Assembly (NCBI GenBank): GCA_037179385.1
Contig: CM074193.1
Location: forward strand, 38,156,846 to 38,220,845
Direction: 5' to 3'
Source of the DNA: Holothuria scabra
Lineage: Eukaryota > Echinodermata > Holothuroidea > Aspidochirotida > Holothuriidae
DNA length: 64,000 bases
Below are positions 1-64,000 of this stretch, piece after piece (the stretch's first letter is position 1; each line of letters starts with the position of its first letter). The translations under genes and the position numbers were made by a program. The notes under the pieces were generated by a model. The model searched no databases. It was not told the DNA's origin and worked only from the letters and a program-made list of their open reading frames with translations.

Positions 1-3000
1 GTAGAACTACTATATGTATGTTCACGAGCTACCAGTAACTAGTATCCATGCATGCAGCTTCGCACGGAAATGTACTTAATATTTCTAAATGATACAGACC
101 TGAAATTTTGAAATAAGACTCATTCACTTTTTGTGATGGTGCAACCGAGGGAAAGTAAAAAAGGAGGACATTTTAATGTCGAAGCTTTACTCTCGATAGG
201 CTTGTTTAATAAATAAATATTGTAAAAGCCAACGCATTATATCGGGTCTGGCTAAAGGCGAATTATTAAAGTTTATACTTCGTTCGGAGTAGTAGTAGTA
301 CGTTTACAACGTACTCTCATTATTATTTCGCATTTATACAGTTTCGTACGCAAATGTACAAAATTAACTCTTTTCAGGCATATAAATATATATTGAAAAA
401 CTGAGTAATAAGTTTATTGATTTTTAAGTAAAGTTGCTTACAAGAGAAAGTCCAAACAAATGAGATTTCAACTTAACGGAAACCTTTTGACTTAATTGGT
501 TTCGTCAGCAAATGGATCCAGTATAAGATACGACATTTTGTTTACCCAGGCTTAAAGGCGGCATCACTTTAATAGTACTTTGTGCATAGTTAAACAAAGA
601 TATGTTTACCAGCTTCTTAAAACATTATCCGTGCATGCAGCTTCGAAGGAAATGCACTACATATTGCTAAATGATACAGACCTTAAATATTGCAATAAGA
701 CTCCTTCACTTTTTGTGATGGTGCAAACGAGGGAAAGTAAAAAAGGAGGACATTTTAATGTCGAAGCTTTACACTCCATAGGCTTGTTAAATAAATAAAT
801 ATTGTAAAAGCCAACGCATTATATCGGGTCTGGCTAAAGGCGAATTATTAAAGTTTATATTTCGTACGGAGTAGAAGTAATACGTTAACAAAGTACTTCC
901 ATTATTATTATGCATTTATACAGTTTCGTACGGAAATGTACAAAGTATGTTCTTTTAAGACATATATAGAAAAAACTGAGTGATAATTTTCTTGATTTTA
1001 AGGTAAAGTTGCTTAAAAGAGAAAAGTCAAAAGAAATGATATTTTAACTTGAAAGGTACCTTTCCACTCGATTGGTTTCGTCAACAAATAGATCTCTGTG
1101 GAGGAAGGCATTTTATCTCTCCAGGTCTAGGGCGACAGCAATTTGAGTGTGTTTCGTACGAAGTAGAACTAATATATGTATGTTTAAGAGCTATGAGTAG
1201 CTAGTATCAATGCATGCAGCTTCGCACGAAAATGTACTTAATATTGCTTAATGATACAGGCCTTAAAGGTAAAGAGCAGTCCCCCCAAACCTATTTTGAA
1301 GAAACAGCTAAATAACACAATTTTCATCTTCTTTCTCTTCAAAGTATCATTCACAACATTTTATTGTAAAGCTCTTGCATATTCAAGGTAAACCAAGCAG
1401 AAATTACATATAACTTTCAAATTTGAAGAGAACAAAAAATGTTGTCACATGACTCCCAACAGCCAATCATGAAACTGAAGAGCCTATAACACTATTTCAG
1501 TTTGGGTTGTCTGTTCTTGCCCTTTAAATTTTGCAATAAGACTCCTTCACTTTTTGTGATGGTGCAACCAAGGAAAAGTAAAAAAGAGGACATTTTAATG
1601 TCGAAGTTTTACACTCGATAGGCTTGTTTAATAAATAAATATTGTAAAAGCCAACGCATTATGTCAGGTCTGGCAAAAGGCGAATTATTGAAGTTTATAT
1701 TTCGTACGGAGTAATAGTAATACGTTAACAAAGTACTTCCATTATTATTATGCATTTATACAGTTTCGTACGGAAATGTACAACGTATGTTCTTTTAAGA
1801 CATATATAGAAAAAAATGAGTGATAATTTTCTTGATTTTAAAGTAAAGTTGCTTAAAAGAGAAAAGTCAAAGGAAATGATATTTTAACTTGACAGGAAGC
1901 TTTTCACTCGATTGGTTTCGTCAATAAATAGATCTCTTTAGAAGAAGTCATTTTATCTCTCCAGGTCTAGGGCGACAGCAATTTGAGTGTGTTTCGTGCA
2001 GGTAGAACTAATATATGTATGTTTACGAGCTACCAGTAACTAATATCAATGCATGCAGCTTCGCACGAAAATGTTCTTAATATTCCTAAATGATACAGAC
2101 CTTAAATTTTGCAATAAGACTATTTCACTTTTTGTGATGGTGCAACCGATTGAGAAAAAAAAGATGGACGTTTTAATATCGAAGCTTTACACCCGACAGG
2201 CTTGGTACATAAATAAATATGTAAACCCAACGCAATATGTCATGTCTGGATAAAGGCTAATTATTAATGTTTATATTTCGTACGGAGTAGTAGTGATACG
2301 CTTACAAAGTACTCTCATTAGTATAACGCATTTATACAGCTTCGTACGGAAATGTACAAAGTATTTTCTTTTAAGACATATATTGAAAAAATGAGTGATA
2401 AGTTCCTTGATTCTGAATTTGAGTTGCTCACAAGAAAAAGTCAAAAGAAATGATATTTTAACTTGACAGGTAGCTTTTCACTCGATTGATTTCGTCAATA
2501 ACTAGATCTCTTTGAAGAAGGCATTTTGGCTGTCCAGGTCTAGGGCGACAGCAAGTTAAGTGTGTTTCGTACGAAGTAGAACTAATATATGTATGTTCAC
2601 GAGCTACCAGTAACTAGTATCCATGCATGCAGCTTCGCACGGGAATGTACTTAATATCGCTAAATGATACAGACCTGAAATTTTGCAGTAAGACTCATTC
2701 ACTTTTTGTGATGATGCAACCGAGGAAAAGTAAAAAAGAGGACATTTTAATGTCGAAGTTTTACACTCGATAGGCTTGTTTAATAAATAAATATTGTAAA
2801 AGCCAACGCATTATGTCAGGTCTGGCAAAAGGCGAATTATTAAAGTTTATATTTCGTACGGAGTAGTAGTAATACGTTAACAAAGTACTTCCATTATTAT
2901 TATGCATTTATACAGTTTCGTACGGAAATGTACAACGTATGTTCTTTTAAGACATATATAGAAAAAATGAGTGATAATTTTCTTGATTTTAAAGTAAAGT

Positions 3001-4429
3001 TGCTTAAAAGAGAAAAGTCAAAGGAAATGATATTTTAACTTGACAGGAAGCTTTTCACTCGATTGGTTTCGTCAATAAATAGATCTCTTTAGAAGAAGTC
3101 ATTTTATCTCTCCAGGTCTATAGGGCGACAGCAATTTGAGTGTTTTTCGTGCAAGTAGAACTAATATATGTATGTTCACGAGCTACCAGTAACTAGTATC
3201 CATGCATGCAGCTTCGCACGGAAATGTACTTAATATTGCTAAATGATACAGACCTGAAATTTTGCAGTAAGACTCATTCACTTTTTGTGATGATGCAACC
3301 AAGGAAAAGTAAAAAAGAGGACATTTTAATGTCGAAGCTTTACACTCGATAGGCTTGTTTAATAAATAAATATTGTAAAAGCCAACGCATTATGTCAGGT
3401 CTGGCAAAAGGCGAATTATTAAAGTTTATATTTCGTACGGAGTAGTAGTAATACGTTAACAAAGTACTTCCATTATTATTATGCATTTATACAGTTTCGT
3501 ACGGAAATGTACAACGTATGTTCTTTTAAGACATATATAGAAAAAATGAGTGATAATTTTCTTGATTTTAAAGTAAAGTTGCTTAAAAGAAAAAAGTCAA
3601 AGGAAATGATATTTTAACTTGACAGGAAGCTTTTCACTCGATTGGTTTCGTCAATAAATAGATCTCTTTAGAAGAAGTCATTTTATCTCTCCAGGTCTAG
3701 GGCGACAGCAATTTGAGTGTGTTTCGTGCAAGTAGAACTAATATATGTATGTTCACGAGCTACCAGTAACTAGTATCCATGCATGCAGCTTCGCACGGAA
3801 ATGTACTTAATATCGCTAAATGATACAGACCTGAAATTTTGCAGTAAGACTCATTCACTTTTTGTGATGATGCAACCTAGGGAAAGTGAAAAAAGAGGAC
3901 ATTTTAATGTCGAAGCTTTACTCTCGATAGGCTTGTTTAATAAATAAATATTGTAAAAGCCAACGCATTATATCGGGTCTGGCAAAAGGCGAATTATTAA
4001 AGTTTATATTTCGTACGGAGTAGTAGTAATACGTTTACAACGTACTCTCATTATTATTATGCATTTATACAGTTTCGTACGGAAATGTACAAAATTTACT
4101 CTTTTCAGACATATAAATATATATTGAAAAACTGAGTTATTAATTTCTTGATTTTTAAGTAAAGTTGCTTACAAGAGAAAGTCCAAACAAATGAGATTTC
4201 AACTTAACGGAAACCTTTTGACTTAATTGGTTTCGTCAGCAAATGGATCCAGTATAAGATACGACATTTTGTGTACCCAGGCTTAAAGGCGGCATCACTT
4301 TAATAGAACTTCGTGCATAGTTAAACAAAGATATGTTTACCAGCTTCTTAAAACATTATCCGTGCATGCAGCTTCGAAGGAAATGCACTAAATATTGCTA
4401 AATGATACAGACCTTAAATATTGCAAAAT
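1..4429 (+). repeat. Satellite array, ~578-bp dimeric unit, forward orientation
   Basis: The word TTCACTTTTTGTGATG recurs at 123, 705, 1546, 2124, 2698, 3277 and 3854, so the spacing is 574-582 bp, except one of 841 bp where a 257-bp insertion sits. Each unit is internally repetitive. TTTCGTACG occurs at 2276 and again at 2565, 289 bp apart, and the flanks of the two sites align over most of their length. Both are followed by a GAAGTAG/GAGTAG word, then about 75 bp later by a CAG-TTCG-ACGGAAATGTAC block. Copies fall into two sub-types that differ in the second half-monomer, for example gttaacaaagtacttcc against tttacaacgtactctc. No gene is present; short open frames shared between units are by-products of their similarity. 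Confidence 0.93.
1267..1523 (+). mobile_element. piggyBac-like MITE in satellite, copy 1
   Basis: A 257-bp insertion at the satellite position cagacc-TTAA-attttgc is flanked by TTAA on both sides (1263-1266 and 1524-1527). The left end AGGTAAAGAGCAG and the reverse complement of the right end, AGGGCAAGAACAG, form an imperfect terminal inverted repeat. TTAA duplication is the piggyBac signature. There is no coding capacity. The same insertion recurs at 24932, 25764/39866 and 51903 (inverted), always at the same satellite position, so it was amplified together with the satellite. Confidence 0.8.
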
Positions 4430-4568
4430 AGTGTGTCAGGTGAGTGTCTGTATCTTGCACCGTCGTTGCACCTATCGCCTTACCAAGGTTTGAATACACA
4501 TTAGTATAGTTCAGTTATCTCTTTTCATAATTTCACTTGTTGGACAGTTCGGGAGGTGTTATTTTTGG
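4430..4568 (+). repeat. Left long terminal inverted repeat of Academ-like element 1
   Basis: It matches the reverse complement of 13200-13347 in blocks: TCGTTGCACC, CTTACCAAGGTTTGA, TCACTTGTTGGACA and AGGTGTTA-TTTTTG, in the same order and similar spacing. The arms are clearly diverged, so this is not a recent insertion. Confidence 0.8.
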
Positions 4569-4791
4569 AGTAAACATGAGTTTTATCGGGATTAATTTAA
4601 TCCACCTTCTTAGCTATACAAACGAGAAGGCGCAAGAATCGTAACAATTTGCTCCAATCAGAATACACCGTACAGGTCAAATGATCACCACGTGACATTG
4701 ACGAGGACACAGTCGTGTTAGCAACGGCGTGACGCGTGATCGGTATAATAACGTGACGCAGTTTTTGTGTTCATGCATCGATGTCGGCAAA

Positions 4792-5083
4792 ATGACAAGT
4801 ATCCCGGAAGTTTGCCTGTGTCATACTCGGCTGAAATCGGATGAAAAGTTGAACACATTCACCAAAAAGAGCTGGCAAACATTCACCAACTACGCAAAAT
4901 TATGGGATGAAGTTGGCGTTGGGCGTCTTAGCGAGATCGCAAGAAAAACTAAAACGCATTGGTTGCATGGTATTAAGGGTGCTGGTTACGCGAGATTTAG
5001 GTTTCATCGCTCTTGCTACCAGGATTTTACTAACAAATCCAGCCTAAGAAAGGCTCAAAAGAGAAGCAGAGATAAGAATGAAG
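4792..5083 (+). CDS. Exon 1 of Academ-like gene 1: N-terminal zinc finger
   Basis: This is the first ATG in the open frame, and its upstream in-frame extension has no ATG. It encodes about 97 residues beginning MTSIPEVCLC and ending DKNE. The pattern CLC...H (residues 8-12) and, near residue 78, FHRSCYQDF is typical of a treble-clef-like Cys/His finger. The exon ends at AAG/GTAACT in phase 1. In the second element the corresponding N-terminus (37751 downward) also starts with a short cysteine cluster, though the sequences hardly align. Confidence 0.65.
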
Positions 5084-5189
5084 GTAACTTGACTTTTTAT
5101 TTTGTGACTCACTTACATAGGCCTGCCTGTTTCCCTTGATCACGAAACATAATCCCGGCAGAGTATTTTAGTAGGCTAAAGCTAATCTG

Positions 5190-5600
5190 ACGAGAGTGGA
5201 CTCTAATAAATACTTGGGGGTGACTACTGTCACCAATAATCTCAACTGGGGTAATCACATAAAGTCCGTATGTAATAAACGGAACGAGGTCCTTGGCCTT
5301 CTTACGTAGGAATCTTTCTTTTTGTTTCAAAGAAGTCAAATTGGCAGCCTATAAAGGCTTTCTTAAGCCTTTGACAGAGTATGCTTGTTCCGTTCGGGAT
5401 CAAAATCAGGCGTCACTTCAAGATAAACTAGAGGGAGTACAAAGGAGGTCTGTTCAGTTTAAAGTAAACACGTACTCCCTTGAAGTTGGTTGAATGACTA
5501 CCCTTCTGAAAGATCTTGGCCTCGGCACTTTATCCGATCGGCAAAGGCGTTGTAGGCTTCAAATCCTTGCCATGGTAGCCTATCAACGGTCAGGCTGATA
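5190..5600 (+). pseudogene. Non-LTR retrotransposon remnant, reverse-transcriptase C-terminus
   Basis: In intron 1 of the Academ-like gene, frame translation from 5208 reads KYLGVT, LNWGNHI and VLGLL. After a frameshift near 5295 it reads LRRNLSFC, VKLAAYKGFLKPLTEYAC and LEGVQRRSVQF, then an in-frame stop at 5491, then LLKDLGLGTLSDRQRRCRLQ. This series (YLGV..LSW..HI, LGFLRRNL, AY..LVRPLLEYA, LE.VQRRAARF, LGL..L..RR) is the conserved end of CR1/Jockey-type reverse transcriptases. It is about 130 residues, broken by a frameshift and a stop, and clearly dead. Confidence 0.8.
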
Positions 5601-6536
5601 CCCCTCTGTCTGGCCTTTGTAAACAGTGCATTTCTGTGCGTGCTGTGTAATATGAGCTACTCTCCATCTTTCGAATTTGTCGTTTACTAAAGAGCAATCA
5701 CAAATTGAGAATTTTGGTTCCCCGACCAAGAATGTAGGCCTACATGGGGTGATGAGTGTCTGTCACTACAGTAGGTCATAGAACTAAGTAATACGTCAAA
5801 ATAGGATGGAGGCTGGGCACGGGCATGTTTGCCTGAGTGTTTGACAATAAATCGTGCGTAGAGTCTGAGATGGGCCAACGGTCATTCAAAGATAAGGGAC
5901 TCTGAAATGAGGGTACCTTTTATCTCAAAGGGGTGGTTGCCGTCTGTAAACTCTGCCAACGACCCTTAGTACAGCACCGCAAATTCTGCAAAGGAGAGGG
6001 GGGGGGGGGGGGGTTCTAGATCAGGAACGTGACCATCGTGAATGAAGAAAATGATTGGGCACCAGGCATATAAACACATACGCTGGGTTTTGCCTAGTAT
6101 CCCTCCAGGCATACAAGTTATACTGTCCATTCAAAACTCATGCCAATAGATGGAAATTATCAGCCCTGTTGTAACAATGGAATGAAATAAACACACTATA
6201 GCTCACGAGTTTGTGGTCGGCTTGAACATTGTTAGATAAGAGGGAGAGCAAATTTGCTTGATAGGTTTTCTGAAAACATTTCAAGCATATTATTATTACC
6301 ATTTATTACATCTCCCACCTTAAAAATTTCTCGTTTCATACTGAATATTTAATTGGATTTAACACCAACACTGTTACATTTATATAAGTGGCAAAAATTT
6401 ATGAAATTTTGAGACTTTTTTTTGTTTTTGTTTTTGTTTTGTTGTCTTTTTTTATCGTGGGAAATTCTGTTCAAACGTACAACATTATAGACTGGCATGT
6501 TTACAGCAAACATCACATAATGTTTTCAATTTGCAG
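5601..6536. other. Remainder of intron 1, no gene seen
   Basis: It contains a poly-G tract near 6000-6013 and a T-rich stretch near 6416-6450, which could serve as polypyrimidine context well upstream of the acceptor at 6535. No open frame in it looks coding. Confidence 0.5.
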
Positions 6537-6638
6537 GTGAAGTTTCTGGTGAGCCAGGCCCTAAGAGGCGTCACCGTTCATCAACCTCCCACCAACCAGA
6601 ACGAATCCTTCCACGTGAATGTATCTTCCACTTGGCAG
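6537..6638 (+). CDS. Exon 2 of Academ-like gene 1
   Basis: This 102-nt exon lies between a TTTGCAG acceptor and a GGCAG/GTACCTG donor, in phase 1 at both ends. It encodes GEVSGEPGPKRRHRSS, a basic, probably disordered linker, and then PRECIFHLAG. The last part begins the second finger (C..H), which exon 3 completes. Its 3' end lies inside a 43-bp sequence that is repeated at the start of exon 3 (see 6611-6653). Confidence 0.6.
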
Positions 6639-6653
6639 GTACCTGTAAACTCT
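6611..6653 (+). repeat. 43-bp direct repeat spanning the exon 2 / intron 2 junction
   Basis: 6611-6653 and 7686-7728 match at 39 of 43 positions. Both contain GGCAGGTACC, so the donor of intron 2 and its acceptor are two copies of the same CAG/GT site. The coding sequence reads AGTSKLSGT across the junction. Confidence 0.85.
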
Positions 6654-7713
6654 TTAATTATTTAAAATAGGTAGGACCAGGCCTGTAGCCAGTCAAGGTT
6701 CAAAGGAGGGGGGGGGGGCAAGAACATTTCCCATGGGAATATTTTTCCTAGACGCACCACATATGTGTAAAATGTATTTAGTCAGTGGCAACTTCAAAGT
6801 TTGCATATGGGTGGGAGGTTCAAGATGGGCTTTGTCCCCCCCCCCCCGACTAAGGGCTTGGGTAGGATAAGGTAGCATTGTTTGATTCAACCAAGTGACA
6901 TCACTGTTCACTGTACCAGGTAAGAACAGCAAGTGATGTGAATTTTGTACTGTCATTTTGACGAGTGACCAATGACCAGGTGTAATGGCTGAGAAACTCT
7001 TTGAGATGGTCGGTGTATTAGGCGATATGTCGAAGTCATTATTATTACCGTTATCAATGGGAAGGGGGAAAATCAATGTAGAATTTTGCCGACCTGCGGG
7101 ATGGGTCTAAGGGGAGTCGTGTTCCTCTTCCCTTTGAATAGTTTTCCTTTTTTTAATGAGACTAGATGCAAAATGGTGTGATATCTACCGTTTTTGACAG
7201 AAGATGTTTTGAAGGGTGCGTTTTCGTAGTTTATAGAGATAATTTTTTTCCTCCTCCAGGACAATATCTTTTAGGGGGCGTGCCGCTCGTGGCTTTGTTC
7301 ATGTTATGAATTACTGCTCTGTTAGATTTTCACTGGCAGGCACGAGATACTTCCTCTTTTTAGAGGATTTACTCATTTTTGTTTTAACTTTCCCTCTTAT
7401 TTTTTTTTTATTTATTCCCCCCTTTTCCAAAGATCTGAAAAAAATCTGTCATAATTTTTTTTTTTTTATAAATCTCGGCTATTAAACTTGTACGAACAGC
7501 CCTTGAAGTTCTATCCAATCGGAATTCTGTATTATAACGACAGCAATGCCACTAAAGGCCTTTAAGCGGGCCCATGGACCCTCGGATGAGAGAGCGTAAG
7601 GCTTCACCGTGCACCATTGATTGTCTTACAAATTATTTCCTCTTTTTAGGAGTTACCAGTCACTTGCCTGGGTTTTTAAAACTTACCACGTAAATTTATC
7701 TTCCATTTGGCAG
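6639..7713. other. Intron 2 of Academ-like gene 1, 1,075 bp
   Basis: It is bounded by duplicated CAG/GT sites. Inside are short G-rich (6701-6718) and C-rich (6837-6847) runs about 120 bp apart, possibly the ends of a small degenerate element (see the repeated phrase 'gcctgtagccag' at 6681). Frames here are shadows; no gene. Confidence 0.55.
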
Positions 7714-8411
7714 GTACCAGTAAACTCTCTGGCACCACTGGTCTCAAGTTCTTCAAAAGTAAATCATCTGGGAGTAGACAACAAGAACGACTATCACAGT
7801 GTGTGACTGTGGAAGCTGAGAGGAAGCTCAAAGCTGCAGCTGCAGATCTAAATGACGAGAATTTACTCATTCATATCGGGGATAAGGACTTGATTGCAAT
7901 TGAGGTGAGGTATCATAAGTCATGCTATTCTGCTTACATGGCAAGTTGTGAATCTTCTTTATTACATAGCAACAAACCATCACCAACGTATCAAGACGCT
8001 TTCAATATTATTGCTCAGGAGGTTGAGCAAAAAGTTATACTGCATGGTGAAGTTGTAAAAATGACTAAATTGAAAGAAAGGTTCATTCAACTAATACAAG
8101 CAGAAGGTGGTGACATTTCCAACGTTAGGGCAGAAAAGTTGAAAAAGCGTTTGATTGGGAAATTTGGGAAGAATATTGCATTTTGGCGTCCTAGACAGAG
8201 AACCAAATGTGAACTTGTGTTTTCTGAATGTGTTCCGAAAGGCATTCTTCTTGGGACATCTGTGGAATCTGGCAGCTCCCAAAGTGAAATGTCTGCTGAC
8301 AGTGATGTTGACACTCCGTACTTATCTTATGAGATTAATGAAACAAAAGAATTGTATCATGCAGCACAGTTATTAAGGGACCAGCGACCTATTGAATCAG
8401 GAAAATGTTGA
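7714..8411 (+). CDS. Exon 3, 5' part of Academ-like gene 1: finger and linker
   Basis: Open frame from the acceptor at 7713. It encodes GTSKLSGTTG, a cysteine (QCVT), an alpha-helical stretch AERKLKAAAADL, then IEVRYHKSCYSAYM. C...C...YHKSCY is the recognisable second finger of this protein family. A linker follows (KKRLIGKFG, then serine/acid-rich). The frame ends at a TGA at 8409, in a place where the family continues. The next frame, open from 8377, carries the rest, so a single-base shift lies between 8377 and 8411. Confidence 0.7.
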
Positions 8412-11400
8412 CAAATTAATCCCTTGCCGACTTCACAATTTTCTTGCACTATTGATTGCCCCATCTCTTGCTGAAGTGAGTTTTACCAGCAATACAAGGA
8501 TAGAGTTGCCACTAGATCTGATGGTGCGTTTAAGGTCTATTGCTCAGGACATAGTTTTTGCATACTCTCGAGGTAGAGTCGTTACGCCAAAACATGTATC
8601 CCTTGGTGTCAGTATTCGTCATTTGACAAACAATGTTCAAGTTTTCACCCTGATGAATAAATTCGGACATTCTGTTTCGCACACATATCTGCAGGAACTT
8701 GACACAGCAATTGCAAAACAGGTTGTCAAGAAAGAAGCTGTGCTACCACCAAATATCAACCCATGTCAATTTACAACAGCCGTGTGGGACAATATTGATT
8801 TATCAGAGGAAACATTATCAGGTAAGGGCACAACCCATAATACGAATGGTGTTCTAGTGCAGAGATATTGTTCGAATGAGTCACAGACTTCACCAAAACC
8901 TTCAAAACGCACAGGAGAAAGATCTTTCAAAGCAAAACAAAATCTATCCACTCACTATTTTCAGACCAAAAGAGTAGGACCAGGGTCCTTTCAGATCAAT
9001 ACTGAATTACTCAAAGAAGACAAATCAGTACAAAAGTATGCTGAGAAGGAAGATTTTCTCTGGGTGCTTCTAAGATCACCTCCAACTAGCACTGTACCAG
9101 ACAGTATACAGGTAGTGCCTGGATGGTCAGGATTCAATTCTTCGCAAAGAAAAAGTACACCAGAAATCAGTTCAGTTGGCTACTTACCAGTCATACCATC
9201 AAGCCCAACCGAGATGTCAACTGTACATGCATTATTGGAGAGAACAATGGAAATTTGTTCTAAGCTGCAACAACAGGAAGTTGTAATTGTTCTTGACCAA
9301 GCCATATATAGCAAGGCTCTTCAAATATTATGGCATGAGAAGGAAAAATTCAATAAAATTGTCCTCAGGCTTGGAGCATTCCAAACAACATGTGTCATGC
9401 TGGGAGTTATTGGTAAAAGATTTGAAGACACGGGATTAGAAGACGTACTGATTGAGTCAGGGGTTCTAGCATCTGATTCAGTGAAGGGTATTATGTCAGG
9501 TAAACATTACAATCGCTCAACAAGGATATTCAGAATTGTGTATGAGGCACTTCATCGTCTACGGTGGAATGCATTTCTGGAGACTACTAGAACAACTGAT
9601 CCGGGTTTAGTAAATGAAGTTACATCACTACTTCAAGCCAAAAGAGAAAATCAATCTGATGCATACGAACTACTCACTAACAGTGATATGGAAGAGTTTC
9701 TAGCAAAATATGATGAATTTTTACGCATTAATCAATCGCCGATGTTTCAGTTCTGGTCCTCAGTTTTGGAAATGATGCAGTGTGTTCTCAATTTCATCAA
9801 AGCAACGAGAACTGGAAACTTTGAATTGCATCTCGCTTCTATTCGATCAATGTTGCCGTGGATGTTCGCATATGACAGAACTAATTATATGCGGTACTGC
9901 ACTGTTTACTGGCTTGACATGGTGACATTACCTGAAACACATCCCTTAATCAGTGAAAAGTTACAAAGTGGAGAATTTGTGGTGCAGCGCTCGAAGTTTA
10001 ATACATTTGGTCAAATTGCATGTGATATGGCAATTGAACAAACGTTCAACAAAGACACAAAGTCTGCGGGAGGAATTGTTGGCTTCAGTTTGAACCATGG
10101 CGCTGTTGAGAGATGGACACTCTCTTGTCCAGAAAGGGCTTCAACCGTGGCTGCATGCAGGGACCTGTCAGGAGTGAATGAAAGCTGCTCATGGCTTCAC
10201 AAAGACCAAAGTTGTTTGCATCGTGATGAGAGCGACGTGGTCAAAGTTGCAGAAACATTCATGGGGTTTGTTAATCCATTCTCTGCAGAGTGTGACCAGC
10301 TCATTCACTTATCTGAAGGGTTTGTTCCTCCCACAGATGTTCTCAGGGATTTGCTTGATGCAAAATTGAATGGTGAAGACGCCTTTCTGTCATTTGTCAA
10401 TGAAAGATTGTTATCCGACCAGGTAGAATTCTTTGCACCCATTAAACTCTTAAAATCAAAAACTTTCAAGAATATCAAAAGAGTTGTCAAAATCTCACCT
10501 ACTCTAAGCATCCAAGAAGATCGGAGTTTGTTTGGTTCAATATTGGTAGTCAATAATAAGCTCAATCGACAAATAGAGCTAGAGGAACTCTTCAAGTACA
10601 CTCTTGGTACTTATCCTTACTCCTTTGCAACTACCACTGGATGCCTTGTCAAAACAAGCAAGGCAAAACTACTGCATCTGCTGGAGGAAGGCCATGTTCC
10701 AGCAGAACTGGACAGTATTAAACCGAAAACCTCAGCAAGGATATTTGATGGGATGGCTGTCCTGCAACAACTAGTCAACTCTCACGCAAATACATTCGGT
10801 CAGTTTGCCAGCCAGGTTCTTAACGTAATGCTAACTGTAACAAGAATGACAAGTTGTAGGAGGATAGACTTTGTCCCAGATAGGTACTTTTATACCAGTA
10901 TCAAAGGAGCTGAAAGAGACAAAAGGGGCAAATCGGGTGACATCCGTGTGAAAATTGTATCTTCTCAACAGAAGAAGACCCTGCAGTGGAAGAAGTTTCT
11001 TTCAAATAATGAAAACAAAAGTGAAATTGTTGAGTTCTTTTTCCGAGAATGGCAGAACCAAGAATATGCTTCAAGGTTGCAAGGAATATCACTTTTTATT
11101 GGGCATAGTGACAAATGCCATTGCCTTTCTAGTGATGGTTCAGAGATAATATCTACAGAAGTGAATGAATTGTACTCTACCCAGGAAGAAGCTGATACAA
11201 GGATGTTTTTGCATGCCGCCAGTGCTGCCCTGGAGTGTGAAGCTGTGGTCATCCGTAGCCCTGACACTGATGTTGCAGTCTTGGGTATAGCTCATAGTCA
11301 TGCTATCCCAGCTACATTGTATCTAAACACTGGAACCAAGAACAGCCGAAGAATAATTGATTTGGGGGAGATTGCAGAGTCCCTTGGCCATGAAAAAGCA

Positions 11401-12027
11401 AATGCCTTAATCGGCTATCATGCATTTACCGGCTGCGATTCGGTGAGTTCTTTTTATGGGAAGGGAAAAAGCAAAAGCTTTTCATTGTTCATGAAAGACA
11501 ACGAAACAGTTGCGACAATGTCTCTGCTTGGATCAGCTCAAAGTGTCAACGATTTACTAATGAACTCATGTGAGACGTTTGTGTGTAGGTTGTATGGATC
11601 ACAAACTGAAACAAAAGTTAATAAACTTCGCCATGAACTTTTCACAAAAACAAGATGTAAGAGTGGAAACCTACCTCCTAACCATGATGCATTGATTCAC
11701 CATGTGAAACGTGCCAATTATCAGGCATATGTGTGGAGCAATGCCCTTAAGCAACGACCTGATGTAGGTTCTCCAGTTGGGCATGGCTGGAAAATGGATG
11801 GGGAAAACCTTGCCATCGAGTGGATGACTTTACCTCCAGCCCCCAAAGCAATACTGAAGCTAATGAGTTGCAGATGTAAGAAGGACTGCTCAACACGAAA
11901 CTGCCAATGCCGCAAAAACTCCTTGCATTGTACTGAAGCCTGCCGATGTAACCAATGTACCAACCAGGGAGATGAAGGAGAGATCAGTGACGATGATGGG
12001 GACAGTGACGAGGAGGAGGATGTATAA
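8377..12027 (+). CDS. Exon 3, main part: DDE-like core, PIN/XPG-like nuclease, CXC domain
   Basis: This continues the gene after the frameshift; the numbering here starts at 8392. It has no start codon of its own. A DDE-like triad can be proposed: D133 in VWDNID, D302 in VIVLDQA and E549 in AIEQTFNK, matched by DNID, GDCKTY and AHEMGINK in the paralogue at 32534. After about residue 820 comes a PIN/XPG-like module: VPDRYFYTSIKGAERDKRG (827-845), EEADTR (932-937), SPDTDV (956-961) and TGCDSVSSFYGKGK (1013 on). These match the order of acidic motifs and the GCDY/helix-2-turn-helix signature of FEN1/XPG nucleases. The C-terminus (1160-1192) is a CXC domain, CRCKKDC...CQC...CRC, ending in an acidic tail. 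The paralogue has G-E-W-H after its second Asp; here the site reads LGAFQT, with Q where I expect H. Likely nuclear. Confidence 0.75.
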   Translation, partial: GTSDLLNQENVDKLIPCRLHNFLALLIAPSLAEVSFTSNTRIELPLDLMVRLRSIAQDIVFAYSRGRVVTPKHVSLGVSIRHLTNNVQVFTLMNKFGHSVSHTYLQELDTAIAKQVVKKEAVLPPNINPCQFTTAVWDNIDLSEETLSGKGTTHNTNGVLVQRYCSNESQTSPKPSKRTGERSFKAKQNLSTHYFQTKRVGPGSFQINTELLKEDKSVQKYAEKEDFLWVLLRSPPTSTVPDSIQVVPGWSGFNSSQRKSTPEISSVGYLPVIPSSPTEMSTVHALLERTMEICSKLQQQEVVIVLDQAIYSKALQILWHEKEKFNKIVLRLGAFQTTCVMLGVIGKRFEDTGLEDVLIESGVLASDSVKGIMSGKHYNRSTRIFRIVYEALHRLRWNAFLETTRTTDPGLVNEVTSLLQAKRENQSDAYELLTNSDMEEFLAKYDEFLRINQSPMFQFWSSVLEMMQCVLNFIKATRTGNFELHLASIRSMLPWMFAYDRTNYMRYCTVYWLDMVTLPETHPLISEKLQSGEFVVQRSKFNTFGQIACDMAIEQTFNKDTKSAGGIVGFSLNHGAVERWTLSCPERASTVAACRDLSGVNESCSWLHKDQSCLHRDESDVVKVAETFMGFVNPFSAECDQLIHLSEGFVPPTDVLRDLLDAKLNGEDAFLSFVNERLLSDQVEFFAPIKLLKSKTFKNIKRVVKISPTLSIQEDRSLFGSILVVNNKLNRQIELEELFKYTLGTYPYSFATTTGCLVKTSKAKLLHLLEEGHVPAELDSIKPKTSARIFDGMAVLQQLVNSHANTFGQFASQVLNVMLTVTRMTSCRRIDFVPDRYFYTSIKGAERDKRGKSGDIRVKIVSSQQKKTLQWKKFLSNNENKSEIVEFFFREWQNQEYASRLQGISLFIGHSDKCHCLSSDGSEIISTEVNELYSTQEEADTRMFLHAASAALECEAVVIRSPDTDVAVLGIAHSHAIPATLYLNTGTKNSRRIIDLGEIAESLGHEKANALIGYHAFTGCDSVSSFYGKGKSKSFSLFMKDNETVATMSLLGSAQSVNDLLMNSCETFVCRLYGSQTETKVNKLRHELFTKTRCKSGNLPPNHDALIHHVKRANYQAYVWSNALKQRPDVGSPVGHGWKMDGENLAIEWMTLPPAPKAILKLMSCRCKKDCSTRNCQCRKNSLHCTEACRCNQCTNQGDEGEISDDDGDSDEEEDV

Positions 12028-12546
12028 GTTACACCAGTGTAGACCAGTTCAAGTCATCATTATCAATGCTGGTTGGACAGAGGAGGGATACATGTGGCCA
12101 AACATCAGGAACAAAATGTTAGAGGTTAGTGTAAAAGGGTGCTTTGATACACCCTGAGGCCAAAAAATTTAAATGCATTTTAATTTGTAGCTGCAAATTT
12201 GTTGCAGTTACTCTTCAAGGTTTGTTCACAAAAATAGGTTATATTGGAATCATTTTGGAAAATGCAACACATTGTTGTTCAGGGTGTCAGTTGAAACCAT
12301 CGACAAACAATGATTCCCATTCTTGACGTGATATGCCTATCAGGGATATAAAAATTTTTCTTTGAATTTTATTTCATATCTTATTTACTGCTTCTATGAA
12401 TTCTGAAATTGATATGGCATGAGAACAGAGAACATTGGGAATGTGGGCATATCTTCCATTGCCGAATTTTAAGTTAAAAGAAAAATCTTCATGATTGGCG
12501 GGAAGAGATTGGCTTATAAAACTACCATAGAAAGTGCGCCCTCATT
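12028..12546. other. 3' region of Academ-like gene 1, no further gene
   Basis: It follows the stop codon. Short open frames at 12144-12326 are not conserved-looking. A candidate poly(A) signal AATAAA occurs only downstream of the nested MITE, near 12910. Confidence 0.45.
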
Positions 12547-12827
12547 CATGGGCGTCCGCAGAAAAAAGTCAGGGGGGCAAAATTTCTAGGGAGGGGCAAA
12601 ACCTCCAAGTTACCATGAAATGACACAAAGCATGCGAAAATTTCAGCCCAAAATGCCTCCCAGATTGCCGGAAATGGCATTTCTAAAGCCTATTTTTCGC
12701 ATAGAAACTTGTAAAACAAGTTTTGTTCGGGTTTTTGCTTTGATTTTTATACGTTTTTTTTCAAATTTTTGATTTTCCAGGGGGGGGGGGCAAGTGCCCC
12801 CCTCGCCCATACCTGCGGACGCCCATG
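12547..12827 (+). mobile_element. hAT-type MITE, 281 bp, 8-bp duplication
   Basis: Terminal inverted repeats CATGGGCGTCCGCAG (12547) and CTGCGGACGCCCATG (ending 12827) are perfect over 15 bp. They are flanked by CCCTCATT on both sides (12539-12546 and 12828-12835). An 8-bp target duplication is typical of hAT elements. No coding capacity; C- and G-runs lie near the right end. It is nested in Academ-like element 1. Confidence 0.88.
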
Positions 12828-13199
12828 CCCTCATTTTGCGCCTATGGCACGTGACCTTTCTGCTGCTATGATTAACCGCCTCACTTTGGTCAGTGGTATA
12901 TCCTCATGAAATAAAATTGTAGTTACTCTTCATGTTTTACTAGCCTACTAAATAGGGGCCCTGGGTCCCCCACTCTGCGCCCACTTTAACCCCAGCCCCA
13001 CCCCATCTGACCTCCATCCGTTCACCCAGAGCACAAAAAAGTGTAGTTTCCCCAACTTTGTGTACCTAAGACTTAATCTAGTGTAAAGTTGTAGGTTTTG
13101 GGAGGTATATTAGTCTGTGTATGTACATTAAGTTACACAAAGTATCTTTTGGATTTCTTCCGTGCGGTAAGTTATGACGTCACAAAAGTGCTGTTAATT
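12828..13199. other. Between nested MITE and right terminal repeat, nothing coding
   Basis: It contains an AATAAA near 12910 that could end the transcript, and a C-rich stretch at 12960-13030. No gene seen. Confidence 0.5.
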
Positions 13200-13347
13200 C
13201 AAAAAGTAACACCTGTCATATTGTCCAACAAGTGAAAAAATGTTGCTGAGGTATCCCTCTATCATACCCACCTATCAAACCTTGGTAAGCAAAAGGTGCA
13301 ACGAAGGTCGATTTTTAGGGCCTTTTCTAACATACCCCTGATGGACT
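13200..13347 (-). repeat. Right long terminal inverted repeat of Academ-like element 1
   Basis: Reverse-complement partner of 4430-4568, ending CCTGATGGACT. It is followed by the AAT target duplication and then the resumed satellite (aagactccttcac). Confidence 0.8.
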
Positions 13348-13901
13348 AATAAGACTCCTTCACTTTTTGTGATGGTGCAAATGAGGGAAAGTAAAAAAAG
13401 AGGACATTTTAATGTCGAAGCTTTACACTCCATAGGCTTGTTAAATAAATAAATATTGTAAAAGCCAACGCATTATGTCAGGTCTGGTTAAAGGCGAATT
13501 ATTAAAGTTTATATTTCGTACGGAGTAGAAGTAATACGTTAACAAATTACTGCCATTATTATTATGCATTTATACAGTTTCTTACGGAAATGTACAAAGT
13601 ATGTTCTTTTAAGACATATATAGAAAAAACTGAGTGATAATTTTCTTGATTTTTAAGTAAAGTTGCTTACAAGAGAAAAGTCAAAAGAAATGAAATTTTA
13701 ACTTGACAGGTGTACTTCCTTTTTATTCGATTGGTTTCGTCAACAAATAGTTTTCTGTGGAAGAAGGCATTTTATCTCTCCAGGTCTAGGGCGACAGCAA
13801 TTTGAGTGTGTTTCGTACGAAGTAGAACTAATATATGAATGTTTAAGAGCTATGAGTAGCTAGTATCAATGCATGCAGCTTCGCACGAAAATGTACTTAA
13901 T
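13348..13901 (+). repeat. Satellite unit between Academ-like 1 and EnSpm elements
   Basis: Continues the forward array. The anchor word is at 13359. After subtracting the 8,918-bp element and its 3-bp duplication, its distance to the previous anchor is 584 bp, so the register is kept. Confidence 0.92.
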
Positions 13902-13934
13902 CCCAGTACGCAACAAGCTGGCGGTCCGCCAGCG
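13902..13934 (+). repeat. Left terminal inverted repeat of EnSpm element
   Basis: Begins CCCAGTACGCAACAAGCTGG and pairs with 24873-24905 (26 of 33 identical). Related GC-rich motifs recur to about 14230, for example ggctggcggaccgcc at 14191. Confidence 0.85.
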
Positions 13935-15490
13935 TTTTAACGCCGCTAAACGCCGGCGTAAAAACGCTAGCTACCCGCTGGAGGACCACCGGAAGTAGAG
14001 ATGAATAAAACCCAGGCGGAAAGCCGACAGTGGACCGACGGAGGACCGATGGCTAAATTTTGTGAGAAAAAAAATTGCTTGTACGATCTAAGAGAATACA
14101 TTTTCGTACTAAAAAAGCAAATACAGGTAACTTCAGAAAATGTAATGATGGTCTAACAAAAACTGGTCAATTAAAGCCGGTGGGGAAAGGCTGGCGGACC
14201 GCCATCGTTTCCAAGCTGGATAAACGCTGCCAGCAGTGATGTAATCACAACCACAACTCTAAATATTACAAAATTAATTTGATCATTTTTAAGAGGATTG
14301 TTCTTCTTTGAAGTATATTAAAAAACTAACATAGTTTTTAAAGCTTTTTTTTTAACTTTATGTAATCTCTTTCTCCTCAAGAAGACATTAAAAAAAAAAA
14401 TTAATGTTCTGCAAATTCAACAACAGCGTACGAGCCTCTTATATCTTTTAGCGTCACTTTGCGGTACATTTCAAAACAATCAGTCGGCGTCGAATAGGCT
14501 CTTTTTTCTTGACACTATTCTCTGGAAGTTTACGAACATAACGTTCATCAGTTTCAACCCCCTACTTCTAAGGTAAGATTTTAAAATGTATTTCAGTTGT
14601 TCATTTTAAAGCGTTGTAATTAATGACTGAAATGGAACCACGATTTTTCACAGTGTGATTCCAAATCTTTGACTCCCGCAACCTTAGCCTAACGTTAACA
14701 ATTATATACACGGCTTGGGCTAGGCCTAACGTTACGTTTGTTCTTTGCATTACATTTTACATTAGGCCTACATAAAAGAGCTAGACTGAAATAATTTGTC
14801 CCAAATCTTGTCATTTTGCATTTAAGATATTTGTTGCATTTACCTGGCTTTAGTTTAAACCAGGACCTAACTTGTAACGTTAGGCTAGGTCGAGACTAGC
14901 CTAAGTGTAACTGTAAGACTAAGTTAGGCTAGGCAAAGTTACTAGACCTAGCCTACTTTCTTTTCAGTTTCAGCTACAGTACGATAGCCCAAAAGTTAGG
15001 CAAGGACTAGTAGTATAGTATTAGTAGTTGGTTCTAAGTTTCAACAGGTTCTTAATTCGAACACCTCATTGAAATGGAATATTTATTCACTGTTCGATGC
15101 TTAATGATTGTCAGTCTTACCATAGTATATGGAGCCATAATTATTTCTTAATGGTGTTTTAAGTAATTGAAGAAAATAGTGTCTCATGACCGATATATAA
15201 ATGATTTTAATTAGGTGTTCGAAAGTAGAACCTGTTCGAACTTTGAACCAACCATTAAAGTAGTAACAACAAGCAGTCTGAGCTGGGACAAGACCTGGTA
15301 GGCCTACTGTATATACAACTTAGTTCACAGGATTCCTTGTGTTATACAGTTTGTACAGAAGACATAAAAAAGACAAAGTAGGACACATAACGGAACATAC
15401 AGTGCTTTAGTGGTCCTTGAACAGGATGGTGCCAAATACAAGACAACAACGAAATTTGTTGATAGGCTTAAAACTTTTTCAGGCTTTTTT
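13935..15490. other. EnSpm left subterminal and 5' region, no gene
   Basis: GC-rich subterminal motifs lie to about 14230. The rest is AT-rich, with several ctaggcctaac / taacgttag words at 14690-14960. No convincing coding frame. Confidence 0.55.
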
Positions 15491-16283
15491 TTGTTTCGCC
15501 TCCTTGACAGTTCTCCCCCAACCATGTTCGCCCAGGTTGTTTCGCCCCCAACGAGGAGGTTGTCACCCCCAAATACTTATTAGTATGACAACATATAAAC
15601 TGACCTTTAATTGCAGTTTTTTGTAGTTGTCATAAATTTTAAAAAAGTTACGATAGTTGGCAAGAATGTGACAAAAACCAAGTCACGTAAGGGTAGGCGG
15701 TGCGTTATCTGACGCACCAACCAGTCATATGTTAAGTTGACCTGGTATTCTCTTGCACATCCAGAATTAAGTTTCACAGCAAGTGTAGCTTTTTTAGTTT
15801 AGTTTTTTAAACCATTTTCAATTTTTGCACCATTTATTGGAAATTATAAACAGAACCGAACAAAACAACCACAAAATATGATTTGCAAACGTTTACACAT
15901 AGAAGCATACGAACAATGTAGTAACGATAACGCAGATACAAAGCGAACATCAGTACTACCAATCATAATCAACACAATTAACACTCAGCAATTGCGCATG
16001 AGTGTACGGTAACGATATGGGTTAGTGCAAATGAACAACTTGTCTCACCTATAGAAATGAACTCAATCTCATCCTGAAAGAGAATTAAATGAGAAACTTT
16101 ACTTTGTGGACATCGTTTGTTCTAAAATATTCACTTGTTGTTGTAAAGGGCCCCGCTTCAGAAAGATTAGGGGGCGAACCGGCAGGTCTTTGGGGGAGAA
16201 CCAGTAGGTCTTTGGGTGCGAACTGGCAGGTCTTAGGGGGCGAAGCGGTATTTAGAGGGCGAACTGTCAAGGGGGCAAAACAA
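15491..16283 (+). mobile_element. Nested inverted-repeat element, ~793 bp, non-coding
   Basis: Left end TTGTTTCGCCTCCTTGACAG and the reverse complement of the right end TTGTTTTGCCCCCTTGACAG are nearly identical. They are followed on both arms by repeated short phrases (ttcgccccc... / aggtctttgggggcgaac). No clear target duplication was found. It probably belongs to a non-autonomous family. Confidence 0.65.
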
Positions 16284-16358
16284 CCGGTATAAACCAACAA
16301 AAAAAATGTCTGTACAGTAACTGTAGTGTAAATCATATGAAGTAGTGCATTCACTTTG

Positions 16359-16460
16359 ATGTAGTCAGGGTAACCTTTCCGCGTCTAAGTGACCCTGCCT
16401 TACAGTATTATACACCTTGAGGTGCAGGGTCACATATCCGAAGGGTTACCCTGACTACAT
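16359..16460. mobile_element. 102-bp hairpin MITE
   Basis: Starts ATGTAGTCAGGGTAACC and ends GGTTACCCTGACTACAT. Inner GTGACCCTGC and GCAGGGTCAC also pair, so nearly the whole segment can fold into one stem. Confidence 0.75.
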
Positions 16461-16731
16461 TCTATGATGTTCCAGAACATGTTTGTTTCCACTTTATAAA
16501 ATGACCTTATTAACAGAAATCTTTGATAAAGTAAATAAGTTGAGTTAATATGCATTTTTAAAATTCTGGAAAGCATTTTAAAACAATTTGATATATATCT
16601 GACAGAATTTACATTTTCTCTTCGAGTTTAAGAAATATACAATAGGTTTTGTGATTTTTATTGAATAAATTGCACTTAGGCTATGTCATTTGTCCACTGA
16701 TGTGGAATTGCATGTAGTACCATCATTGGAT

Positions 16732-17041
16732 GAAAATGACTTTCAGACAATTGTGGGAGGGTCGTAAAGAGGCTCATTTTGTTGGTTAATGAAATTCAAC
16801 AAATTTTTTCAAAGCTGTTTTGTTTTCTTCACAAACCAATGACAAATGGTCAAACTTAGACAATCCCCATATTCTCATGAAAATGAGAAAATGACTTTCA
16901 GACAATTGTGGGAGGGTCTTAAAGAGGCTCATTGTGTTGGTTAATGAAATTCAACAAATTTTTTCAAAGCTGTTTTGTTTTCTTCACAAACCAATGACAA
17001 ATGGTCAAACTTAGACAATCCCCATATTCTCATGAAAATAA
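16732..17041 (+). repeat. 155-bp tandem duplication
   Basis: The segment starting gaaaatgactttcagac occurs at 16732 and at 16887 with very few differences, indicating a recent tandem duplication in the 5' region of the EnSpm transposase gene. Confidence 0.9.
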
Positions 17042-18026
17042 CTGTTTCAAGAGTGAGTACTTAAATATTAAATTCAGATTCAAAAATTTGTGGCCAGACA
17101 CTTTTCAAATTATGTGCAAAACAGTAACAAGTCAGGACAACACAAACTTCAAATTTCCACTTTGACTGTAACTATTGGGCATGACACATGACTTAAAAAT
17201 GCTAACTGTAAGCATTGTTACTGTGGTAGTGACCCTTAGGAACTCTCTTTAAGTTACGAATATCAACTTAATGAGCCTCTTTAAGTAAGAAGATTAAGAG
17301 AATTGGTAATGTTTGGGGTGAGAGAACTGGTATTTCAAGTCCAAAAATTCAAAATATGTGTTCCACAGCATGGAAAAATGAATTTCACATCCAACTCTCA
17401 TCTTCATACAACATTCATGGGCCTACAGTAGATACAGTATTAAATGTTGCGGTTTATTCACCAAAAATGGTATATTGTGCAATGTTGCAAAATTTATTTG
17501 TTATGTTATTGTTGAACTGCTCAAATTATAATCTTTGTACTTCTTTTGTTTTTCTGAAAGTTACTGTACCTTGTACCAGGGTGTGATGGCGTTTTTACCC
17601 TTATGGGTGATGTTATGCATATGGCCCTTTATTCAAGCAAACAAGAATTTTTCAAAGTGACAAAAAACATTTATTCTAATTAAAGGGGAACAAAGCAGGT
17701 AATGACAGTTGCACAACGAGAAAGTGACAAATTATTGCACAATGAACTAATTTGTTTCATTAATTGAATGACTTTCAACATTTTATATTTTGGCTCAGCA
17801 AAGCAAGAGTTGAACTGAAGGCATTAATTTTCCATGCTGTACAGTAAATAAGGACATATGACTTAAAAGTTTTTTTTATTTAATATGTGTGTATAGTACA
17901 CTACTATACATGAACCTGTGCAATTCAGTTTTTCACTTGTAGTCCTTAAAACTTCTCAGTCATACATTTCTCTAATGTACACATAGATTCCCATTGCTCA
18001 GCGGTGAATTGACCTTATGGGAAGTT
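17042..18026. other. Upstream region of EnSpm transposase, no gene
   Basis: AT-rich, with small frames only. The promoter of the transposase should lie here, but no motif is distinctive enough to call. Confidence 0.45.
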
Positions 18027-20132
18027 ATGGCATACAATGAGACCTCTGGTAGAACAAAGCGAAGGAAAGTTCAGAGAGAGGTTAATGAGTACATAGATAA
18101 CATTTTGCAAGGATCAAACCTAGATGATGCCAACAATGAAGCTCAGAGTCCCTTGCAGTCCATTTCAGGTAGTGATGCTGCAGGAGAGGTCATTGGTGCC
18201 TCTGTCCCCCTTAATGTGAATACTCTAAATTTGGAACTGAATGGATGTGGTAGTGCTTATTTAAATGAATGTATTTCAGATGATAATAGGAATCATCCTC
18301 CAAGAGAGGATAACAGCAGCACAAGTTTTAGTGACGAAGATCACTCTGAGGAATCCGGCTCATCTTCAAGGTTAAGTCACATTGATGACTCTGATATATC
18401 TAATTCATCCTGGAGTGCAGATGATGTACAAAATAGTGATCATGTGGAAGGTAATTTGAGGTCAGACCTTTGCAATTGGGCCACTAAAAATGGTACTACA
18501 CATTCTTCTTTGAATGAACTGTTAGGAATACTGAGAAAACATCATCCAGAATTACCTAAAGATCCTAGAACATTGTTGGGTACAAAAGTAAAATACATAA
18601 CTTCAACTCTTTCTGGAGGATCCTACTACCACTTTGGAATTGAAAATGGCATATTTAAAACCTTGTCAAAGTTGGATTTTGACATGTGTGCATCATTAGA
18701 GCTGCAAGTCAATGTTGACGGATTGCCCTTGTTCAAAAGCAGCAATGATCAGTTTTGGCCCATTTTGGGGTTAATTGTAAATTGCTCATCTAGACAACCC
18801 TTTGTTATAGGGCTTTTTTATGGACAGCATAAGCCAGATACACTTGACTTTCTCAATCAATTTGTGGAAGAAGCTGTTAATTTGCAAAAAGAAGGATTAG
18901 TTTATAATGACATTCTTTACAACATCAGGGTTGTCTCCGTTGTTTGTGATGCCCCAGCACGTGCCTTAGTTAAAAACATTAAGATGTTTAGTGGTTACCA
19001 TGGTTGTGACAGGTGTATTCAGCCTGGAGTGTATGTGCAAAAAATGACATTCCCACAAACTGATGCTGCTTTGCGGACTGATGAAGATTTCAGGAACATG
19101 ATGGATATTAATCACCACCATGGGCCTACTCCATTATCCCAACTTGGCGTTGACATGGTAACCTGCTTTCCACAAGACTATATGCACCTTGTTTGCCTTG
19201 GTGTAATGAGAAAGCTGATTACACTCTGGGTCAAGGGCCCATTGAAAACAAGGTTGGGGCCACGTGTCATTGAAAGCATTTCTACATCTTTAACTTCACT
19301 TAGGCCTTATATTCCATGTGAATTTGCCCGTAAACCGAGGTCCTTGAGAGAGTATTTACGGTGGAAAGCAACAGAGTTTCGACAATTTCTTCTGTACACT
19401 GGTCCAGTCATCCTCTCTGATTATTTGCAAAGTACCCTGTACAAGAATTTCATGTTACTTTATGTTGCAGTTTTCATTTTACTGTGTCCAACCCTTTCAG
19501 CTTCATATTGTGAATATGCCCATGACTTGCTGGTTCTATTTGTTCAACATTTTAGTTCTGTTTATGGCAAAGACATGCTAACATACAATGTTCATGGGTT
19601 AGTTCATTTATCAGAGGATGTACAACAGCATGGATCCCTGAACAACATCTCTGGATTTCCGTTCGAAAATTTTCTCAAGTCTTTAAAACGACTTGTGCGT
19701 AAGCCAACATCACCCCTTGAACAGGTTATTCGAAGGTTGTCAGAACAGAGTTGTAGGCTAGATAATGTGGAAGGAAAAGCAATGCTTAGAAAGCCACACA
19801 GTGATGGGCCCCTTCCTATTGGACATCAGAGTTCGTGTTTGCAATACAAAGAGATTCATATGGAGGATTTCACAGTTAAGATAAGTGAAGGAGACAATTG
19901 TGTGCAGATTGGTTCTAATATTGTTTTGGTTTATAATATTTACCACAGTGCTGGTGTTGACTATGTTTTATACAAAAGGTTTAGGAGGATGGAATCTGTT
20001 TATACCTATCCCTTGGACTCAGATTATTATTTTTTTTTTTTTAAGGAACCAATAGGTCTGCACCTGCCTCACAACCTCGACATTCCATGCCATCTACATC
20101 AACCCCACCCCAAAGACGTGTTCCATCAGTAA
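18027..20132 (+). CDS. EnSpm/CACTA-family transposase
   Basis: ATG at 18027 (MAYNETSGRTKRRKVQ) gives 701 residues, with a basic N-terminus and then a Ser/Asp-rich linker. Core motifs are VDGLPLFKSS (Asp 231), VVCDAPAR (Asp 308), HGCDRC (Cys 327 and 330), CFPQDYMHLVCLGVMRKL (Asp 384, His 387) and FPFENFLKSLKR (Glu 547). These are the conserved blocks of Tnp2-like CACTA transposases found in fish and invertebrate EnSpm elements: RNase-H fold, DDE chemistry, nuclear. There are no internal stops. The C-terminus is suspicious. After TYPLDSD the frame runs into a poly-T tract that is the acceptor region of the next exon, so the last about 30 residues are probably not native. Confidence 0.85.
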   Translation: MAYNETSGRTKRRKVQREVNEYIDNILQGSNLDDANNEAQSPLQSISGSDAAGEVIGASVPLNVNTLNLELNGCGSAYLNECISDDNRNHPPREDNSSTSFSDEDHSEESGSSSRLSHIDDSDISNSSWSADDVQNSDHVEGNLRSDLCNWATKNGTTHSSLNELLGILRKHHPELPKDPRTLLGTKVKYITSTLSGGSYYHFGIENGIFKTLSKLDFDMCASLELQVNVDGLPLFKSSNDQFWPILGLIVNCSSRQPFVIGLFYGQHKPDTLDFLNQFVEEAVNLQKEGLVYNDILYNIRVVSVVCDAPARALVKNIKMFSGYHGCDRCIQPGVYVQKMTFPQTDAALRTDEDFRNMMDINHHHGPTPLSQLGVDMVTCFPQDYMHLVCLGVMRKLITLWVKGPLKTRLGPRVIESISTSLTSLRPYIPCEFARKPRSLREYLRWKATEFRQFLLYTGPVILSDYLQSTLYKNFMLLYVAVFILLCPTLSASYCEYAHDLLVLFVQHFSSVYGKDMLTYNVHGLVHLSEDVQQHGSLNNISGFPFENFLKSLKRLVRKPTSPLEQVIRRLSEQSCRLDNVEGKAMLRKPHSDGPLPIGHQSSCLQYKEIHMEDFTVKISEGDNCVQIGSNIVLVYNIYHSAGVDYVLYKRFRRMESVYTYPLDSDYYFFFFKEPIGLHLPHNLDIPCHLHQPHPKDVFHQ

Positions 20133-20192
20133 ACATATCTCCATCTGCAGTGCGACTTGAAGGAGACCCTAAAAGTAATCAAACAGTAGATG
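20046..20192 (+). CDS. DUF4806-like gene of EnSpm, first visible exon
   Basis: Acceptor TTTTTTTTTTAAG at 20045; donor GATG/GTGAG at 20192. It encodes a Ser/Pro-rich linker (APASQPRHSMPSTSTPPQRR) in phase 1 to phase 1. It needs one upstream base from an exon that I cannot find; the usual N-terminal domain is missing and the transposase frame abuts directly. Confidence 0.65.
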
Positions 20193-20559
20193 GTGAGTAC
20201 CTCTCAGTATTTTATTTTCTGAGGTCTCCATTTTGTTGCATACTTTTTGTTTTCTGAATCATTCAAACTGTAAAGGGTATATCCTTTTCTCTACATACAA
20301 TGTTGTGATTGTTTTACCAGGTTTTGTCTCAATTCATTGATAGCTGGAACCACAGCTTGAGAAATAAATTTTGGGTGTAAACAAGGGGGAAAACTATTTG
20401 GTCATAAAAGCTAGTTTCTAAGTGATTGAACAATTGCACTACTTTGCTTTTTTCCAAAATTGCAGTTGTTTTTATACTCTTCAAAAGCACCCATTTGTCA
20501 AAGGACCAACCCTAGGTGTATGGAGTTGTTTCAAAATGATGTACTTCTTTTTTTTACAG

Positions 20560-20792
20560 CAACCAACAGACTTGTGTTAACCCTCCTAGCCCAGCTGAAG
20601 TCAGAGCTACGGGATATAAAGGAGCAGGTGAGGGCAAACAGCTCCATTCTCCAAAGGCTCTCTGGCACTCAAGTTGAGGAAGAGCAGGAAATTCAATTTC
20701 CAGAAGAAATTCAGATTCCGGTTTCTTCTGCTGAAGAACTTAAACTTCTTAATGATACTTTGAAAGTGGACAAAGATTTGCAGAGACAACTG
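20560..20792 (+). CDS. DUF4806-like gene, second exon: coiled coil
   Basis: TTTTTACAG acceptor, CTG/GTAGGC donor, phases compatible on both sides. It encodes LLAQLKSELRDIKEQVRANS, a likely coiled coil, then FPEEIQIPVSSAEELKLLND, the start of the DUF4806 domain in which a helix follows an FP..S.EEL motif. Confidence 0.7.
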
Positions 20793-20940
20793 GTAGGCAT
20801 ACTTTTTATCATGCTTTTTATTCAGCAGCAGGGAGAAGATTTTAGTTGTGTTTATGATGCTTTATGAAAATTGGTGGTGTCAGAAACTATATCATATCGA
20901 AAAAAATATTATCTAATCTTTAGTTGATTGTCCATGCAGC

Positions 20941-21350
20941 TAGGGTTGGGTGGTACTGTGAAAATATTGGTACTTATACTGTAAAACTCAAAGAACCGGT
21001 ATTGAGGCAGTACCAGTTCTCAACCCTAGGGTAGGAAAGTCAGGTGGGAAGGAACCTAATCCATGCATGGCCCCCATGTGATACTGCACATTAATGCATC
21101 TGGGTGTATGATTGGGCTAATTACCGTGCAGGAACCTCTCCACTATATGTTTGTGTAAATATTTTAATTATCCACGCTTCCTAACAGTTATTTTTGTCAG
21201 GGAATCTAATGAGTACTGGTAATTTTTTTCAAGTACGGGTAGTTTTTTCAAGATCTGGTGTTAGTAACACACCAAATATCTTCGGTATTTTCATTACCTG
21301 TACCTCTAGTACTGGTGTTGACATCAGTAATGCTATACTGCCCAACCCGA
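20941..21350 (+). mobile_element. hAT-type MITE, 410 bp, 8-bp duplication
   Basis: Left end TAGGGTTGGGTGGTA and the reverse complement of the right end TCGGGTTGGGCAGTA match at 12 of 15 positions. CATGCAGC flanks both sides (20933-20940 and 21351-21358). It lies in an intron of the DUF4806-like gene. The interior repeats 'agtactggt'-like words, with no coding. Confidence 0.85.
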
Positions 21351-21934
21351 CATGCAGCTTACTATTGATTAGTGAAATGTCAACCATTTGCTAAATAGGG
21401 GACATAATTCACTGTTTACAACTAGCTGCCCCATGCTTGCCAATTGTGAGTGGAAACCTTGGCAGACAACTAAAGTCCCTTTGCAGAAGGATGGGAGAGA
21501 AAAATCTGGCAAATATTATAATGTAATATTTTTGTTTAAAATTAATTTTGAAGGTCTAATCAAGTTTTGATATGTTAAAAATTTGCATTGAAATCCAATG
21601 TGTGTTTCTCAAGATGCGAGCAAGGTAAATTTCCAAAAAGAGTGAACTTGAAGCAAGCACATATGGCTTCATATTAACTACTTTTTACTTAAAAGTCTGC
21701 TGTATCCTCTACAATCCCATATTATCAGAATGCGAATGTATAAGTGGCATGTTAACTAAACAAACTTTGCATTCCCCACAACTTCAGGGTCAACACTACA
21801 GTCATAAAAGACAAAGGGAAACAAAGCTATCTCTGTTGCATTGAAGCTCATCTTGGAACACAAATCTAGTAACTTTATTTGCTTTTTTTTGTTTTGTTCA
21901 GCTTTAACCTTTAACACTTATGTTTATTTTACAG

Positions 21935-22094
21935 ATTAGAAGAACTTCCGTTCTTGGTGGTGCTACACTAAAGGAATGTGTTAAAAGGGTTTTAATGGAC
22001 TTGATCACTACCATGGTCGCAAGACAACTGAACTGGACTGGTGCATCTGGGAAGGTGGCCTTCTCTGGTCTAATCTTGAAAGATATTGTTGAAA
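21935..22094 (+). CDS. DUF4806-like gene, third exon: core of the domain
   Basis: TTTTACAG acceptor and GAAA/GTAAGC donor. It encodes GGATLKECVKRVLMDLITTM then RQLNWTGASGKVAFSGLILK. GG..L...V.R.L..L, then the W-G...GK.AF block, is the DUF4806 signature as I recall it. Function unknown; it commonly accompanies EnSpm transposases. Confidence 0.72.
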
Positions 22095-22659
22095 GTAAGC
22101 ATTTTTATTTCTATATGGTGGAAGGCATTTCTTGGAGACAAAGGTCGTTGACTTCAAAATATGCTGCAGAACATTTAATTTTTCAGGAAGATAGAAGATA
22201 CTATAGTTCAAATTACTGCAATTTTTTTCCATTTTTTTGTATGTTATTGGAAACTCACCAGAATATGCCTTTTTTTTTTAACTTCTGAACTTGTGTCTTA
22301 ATTACGCCTTTGGAGGTATGTTCGGGGTAGTGTAACTGGTCATATGGCTTCCACCAATTTCAACTATTTGATAAAATCTTGATAAGATGTGTTTCTTTAG
22401 CATCTAAAATGTATAACTACCCTATACAGTGCTTAAGAAGTAGGTATGTGGTACACAGTCCTGTTTCTGCAAATACAGAATTAAGTTTGGGGGTTGTGTC
22501 AGGGGTTTGCCAGTTTGTTCTCTTGTGAGTTATTGTTTGTTGGATACAGCTGTGCTTATGATTATTACGATCAGTTTTGTATCAAAATGGTCAAAGTGAT
22601 TTTCTCTGTGGTATTTTTTATGTGTGTTTATCTTATGTCCAAGATAATTTCCTTTTTAG

Positions 22660-22787
22660 GTTGGAAAATGAGTATCATTCCGTCCTCAGAAATCCAGGGT
22701 GCAGTTGTTAGATTTTTGAAAGGGGCCTGTGACCGAGATGGTGGACGAAAGTCAAGGCTGGCACCAGCAGCAGATGAGGATCATTAA
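22660..22787 (+). CDS. DUF4806-like gene, last exon
   Basis: CCTTTTTAG acceptor and in-phase stop TAA at 22785-22787. It encodes SWKMSIIPSSEIQGAVVRFL then GACDRDGGRKSR, closing the domain. Together the four exons give 668 nt with consistent phases, so this gene was spliced in life and is still intact except for its missing 5' end. Confidence 0.7.
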
Positions 22788-24429
22788 TTTTTAACTTTTT
22801 TATTTGTTTATTTCTATTTATATGCTTTATGATTGGTCAGTCCCAACTCATTGGGACCAAAGTTAGTTCAGAAAATAAGAGTTTGGGTAAACAAGATTTC
22901 AAATTTTTGTCTTAAGTGGGGTATATGTGTCCAAGTGTGTCAAAATAATTTTCTAAAATGGCTAAAAATCACCCTAATTATTTCATCATTATTTATTGTA
23001 ATGTATTGCATTAAATTCTTAAGAGTTTAGAAACAGTTTGGACATTGAAAGGAGATAAAACAGCCGTACTTATTCTAAGCATTGTGAAATTTGCATCAAA
23101 ATCTGTGTTGTTCTCAAAAATAAGTTGATAAAATTAAAGTTGTCACATTTTCAATAAGAAGTAGACTTAAAGGAAGCACAGTTTTCTCTCTTCTTACATG
23201 AGCTCACATCACAGAGCCAAAACTTAGAATAATGATTGACATATTACAAACATCTTTGGAGACAAGCATATGGGGTTACAGGGCTGTAATATTTTATGGT
23301 AATGAGCAAAGACTTCAACCCAAAACAAACAATTTTCTCCTTTTCTTCTCTTTTTTTTTTTTTAGTTTGACGTAAGAGTTAACACACATCCTGCTGTGCA
23401 ATATTCAGGCTGTTTAAGTCCCTGTATATAACCTTGAACTGTGAATTTCACTTGCCATTTGTTTCTTAAAAGTTCAGAGGGAAATAGGTGAATTTTTGCT
23501 TAAATTAGACTGAATTTTGCCTAAAAATTTGTTTTATATTTGTGTATGCCGGAAATTATTTATTATGTATTCATTCCTTTTTATTGTGTATTTTGTCTTT
23601 TTTTTTCTAAATATTGAGAGATTAATTTATTTACCATCTCATGGAAACATTTTGTTTTCCCAAATTCTTATTTAGAACTTTTCATTGTAGGTACAACTCC
23701 TTGGTGCTTTTTCCAAGCTATTCAAACCTTGATGCAATGTCAGTACTTTTTAAACAGCTGTTATATTCATGTTCTTTGTATTCTGTAATTTGGTATAATT
23801 CTGTGTTACTCTTCAGACCTCAACTTTATTGTGTATTTTGTTTTTTATTTTTCTAAATATTGAGAGATTAATTTATTTACCATCTCATGGAAACATATTG
23901 TTTTCCCAAAATTCTTATTTAGAACTTTTCATTGTAGGTACAACTCCTTGGTGGTTTTTTCCAAGCTATTCAAACCTTGATGCAATGCCAGTACTTTTTA
24001 AACAGCTCTGTTATATTCATGTTCTTTGTATTCTGAAATTTGGTATAATTTTGTGTTACTCTTCAGACCTCAACTTTTATTTTCATAACAATAAAGTTTG
24101 TGTCGGACCAATATTCAAGATCTCAGAGGTAATTTTTTTGCATGCTTTACCCTTCTTTATTATTATTACTCAACCAGTTGGTACTATGCGATTTTACAGT
24201 CCAGGGGAACTGGTAGCATTTGTATGAAAAATTTTGAAGATGATGAATGTCAAAACATGTGTACGAACCATCATGATGCCTGCAAAGTAGTGTAGTGTAA
24301 AGACCAGGGACCCTCTTGTGCTTCTGAGTACTTCTTTCAGCAAATTTTAATCAGTAACCCATATGCTCTTAAGATATACAGGTAAGGGAAATGTGAAAAC
24401 AATTCTGGTCTACTGGGCAGATAGGCTGT
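22788..24429. other. EnSpm 3' region with a 245-bp tandem duplication
   Basis: No gene. The segment beginning TATTGTGTATTTTGT occurs at 23582 and again at 23827 (period 245, to about 24085), including the phrase ttcccaaattcttatttagaac. The remainder is AT-rich and featureless. Confidence 0.8.
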
Positions 24430-24790
24430 ATTTCTCAAGCAGCTTCCACCAGTAAACACTAGCAGTCTACTGGTGGGTAGGTGGTATTTCTTAGCAGCTT
24501 CCACTGGAGAGCACTGACGGTACGCTGGCGGGTAGGTGGTGTTTCTTTAGCGGCTTTCACCGGAGAGCACTGGCAGTCCGCCAGCGGGTAGGCGGTGTTT
24601 CTACAGCGGCTCTCACCAGAGAGACCGGCGGTCCGGCGGCGGGTAGGTGGTGTTTCTTTAGCGGCTTCCACTGGAGAACACTGACGGTCCGCCAGCGGGT
24701 AGGCAGTGTTTCTACAGCTGCTCTCACTAGAGAGCACCGGCGGTCCGCCAGCGGGTGGGCGGTGTTTCTGTAGCGGCTTCCGCCGGCGAT
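24430..24790 (+). repeat. EnSpm right subterminal repeats, 55-56 bp, about six copies
   Basis: GGGTAG/GGGTGG words occur at 24475, 24530, 24586, 24641, 24697 and 24753, a period of 55-56 bp. The unit reads agcggcttccac-ggagagcact-gcggtccgccagcgggtaggcggtgtttct. Such subterminal arrays are the usual binding sites of a CACTA-type accessory protein. They also create spurious proline/arginine-rich minus-strand frames. Confidence 0.88.
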
Positions 24791-24872
24791 CCGCCGGATA
24801 AAAGCTGGCCATTTCGGGGGCGTTCCGCCGGCGTATGCCGCCGGTGGTCCGCTAAACGTGCTGATAGCGGTC

Positions 24873-24905
24873 CGCTGGTGGACCGCTAGCCTTATGCTAA
24901 CTGGG
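24873..24905 (-). repeat. Right terminal inverted repeat of EnSpm element
   Basis: Reverse complement begins CCCAGTTAGCATAAGGCTAG. It is followed by ATattgcttaatgatacag, the resumed satellite. Confidence 0.85.
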
Positions 24906-24931
24906 ATATTGCTTAATGATACAGACCTTAA

Positions 24932-25188
24932 AGGTAAAGAGCAGTCCCCCCAAACGTATTTTGAAGAAACAGCTAAATAATACAATTTTCATCTTCTTTC
25001 TCTTCAAAGTATCATTCTTTAAATTTTATGATTAAACTATTGCATATTCAAGGTAAACCAAGCAGAAATTTCCTATAACTTTCAAATTTGAGAGGGAAAA
25101 AAAATGTTATCACATGACTCCCAACAGCCAATCATGAAACTGAACAGTCTACAACACTACTTCCGTTTGGGTTGTCTGTTCTTGCCCT
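24932..25188 (+). mobile_element. piggyBac-like MITE in satellite, copy 2
   Basis: TTAA at 24928-24931 and 25189-25192, with the same AGGTAAAGAGCAG end. Identical position and length to the copy at 1267. Confidence 0.8.
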
Positions 25189-25763
25189 TTAAATTTTGCA
25201 ATAAGACTCCTTCACTTTTTGTGATGGTGCAACCGAGGGAAATTAAAAAAACGGACGTTCTAATGTCGAAGCTTTACTTTCGATAGGCTTGTTTAGTAAA
25301 TAAATATTGTAAAAGCCAACGCATTATGTCAGGTCTGGCTAAAGGCGAATTATTAAAGTTTATATTTCGTACGGAGTAGTAGTAATACGTTAACAAAGTA
25401 CTTCCCTTATTATCACGCATTTATACAGTTTCGTACGGAAATGTACAAGGTATATTCTTTTAAGACATATGTAGAAAAACTGAGTGATAATTTTCTTGAT
25501 TTTTAAGTAAAGTTGCTTACAAGAGAAAAGTCAAAAGAAATGATATTTTTTTGACAGGTACCTTTTTATTCGATTGGTTTCGTCAATAAATAGATCTCTG
25601 TGGAAGAAGGCATTTTATCTCTCCAGGTCCAGGGCGACAGCAATTTGAGTGTGTTTCGTACAGAACTAATATATGTATGTTTAAGAGCTATGAGTAGCTA
25701 GTATCAATGCATGCAGCTTCGCACGAAAATGTACTTAATATTGCTTAATGATACAGACCTTAA

Positions 25764-25770
25764 AGGTAAA
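25764..25770 (+). mobile_element. piggyBac-like MITE copy 3, left stub split by Academ-like 2
   Basis: Only AGGTAAA of the MITE precedes the larger insertion. The rest resumes at 39866 with the duplicated TAAA. Confidence 0.75.
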
Positions 25771-25787
25771 CAGTCGAACGTCTGACC
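25771..25787 (+). repeat. Left terminal inverted repeat of Academ-like 2
   Basis: CAGTCGAACGTCTGACC, an exact mirror of 39849-39865. Confidence 0.93.
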
Positions 25788-28219
25788 CCGTGACCCCGGC
25801 AAAACATTACGGATTGTGCATCCCATTAAATTTAAATTTCAGAGGGCCATGTGAAAACTATTAGTAGCCGACTTTCGTTGCACGATTTTCAAAAAGGAAT
25901 GATCAAAACTTACCATTAAGCCCCTAAAACGAAACATGAGACATCGTTCATGGAAAATCGTCATAAAGTAACTTCAAAATCAAAACTGTTCCAACGTAAG
26001 ACGTTCACAACTGTCGGAACGTAAGTACAAGCCGTACCCCTCGCTGTACGTAATTTAGGCCAAACAGCCTCAATTTGAAGTGTTCATGAGCGAAAATTGC
26101 ATCAAAGGTAGACCACTAATATTTGCACATGGCGCGGTGATCAAATCGTCGTTTCCTATTCAGAGACAGCCAGGTCACAAAACGATTTCTATCCAAACTG
26201 CACCCAGTCGAGCACTTCGAATCACGGCGGCCATTTTGTCGCTGAACTGAAAACCCCAGCCGTTTGTTTCAAGAATTCGACTTAACAGAATGGACTTGTC
26301 ACAAGTCGTTACTTGCATTTCAATATTTAGCGGAATAGGTTCTTACACTAAGATGCCAGGATTTCCCATTTTCGTGTAGGTATTTTACTCAAGGGTACAT
26401 GAAAAACATCGACTCACTGCATGAAATGGCAGGGCTTGGGCTCAGTGAAGTGAAAAATTGTCATCTTTTGCATAACTGTCAGATTGCTACAATGTTTGAA
26501 ACCAAAAGAATGAAAGGTGACTGCAGTTCTTTACTAGTGGTGAGACACAATGTAGGCCTACCTCACAGCACGGTCACAGACAATGTTACACATATTGCGC
26601 TGGGGATAAAGGGAGCATGGGACTGCATGGGGTTGCCCCCCCTCCCCCACACACACACACCCCACTTTGGCCAGGTCTGTAGCCAGAACAAGGCAAGTTA
26701 CTGAAGAGGGCCCAAAATATTCAAGGGGTGTGAGCTTAAATGTATTGACTGAAGTCATGGCAGCTTGAAAACCTAGGGGATAAGAAAATTTTTCCAAGGC
26801 TCCCATCCATCCCCGTACCCCATGACAACAGCATGTTCTGAGTTGCCTACACAAGCCAATTGCATAAAGCGGCTAGCAGTATAGCTATCTGTGAGGCAGG
26901 CAGTGGGGTCCCGAGAAAGGGAATTCCGTCAGTGGGGCAAGAATGGCCTGTAGGGGTGCTTCAAAGTTTGCAGGGCGAGAATATTTGGCCAGAGGGGATG
27001 AAAAAGAGGCTGTAGGGGCGCTTTTGTGTAGGTAGATAAATATGCCTCAATACGTTTAAAAGAGTAAAAAGCGCGCTGACAGGCAATCTGAGTCCGTCAA
27101 CTTGAGGGGGGACGACCATTCTCTCTGATTATATCATACATAGCTCTGCCACTGGAGCGAGGCCAGGCACCCGAGGAAAATTCTAGGAAGATGTCTGATA
27201 ATGCCAAGTGTGAGTTAACCTTGTCAGTAAGCTTATTCCAGTCAATTCTAGGGCCAGAGGGGAATAATAATGAAACCTGGTTTGCAGTCAGTATAGGTTT
27301 AAGGACTCTGCAGTTCCCCTTGGCACTAAGGATTAGTTTGTTGCTGGTGATGATGGGTTAGAAAACTATGTTTATGGAAGTCGTCATTCTGTCCACATCC
27401 ATGACGTAACTGATATGAGGTTCTGTACATATCAGGTCATTATGGCTTACCATAATGGCTGTAAAATTATTTTTTCAATGAGCAAGAGTGGAAAAATTTG
27501 CCAAACTATTACGAAACTCTTTTCAATATCTTCCCACTGCAACGTCCTGTATTTGGGCTGTCAAAATTCATCAGGAATAACATGTGGAGTGGGTTGAATC
27601 AAGTCATTTTGCCAAGTACGAAGTACATGGTTGAACTGTTACTGACAATAAAGATATAATTAGTGCACACTTGCAATTTGATAACACTTCACACTACCCT
27701 GTTGAAATCATGCAATATTGTAGCCTGGCAAATTTCTACCACTGCTCTGTGTGCCAGTGTACGCCCTATGAATTTTTTAAGTTTTGCATCAAACTTTTGG
27801 AATTATGGTGATGCTTACAGTTGTTTCCCATTTTCAAATATAGAGCAACCGGGCTGAATTTGAAACTGCAACAAGCACAATTAAAATGTTTCTCTCAGTG
27901 AGAATCTGCCTCTTGCAATTTTCTACAACATAGTGACAAGGACACTATAATAAAAGTACAGACACACAACTTTAAATTTTAATATATATATATTATTTAA
28001 GAGCAGAGTAAACTTTTCTTGGAAAAGAAATGATACATGAAAGATAAAGTAAGGATGAAAGTAAATGAAAGAATATATTATAAATTGATGGTGAAAGCAA
28101 AAGTGTTTGTTTTTCTTTTAAACAAAACTTGTTAAATATACTGAAAAATAACTACCTGTATGGATAATCAACACTGTACAGTATTTTGTGTGAACATTTC
28201 CTTCAATGGGAAGACGTAC
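25788..28219. other. Left part of Academ-like 2, no gene seen
   Basis: It holds a C-rich/CA-rich patch at 26637-26665 and a decayed dispersed repeat containing 'ggtctgtagccag' near 26672 (also at 6681). A run of G-rich words lies at 26900-27110. Small frames lack any recognisable motif. Confidence 0.5.
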
Positions 28220-29600
28220 ATGAAAAGACGTTATGGGAAGTTTTGTGTTTGGAATGAGAAAAAAAGATGTCAAACAGTGAGGTATTTGCTTAAACTTGTA
28301 ACAACCGACTGAAAAGGTCTCAAACAACACAAAGTAAGAGCAAACTGAGGACACCGAACATGTAGTCTCAGTTAAACTCTGGTTACAATGGCACTCTTCA
28401 TGTATGCACACATTAAACAACTTGACATCAATGCTCAAAATAACACAGACCTTGCATAACAGCAGAAATAAGAGATCCTTAGTCAAGGTGATAATGATTG
28501 TTACATGGAATGTACTCCAAAAGAGGAGCATATAAAATTTGCAACCAACATGGAAACATGGAAAGGAAATTGTGTGTCACAGCTTCACAGTTAAAAAATG
28601 TTATCAAAAGAATAACGAATACAAGCAAAATACAACAAAAGAAGTAAAAAAATTAGCATCCCTCGGACTCTGTCATGTATAAGATTTGAAATTAAATAAT
28701 ACTGTGGCAAGAAATATGGTATAATTCAGCTGCACCTTTGGTGGGCAGCTTTTTTCATTGAAATAACAGTCACAGTAAAAAACAGATTTCAATGGTGCAC
28801 TTCTTAAATGCTTACACTGTACAACTTGGCATAAATGGAATGAGAAAAAAAGATGTCAAACAGTGAGGTATTTGCTTAAACTTGTAACAATCAACTGAAA
28901 AGGTCTCAAACAACACAAAGTTAGAGAAAACTGAGGGCACCAAAAATGTAGTCTCAGTTAAAATCTGGTGTCAATGGTACTCTTCATGTATGCACACATT
29001 AAACAACTTGGCATCAATGCTCAAAATAACCAGGCCTTGCATAACATAGCAGAATTAAGAGATCCTTAGTCAAGGTGAAAATTATTGTTACATGGAATGT
29101 ACCCCAAAAGAGGAGCAAATAAAATTTGCAACCAACATGGTGACATGGAAAGGAAATGGTGTGTCACAGCTTTAGGGTTAAAAAATGTTATCAAAAGAAT
29201 AACGAATACAAGCAAAATACAACAAAAGAAATAAAAAAATTAGTATCCCTCGGACTCTGTCATGTAAAAGATTTAAAATTAAATAATACCGTGGCAAGAA
29301 ATATGGTATACTACAGCTGCACCTTTGGTGGGGAGCTTTTTTCATTGAAATAACAGTAACAGTAGAAAACAGGTTTCAATGGTGCTCTTCTTAAATGGTT
29401 ACACTGTACAACTTGGCATAAATGCTTGAATCTAGAATTTACATAAAATAACAAATACAAGACATCCTTTGTCAAGGTGGAAATAGTCTTTACATAGGAT
29501 GGCCCCCAGGTGAGGAGCATATAAATTTTGTAACCAACCATGGTAACATGAAAAGGAAATGGTCTATTATAACTTCACAGTTAAAAAAAGTTAAAAAAAA
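28220..29600 (+). repeat. ~588-bp tandem duplication inside Academ-like 2
   Basis: agatgtcaaacagtgagg occurs at 28265 and 28851. aataacgaatacaagcaaaatac occurs at 28611 and 29199 (spacing 586-588). A third, partial copy follows (29550 onward, ttcacagttaaaaaaagtt). The copies are about 90 percent alike by eye. No gene. Confidence 0.85.
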
Positions 29601-31630
29601 ATGTAAATGGACGGACTAAATAATGCATGAAAATAACAAAAATAAACATCTCTGGGCATATTTATATATAAGATATTTAAATTATGAAAAAACATATGTG
29701 GCAGGAATTATGGTATACATAAGCTACCCATGTACCTCTTTTGGTAACTCAAGTTACACCTTTGTTTGGCAGTTTGTACTCAAGAACTGACAGCTCACCA
29801 TAATACAGAATCACCTAGCATTGGGCAGCACTTCTGTCGGTTACTGCTAATACCACAGCATGTGGACTTTTTTTTATTTGAATAACGTGTTTATATTTAC
29901 TAAGTCACAGCCCACCATATGAAATGGGAATCAAAAATGAATGAATTTCAAACCAATGCTAGACCAGAGAATGCCGTGAGTGTTAACTTACACAAATACC
30001 TGATATGAGAAAGAACTCAAAGGAAAGAGCAGACAGTACAAACACACAAGTTGCACAAAGAAATAAAAAGGAAAATGATATACTTTTCTGTTTTTTGCAA
30101 TTAAAACTATTCTGATTGATTTTAGTGTAGTCATGCACATCTCAATGAAATATTTGTCCCACTTGCATTGATTGAAAAATGGAACTACTGTGAAACTTCA
30201 TGCAATAATGCTAGGGACATTTGAATGCAATCACATGCACAGGTACCATTTTCATGCACAGTTTTCAAGTTTCAACTGAACTGAACACGTTTAAAGCAGG
30301 ATATTAACTACCTGCGGGAGGCAAGTCGTGGGGATTAGCAGCCCATGCTGACCATAAGTTGTTTGTAATTCTGTAAAACTGAAACTTGGCAATCATGGGT
30401 AGGTCTCTTCTAACACTTTTGCAATGTGAATTTGGGATTCTGAATGCCAAATCAGTAAAAGAGTACAAGACAAAATTTTCCCCAATGTCACTGACCTAAA
30501 ATCTTCAAACAGGACCTGAATGTAGTTTCCCTAAACTACTAATGTCAAACCACATTTGGCAGTTACAAGAATACAATTTGGTCTGAAACCCCTTTTTAAA
30601 ATTACCCGAATATTACTCCTTGCAAACTTTTTGCCTCAAACTTTCGAAAGCAAACTATGAGTGACCATGTAATGATAATTTGAGCATGTTCCAAATGCAG
30701 CAATTTCAAATCTGTTCTAAAATATTAATTTTGTTGCAGCAAGATGTCTGCTCATGCCATGCTTTGAAAAAGGAATACTGAAGCATCAACAAGAATAATA
30801 TCAGTTGCTGTTGTATTGCTGAGAATTTTGTTTTGAATTTGACAATGGTGGTGCCCATATTGAGGAATGACAAAGTTTGTATCTAAGTTTCAAAACATAG
30901 TGGACAGACAATATTTACATAGAGACTTCCTGTGGCTTGTTGCAAGGGTCCCATGGGAAAGAAATAAAAAAACTCCAGTTCATTACCTCCAAACCAAGTA
31001 GCAATACTTTCCACCTAACTCAAGACATCTAACATGAAATCCCCAAAACTTACCTGGTTTTGGAATCTATGAGCCCTACTCACCTCACCTTTTACTACTA
31101 TTGAACTGAAATAGATAACTACCTATTTGAACTGAAATAGACAACTACCTATTTTTGTCAAAAAATACATCCAGTTTCAATCAAGGTCACAGAATATTAT
31201 GTAAAAAGGGCACATTGCCTCAGATTTTGTTTGAATTTCTTTATAATTGAATGTCCTGTTTGTCCTTGGAATTTGATTCTTTTGGAATGTTTAAGTATCT
31301 TTCTATGTATGTGTAGATATAGCACAAATCTACACCATATTTACAGCATAGCAAACAAGGCTGCTATGTATCCCCTACAGTGATTCTAATATCATAAAGA
31401 AATTCAATGCTTAATCAAATTAGTGTGCTGCTAAGACATCATTGATTTCCCATAATGCACTGCATCTTCAGAAAAAATTGCAATTCTTTGAAAATTAGTA
31501 TCTTCCAAATGATACAAGCTAATGAGATGCAGTTTACATCTCTTAGAAGAGAAAAATCTTCTGCATTTCTTAAGCCATTAGTTTTTTGTAACTGGCAAAT
31601 CCCCTAAGTATCATGTTTTCTAACAACAAC
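29601..31630. other. Academ-like 2, downstream of gene, no gene seen
   Basis: AT-rich unique-looking DNA. A 29-bp phrase gaactgaaatagata/caactacctatt is repeated twice near 31110-31155. Nothing else recognised. Confidence 0.5.
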
Positions 31631-31934
31631 CAGTGGCATAACCAGAGGGGTGGCAAGGGGGTCTGGAGCTGCCCCATCGCTTGTCCCCTTAAAAAATTGT
31701 GGGAAAAGTTTGAAAAAGACAAAAATAAAGAATCATTAACATGAACTCACATGGCAGATAGCCTGATAAGTGCCATTTCCAGCAATCTGAGAGGCATTTT
31801 TATCCAAAAGTTTTCTCAGTGTGCTACATGCCAACCAACAATGGTGCTCCACTTGTCATTATTGCTTGTCCCCTCTACTTTAACCTCTACCCCCTTCAGC
31901 CCCTCTAAATAAAAAAAGTCTGGTTACACCATTG
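31631..31934. mobile_element. Degenerate MITE with CAGTGGYRTAACCAGA ends
   Basis: Left CAGTGGCATAACCAGA and right TCTGGTTACACCATTG form an inverted repeat 304 bp apart, with G-rich and C-rich subterminal runs. It is similar to other fragments in the window with CAGTGGCGTAGC at the edge (61873, 62177). No clear target duplication. Confidence 0.6.
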
Positions 31935-32412
31935 AAAAAGACAAGACATGGCAAGGACCGATTTACAAGATAATACCTGGTGGCTAGGGACAGAAAGGGA
32001 ACTAACTTTTTTCTGTTTTAAAAATTAACTTGAAACAAAAAACACACCCTTAATATTTTTCATGGAGCTAGAAAGGAAACATATGGCGTCACTTCCCCCT
32101 TTTACTTCCTACCCTGGTAATAGCTATAGTCAAAGCCCGACTGCAGTTTATACTCACACTTCTCACGATATGCCATGTAATTATAGATGTAGTTACTGAC
32201 ATATCATGATGGCAACATTGTCCAGGTAGTGCAGTCACAATACAGAACATTCCATACATGAGTGCACAGTTGAGCAATGGCAACCTGCAGAATGGAACAT
32301 TTGTCCAGTAGCTGTGTAAAGAAAGAAAACAAGAAAGAAATTTGAGCTTAAAGGTAGTACACAAGATAATAAAATTCGTGGAACATTGGGCACATGTCCC
32401 ATACTGAAACTA

Positions 32413-32418
32413 TTTATT
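32413..32418 (-). promoter_or_regulatory. Candidate poly(A) signal of Academ-like gene 2
   Basis: AATAAA on the minus strand, 116 nt past the stop codon at 32534, in a suitable place for 3' end formation. Confidence 0.5.
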
Positions 32419-32533
32419 GTTTCAAAAATTGTTATATGTAACCTTCAGACAACATCCTGAAGCAATTGTTTGGTAAAGGATATTTTGACATTTTGTTAGT
32501 GAAAAAAATGCCAAAAGTTATAGTTCTATAATA

Positions 32534-35500
32534 TTACTCTGTACTAGTGTCATATTCAAGGTCATATGCGTCAGACTGTAAACCATCACTATCTGAATCT
32601 GTTCCAGAACTAGATTCTACATGTGTAGTGTATGGTCCAGAGCGGTCTAGAAGATCGTGTGTGCTATCAGAGTCCCAGCTACTGTCTGAGTCTTCTGTTT
32701 CAATACCCTCAATGAGACCTGTTTGACACTGTGCATTATTCTCACAATTGCAACAACAGCACGATGGACCACATGTGATGTTAGACTTGACGCACTTGCA
32801 TCGTTTTGTGGAACAACCTTTCTTACATTTACAACCAACTTTCAAAAACTGAGTGCTCTCTGCAATTCTAGACAAATTTTCAGGTGTATCCCAAATTGCC
32901 TTCAAACCAGTTTCATTCTTTTCCCAACCATAAGATGTAACATCGGGAACTACAACATCACTCGAGCATGCTTGAGCCCATAACTGAAATGTCCAACAAC
33001 AACGGAGCCAATGAAAATTAAGCCATGATGCAGATGGCATCCAATGGGCTTCGTCATTAATTCTGTGAAAATGTCCTTCTCGTATTTTCGATACAAAGGC
33101 AACATGATGGTCTTCTGTGCTCATATCTGGAAGGAGTACAGAATGAAAGACTTCCTCTGGGCTATCTTCTGTAAACCCTCCGGCATGTGCATGGAAGTAC
33201 ACACACCCAATAAGTCTATAGAACGCATACAACCCATCAGAAAAACTTTCAGAGTCACCCATGCTTAGAAGTCCTTGGTGAAGTCCACCAGTAATAAACT
33301 TTGCACTGCGAAAGAAGGCCTTAAGAAATGACAATTTGGACTGTCCTTTGAAAAAAGACACATAATCACAACCACTACAAATAAAAATCATTTGCAAAAA
33401 TGTTGGAGCCAAAGGAAGATACACCCCAAGTACCTGAAGGTCGAAATCTTGTAATAATGATGAACAAAGTGCATTCATTGAAACAAATAGATCATTATGA
33501 AACTGTTTCCTAAGTTGGACATATACATGCTTACCTCTAAAGTGTGTGTTCATGAGGGGTAGGCCAATATGAAAGGTATCACGGTCTGGACTATAAATGA
33601 TAACAGTTGTACAAGGGGTCTCAACTGCATGAAACCAAACTCGAGAATCCCCTTCCTCATGATTTGATGACAAAGAGGGTACAAAAGATACCACGCCATC
33701 ACATATTTGACGTGCTTTATCTATTGAATCACCATCAAACCCACCAGCTGTGACTAGTCTCCCTGGGCAGTATTCAACAGACTTTGCTATGTCAATAATC
33801 TCATAGCATAAATATGTGACAAGCAAACGTTTATTTGACCGGTTGGAGATAAAACGTGTCCAATTTGAAGGCTTATGTGTGGTTGAGCAAACAGAAGTAT
33901 AAGTATCATCAAACTCACATGAATTTCTACCAGCTACATAGTCTCTCCTCTGTCGTTCTATGTCTTTAGGTAAAGTTCCATGACGACCAGGATGATCAAA
34001 TACTATATGTATTTCTGATGCCTTTAAAAACCTCATGGCATACACAACCCACTGCTTATATAGAAAAAAGGCATAGTCGCCAAATGTCTTATGACAGTCG
34101 AGTGGCCTGGTCAAATTTATCATGAACATACCTTCCATTATTACACAAATACTGTTTCCTTGATTTATGTGATCAGGTTTCTCAAGGAAAGCCTCAGGAT
34201 ACCTCTTTTGCAGGAACGTGGCTGCAACTGCCTTTGCTCCTTTGTTGGGAATACCATCAAAGTCACAAATGGCTCGAGGAAGTGGAATAAACTGACTCAG
34301 TGAAGAAACAGCAGAGTTGTTACTCTTAGACCAAGCAACCTGCTTTCTAAGGCAGGCAATTTGAAGCTTGTGATCCTTGAGTTCCTGCTGTTTCTTCACC
34401 TGTGTCCTCTTCTTTTCACCAAAGGTATGAAAGTTTCGTCTCTTGCGTACCACTTTGGTGGATCTGTCACCAAGGATAAAACTACGCACATATGAAAGAA
34501 AGTCATCTTCTCCTGTTGAATAGAAGGAGGTAAGGTCATCAGTAACAAGAGGGCTGGCTACCTTTTCATCAAACAAATGACGTAAGAAAACACAGTCACT
34601 GACTTCAAATGCACATGATTCTGAAAGTTTTTCGATGTAGCAACGTATGTTTGTTTCTACCAAAGTGTGGTGAGCTGCATCAAGATCTGTGTGCGGTTGT
34701 TTATTTCTTAATTGCCTTATCATATTACAGTTTATTTGAGACCTGTAAGGAAGATAATGTACAAGGCGATTTAGACCTTCTGGGTCAGTGCCATTCATTG
34801 CCATTTTAACCTCCTTGTTAATGCCCATCTCATGGGCTTCGTCCAGTGCAAGGCACTGGTTATCAAGTCCTGTCATGCTGACAGCAAATGCCTCAGCCTG
34901 CAGCTTACTTAAAACACTTGTGGGGGAACTCCTTAATGTAGCAATATGGATTGGGACAACTCGTAAATAGTTAGATCGGTACAAAGCATGAAAAATGGGA
35001 CATAACTGTCTAACACATGCTCCCCTTAAACTAAAATCCCTTGACCTTATTGAAATGTAAAGTCCCGCATAGTACAACATGTTCCTTGTACAGAAGTCTG
35101 ACCAAAACTTAAAGTTACAATCTGATGTGCTGCGATAATTTATGAACTCCTGAAACCTTTCAAAAATAACTGGCACAAATTTTGAAAGTGGGCTGTCAAA
35201 TAAAGATGGGAGTATCCTGTTCTTGTTTTTGTCAAACTCAGTTTGCAATTTTGGGAGAAAGTCAACACCAATTCTTGATGCATCTGATATGAAAATTTGT
35301 ATGAGATGTCTGTACAGTGCTTCCCATGCTTGCATAATAAAGCGGTGGGTTTTTTTAAAACCACTTGCACATGACACAGCCTTCATTGTAGCTCCTTTAT
35401 GAAACAAAGAAAGTAATGTTTTCAGACCAGCATCTGAGTATAACTTTAAGAGCGGAGGTTGAGCATTTTTGAGAAGATGCCACTCTCCTAGATATGGAAT

Positions 35501-37606
35501 GACCCAGGAAAGCTCATCTCCATATAACCTCTTCAAATTCCAAATGATGTCATAGGTTTTGCAGTCTCCTGCCACAACCAGATGTTCTATTTCCTTGCCT
35601 ACCTGATGTTTCTCATGGAGGATGTCAAGAACATTGAGCATGGTTTGTTGGCTTTCTGCTGGCTCTGGTAAAACAGAAATAAAGTGGTTATTGGACTGTT
35701 CTGCAGGACAGTCTGGATTTGACAGACATGTCTTAAGGTCAGGTAGTATACACTGTGAGTCCTTGGAATACACAAACTGCTTAACAAGCATGTATAGGAA
35801 GACCTTCTCTTGAAACGAAGAGAGGGAAAATGTTTCCTCATCTGTGAGTGAAAAGTGTGTGATAGATAAATTAGAGATGGGATTAAGAGAAAAGGCTTGT
35901 GGCATGAGAGAAGTAGTCAATACTGCTGTTCCTTGGTATGATGCTAAGTCTTCAGGGGTCAAGTTACCAGTCACTGCCACCCTCCTCTGCTGAGAGCTGT
36001 CGGTATTCTGATCAATACTCGACGTAGATATCTGTTGGGATGTTGAAACAGGCAATGGTTCAACAGACTGGACTGATGTTCCATGAAAACCTCGTGCATC
36101 TTGACCAACTTTGACAGAGGCATACGAGGTACTTCTGTCAATGTTGTCAACAGAAGCCACACAAAAACTACTGGACAATGTAACATGCTTCTTCTTCATT
36201 TCTTCCATTGAAATCTTTGTCTGGAAGCGCAAAAATGTACTTTTAGAGACAGTTACCCCAAACTTCGAAAGATAGTCAAAACACAAAGTAGAAGATGATG
36301 TAAATCTATCCACAATGTCTGCAATAAGCATATGAACATGAGTAAAACAAGAATCATTTGTGGCATACAGAAGACTACAAGCAATGAAGAACCGCTTTAA
36401 AAATTTGGAATGGCTAACTGAATCTGAAGGATGTGTGTTTGGAAGCAAATGCTCATGCCAATTAAAGTCCCTTGCAAAGAAGTCAGATGAAAATTCAGAG
36501 GGTCCTAGGGTACATGCTACAATGAAGTTCCAAACAACCGGAGGAAGTCTTTTAACTTCTGAATAAAAGTCAACAGTATCTAGATTGTAAGATGAGGCCT
36601 TATCAGAAGCAATGATCTCTTTGGCTGACGTAGTCAAATGATAATTAATATCCCTTGAAATACAAGAAAGTGATACAGAATCAAGTTTAGAAGATGACAT
36701 AGATGAAGTTTCTGGTTGCTGTGTAGTATTACATGAATCCTGATGCTGTTCAAATAACATTAGGTGAAGAGCTGTGCATAAATCCGTTCCCCACCTCCTG
36801 ATCATTGTTCCATATCTGGATTTGTTGGGAATGGTAGAGATTATAATACATTCACCAATTGCCGATCTCACAGAGCACAGGAAAGAATGCAGAGATCTGG
36901 TCAAAGGGACAATAGGAGGGTCTGCCTCTGTATATGAGCTTGGGTTTAGTTTTTTACAGTATAAGTTATGTGCAGATTGTATCAAAATAACTCGGTCATT
37001 AAGAAGTTCATCACCAATGTACAAAAGTGTGTCAGCAAATGCAAAGTCACTGGCACTACTATTATCAAGAGTTACATCCCTAAACGGCTGTAACAGGGAT
37101 GAAAAATATGTTTTGTTGCCTCGATTTGCTTCAGCAAACTTTTCACCCTTGCTGTACCTATTTATTGATGTGTAGCAGACATTACATAATTCAAAAGATT
37201 CAGCATCAGTCATATCATGCTTCTGCAAAACAGCAACAGCAAAACTACGTGCAGCCTCAACATTTTTTAACTGTTTGAGGGTTGACTGAGGAGAACCACA
37301 CATGGAACAATTCTTTGTAAATGACTGACGGTACAAAGTACAGTAGTGCTTATGACATAAAGTTGTAATGATAGATGCAGGTGTAGAAGATGAACTACAG
37401 ATGTCAAGACCAAATCTTGTTAATACTTCCTGTGGGAAAGATAATAAATTGGTCTCATGTACCCTATGGTCATTGGTACATCCTTCAACAGCACATTCTT
37501 TGGCCAATGCCCGTTTGACCCCTTTCTGATTGTCTGCAACATCACTCTTTTTTGGAGTATTTCTTTTGACATGCCTGACAAATGCAGTCATCATCACTAC
37601 ATCCAA
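32534..37606 (-). CDS. Academ-like transposase gene 2: DDE-like core, PIN/XPG-like nuclease, CXC domain
   Basis: A single open frame of 1,690 codons without introns; numbering here starts at 37606. The first about 20 residues are probably out of frame (see 37542-37751). N-terminal cysteine pairs: CAVEGC (38-43), CHKHYC, CSMCG and CNVCY. DDE-like triad: D487 in SVDNIDRS, D681 in GDCKTYD followed by LGEWHLL, and E926 in AHEMGINKEVK. PIN/XPG-like module: DCHKTFGDY and IVFDHPGRHG (about 1205), EEGDSR (1317-1322), SPDRD (1339-1343) and GCDYVSFFKGQSK (1412 on). These parallel the FEN1/XPG N-region, I-region acidic residues and GCDY motif. CXC domain 1592-1625 (CKCKKGC...CKC...CCCCNC), then a Ser/Asp-rich tail. 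It is colinear with gene 1 but very divergent. Alternatives: a domesticated nuclease, unlikely inside a precise TIR/TSD element. Confidence 0.78.
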   Translation of the reverse strand: MDVVMMTAFVRHVKRNTPKKSDVADNQKGVKRALAKECAVEGCTNDHRVHETNLLSFPQEVLTRFGLDICSSSSTPASIITTLCHKHYCTLYRQSFTKNCSMCGSPQSTLKQLKNVEAARSFAVAVLQKHDMTDAESFELCNVCYTSINRYSKGEKFAEANRGNKTYFSSLLQPFRDVTLDNSSASDFAFADTLLYIGDELLNDRVILIQSAHNLYCKKLNPSSYTEADPPIVPLTRSLHSFLCSVRSAIGECIIISTIPNKSRYGTMIRRWGTDLCTALHLMLFEQHQDSCNTTQQPETSSMSSSKLDSVSLSCISRDINYHLTTSAKEIIASDKASSYNLDTVDFYSEVKRLPPVVWNFIVACTLGPSEFSSDFFARDFNWHEHLLPNTHPSDSVSHSKFLKRFFIACSLLYATNDSCFTHVHMLIADIVDRFTSSSTLCFDYLSKFGVTVSKSTFLRFQTKISMEEMKKKHVTLSSSFCVASVDNIDRSTSYASVKVGQDARGFHGTSVQSVEPLPVSTSQQISTSSIDQNTDSSQQRRVAVTGNLTPEDLASYQGTAVLTTSLMPQAFSLNPISNLSITHFSLTDEETFSLSSFQEKVFLYMLVKQFVYSKDSQCILPDLKTCLSNPDCPAEQSNNHFISVLPEPAESQQTMLNVLDILHEKHQVGKEIEHLVVAGDCKTYDIIWNLKRLYGDELSWVIPYLGEWHLLKNAQPPLLKLYSDAGLKTLLSLFHKGATMKAVSCASGFKKTHRFIMQAWEALYRHLIQIFISDASRIGVDFLPKLQTEFDKNKNRILPSLFDSPLSKFVPVIFERFQEFINYRSTSDCNFKFWSDFCTRNMLYYAGLYISIRSRDFSLRGACVRQLCPIFHALYRSNYLRVVPIHIATLRSSPTSVLSKLQAEAFAVSMTGLDNQCLALDEAHEMGINKEVKMAMNGTDPEGLNRLVHYLPYRSQINCNMIRQLRNKQPHTDLDAAHHTLVETNIRCYIEKLSESCAFEVSDCVFLRHLFDEKVASPLVTDDLTSFYSTGEDDFLSYVRSFILGDRSTKVVRKRRNFHTFGEKKRTQVKKQQELKDHKLQIACLRKQVAWSKSNNSAVSSLSQFIPLPRAICDFDGIPNKGAKAVAATFLQKRYPEAFLEKPDHINQGNSICVIMEGMFMINLTRPLDCHKTFGDYAFFLYKQWVVYAMRFLKASEIHIVFDHPGRHGTLPKDIERQRRDYVAGRNSCEFDDTYTSVCSTTHKPSNWTRFISNRSNKRLLVTYLCYEIIDIAKSVEYCPGRLVTAGGFDGDSIDKARQICDGVVSFVPSLSSNHEEGDSRVWFHAVETPCTTVIIYSPDRDTFHIGLPLMNTHFRGKHVYVQLRKQFHNDLFVSMNALCSSLLQDFDLQVLGVYLPLAPTFLQMIFICSGCDYVSFFKGQSKLSFLKAFFRSAKFITGGLHQGLLSMGDSESFSDGLYAFYRLIGCVYFHAHAGGFTEDSPEEVFHSVLLPDMSTEDHHVAFVSKIREGHFHRINDEAHWMPSASWLNFHWLRCCWTFQLWAQACSSDVVVPDVTSYGWEKNETGLKAIWDTPENLSRIAESTQFLKVGCKCKKGCSTKRCKCVKSNITCGPSCCCCNCENNAQCQTGLIEGIETEDSDSSWDSDSTHDLLDRSGPYTTHVESSSGTDSDSDGLQSDAYDLEYDTSTE

Positions 37607-37751
37607 GAGCCCGCAAGTTGGACACAGTCTGATCTTTGGGAGATGTGGCCTGGCCTATATGCCAGTACCGTCCTTTTTCTTTAAGACATACTTTGCATGG
37701 TCCACCACTCCTTTGTGGGTGTAAACGTTCACATGAATTTTTTGCAGGCAT
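37542..37751 (-). CDS. N-terminal segment of Academ-like gene 2, different frame
   Basis: ATG at 37751 (MPAKNSCERLHPQRSGG) opens a frame with CKVCLKEKGRYWH and GCSDDDCICQACQKKYSK, two CxxC-type pairs that look like a real zinc-binding N-terminus. It reaches a stop at 37542. The long frame takes over one base out of register within an A6 run near 37550-37556. The real start of the protein is therefore here, and the ATG at 37606 is an artefact. Confidence 0.65.
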   Translation of the reverse strand: MPAKNSCERLHPQRSGGPCKVCLKEKGRYWHIGQATSPKDQTVSNLRALGCSDDDCICQACQKKYSKKE

Positions 37752-39848
37752 ATTCCCAAATACTTCTGTATAACAACTGTGATTGCTTGGTACCACCAAA
37801 ATGTCAGAGACAAATGAACTGATTAAAATAGCAAATACTAAATGCATTTGATAAAATAATAAGACAGACATACCGTGAAACACCCTTTTCTACAGTTGAA
37901 TTGTGATGTGTGATGCCAAAATGAACTGAGCCACAGATACAGTGGGAGTATGTTTGTAGCCAGGCTATATTTGTGTGCAGCTACTGCAGCCTTAAAAATG
38001 TTTTAAACTCAACCTCTTGAACATTGTTCACAATAACAGGTACTGGATGCAGCAGCTGCAGTATCTAAATATTCGGTTTATTTCAGTACTTGCACTGTAG
38101 GACAGTTGTGTGGTTACTATCCGAATGCTACTTCCGCTATTTCCAAAATCCTAGATCTAGCCTAGGGCAGCTGTGAAAAAAAAAATACTAGGGCCTAGAC
38201 CCTAGGCCATCAACTGCTACAGGTAGGCTTACCATATCTGTGTTGTGCAGTACACCAAGCAATGAACCTGTAACATTAACGTTACTATAGTTTATTACAT
38301 AAGTACTAGTGTCTGGGAGGGGGCTGGGTATTAGGCCTATTATGAATACCTAGAGCTACTAACACTATACATGGGCATTATCTGCAGTGGCCATCTTTCA
38401 CAGCACATTTAGATGACCAATTTATTATTCCTTTTGACCCCAAATTGGTAACTGTTACTTTCAAGTAGGCCTAATGTAGCTACTGTAGTTAGCCTATAGG
38501 CCTAATCAAAAGCAATATGGGCTGTTACTGTAAATTTAACAACTCCGAAGATCCGACTTCTGGCTCAATGAAAATCGGTCAGTAACACTAGTACAGCAAT
38601 AAATGCGATTAAGGTGCTAAGCGAGCACATAATTGTTTATTCGATTCACCCATTTTTGAACGTGTAGCGTGGTACCACACTGTGTAGGCCAGGCCTAGAC
38701 CTATTACTATTCACTACGTTTTGATACACTCGCTATACCTACTGTAACGCAACGGGCCTACACTACAGCTAAGTAGTACTAAGTTAACGTGCTAAATGCT
38801 GGTCCCGCACGTGAACTCACGTTAGGCTATCACTGGAATGCAGTCGTCTTAACGAACCCGGAGGGCAACTTTGGTGCCCCAAAAAACTCCTTTAATAGAG
38901 GTGTACCGACGTAAAATCGATACATATGAAGGAATAATATATACAGCTCATAAAAATATTACTTTAACAGTACAACGATTCAAGAGACGAAAGATTCACA
39001 AAACGATTTCGAGCAAGTGTTTTTGCTTACCTTCATTCCAATCGGTGCTCACTCCGAGGCCAATTCTACTATAGCGTGTTCGATTACTCGCCCGAGTTAA
39101 CTCGTGTCTGGCGCGACGACGTTCGATTAGCTAATGACGTCAGTATTCGCGCTTACTCGCGCCAGGCCCAAGTGAGCGACCCTTCGAGTCGGTTACTTAG
39201 GTAAGTATCCCATCGTGCTTTGGGAAAACATGGCAGCTGAAACAAACAACATGCATTCGTGAACAATTTCTGAGCATGTAAATACAGTGGGGTAAACATG
39301 AAACTTCTGACTTGTGAAAAGTGGTTGATGTCGGAATTAGTGAAGTCACTCAAGTGTTATTTCTCGAGAATTTTCCAAATGAGCATTGTTTCGAGTCTAC
39401 GTTGATCGTACAAGTGAACCGCACGTATGCGTACGTACCAGAGTTCGCTCTGCCACGCAGCTACGGGCTCTGTCATTGGCTATTGTGAACCAACTTCTCC
39501 AATAATTACCGTAAAACGTTCGTTTATTTCACCCAACTGCGCATGACCATCGTAGCCCTAGCTCGAGGCTCGAGTAAGTCAAGGGAAGCAAATCGAACAC
39601 GCTACTAGTTTCGTCGCCTATGGCCGTACTTTTCCGGAAATTTTCGCTTTTCCGACCAATAATATATTCTTTTATAAATCTAAATCAGTTCGGAAGCAAG
39701 AGCTGCAGATATGAATATACAGTGGGCCGAGAAATTCCTTCTTGGGTGTTCGGGTGAAGGAACGTCGTGAAACAGGAAATACCCGAATGGAGCACTTCCG
39801 GGTTAAACTCGGATGCTTAAAGATTGCGAAATAACGGTAGAATGTAGA
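37752..39848. other. 5' region of Academ-like gene 2, no gene
   Basis: Expected to hold the promoter. The sequence shows many ctaggcc / taggcctac words (38150-38770) and a CpG-rich stretch around 39050-39180 and 39400-39470. No second gene is visible. Confidence 0.5.
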
Positions 39849-39865
39849 GGTCAGACGTTCGACTG
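39849..39865 (-). repeat. Right terminal inverted repeat of Academ-like 2
   Basis: GGTCAGACGTTCGACTG, an exact mirror of 25771-25787, then TAAA. Confidence 0.93.
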
Positions 39866-40117
39866 TAAAGAGCAATCCCCCAAACCTATTTTGAAGAAAC
39901 AGCTAAATAACACAATTTTCATCTCCATTCTCTTCAAAGTATCATTCTTTACATTTTATGATTAAACTATTGCATATTCAAGGTAAACCAAGCACAAATT
40001 ATCTATAAATTTCAAATTTGAAGGGAAAAAAAATGTTGTCACATGACTCCCAACAGCCAATCATGAAACTGAACAGTCTACAACACTATTTCAGTTTGGG
40101 TTGTCTGTTCCTGCCCT
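39866..40117 (+). mobile_element. piggyBac-like MITE copy 3, main part
   Basis: Resumes the MITE interrupted at 25770 and ends at TTAA (40118-40121). Confidence 0.78.
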
Positions 40118-41441
40118 TTAAATTTTGCAATAAGACTCCTTCACTTTTTGTGATGGTGCAGCCGAGGGCAATTAAAAAAGAGGACACTTTACTGTCGAAG
40201 TTTTACACTCGATAGGCTTGTTAAATAAATATTGTAAAAGCCAACGCATTATGTCAGGTCTGGCTAAAGGCGAATTATTAAAGTTTATATTTCGTACGGA
40301 GTAGTAGTAATACGTTAACAACGTACTCTCATTATTATTTCGCATTTATACAGTTTCGTACGGAAATGTACAAAATTTACTCTTTTCAGACATATAAATA
40401 TATTGTAACGACGGGCTAAAAGCCCTTGTTGTTTTGTTATTTAAGCTATGCTTGTCATAGTACTTGCAAGTTGTCACAGTCTGTATGTAAGATTTCGTTT
40501 GTCAGTCTGTGCAGGCCAGTTTTACCCTGGGAGTGGGTTGTTTTCATATTTAAAGTTGTTTGTCAGGGGGATTAAGTTATTTTTGTACTTGGGCGATTAT
40601 TCTATCTCTGTCAGTCATGGTCACCTTTTATTCAACTCACGTGTACTGGCCATGTGTTAGCAAAGCTCCAGATTAGTGCTCCGTGCATCACAAGACTTGA
40701 ATGGGCGCACTAATTGGATGTATTGTGTACTCGTCTGGGTGTCTCTGGCCCAGACGTTAAGCTGTATTGTTAAGGTTTGGTTTTTAAGGGCAAGTCGTAA
40801 ACAACTCGGGGAGAAAGCCAGTTAGCCAGTGTCTAGTAAGAACGCGTTTAAGGAGAGACAAGGAGGACAATTCTGAGTTGGACGGCAGGCTTCACGCCCT
40901 GAAGCCGCCAACTTTTATCTACATCCGGCAGGTTTTAAGTTTCCGAGGAGTTTTCACCGTGTTTTCTAAGAAATAGCCTTCATTATTTTTGTGTAGTTAA
41001 GTTTTTAAGAATATACAGACCAACCGTTTATCACTCTCTGGAGTCATTTTTCCGGCGTTCCTGTTTCTGGCCGATCAAAATACGTCACTTCAGGCCAAGA
41101 ACCCCACCCTGCTGGCCTCACGCTACCAATCCTTAAAGCAAACTCCCATATTCGTTACAATATATTGAAAAACTGAGTTATTAATTTCTTGATTTTTAAG
41201 TAAAGTTGCTTACAAGAGAAAGTCCAAAGAAATAAGATTTCAACTTAACGGGAACCTTTTCACTTAATTGGTTTCGTCAGCAAATGGATCCAGTATAAGA
41301 TATACGACATTTTGTTTGCCCAGGTTAAAGGCGGCATCACTTTAATACTACTTCATGCATAGTAAAACAAAGATATGTTTACCAGCTACTCAAAACATTA
41401 TCCAATGCATGCAGCGTCGAAGGAAATGTACTAAATATTGC
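40118..41441 (+). repeat. Satellite unit interrupted by a solo LTR
   Basis: Forward satellite at 40118-40403 and 41160-41441. The anchor word is at 40140. Its spacing to 25211 is 830 bp once Academ-like 2 is subtracted. Confidence 0.9.
40404..41159 (+). mobile_element. Solo LTR, 756 bp
   Basis: Begins TGTAACGACGGGC and ends CGTTACA, the TG...CA form with short inverted ends (TGTAAC/GTTACA). ATAT is duplicated on both sides (40400-40403 and 41160-41163), and removing it restores taaatatatattgaaaa of the satellite. There is no internal coding, so this is recombination between two LTRs of a Ty3/Gypsy-like element. The clade is inference from the end sequence and the 4-bp duplication. Confidence 0.82.
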
Positions 41442-41661
41442 TTATTGACATCACTCTACTTTACCATTGCCTGGTTCACATTATTAATTACCTTTACTAT
41501 TGATTGATTACAATGGTAAAGTGTTCAGCCCTGTGAAGGGAGCTGTAATATTGAAAAGGTTGCAATAGGTTTTTACAACATAGCTTTACAGAACTGTTTC
41601 GTAAGGGCCAATAATGTAGGTTCTCACTCCTCAGAAGCCTGAAGTAGAGTGATGTCAATAA
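41442..41661. mobile_element. 220-bp MITE with 20-bp inverted ends
   Basis: TTATTGACATCACTCTACTT at 41442-41461 and its exact complement AAGTAGAGTGATGTCAATAA at 41642-41661. It marks the end of the forward satellite block. Confidence 0.8.
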
Positions 41662-41879
41662 CGTTGAATACGTATGTGTTCGCTGCTTTTTGAACGTGTC
41701 TGTTTTAAAGCATTCGTATTCGTTCCCTGTTCGTTGTGAACATGCAAAAACGGTGTACAGCGAGCCAAGATACATTACCTATTACAATAATTACACAGCA
41801 GATGTTTGTTCCTGTGTCTACAAGAGCTTATCAGTTCGTTTCTTTTATTTAGAGTTGCTAAGGAAGGTTTCAGTATAAT

Positions 41880-42140
41880 GAAGAACTTTTCTTCCAGGAA
41901 GATATAACAAGTCTTAGATGATGTGGAGTATGCTCGAGCTTTTTTCATGAGTTTCCATATTACGGAGTGTTCTACATTTGAATCCTTTAGTTTCCAGATG
42001 TATCCACTGAATGCAGTTGCGTTTCTTTTGTTTGTGTTTGACGCTAGACTTGTGGGCGGTGTATCTTGTTTTGAATGTGTTTTCTGTTAGACCAATGTAC
42101 GTTTCTTCGTTGCCGTTATCGTGCATTTGACATTTGTGAG
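41880..42140 (-). pseudogene. Penelope-like element remnant, GIY-YIG domain
   Basis: The minus frame ending near 41914 reads CQMHDNGNEETYIGLTENTF, then KTRYTAHKSSVKHKQKK and IHLETKG. YIGLTE..FK.R...H..S is the GIY-YIG endonuclease module at the C-terminus of Penelope-like retroelements. It is about 75 residues with no reverse transcriptase upstream; decayed. Confidence 0.7.
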
Positions 42141-42549
42141 TTTTACCCCTAAATTACTGCCGACCTCCAGCGAGGCTTTAGACTTTGCATCAAACTACAC
42201 AGACATACCAGCATACCAGTACATTCGTGCAGCGCAAAGAGCTACTATTAATGAGTACTATTCGTGAGTTTTACTTCAAAGTATTTTACAACACACTGAC
42301 GGAAATGGTCGGATATCCAATTTTTTTAAGCATTTGGCCAAAAAATAGAAAGGTATAATTGCCAGGGTAACATATTTACTAAAAATCAAAGAGATACAAA
42401 ATTCGCGACAATTTGGGATACTGCCGCTACAAAAAAAAAAAAAAAAAAAAAAATTATTTGTTCGGCATGTTTTTGTTTTTAAATCTTCTGCTACATAGTT
42501 CCAGATTATTTTAATACCTTGCCTGGAAAAAAGGAAAATTTTCTTGAAC
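42141..42549. other. No gene; poly-A tract
   Basis: Contains a run of more than 20 A at 42431-42453 and otherwise AT-rich DNA of no recognised family. Confidence 0.5.
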
Positions 42550-43160
42550 ATAAAAATAATAATTAAGATTTGCTACACATTCGGGTACCCTGCGAAAAAT
42601 TTTTTCCTACGCCTCACTTCATACTGTAAATTGGCAAAATTTTTGCCCCCTCGGGTAGATGCGCACTGTTTAACCAGGTGTTTCTTGAATGGCTGTTGCC
42701 ATTGTGTTGTATCGGTTGTATTCTTTGTTCTGGTTAGGGATTAGGTTAGGGTTATAAGGTTTTCGCCAGCCAGTTAGGAAATTCTTGTTAAGTAGTGCGC
42801 GTCGCCTCAAATTTTTAAGTCGTAAAACTGTTAAATACCCAGAAGAAGGGTGAAAAATTGCACGATGTTTTCCATTGCAAAAATTAATTTTACTGACGGA
42901 CGGAAGGGCGTCCAGGTGCAGTGTCTACTAGCTGACTATTTTGACATAGATCTATCCTAACCATTTAGACGAAACTCGGGCAACGGTAATGAAAATCAGG
43001 AAGATGGGTTGTTTTCAATTACATAATGATGCAGTGCAAGAATGTCCCAGCATAAGTCGACCTGCCAATGCGCTTAAACCCGTCTCGTAAAGTGACATCT
43101 TTTCATAAGGTGTCACTGATAGAAGCAGCCGCGTAGCTACAGGAAGCGATTGCCCACTGG
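42550..43160 (+). repeat. Dispersed repeat, copy A (partner at 63350-63720)
   Basis: Phrases align with 63350-63720 in order: gctacacattcgggta / gcgacacatttgggta; cttcatactgta; ggacggaagggcgt / ggacagaagggtgt; aggtgcagtg; cgggcaacggtaatgaaaatc / cgggcaatgttatgaaaatc. Old non-coding repeat family. Confidence 0.7.
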
Positions 43161-43279
43161 CTTCAAAACTGGAAAAATCGGAAATTTGCCATTTATGTTT
43201 ATGTTTACTAGTTTGTAAAGTGTATTAATACCTTTTCGAAGGAAACATTAACTTTACTTTTTTGGCAAATAGCCGGAGC

Positions 43280-43915
43280 AGGAACTGACATATTGCGTTG
43301 GTCTTACTGGATCTATTTGTTAAACAAACCAATCGAGTGAAAAGCAACTACATTAATTAAAATGTCCTTTTTGACTTTCCCTTGTGTACAACATCACAAA
43401 AAGTGGGTGAAACTTATCCCTCAATTTAAGGTCTTTGTCACTACACAATATTTTGTCGCCTACAAACATGGGCACCCAAAATGCCTTTATTTTATGAGTT
43501 CTATTTGTATAGGAAACCAATTGATTGAAAAGCTATCTCGCATGTCGAAATGTCGTTTCTCTGAACTTTCTCGCGCGGACAATCGAATAAAAATTGAAGA
43601 CAACTTGTCGCTCAACTCTAGGTCTATATCAGTAAACACCATGTCGTACAGTTTCAAATGAAGCCTTAATTATACGTAATCATAGTTTGAGTCGCTCGTT
43701 AACATATATTAGTTCTATTTCGTGCAAAATTGCAAAATTTTTTGTCGCATGTAAGCCTGGACAGACAAGGTGCCTCATCTTACTGGATACATCTGCTTAC
43801 GAAAGCAATCGAATGAGAAGCTATCTCGCAAGTTGAAATTTCACTTCTTTTGACTTCTTTCAGAGGTTTTACTAACATGTGTTTACAAAGTACTCAAAAA
43901 TTGTAAAGCATTTAG
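43280..43915 (-). repeat. Diverged satellite, reverse orientation
   Basis: Reads ccaatcgagtgaaaagc...catcacaaaaagtg, the reverse complement of satellite phrases. Identity is clearly lower than in the main array. Confidence 0.7.
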
Positions 43916-43929
43916 ACAGATTCATTCAA

Positions 43930-46510
43930 AAAACCACGAATTGCTTATTATGTATATACGCACGTAAAAAGCCGAGTGGTGTGCTTCTTCCTTCTTTTTG
44001 AGGTTGCTTGCGTTCTTTATGTTTCGTACGAAATTATTAGCTACTCGAAATATTTTTACACATGCCCACAACTTCGTACCAAACCGTGCGAAATATTTCA
44101 CTTTGATACAGAGCCAAAAATGGAGCGATATATTGTATTCATCGTTCTTTTTTTTCAAAGTTAATTGTACACAATCGAAAGTCCACAGAAATGACATTTC
44201 AGTATGCTGTGTAGCTAACCACTGGAATGGTTCAGTCAACAAATAATTTCAGTGTAGATAAAGGCATTCTGTCTGTTCCGGTTGCAATGTGACAACAATG
44301 AAGTTTGTGTCGTAAAAAATAGTAGTAATATATATTTACGAGCAATTGAAACTCATTTTTTATGCATACTCTTCGTACGCAAGAGTATGAAATATTGCGT
44401 CGTGATATAAATCTAAAATAAAACTACAGATTAAAAATTGAAAATTGAAATGAATTCACTAACGAGAGAAAATGAAGATAGGTAAAATCTCAATATGCGA
44501 TGTTGCATTTCACTCGATTATATTGGTCAACAAATAGTTGCAGTATAGATTAAGGCATTCTGTCTGTCCCAGCTTATAGGCTGAAAACAATTTATGTTGG
44601 TTTCTTTCAAAGTAGATCTTATATAAGATTATGGGCCCCTCAAAACTGTTTACACGCAATCATACAGCTTCGTAGGGAGTATTGCTTCAAATGGAGCGAT
44701 AGAATGCGTATAAGTTTCGTATTGTTACACACGAGAGAAGAGAAGAGGCGAGTTGGTTTGATTTTTTTTAAGTTGTACCAGGAGAAAGTCAGGTGGAATG
44801 GAATTAGGCCTACATTAATTTTCCCTTTCCCCTTTTCTGGTTGTACAGGTTCCGGATTAAAGGCGTCAAAAACTGAAGTTTATGTTTCTTACGAAGTTGT
44901 ACTAATTTTGGTAACAAAGTATTCAAACTATTATCACGCTTGAATACAGCTTCGTACGAAAACGCATTGCTTTTTATATACACACGTATAAACTGAGTGA
45001 AAAGCTTCTTCTTATGTAAAGTTGCTTGGGTTTCGTTATGTTTCGTATGAAGTTATGAGCTACTCGGAAAGTTGTTACTTATACATGCAACTGTAAGTTC
45101 GTACCAAACTGTTCGAAACATTGCCTAGTGATCGAGAGCCAAAGTGGAGGTTTAGTTTGTGTCGGAAAAAGTAGTACTAACATCATATGTCAGTATATGT
45201 GCCACTCAAACTGTAATTTTGCGTTCATATACCTTCTTACGAAGTTGTGCAAAATATTGCTTGGTGATAGAGACTTAACAATTGATGAGAAATTGTATTG
45301 TGTTTGTTTTCTCTCTTTTTCCTCTTTACAAATATTACACGGGGTTAAGTTAACAGAAATGACTCTTCAACGTGCGAGGTAGCCTTTTTCTTGGTTTGGT
45401 TAACAAATTTATCCAGTATGATAAAAGCATTTCGTTTTTCGGTGCAAAAGCCCAGCAAACATGTTATTGATGTTTCGCACGAGATAGTACTGTGGGTGTT
45501 ACATACTTCTCAAATTATGCATCCAGACAGCTTCGTGCGAAAATAAACGAAGCATTATGCTCATGACAAATACATCTAAAGATTGAGTGGTATGTTCCTT
45601 CGTTTGATATGTTTTAAATGAAGTCGCTCACAAGAGAAAATAAAAATAAATTAAATTTCAACGTGATAGGTAGCTCTTTTCATCCGATTGGTTTCGTCTA
45701 CAAATGATAGTTCCAGTGTAGATTAAGGCATTTTGTCTGTTTCGACCGAAAGGCGACAACAGGTTAAGTTTGTGCCATGCGAAGCGGTACTTATATGTCT
45801 GTATGTGGGCCACACTCAAACTGTTATTTTGCTTGCCTAGGCCTTCTGTTTCTTACGAAGTTGTGAAAAATATTGCTAGGTGATATAGACATAACAATTG
45901 GTGACAAATTGCATTATTTTTTCTGGTTTCCATCTTTACTGATTGTACACGGGAGAAAGTAAAAGGAAATGGTCTCTTCAGCTTGTGAAGAAGTTTTTTT
46001 TTACTCGATTGGTGTGACGGTGAACAAATAGAACCAAAGCATTTTGCCTGTCCTTGTTAGGGCACTTCAAACATATGTTTTTGTTTTATACAAAACTGGA
46101 CCAATATGGACGTTACAAAGTTCTCGAGTTTCTATTAGCCATCAGACAACTTCGTTAGAAACTTAACCAAGCATATAGTTCATGATCAATGTATGCATCT
46201 AGAAATTGCGTGATGTGTTCCTTCACTTGAAATCAAGTCATTTACGAGCGAAAACGAAGATAAGTTATATCTCGATGTGCGAAGTTGCTTTCCTTCGATA
46301 ATGTTGATCGAAAAATACTTGCAGTATAAATTAAGGCATTATGTCTCCCCCAGCTTAAAGTCGACAACAATTTTAAGCTGATGTCTTGCAAAGTAGATGT
46401 ATTACAAGTTTATGAGCTAATAAAAATGTTTATACACAGTCATACAGCTTCGTAAGAAATATTGCTTGAAATTGTGCGAAAAAGTGCGAATAGTTCTTGT
46501 GATGTTATAC
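43930..46510 (+). repeat. Diverged satellite monomers, forward orientation
   Basis: Phrases of the type gtcaacaaata...aaggcattctgtctgt...gacaacaatgaagtttgtg and cttcgtacg recur about every 290 or 580 bp (near 44240, 44530, 45402, 45710, 46025 and 46300). Copies are degenerate, consistent with older monomeric satellite at the array edge. No genes. Confidence 0.72.
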
Positions 46511-46559
46511 ACGAGAGAGGAGGAGACCCCCCCCCCCCCCGTCAGAAGGTCTGTATTAT

Positions 46560-46954
46560 TAAGCAATATTAAGTTCATTTTCGAGCGAAGCTGCATGCAT
46601 GGATACTAGTTACTGGTAGCTCGTAAGCATGCATTTATTAGTTCTTCTTCGTACGAAACACACTTAAACTGCTGTCGCCCTAGACCTGGACAGAAAAAAT
46701 GCCTTCTTCCAAAGAGATATATTTATTGACGACCTCAATCGAGCGTAAAGCTACCTGTCAAGTTAAAATATGATTTATTTTGACTTTCTCTTGTAAGCAA
46801 CTTTACTTAAAAATCAAGGAACTTATCACTCATTTTTTCAATTTATGTCTTAAAAGAATAAACTTTGTACATTTCCGTACGAAACTGTATAAATGCGTAA
46901 TAATAATGAAAGTACTTTGTAAACGTTTTACTACAACACCGTACTAAATATAAA
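46560..46954 (-). repeat. Satellite, reverse orientation, left of Crypton
   Basis: Reverse complement of the main unit (gcatgcatggatactagttactggtagctcg, cgccctagacctgga). Broken at 46954 by the Crypton-like element. Confidence 0.88.
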
Positions 46955-47035
46955 ATTCTACAACCCCTAGCTATCCGTTATTCACTTTCTTAGCTCCTAT
47001 TGGCTAATTCAGTATCATGTGACCATTAAAAACAA

Positions 47036-47058
47036 TCCGTTATTTTTGCAATAACGGG
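47036..47058. repeat. CCGTTATT hairpin near left end of Crypton-like element
   Basis: TCCGTTATT and AATAACGGG face each other across about 5 bp. A further TCCGTTATT lies at 46974. The same word forms the stems of the hairpins at 47751, 47821 and 49892. Confidence 0.7.
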
Positions 47059-47235
47059 CAGTTAGCCTCATTAACATGCATAAGTCAATAGTAACACTAC
47101 TTATTTGGAGGGTATCAAGACTGTCTGCTGTTGCTATGCAACAGAATTGTGGTGGTTTGGAACCACAGGACCATACCACAGTGTACAGTACAGTACAACT
47201 GTATACTGCAAAGGTCCACAGCTCCTTCAGTAACA

Positions 47236-47407
47236 ATGGATGTTCCCTGCTTTGATCTCAAATTTGAGCCATGTGATGTGGACAAAGAAAATAGCAGTAC
47301 GTGTAGATTTCCACAACTGTCTGAAAGTGACGTGAAGTGTATTGAAGATGGAAGACTAGAAGCTTCAACTAAACGAGCCACAAAGTGGGGAGTACAGATT
47401 TTCAAAG
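47236..47407 (+). CDS. Crypton-like recombinase, exon 1
   Basis: ATG at 47236 gives 57 residues plus one base: MDVPCFDLKFEPCDVD, then STKRATKWGVQIFK. Donor AAAG/GTCAGT at 47407. The helix ATKWGVQIFK continues with EWLKERQ in exon 2, reconstructing the N-terminal core-binding domain seen in DUF3504/ZMYM2-type Crypton derivatives. Confidence 0.78.
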
Positions 47408-48048
47408 GTCAGTCAGCCAGCTACAGTAGCATAGCCAATACTTGATTCAACTAAGCCTAGCCCAGGCCTAAGTACTATAGATGACCTTACAACATACAAC
47501 AACAAAATAAGCCATCAAATTACGTGTCAGAAATAAATTGCTCTAGCACTGTCTTTAAATACTAGTGACTTTTAGCAAAGTTATGGACAATGCAGTGAAC
47601 CAGTGTGTTTCTCAACAAATAAATTGTAGTGGGCTGCTGAAATTAATTGACAAATTTTTTAAGTTGGCAAGATCCTCAATTTAAGGAATAAATTACATTA
47701 GGATGCAAATTGCAGTTGGCAGACTATCATTGGTGAATAAACCATCGAGACTCCGAATTTGGCAAATAACGGACGAGGCGAAGCCGAGTCCGTTATTTGC
47801 CAGATTTGGAGTTGTCGAGACCCAAAATTTGGCAAAATAACAGACGAGATGCAGCCGAGTCCGTTATTTTGCCAAATTTTGGGTTGTGGCAGTTTATAAG
47901 TTACTTGCCTACTATTCTCTGGGCAATGAAAAATTAAACTGACTAACTTTGGCTATTATTAAGTTTGGAGAAATGTTCCACAAATAACATTGCATAATGA
48001 ACTAGTACTATAGCTAGCCTAGGCCTAAGCCTACATTTTTCTTCACAG
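47408..48048. other. Intron of Crypton-like recombinase with hairpin pair
   Basis: 641-bp intron ending TTTTTCTTCACAG. It contains the left arm of the palindrome family (aaggaataaattaca at 47682) and two tandem hairpins. Confidence 0.75.
47751..47883. repeat. Two tandem 60-bp hairpins, 70-bp period
   Basis: Hairpin 1 (47751-47811) has stems CTCCGAATTTGGCAAATAAC / GTTATTTGCCAGATTTGGAG. Hairpin 2 (47821-47883) has stems CCCAAAATTTGGCAAAATAA / TTATTTTGCCAAATTTTGGG. The loop sides are gacgaggcgaagccgagtc-like. CGAGAC precedes each (47746 and 47816), so the module repeats every 70 bp. Confidence 0.88.
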
Positions 48049-49253
48049 AATGGTTGAAAGAGAGACAACATGATGTAATGTTTGAAGACCTTCCAGAAAA
48101 CCAGTTAGATGAGCTCTTGAGGCAATTCTATGGAGAAGTCCGTACAAAGAAAGGCAACCAGTATGGCAAGTCAGCAATGGCTAGCATAAGATCAGCAATC
48201 AACAGGCATTTGGGTGGTGCACCATTTAACAGAAACATTAACATTATAACAGATCCTAAATTCCGCAGATCTAATAACATGTTTGTTGGTCTGATAAAAC
48301 AAATGAAGAAAGATGGTTTGGATAAGACCAAACACCACACTGCCATTAGTGACGAAGACCTCAAGAAGCTGTATTCATCAGATGTCTTCAACAATGAAAG
48401 TCCACTGAGCCTCCTGAGGAAAGTCTGGTTCAATGTGACATTTTATTTTGGACGTAGAGGAAGTGAAGGTCAGCGTCGCCTTACCAAGGATTCATTCACT
48501 GTAGGAAGAGATGATGCTGGCAGAGAGTTTGTTGAAATGTCGATGAATGAAAAAGAAAAAAATCACCCCGGCACTACTTCTGATGGCCAGCACAAACAGT
48601 CACGGATGTACAACATTCCTGACGATGAAGCAAATTGCCCTGTTTTTGCCTTCAAGTTGTACATGGAGAAGCTAAATCCTAATACAAACACTTTCTTTCA
48701 GCGTCCACTCAACACAAAACCAAATGATGAAAGTGCTCCTTGGTTCATGAATGCTGTCATTGGTGAGAAAAAGTTGCAGGGGATGATGAAGGAGATCTCT
48801 CAACTTGCAAAACTGTCATGTATCTGTACCAATCATTGTATCAGGGCAACAACCTGCACAGTCCTTGACAAAGCGGGCCACAAGACCCATGAAATCATGG
48901 CAGTGACTGGACACAAAAGCGAAAGTAGTGTTCGCTCCTACGTAAACCGCTTGAGCAGTGGGCAAAAGAGGCAATTATCAGATAATTTAAGCGCCCAGTG
49001 TGTAAGTTCTAGCGAGTACACTCAAACCGGCAACAGCCTAGTGTTACACAGTTGCGAAAACACTACGGATCAACGTAACGTCGTTAGAGTAGGCCTACCT
49101 CGAACTGATGCGGAGCTTAACGTTAGGCCTAGCACTAACAGTAACACCAACCTGTCAATGTCGTTCGAAGAGCAAAGCATAGCTTTATCCTCAATATTTC
49201 AGGGCTGCAACTTTCGTGCACCAGTAAATGTGACTGTTAATAAGTCTTCGTGA
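48049..49253 (+). CDS. Crypton-like tyrosine recombinase, exon 2
   Basis: Acceptor CACAG at 48048. Joined to exon 1 it gives 458 residues. N-terminal SAM-like core-binding part: LPENQLDELLRQFYGEVRTK, then GKSAMASIRSAINRHL. Catalytic part: FGRRGSEGQRRL (Arg 193), NHCIRATT (His 320, Arg 323), VTGHKSE (His 346) and SYVNRL (Tyr 355). That is the full R...HxxR...H...Y set of tyrosine recombinases, in the DUF3504 style from which vertebrate ZMYM2, QRICH1 and KCTD1 domains derive. It cuts and rejoins DNA via a 3'-phosphotyrosine. No stop or frameshift, so potentially functional. The tail after residue 365 is Ser/Asn-rich and low complexity. Intact length fits autonomous Cryptons. Confidence 0.88.
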
Positions 49254-49828
49254 ACATTCATATCTTTTCTTCTCAAGAGTTAGTCGATTTATCAAACGTT
49301 TCACCTTATTTCACTTCACCAGTTTTCACAGGTTACATTGTTTATAATCGTTGAATTAAGTATGCTTTCAGTAAGTGTATTCTGCACTTTGGTCAACCTT
49401 TAACTTTGACCTTTGACAATTGCGCAATTTCAAGTTCAGTAAACAAATTCTTTTTCAAGTTCAGGATAAAACTATCTAGGAAGTAAGTGTCCTACTATTA
49501 ATCAACTTTGAAGTATCTATAAAATGTTTATTTTGCCGTTGTCAAATTTAGTGTAAAGAAATTAGCTTATACATAATAGTAGCCATATACGTACGTGACA
49601 CATACTGTACACAGTCTATATACTATAACGGCGGTCAAGGTCACCATTTTGTTGTTCGCCAGGAAACATCAAAAGGCAAAAATTACAAGAATAGTGGTAA
49701 TAGAAACCGTCAGAAATAGTAATTGCTCATTGGTTGTCATCACTGCCTGTTATTGTACTTGCTGCAAATCGCTTTTTTGACTCAATTTATCAGAATTTCT
49801 TTCATTTTTCGTACTATTTATCAGTTTT
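49254..49828. other. 3' part of Crypton-like element, no second gene
   Basis: AT-rich DNA between the stop and the right inverted end; one 61-codon frame looks random. Confidence 0.5.
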
Positions 49829-49841
49829 GGGGTTGTAGAAT

Positions 49842-50004
49842 AGGAATAAATTACATAAGGCTGCCTTTTATTGGTGAATAAACCGTCTCGACCCAAAATT
49901 TGACAAAATAACGGACTCGGCTGCGCCTCGTCCGTTATTTTTCCAAATTTTGGGTCTCGACGGTTTATTCACCAATAAAAGGCAGCCTTATGTAATTTAT
50001 TCCT
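49842..50004. repeat. 163-bp near-perfect palindrome abutting Crypton right end
   Basis: Outer arms AGGAATAAATTACATAAGGC and their complement enclose an inner hairpin (49892-49954) of the CCGTTATT family with ctcggctgcgcctcg at the tip. The arms pair almost perfectly except that TCTCGA at 49886-49891 is repeated in direct orientation at 49955-49960, where a palindrome would need TCGAGA. Confidence 0.92.
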
Positions 50005-50012
50005 TAATTTAA

Positions 50013-52390
50013 CAGTTTGCTTTTAGCCAGACCTGACATAATGCGTTGGCTTTTACAATATTTCTTTAACAAGCCTATCGAGTGTAAACCTTCGACATTA
50101 AAATGTCCTCTTTTTTAATTTCCCTCGTTTGCACCATCACAAAAAGTGAAGGAGTCTTATTGCAATATTTAAGGTCTGTATCACTAAGCAATATTTAGTA
50201 CATTTCCTTCGACGCTGCATGCATGGATAATGTTTTGAGTAGCTGGTAAACATATCTTTGTTTTACTATGCATGAAGTAGTATTAAAGTGATGCCGCCTT
50301 TAACCTGGGCAAACAAAATGTCGTATCTTATACTTGATCCATTTGCTGACGAAACAAATTAAGTGAAAAGGTTCCCGTTAAGTTGAAATCTTATTCCTTT
50401 GGACTTTCTCTTGTAAGCAACTTTACTTAAAAATCAAGAAACTTATAACTCAGTTTTTCAATATATTTTTATATGTCTGAAAAGAGTAAATTTTGTACAT
50501 TTGCGTACGAAACTGTATAAATGCGAAATAATAATGAGAGTACGTTGTAAACGTATTACTACTACTCCGTACGAAATATAAACTTTAATAATTCGCCTTT
50601 AGCCAGACCCGATATAATGCGTTGGCTTTTACAATATTTATTTATTAAACAAGCCTATCGAGAGTAAAGCTTCGAAATTAAAATGTCCTCTTTTTTCACT
50701 TTCCCTCGGTTGCATCATCACAAAAAGTGAATGAGTCTTACTGCAAAATTTCAGGTCTGTATCGTTTAGCGATATTAAGTACATTTCCGTGCGAAGCTGC
50801 ATGCATGGATACTAGTTACTGGTAGCTCGTGAACATACATATATTAGTTCTACTTCGTACGAGACACATAAAACTAGCTGTCGCCCTAGACCTGGACAGT
50901 CAAAATGCCTTCTCCAAAGAGATCTATTTATTGACGAAATCAATCGAGTAAAAAGCTACCTGTCAAGTTAAAATATCATTTCTTTTGACTTTTTCTTGTG
51001 AACAACTTAAATTCAGAATCAAGGAACTTATCACTCATTTTTTCAATATATGTCTTAAAAGAATATACTTTGTACATTTCCGTACGAAATTGTATAAATG
51101 CGTTATACTAATGAAAGTACTTTGTAAGCGTATCACTACTACTCCGTACGAAATATAAACATTAATAATTAGCCTTTATCCAGACATGACATAATGCGTT
51201 GGGTTTACATATTTATTTACCTAACAAGCCTGTCGGGTGTAAAGCTTCGATATTAAAACGTGCTTCTTTTGTTTTCTCAATCGGTTGCACCATCACAAAA
51301 AGTGAAGGAGTCTTATTGCAAAATTAAAGGTATGTATCATTAAGGAATAGTAAGTACATTTTTGTGCGAAGCTGCATGCATTGATACTAGTTACTGGTAG
51401 CTCGTAAACATACATATATTAGTTCTACTTCGTACGAAACATACTCAAATTGCTGTCGCCCTAGACCTGGAGAGATAAAATGCCTTCTTCCACAGAGATC
51501 TATTTATTGAAGAAATCAATCGAGTAAAAAGCTACCTGTCAAGTTAAAATATCATTTCTTTTGACTTTTCTCTTGTAAGCAACTTTACTTAAAAATCAAG
51601 GAAAATATCACTCAGTTTTTCAATATATGTCTTAAAAGAATATACCTTGTACATTTCCGTACGAAACTGTATAAATGCGAAATAATAATGAAAGTACTTT
51701 GTTAACGTATTACTACTACTCCGTACGAAATGTAAACTTTAATAATTCGCCTTTAGCCAGACCTGACATAATGCGTTGGCTTTTACAATATTTATTTAAC
51801 AAGCCTATCGAGTGTAAAACTTCGACAGTAAAATGTCCTCTTTTTTAATTTCCCTCGGTTGCACCATCACAAAAAGTGAAGGAGTCTTATTGCAAAATTT
51901 AAAGGGCAGGAACAGACAACCCAAACTGAAGTAGTGTTGTAGACTGTTCAGTTTCATGATTGGCTGTTGGGAGTCATGTGACAACATTTTTTTTTCTCTT
52001 CAAATTTAAAAGTTATAGATAATTTGTGCTTGGTTTACCTTGAATATGCAATAGTTTAATCATAAAATGTAATGAATGATACTTTGAAGAGAAAGGAGAT
52101 GAAAATTGTGTTATTTAGCTGTTTCTTCAAAATAGGTTTGGGGGATTGCTCTTTACCTTTAAGGTCTGTATCATTAAGCAATATTAAGTACATTTTCGTG
52201 CGAAGCTGCATGCATTGATACTAGCTACTCATAGCTCTTAAACATACATATATTAGTTCTACTTGTACGAAACACACTCAAATTGCTGTCGCCCTAGACT
52301 TGGAGAGATAAAATGCCTTCTTCCACAGAGATCTATTTATTGACGAAACCAATCGAATAAAAAGGTGCCTGTCAAGTTAAAATGTTTGGC
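50013..52390 (-). repeat. Satellite array, reverse orientation
   Basis: Anchor complement cacaaaaagtga occurs near 50137, 50719, 51292 and 51869 (spacing 573-582). Same dimeric unit as 1-4429, inverted. Confidence 0.92.
51903..52158 (-). mobile_element. piggyBac-like MITE in satellite, copy 4 (inverted)
   Basis: TTAA at 51899-51902 and 52159-52162, ends AGGGCAGGAACAG and CTTTACCT. Same satellite position as the forward copies. Confidence 0.8.
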
Positions 52391-52990
52391 TCTCTCGATA
52401 CCGAATTCATAATAAATAGAAGGAGCGTAAACCTAGGCTTATTAGTTGTAATTTTCTGGCTTTTGAGGCCATGAAAGTACAGAAATAAGCATTTTCATTG
52501 GATTATCGTGCAGTGTCAGAAATAGCCATTTATCATGAGAATAGTCAATTGACGAAAGCGAAATGGAAACTGCTCATTAAAACTCTTAAACCACTACCAC
52601 TATAACAGTTTTATTTTATTATAACATGAATGTTCTCTTCAAATGAGTTTGAAAAATGTTGTGGAAACTATTTTGGTATCTTTATAAACTCTTTTTATTG
52701 TCAATGTTGACAATCATCCCCGACAACAAGAGGGCTATTTGCGCTACAATTATTGTTGCACCCTTTGCAATATCTTTTATTGGACGGGAGGGAAATTAAA
52801 TGTCAGTCTGTAAATTTTGTAAGCTTATAATCACGCTGGTTGTTGAAGCAATTAACTTAGCACAGCGACGACATTCATTAGTGCGTATAAAGCATGAAGA
52901 TACGTTTCGGCAAAACTTATCCCTACATCACAGAAGATGGTCCTTTTTATCAAAAGAAAGTGCAGATAGTACAGTTACTAGTGGCTCTTT
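52391..52990. other. Unassigned insertion between satellite blocks
   Basis: The reverse satellite stops after 'aagttaaaatg' and resumes in diverged form near 53120. The intervening DNA is not satellite and has a small frame at 52800-53015 of no known family. Confidence 0.5.
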
Positions 52991-55900
52991 GATCACTTTG
53001 TTATGTGGGCCTTAAAACAAAACTCTTTAATTATTTCTTTTGCCAATAATAATGCAGGAGTAAAGTATGTTAAAAACCTAAAAAGGGCGCCGAAAGACGA
53101 TTTTGGTCCGTAAGGTGGGGCGAAAGCCTGGAAAAACAAAATGCCGTATCTTACTGGATCCATGTGCTGACGGATCGAGGAGAAGCTATCAAACAAGTTG
53201 AAATCTCATTTCTTTCGACTTCCCCTTGTAAACAACTTAACTAATAGTGAAATAACTTATCACTCAGTTTTTCAATGCATATACTTGGTACGTTTCCGTA
53301 CAAAGCTGCATAACTGCGTAATAATGATTGGAGCACTTTGTAAACATACACTTCTACTTCGTACGAAACATAAACTTCATGTATTTCGCCTTTAGCCGGA
53401 ATCGACATAGTGCATTGATCTTACTCGATCTATTTATAAAACAAACCAATCTAGTGAAAAGCTGCTACATTAATATGTCTTTTATTACTTTGACTTTCTC
53501 CTGAGTTCGTCATTACACCAATTAAAGGGAACTTCAATCGATCAAATTCAGGTCGATATCAACAAACAATATTTCGTACATCTTGTAGTAAGCTGTATGC
53601 ATGCGTAATAGTAATTTGTGTAGCTCGTTAACATGTTTTAGTTCTACTTCGTTCCAAATAACACTTAATTGTTGTCGTCTTTAAGCCGGAACAGACAAGG
53701 TACCTTAATCTCACTGGATCTATATGCTATGACCAAAGCAATCGAGTGAAAAGCTACCCCGCACGTTGAAATATCATTTCTCTGAACTTTTTCTGATAAG
53801 CAACTTTACTTAAAAATACAGGAGTGGCACTAACCTTTTAAATATATACTGTACGCAACATATACTCCGTATACTTTCGTACGAAACTGTATGAATTCGT
53901 CATTATTATCTTAGCACTTTGTAAAATATATTAGTACTTGTTCGTACGAAACACAAACTTTAATTTTTCCTCTTGTAGCCGGAACCAATAAAGTGCGTTG
54001 TTCTTACTGGATCTATTTGTTTGAAAAACCAATAAATAACCTGTTCCCCAGCTTTAGGTCTTACTGAATGTTTCCTTGCCTAAAACCATGGACTTACCCT
54101 AAGACTCGTCTAAAGGCCCACCGAGGGCAAATGGAAGGGACCTTGGAAAAGTGTCGTCATTTTCTTGATATGCCGTTACAGTAATTTTTTACGGTAACAC
54201 TAATCTTGAGGTCTATTTTCGACTTGCCTCCGTATGAAGGCAAAAGTTGGTCAAGTTTCCGGTAGGGGATACTCTACGTACGCTCCCCCGCCCCCCCCCC
54301 CAAGTGTTTGTGTAACTATTTTGAGTAAATGATTTGAGCAGTTTTTTAGCAAGATATAGATTCACAATTGTTATGTACTTTTTACGAAAAGAATTTAAGT
54401 CGTTGCTGGACTGGATATCCATTGGTTTTTGATACATTTGGTAACCAACACTTTCCAGTAGAGCGCGACCCCGCAACCAGGCTGAAGTGTCCAATAGCCT
54501 ATTACACGTTTGTTGTTTTTATGTTTTATGTTGTTTTTGTGTTATCTCACATAAAAATAAAGCAACCTACTGTTCAATTTTAGATCAATATATCACAATG
54601 AATACTTTGTGCGTTTTCGTACGAAGTTGCATGCATGTCTAATATTAATTTTAGAGGTTCAAGTTTGTACCATATAGCAATTTGGCCTACTGCTTCGTAC
54701 GAAATAAAACTCAACTGAAATGTTGGAATGTTTGTTCCCCAAAATACTCCGCTTTTTGTATATTTATTTGTTTGTTGAGTGCAAAGCAAACCCCGCGTTA
54801 CAGTCAGCCTTTAATTTGAGCTTGTTTCGTAGGATATCTCAATCATGAACGCAATTTATCGCTTATGTTTTGGCTCTAGACATCACATGCAATTTGTAAG
54901 TGCGCCTACATTTTCGTACGAAGCTGTTTGAACGTTGAATGTCCGGCAATAAATTGAGTGTTTCCTTTCTTCTTACTTAATATATGTTAGAACTCGTACG
55001 AAATATATAAGCTCGTTGGACTGCAACTTTTTTGTTTCCTTTGCATAACATAATTATGATAAATTAACGAGTAAATTGAACTTTCTCTCCTAAGCAACTT
55101 TACTCAAATATATACTAAGGAGTTGCACTGACTTTTTAAATATATACTGTAAGTAACATATACTCCGTATATTTTCGGTCGAAACTGTATGAATTCGTCA
55201 TTATTATATTAGCACTATGTAAAATATATTAGTACTTGTTCGTACGAAACACAAACTTTAATTTTTCCTCTTGTAGCCGGAACCAATAAAGTGCGTTGTT
55301 CTTACTGGATCTATTTGTTTAAAAAACCAGTAAACAACCTGTTCCCCAGCTTTAGGTCTTAATGAATGTTTGCTTGCCTAAAACCATGGACTTACCCTAA
55401 GTCTCGTCTAAAGGCCCACCGAGGGCAAATGGAAGGGACCTTGGAAAAGCGTCGTTATTTTCTTGATATGCCGTTACAGTAAGTTTTTACGGTAACACTA
55501 ATCTTGAGGTCTATTTTCGACTTGCCTCCGTATGAAGGCAAAAGTTGGTCAAGTTTCCGGTAGGGGATACTCTACGTACGCCCCTTTCCCCCAAGTGTTT
55601 GTGTAACTATTTTGAGTAAATGATTTAAGCGGTTTTTTTTTTTTTAGCAAGATATAGATTCATAATTGTTATGTACGTTTACGAAAAGTGTTTAAAACGT
55701 TGCTGGGCGCGATATCCATTGGTTTTTTATACATTTGGTAACCAACACTTTCCAGTAGAGCGCGACCCGCAACCAGGCTGAAGTGTCCAATAGCCAATTA
55801 CAAGTTAGTGTTTTTGTGTTATCTCACACAAAAATAAAGCAACTTACTGTTCAATTTTAGATCAATATATCACAATGAATACTTTGTGCGTTTTCGTACG

Positions 55901-57150
55901 AAGTTGCATGCATGTCTAATATTAATTCTACAGGTTCAAGTTTGAACCATATAGCAGTTTGGCCTACTGCTTCGTACGAAATAAAACTCAACTGAAATGT
56001 TGGAGTGTTTGTTCCTCAAAATGCTCCGCTTTTTGTACATTTATTTGTTTGTTGAGTGCAAAGCAAACACCGCGTTACAGTCAGCCTTTAATTTGAGCTT
56101 GTTTCGTAGGATATCTCAATTATGAACGCAATTTATCGCTTATGTTTTGGCTCTAGACATCACATGCAATTTGTACACTCTAAAATCAAAAGAGTGAACT
56201 TAGTCTCTCTTTGATCGAGTGTAAAGTGTAAATTCGCTCCATTAGAGTGATAATTCACTCCAAGAGGAGTGAAGTTCCCTCCAAAAAGAGTGAATTTCCC
56301 TCTAAAAAGAGTGAAATTCACTAGAGGAAGAGGGAAAATTCACTCTTCCACGAGTGCCTGCAATGATCGCTCTTTTTTTAAGAGCGATCATCGTGGGCAC
56401 TCCATCAAGAGTGAAACTTCGCTCGTTTTAAGGGAATTTCACTCTTTTTGGAGTGAACTTCACTCTTTTTGGAGGGAACTTCACTCCTCTTGGAGTGAAT
56501 TTACATTTTTCACTCGATCAAAGAGTGAATAAGTTCACTCTTTTGATTTTAGAGTGTAAGTGCGCCTACATTTTCGTACGAAGCTGTTTGAACGTTGAAT
56601 GTCCGGCAATAAATTGAGTGTTTCCTTTCTTCTTACTTAATATATGTTAGAACTCGTACGAAATATATAAGCTCATTGGACTGCAACTTTTTTGTTTCCT
56701 TTGCATGACATAATTATGATGAATTAACGAGTAAATTGAACTTTCTCTCCTAAGAACTTTACTTAAATGTATACTAAGGAGTTGCACTGACTTTTTAAAT
56801 ATATACTGTAAGCAACATATACTCCGTATATTTTCGTACGAAACTGTTTGAATTCGTCATTATCTTAGCACTTTGTAAAATATATTAGTACTTGTTCGTA
56901 CGAAACACAAACTTTAATTTTTCCTCTTGTAGCCGGAACCGATATAGTGCGTTGTTCTTACTGGATCTATTTGTTAAAAAAACCAATAAATAACCTGTTC
57001 CATAGCTTTAGGTCTTAATGAATGTCTGTTTGCCTAAAACCATGGACTAACCCTAAGTCTCGTCTAAAGGCCCACAGAGACCAAATGGAAGGGACCTTGG
57101 AAAAGTGTCGTCATTTCTTGATATGCCGTTACTATGGAAACGTTAAGGTG
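52991..57150 (-). repeat. Diverged satellite, reverse orientation, with ~1.3-kb tandem units
   Basis: Satellite phrases such as ttactggatc-atttgttaaaaaaccaat occur, and cttcgtacgaa throughout. Superimposed is a larger tandem: TTCGTACGAAACACAAAC at 53941, 55249 and 56895, spacing 1308 and 1646. The second spacing is 1263 once the 381-bp MITE and its TA are removed. The ~1.3-kb copies include the phrase aaaccatggacttaccctaag. Confidence 0.85.
56176..56556. mobile_element. 381-bp palindromic MITE, TA duplication
   Basis: Ends CACTCTAAAATCAAAAGAGT and its exact complement, flanked by TA (56174-56175 and 56557-56558). The neighbouring tandem copy (54895) reads tttgtaagtgcg, the empty site. The interior is built of repeated 'gagtgaa-ttcactc' words, with a perfect central stem (gatcgctctttttttaagagcgatc). 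TA target suggests a Tc1/mariner-like mobiliser. Confidence 0.9.
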
Positions 57151-57186
57151 CCGTCAAATTACAAACTTAGATCCTATATTATCTTA

Positions 57187-57910
57187 ACATTTTGCAACAA
57201 AATGATGAAATATTCACTTATTATCGTAACATTTTGCAGTTAAGTGATGAATTACAAACTTACCATATTTCAACAATTCAACATTTTGCAGAAAATTGAT
57301 GAATTACCTACGTATCACAAGTAATCAATTCAACATTTTGCAAAAAAATGATGAATCACAGACTTAACGGATTTCGACAATTCGCCATTTTGCAGATAAG
57401 TGTTTAATTGCACATTTATCGGATCTCAACAATTAACCAATTTGCAGAAAAATCACGAATTCCACACTTACCAGATGTTAGCAAATCAACATTTTGCAGA
57501 AAACTGATGAATTACTCAGTTATTGGATCTAAGTAATTCAACATTTTGCAGAAAAATATTAAATTACACATATTAAAGATCTCACCAATTCTACATTTTG
57601 CAGAAAATTGATGAATTACACAGTTAATGGATCTTAGCAATTCTAAATTTTGCAGATAAATGTTTAATTACACATTTATCGGATCTCAACAATTAACCAA
57701 TTTGCAGAAAAATCACGAATCCCACACTTACCAGATGTTAGCAAATCAACATTTTGCAGAATACTGATGAATTACTCAATTATTGGATCTAAGCAATTCA
57801 ACATTTTGCAGAAAAATATTAAATTACACATTTAAAATATCTCACCAATTCTACATTTTGCAGAAAGTTGATGAATTATCGGATCTTAACAATTTAACAA
57901 TTCGCAGAAA
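57187..57910 (+). repeat. 52-bp minisatellite with 260-bp higher-order unit, ~14 copies
   Basis: The acattttgcag-like word is at 57229, 57281, 57333, 57385, 57437, 57489, 57541, 57593, 57645, 57697, 57749, 57801 and 57853, exactly 52 bp apart, with looser copies at both ends. Copies 57385-57593 resemble 57645-57853 more than their neighbours, giving a 5 x 52 = 260-bp higher-order period. Confidence 0.92.
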
Positions 57911-59124
57911 AATGACGAATTACGAACCTGCTTAAGATTCTATTTCCACATTTTAAAGAGGTAGTATAAAGTGTGCTGTCATTGAAACTTATCAATTACA
58001 CGTTTTCATACCGAAACATTTTTGTGTATCTGTGTGTTTGGGGCAATCCGACCTCTTGAGGCGGGGGGGGGGGGGTAAAACTTGCAAAGAGCCATTTGGG
58101 GTTGTGGCAATCCCCTCTTGTAATGCTACTGGTTTGATATGTGTAAAAGGTGAAGTAGCATATCAGACTCTACAATTAAATCGCTTTCTTTCCATTCTCT
58201 GCTATCTTCTCAAAAGGACCCCTATAATTACTTGTTTTCGTTGTTATTGGGACGTTAATGTCAGCAAGGTCTAAACACCCTAAAAATTCAACACAACAGC
58301 TACAAATCTAAAGTTTGTTATAGTTTTCACTTAAAGGCTGTACTAATCCGGGCTTGGTTTAAGACAAAAACAACAACTGGCATTTAATTATCCTTTTTGA
58401 AGCAGGATTCCTGAACCTACTTGTACCCCATTTATTCTTTAAGGCCGAACCATCGAGCAAAATTTCGTTTACAAAGTGCAGTCAACGATTATCACCTCAT
58501 TTAATTCGGACTAGTTTAAAGGAATAACTAAAAGATAACAACCTTTAAACACGTAAAGCGTATAGGTATGAAGCTGTTTTCGACAGAAGGGTGGAGAGGG
58601 AAGCTGAAAGGTTTTCTTCGGACAACATTTATTGCCACGGGTCTAAAGAAAGAGGGGCGTCGATTTGATCCTCAAAGGTGGGGGAGGGGGGAATCTGGCC
58701 TACATTTTTCTCCTTCCCTGGTAAGGTATCAACATGTTCGTAGCTAGACATTTTTACGAAAAGGGGGATGGGCAAACATCCAAATTTTACGATTTTTAAG
58801 TGTGAACACCACTGTACTAGGGACGTACTTTGTGACGCGCGAAGCGCGCTGAAATTTTTACCCTTTTTCCAATATATAAAAATATGGAGCTTGCGTTGCA
58901 GAAAAGTTCGTCGGAGAGCCTCATTTCGTAGGCTTTGGATAACATTATGTAGCAACAACGATCTTTGTTCGCCCCTCAATCTCAGATTTGCCAACAGGAA
59001 ATACAAATTCTTCAGTAATCCCCCAAATTAATTTTTCATGTCAAGGGCTTATATTGGGGAAAATTTGGAATTCTATGGAAGAAAATTTATTAAAAGCACT
59101 GTAGTTTCCTTTGTTAGTTGATGA
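57911..59124. other. No gene seen
   Basis: Poly-G run at 58062-58075; AT-rich otherwise. Frames at 58629-59031 overlap on both strands and show no family motif. Confidence 0.5.
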
Positions 59125-60240
59125 TCTGGTGTCACATATAGCAAATTTCCGGTTTTTTCACTTCAAGAGCTCGGAAAATTTGACCAAACTGAAGGTATGA
59201 GTGAGCCATTCTGCTTAGGAATTGCGATTTGCGATTTTTTCAGAGCCGCCTTCCCCCCTGTAGCTACGCCCATTGGCGGCGCTACGGGGGGGGGGGGGTG
59301 AAGGGGCATTTCCCCATCAAATTCTTTCCTTGCCCCCAGTTGCTCCCCCAAGTAAAACTGATGGAATGGAAGTGCATGTGGCCTATGAGTGTGTGTGTTG
59401 GGGGTGGGAATGCACTGGCTCCTGGGTGAACGTGCAATTGATACTGACGAAAATTTTTTTAATTACATGCTCTTGAAGTAGGCCTACATCATCCTTCAGG
59501 GTTAGGGTAAGGTGTTTCCAATCTACATGTGGTACGCATATCACTTATGATATAGATGTTGCCTTGTCTTGGCACTTCGCGGTTTGGTACATAGCGTGCT
59601 TCTTTTATTTTTCTATTGTTTCTTATTCTCCCTCATACATCCATAAATTATTTATGTAGGCTGCACGCCAACTGATGATTGCGTTCTGCTTAGATGGTGT
59701 CATTACAGCTTAACACTACTTCAACTCTTTGCCCATCCACAGCACCCCACCCAAATGAAAAAGTCTGGTTTAGCCATTGACTAGTATAGTGGTACTCGGT
59801 GGCACCGCGCAAATATAATGATACTCTCAAAGAAAAAAAAAAAATTGTTAACCTTGGAGTTAGATCAACCGAAAAATCAAATAATATACCTCTCCTGGGA
59901 CATAATTTTTCACCCAGAAATATGGTACAACCCCAGAGCTTCCGGGGGCTTTGCCCCCTGGGCCCCACCGGGACTTTGCCACTGGACCCTACCAGGGGCC
60001 CTAAGGCGGACCCCTGGACCCCACCCGCAAGACCTCGCGCTTTGCGCTCGGTTTCGCCCTGGGCGCGAAAATCTTTGCTCCCCGGCATTTTCCTTTGCCC
60101 TCAGTCCCCCCCCCTCAATTTGACATTCTGGCGCCGCCGCTGGTTACGCCACTGGGTGCCTGAGAGAAGGGGTCCAAATGCAAAATGGTGCTAAATATTT
60201 CAATATTTTGAGTTACTAGGAAACTCCAAAGTCTTAAAAA
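59125..60240 (+). repeat. Left arm of an old inverted-repeat structure
   Basis: 59129-59275 (tcacatatagcaaatttcc, ctgaaggtatgagtgagcc, gtagctacgccc) is complementary to phrases between 62168 and 61870. 60143-60235 (acgccactgggtgcctgaga, ccaaatgcaaaatgg, gttactaggaaactcc) is complementary to 61785-61885. The stretch 59280-60130 between them includes a GC-rich block (59930-60120, gggccccaccgggac) and may be a later insertion with CAGTGGCGTA-type ends. Confidence 0.65.
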
Positions 60241-61774
60241 CATGATCTTGATGGTGTGGGTAATTACTTCAACGGACTATACAGTCGATGTGAATTTACC
60301 GGGTGTACTATAAGTGAATAGAATCACAACGAAAATTGTGATAGTTTGCGAAGGATTTTTGCAAAAGTTTAATAGTAAAGAAAAAATTTTTAAAAGAAGG
60401 TTAGATAAATCCATGAACTGATGAAAAGCACACTTCAGTCTACTGCGGGAAAATCACAGATCGATGGGGGAGGGGGTGGTACCCACTGGTGCTACTGAGA
60501 CACCGTTGCATAGGCCTACCGGTGTAAGATTGCTGATACAAAAAAAAATTAAAATATGTCCTTTCGAACGACACCTCATCATACACTATCTACAGACAGA
60601 GGATGGAGGTGTACCTCTAATTCCAGATTGACTTATCTAATATAGCAAACATCAGTGTGATTTTTCTTCTCTGATAATGATCTAAATACGAAATGGTCGA
60701 ATCGTTATACGAATGTGTGATGTGCGCGTGTCGAAATTAATTTGCATTAGAAATCATTTATTTTTTGAAAAAGTTGCATGCAGACTGTGCACCGAGGCAT
60801 TTTCAGTTTCCCTAAAATGTGTTTGCCAATTTCAGCCTGCCAGGCTGGTTATTCACTAAAGGTTACAGATTTCATTAAAACATAGAAGTCGACGATTCCT
60901 CTTCTTCAAATTCCTAAATGTCGTGCTCCTTCATAACCACATCAGCTGCCCTATGCACACAATCAATCGACATAATCATTGAGATCGATGAATAATGTAT
61001 GTTTGATATGCAAGTGAAAAAGGAACATCAATGAGACTGCAAGTGCCCGAAAATTTTGGGGATTTATAAAGTAAACATATGGAATTATTGATACAGAAAA
61101 TCGATCGTAATCGGCAGAGCACACCTTTCATAACCTACATGTATATAAATTTTTGGGTTGTATCTAACTTTTAAGTTTCAGGTCACAAAAGAAGCGGGGG
61201 GAGGGGGACTTTAACGTTAGTGTCCCCTCCACTCAAAAAAGTGGGGGGACATGTCCCCCTGTTCCCCACAAATCGACGCCCATGGTAGAGAGAGGGAGTA
61301 TCCCCTTCCTTTTTTGAAAAAAATAATAATATTTGATTGTCCCCAAATGTAATGTAGTGAAATATATTATTAGGTAATATTTATAGGGAAATTACAAAAA
61401 TTTATTTTTACATTTTTTCAAAAAGGAAATATTAAGGGGTATTCAATCTTAAATAGTGCGAAAGCATACTTCCGCCACAACATTTCGACTAAGGGATTTT
61501 AACAATAATTTAAAAATATAAATTTTACAGTAAATAATGTCATATGACGTCCCGGATTTTACAATGAATAATCACTTTTACTCTAAGTAAAAATTGTAAG
61601 TGCTAGTTTCAAAATGTGACATTTCTATTTAGATGTATGTAGTCATTTCATATTTGCACTATTTTTCATATTATTCTCACTCGAGAGGTGCCGTTTCCGA
61701 CCATCTGAAGGGTTTGTGAAGTCAAAAATTTTCTTGTACCCTCCGCGCCAACTAATGGTGGCGCTCCTCTTAGA
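60241..61774. other. Centre of the inverted structure, non-coding
   Basis: No open frame of interest. Short G-runs and a palindromic-looking pair gtgtcccctccact / agtggggggacat at 61221-61255. Confidence 0.5.
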
Positions 61775-62170
61775 TAGTCGTGCTGCCTGCTTGGAGTTTC
61801 CCAGTAACTGAAAATATTGAAACATTTACAACCATTTTGCATTTGGCCCCCACCCCCCTCTCTTAGACACCCAGTGGCGTAGCTACAGGAGGCAGGTGGC
61901 TCTGAAAAATGAAGAATTCGGAAACTTGCTATTTGTGAAACCATTCTACTGTGTGGTTTGACAACTCATGAAATTACGAAACTCCAAAATCTCTCCAATA
62001 AAAGCTCCTTATTCGTTATTATTTGTTTCAAAAAGGCAAAATTTCCCAGGCGCTTCGCGTGCCGCAAATTGCAATTCCCAAGCAGAAGGGCTCACTCATA
62101 CCTTCAGTTTGGTAAACTTTTCCGAGCGCTTGAAGTGACCAAATGGGAAATTTGCCATATGTGACACCAT
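61775..62170 (-). repeat. Right arm of the inverted-repeat structure
   Basis: Complement of the left-arm segments in reversed order. CAGTGGCGTAGCTACAGGAGG at 61873 and a second CAGTGGCGTAGCTACGGAGG at 62177 mark probable element ends. Confidence 0.65.
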
Positions 62171-63349
62171 GCAGATCAGTGGCGTAGCTACGGAGGGGGC
62201 TGGGGCTCTAGCCCCCCCCCCCACTGAATCGTCTATCTCCCCCCCAGCAGCCCCCACTGGCGACCTGGGAAAAAATATATTCACGCTGGCCGATGATAAT
62301 ATTCAATCCGAGCTACCTGGCTACTATGACATAGGTACACTTGCGATAGATCCACTCTGAATGTCGGAATAAATTCAGGTAGACTGTGACAACTCGTCGG
62401 GTTTCTGGATGGATAATTTCCTAGCAGATTTGGAGTGGCTGAAATTGGCTACGGTACCTTGGTGTGGATTAAAGTGTGCTCCTAGCATCTAGCCTGTTTC
62501 TATCTCCTGTAGGGATTTTTTTCAATTCCTGGGGATGCACAAATTTGTTCCAAAATCATACCTAGTGCGGTGGGTAGGATATTTGAGTCAAATTAGGTTG
62601 GAAGGAATTTGCACTTTGCACGGCCATTGCTGCCACTCATAGGCCAGTGCAACAACCAAACCCAAGTTGGGTCAATGCAGTCTCAAGGGTCGCAACCTTA
62701 CCATTATTACCTCATAGGACATCACTTAGTCCTTGGGAGGAGTGGACAAACCCAGTGGCGCACGAGATGGGGGCAGGGGGGAGACTGCCCCAAATTTCCG
62801 CAAAATCTAAATTCGGGCAGGAATTTGGGAAAACTTCGGGCAGCAATTTGGAAAAAAATCGGACAGCGCTTTAATTTTGGAAAAAAGGGATGCTTTTTCA
62901 GAAAATTTCTAAATGTGTCCGAAATCTTAGATTGCCCGAAAAAAGGAAAGAAACGTCATACAGTCGCTTTCATATAGTCGTTTTCATGAAAACCCAAGTC
63001 GAGATTCCAAAACATCGCTACACCTTCGGGCAGTGCAAAAAGCTTTTATTAGTGACTTTTACTTCACTTATAATCACAACACAATGCCCGAAATTGTCGA
63101 ATACCCAAAATCTTTCAAGCAAATTCCCGAAAATGGAAAAGTACCCTAAGTAAGGGTAACATAGTTACGAAAACTCAAACATATCAAAAAATCATGGCGC
63201 ATTTGGGAAGCCTGTGGCTTAAAGGAAACAATCGTTCTTGAGCATGTTTTTAAATGTTGTGCAACACAATACGGTACTCGAAATGGCCGATTATTTTAAC
63301 AGCTTCAAATCTTTACCGCAAAACAAAAAAAGTTATTTTTAAAGTGACA
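62171..63349. other. Patchwork of old repeats, no gene
   Basis: CAGTGGCGTAGC and CAGTGGCGCACG element edges at 62177 and 62755. Then a stretch with 'cgggcag' words (62813-62850, 63026) that resembles the 5' part of the family at 63350. No coding. Confidence 0.5.
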
Positions 63350-63720
63350 TTTTCATGGAAATTAACAAAGATCTGCGACACATTTGGGTAGAATGTGAAA
63401 AAAGTTTTCACCATCCCCACTTCATACTGTAGTCTTGCAAAAATTGCCCGAAAGGGTCAAATATTTGGGCACAGGTTAAAAAAGATGCTGAGACGTTTTC
63501 AAATGCCAAATTAATTCAACGCACGGACAGAAGGGTGTTTAGGTGCAGTGCCCAAAAGTTTGCCATCTATCCTGCTCTAGAGTCGAATACGGGCAATGTT
63601 ATGAAAATCGGGTAATTTGTTTTTCGATACTTTAATGACGCAGTGTGATAATGTCTTCCCATAAGTCTGCTTGAAAATTCTTTAAACACACCTTGTAATG
63701 TTACATTTTTCAAAAGTAAA
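63350..63720 (+). repeat. Dispersed repeat, copy B (partner at 42550-43160)
   Basis: Aligns in order with copy A over the phrases listed there. It is probably part of a longer family extending upstream to about 62800. Confidence 0.7.
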
Positions 63721-64000
63721 ATCATATAAAGTCGGAAATTCTTGCAGTCACACAATTTTATCAATATATATTAAATTAGCCAAGAGACGTAATAGAGTAA
63801 AATTCTTTGGCATGTTTTCAATTCCATTTTATGGTTTCCCCAGAAAATATGCGGGACCATTTCATCGATTGGTAGTGATACATTTTATCTGGTAATTTTC
63901 TGATCAAATAGCGACTGCTTAGATCTCCCCCTATAAGCCTGGGAAATGTCATTTTCGACTGTCTCAGGGGTACGATTTTTCAAAATTTTCTGTTCGCTCC
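63721..64000. other. Right edge, nothing recognised
   Basis: AT-rich, no motif. Confidence 0.5.

Follow-up and report, generated by a model that had tools for sequence, protein, structure and literature searches.

Two divergent DNA transposons in Holothuria scabra, likely of the AcademX group, with predicted DDE, nuclease and CXC domains in a single protein

Can one polypeptide join a DDE transposase to a structure-specific nuclease, and, if so, what would the nuclease do for the element that encodes it? The question is raised by a locus of the sea cucumber Holothuria scabra, in which the original prediction described two transposons with unrelated ends, each encoding a DDE transposase, a PIN/XPG nuclease and a CXC domain in one protein. 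The window analyzed here is the whole stretch of 64,000 nucleotides around these elements (contig CM074193.1, positions 38,156,846 to 38,220,845). With moderate confidence, we explain the two elements, E1 and E2, as divergent DNA transposons of one superfamily, likely AcademX, whose single DDE-nuclease-CXC transposase would use its nuclease on the 5′ strand.

Two insertions in a satellite array

A large part of the window is satellite DNA with a unit of ~577 bp, which occurs in both orientations and is interrupted by mobile-element insertions. The features of E1 and E2, in window coordinates, are as follows.

4427..4429, unstranded: probable E1 target-site duplication AAT, left, with two extra A ahead relative to uninterrupted satellite copies
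4430..13347, plus: whole E1 insertion, with imperfect inverted ends and satellite on both sides
4813..5061, plus: E1 N-terminal coding stretch (tblastn match to residues 4–83 of the Apostichopus relative P0025)
7683..8378, plus: second coding stretch of E1, read in frame +3 and recovered by tblastn with P0024 and P0025
8377..12027, plus: E1 long open reading frame (P1), stop to stop, 1216 aa, with DDE-like, EXO1/FEN1-like nuclease and CXC parts
13348..13350, unstranded: probable E1 target-site duplication AAT, right
25767..25770, unstranded: E2 target-site duplication TAAA, left copy
25771..39865, minus: whole E2 insertion, with perfect inverted ends and uninterrupted satellite copies for comparison
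25771..25787, plus: E2 terminal inverted repeat, left, 17 bp
32534..37654, minus: E2 long open reading frame (P2), 1706 aa
37551..37751, minus: E2 coding stretch for the N-terminus, which has paired CxxC motifs and matches P0001 at 55% identity in tblastn
39849..39865, minus: E2 terminal inverted repeat, right, 17 bp
39866..39869, unstranded: E2 target-site duplication TAAA, right copy

The limits of E2 and its TAAA duplication follow from comparison of the filled site, GGTAAA/CAGTCG...CGACTG/TAAAGAGC, with three satellite copies of the window in which the site is uninterrupted and reads GGTAAAGAGC (at ~1272, 24937, 52152 minus). Its arms match over 18 bp (25770–25787 and 39849–39866) with 100% complementarity, one base per side beyond the 17-bp repeat. 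The tips of E1 read AGTGTGTCAGG... on the left and ...CCTGATGGACT on the right and share AGT...TCAGG by eye; local alignment places an imperfect inverted repeat of ~127 bp, starting 30–40 bp inside the tips, with a score of 60 against a maximum of 24 over 200 shuffles. Among nine uninterrupted satellite copies at the E1 site, four read TTGCAATAAG, four TTGCAGTAAG and one TTGAAATAAG, and the left flank of E1, TTGCAAAAT, has two A more than these copies. Thus, of the 3–4-bp duplications first ascribed to both elements, that of E2 is borne out by its three uninterrupted copies, while the AAT of E1 is probable, with a two-base discrepancy on its left. The ends of the two elements were correctly described as unrelated: four cross comparisons, in which the left end of E2 was set 3 bp too far in (the E2 end alignment there being 14 bp), scored 16–25 against shuffle maxima of 24–29, with one equal to its maximum.

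Each element had been credited with one long gene, and the long frames are indeed present, although the N-terminal pieces lie in other frames. In E1 the frame shifts from the piece at 7683 straight into the long frame at ~8370, and in E2 the N-terminal stretch, which agrees with the predicted protein start at 37751, is out of frame with the long frame, with the break at ~37555. There is thus one frame change in each element, near the N-terminal part of its coding region, and, since the last N-terminal piece overlaps the long frame in both, there is no room for an ordinary intron. The copies may be decayed, or the frame changes may stem from assembly errors or mark frameshift sites. In P1, moreover, the GxxH motif carries Q336 (9382–9384) where 121 of 122 aligned proteins have H, P1 being the sole exception. 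Judged from this residue and the two frame breaks, the present copies may be inactive.

Several other features of the window may be recorded. Upstream of the E1 piece at 7683, a second stretch (6539–6652) resembles its start and is perhaps an internal duplication. The 577-bp satellite runs in opposite orientations at 1–4286 and 50299–52144, with long arms that are 93–96% complementary, and tandem repeats occur at 24491–24789 (unit ~55 bp) and 57176–57943 (unit ~52 bp). A frame of 411 aa at 48018–49253 matches DUF3504 (E 5.6e-16) with weak similarity to tyrosine recombinases, perhaps marking a Crypton-type element, and one of 718 aa at 17976–20132 has weak DUF4218 similarity, under the curated cut-off, and is perhaps another DNA transposon.

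One protein family and its predicted domains

The products of the two elements had been said to share order but little sequence, which understates their relatedness: BLASTP aligned ~1,100 residues of P1 and P2 at 22% identity (E 9e-27). This match rules out the convergence of unrelated proteins, and on it P1 and P2 are two branches of one protein family. Chance or artefact is likewise excluded, because two protein searches returned, at E ≤ 0.001, 23 relatives among 4,976 candidates and 211 among 7,986 (of the 211, the best 120 were considered); the two sets overlap in at least P0023. A further search with the DDE part of P2 (residues 495–960), aimed at relatives that would pair this part with a helicase in place of the nuclease, returned nine proteins, two of them new (P0143 and P0144). 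Among sea cucumbers, relatives occur in Holothuria leucospilota (57% to P2) and Apostichopus japonicus (60% to P1), and the hosts among the matches listed include echinoderms, hemichordates, tunicates, Branchiostoma, a hagfish, a fish, cnidarians, a sponge and a bivalve. An alignment of 122 rows, A1, was made from P1, P2 and 120 of 142 returned proteins, the other 22 being judged short or partial by eye; its rows are 17–63% identical to P1. A viral origin was considered and rejected, as a scan of viral contigs with another alignment, A3, matched 39 stretches of which tblastn confirmed none, and PHROGs gave no family for either P1 or P2. In the proteins scanned with Pfam no helicase domain was seen. 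One relative, P0017, carries an OTU-like cysteine protease domain (residues 604–768) upstream of DUF6589, and P0009 of Branchiostoma has an OTU-similar stretch by eye, where Pfam reported no OTU.

The domains of the two proteins, with their window coordinates, are listed below.

8776..10062, plus: P1 DDE-like domain, residues 134–562 (D138/D141, D307, E554), from conservation and the secondary structure of the model
10657..11778, plus: P1 EXO1/FEN1/XPG-like nuclease domain, residues 761–1134 (acidic positions D791, D835, E937, E938, D940, D963, D965, D1021)
11869..11958, plus: P1 CXC (Tesmin/LIN54-like) cysteine cluster, residues 1165–1194
34799..36160, minus: P2 DDE-like domain, residues 499–952 (D503/D506, D697, E942)
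32939..34237, minus: P2 EXO1/FEN1/XPG-like nuclease domain, residues 1140–1572 (acidic positions E1174, D1220, E1333, E1334, D1336, D1357, D1359, D1430)
32744..32833, minus: P2 CXC (LIN54-like) cysteine cluster, residues 1608–1637, from pattern and profile

The motifs named in the original prediction are present in the order given, and their residues are near-invariant over the 122 rows. In the DDE set of A1, D307 is kept in 122/122 rows, E554 in 121/122, D138 in 115/116 and D141 in 114/117. The strand and helix order of the structure models and their placing of D, D and E fit an RNase-H fold, which, together with the invariant residues, lends support to such a fold in this part. Between D307 and E554 lies a helical insertion with a near-invariant Trp (121/122 rows); this insertion and the GxxH motif presumably resemble those of hAT/RAG-type enzymes. 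Foldseek comparison of the whole models with transposases gave weak matches (Hermes, E 0.25, probability 0.30; RAG1, E 1.1, probability 0.05), sequence searches with P1 and P2 found no solved transposase, and P2 alone had no match in the PDB. Pfam found nothing significant in P1 and, in P2, DUF6589 at residues 600–953 (30.7 bits against a cut-off of 27), which suggests that DUF6589 represents a portion of the DDE domain of a transposase.

A predicted nuclease domain of the FEN1/XPG superfamily was found clearly in both proteins, as had been proposed from an acidic pair and a GCDY motif: the fold covers the named residues in two structure models and matches approximately residues 2–312 of human EXO1. 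The models share rows, as alignment A2 (37 rows) holds 14 of E1 type (P1, P0023 and 12 others) and A3 (53 rows) five of E2 type, and they are therefore not fully independent; with a pTM of 0.62–0.64 in both, the mutual placing of the domains is uncertain. Residue equivalence with EXO1 was aligned for the VFD and GCD positions, and the remainder was assigned by motif order. In A1, the acidic positions E937 (116/119), E938 (119/119), D940 (121/121), D963 (117/119), D965 (119/119), D835 (118/119) and D1021 of GCD (117/117) are near-invariant, position 791 has an acidic residue (D or E) in 118/120 rows, and the basic residues K843 (118/119), R850 (118/118) and K881 (118/118) are similarly kept. 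All twelve acidic positions, eight in the nuclease and the rest in the DDE set, are kept in 103 of the 122 rows; in nine rows at least one of the twelve is occupied by a non-acidic residue. The remaining ten rows fall short through gaps or, in a single case, through a D-to-E change. Given such constancy across many animal hosts, both active sites are, to judge from the sequences, widely maintained among relatives. It could be argued that the nuclease fold survives as a DNA-binding remnant without catalysis, as seven of the 122 rows have lost an acidic residue from the nuclease set, but the near-invariance of the eight acidic positions, the Lys and Arg residues and GCD, among rows only 17–63% identical to P1, makes this highly improbable.

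The C-terminal CXC cluster probably serves DNA binding. It resembles the CXC of LIN54/Tesmin in its cysteine pattern and in its match to the LIN54 profile (E 6.1e-4 for P1 and 1.5e-5 for P2); Pfam TCR matched neither P1 nor P2, but it is above its cut-off in the sea urchin relative P0028, in which DUF6589 falls just below. Whereas LIN54 is matched in two places along its chain, P1 and P2 have a single cluster, at the end of a transposase, and the pattern recurs in 57 of 144 proteins compared. Of the fused polypeptide first proposed, the nuclease and CXC parts are thus upheld and the DDE part, with its weak fold matches, is probable.

What the nuclease might do

As we envisage it, the single chain would begin with a cysteine-rich region and continue with a DDE domain that holds a large helical insertion, followed by a 5′ nuclease of EXO1/FEN1 type and, at the C-terminus, the CXC cluster. 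The DDE site would cleave and join the 3′ ends of the transposon with a stagger of 3–4 bp, and the nuclease site would act on the other strand. After DDE strand transfer, short gaps remain next to the transposon 5′ ends, and in some systems these ends still carry a few flanking nucleotides as a 5′ flap; the substrates of EXO1/FEN1-type enzymes are nicks, gaps, 5′ ends and flaps. The nuclease could conceivably cut the 5′ (non-transferred) strand or, as seems the more likely alternative, trim the 5′ flaps that border the short gaps once integration has taken place; other elements leave this step to the host.

A cut of the second strand at excision, the DDE site taking the transferred and the FEN-type site the non-transferred strand, is an unlikely version of this explanation. 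Each site would cut one strand, and therefore no hairpin would form. Two complete and strongly conserved acidic sites in one chain are consistent with such a scheme, and the same division of labor between strands is known from TnsA and TnsB of Tn7. The available text of PMC10045372 also links the duplication length of Academ elements to their nuclease or helicase. FEN1/EXO1-type enzymes, on the other hand, would need the DDE cut to come first, and the helical insertion with its Trp presumably resembles that of hAT/RAG transposases, which cut the second strand through a hairpin. As the insertion and the GxxH motif recall these enzymes, a hairpin route is plausible by analogy, and it would favor a post-integration or hairpin-opening role over direct cleavage of the second strand. 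The fold and motifs, being nearest to EXO1, a 5′ resection enzyme, might further suggest a role at the donor site: there the nuclease would open or resect the ends, whether hairpins or 5′ ends, and direct their repair, without being required for insertion. We regard this as improbable, since such a step would by itself bring the transposon no benefit.

Returning to processing of the 5′ strand in either form, it is tempting, if tentative, to propose that one chain with two unrelated metal-nuclease sites would perform both strand reactions and free the element from host flap repair, and that AcademH carries a helicase where this module stands, along with a duplication of different length.

Comparison with known systems

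AcademX elements encode an XPG-type nuclease. According to the available text of PMC10045372, AcademX and AcademH generate duplications of 3–4 and 9–10 bp, tied to an encoded nuclease and an encoded helicase, respectively. E1 and E2 resemble AcademX as there described, being DDE transposons with a nuclease that is predicted in P1 and P2 from fold and conserved acidic residues, and with duplications of 3–4 bp (TAAA in E2 and, probably, AAT with two extra A on the left in E1); AcademH, of the same superfamily, differs in its helicase and longer duplications (PMC10045372, available text). The two elements are most likely two new families of AcademX, an assignment by description that rests on duplication length and nuclease. 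They could instead represent a DDE superfamily of their own, not yet described, in which an EXO1-like nuclease was acquired separately from Academ. Such a reading draws on the comparison with Academ being by description rather than sequence, and on DUF6589, a name not found in the literature searched, being the sole Pfam label for the DDE part of P2. It draws further on host range: Academ is almost confined to bivalves among molluscs (PMC10294476, in part), while most named relatives here, among the matches listed, are echinoderms and other non-molluscs. The last argument is weak, because that survey, as far as its available text goes, covered molluscs and a few outgroups, and a bivalve relative (Pinctada, P0137) is among the matches listed. 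This relative, and the agreement of the nuclease and 3–4-bp duplications with AcademX (PMC10045372, available text), leave a separate superfamily rather improbable.

In the literature search, no paper devoted to the Academ nuclease was found, and the name AcademX was found in PMC10045372 alone. The available portions of that paper mention the Academ nuclease; those of PMC9587614, PMC12730594, PMC10799480, PMC10294476, PMC4298943 and PMC9004415 do not.

The evidence does not support novelty for the combination of transposase and nuclease, which is already of a known kind, since AcademX has an encoded nuclease (PMC10045372, available text) and accessory enzymes occur in Kolobok. KolobokE, KolobokD, KolobokP and KolobokH pair a DDE transposase with a nuclease or helicase, which in KolobokE and KolobokH lies downstream of the transposase domain; their nucleases, unlike those of E1 and E2, are lambda exonuclease-like, DEDDh or His-Me, and their 4-bp duplications are TTAA (PMC9587614, available text). 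With EXO1, FEN1, XPG and GEN1, the E1 and E2 proteins share the fold, the ExD, DxD and GCD motifs and, after these, a GxGK-like stretch. In the solved chains of these four enzymes the matched domain begins at residues 1–3, whereas in the E1 and E2 proteins it is preceded by the transposase domain and starts hundreds of residues from the N-terminus. Structure models and conservation extend the XPG-type motif of Academ into a specific, testable map of active-site residues and domain positions, and, should processing of the 5′ strand by the nuclease prove true, these proteins would be a eukaryotic counterpart, in one chain, of the two-enzyme transposition of Tn7.
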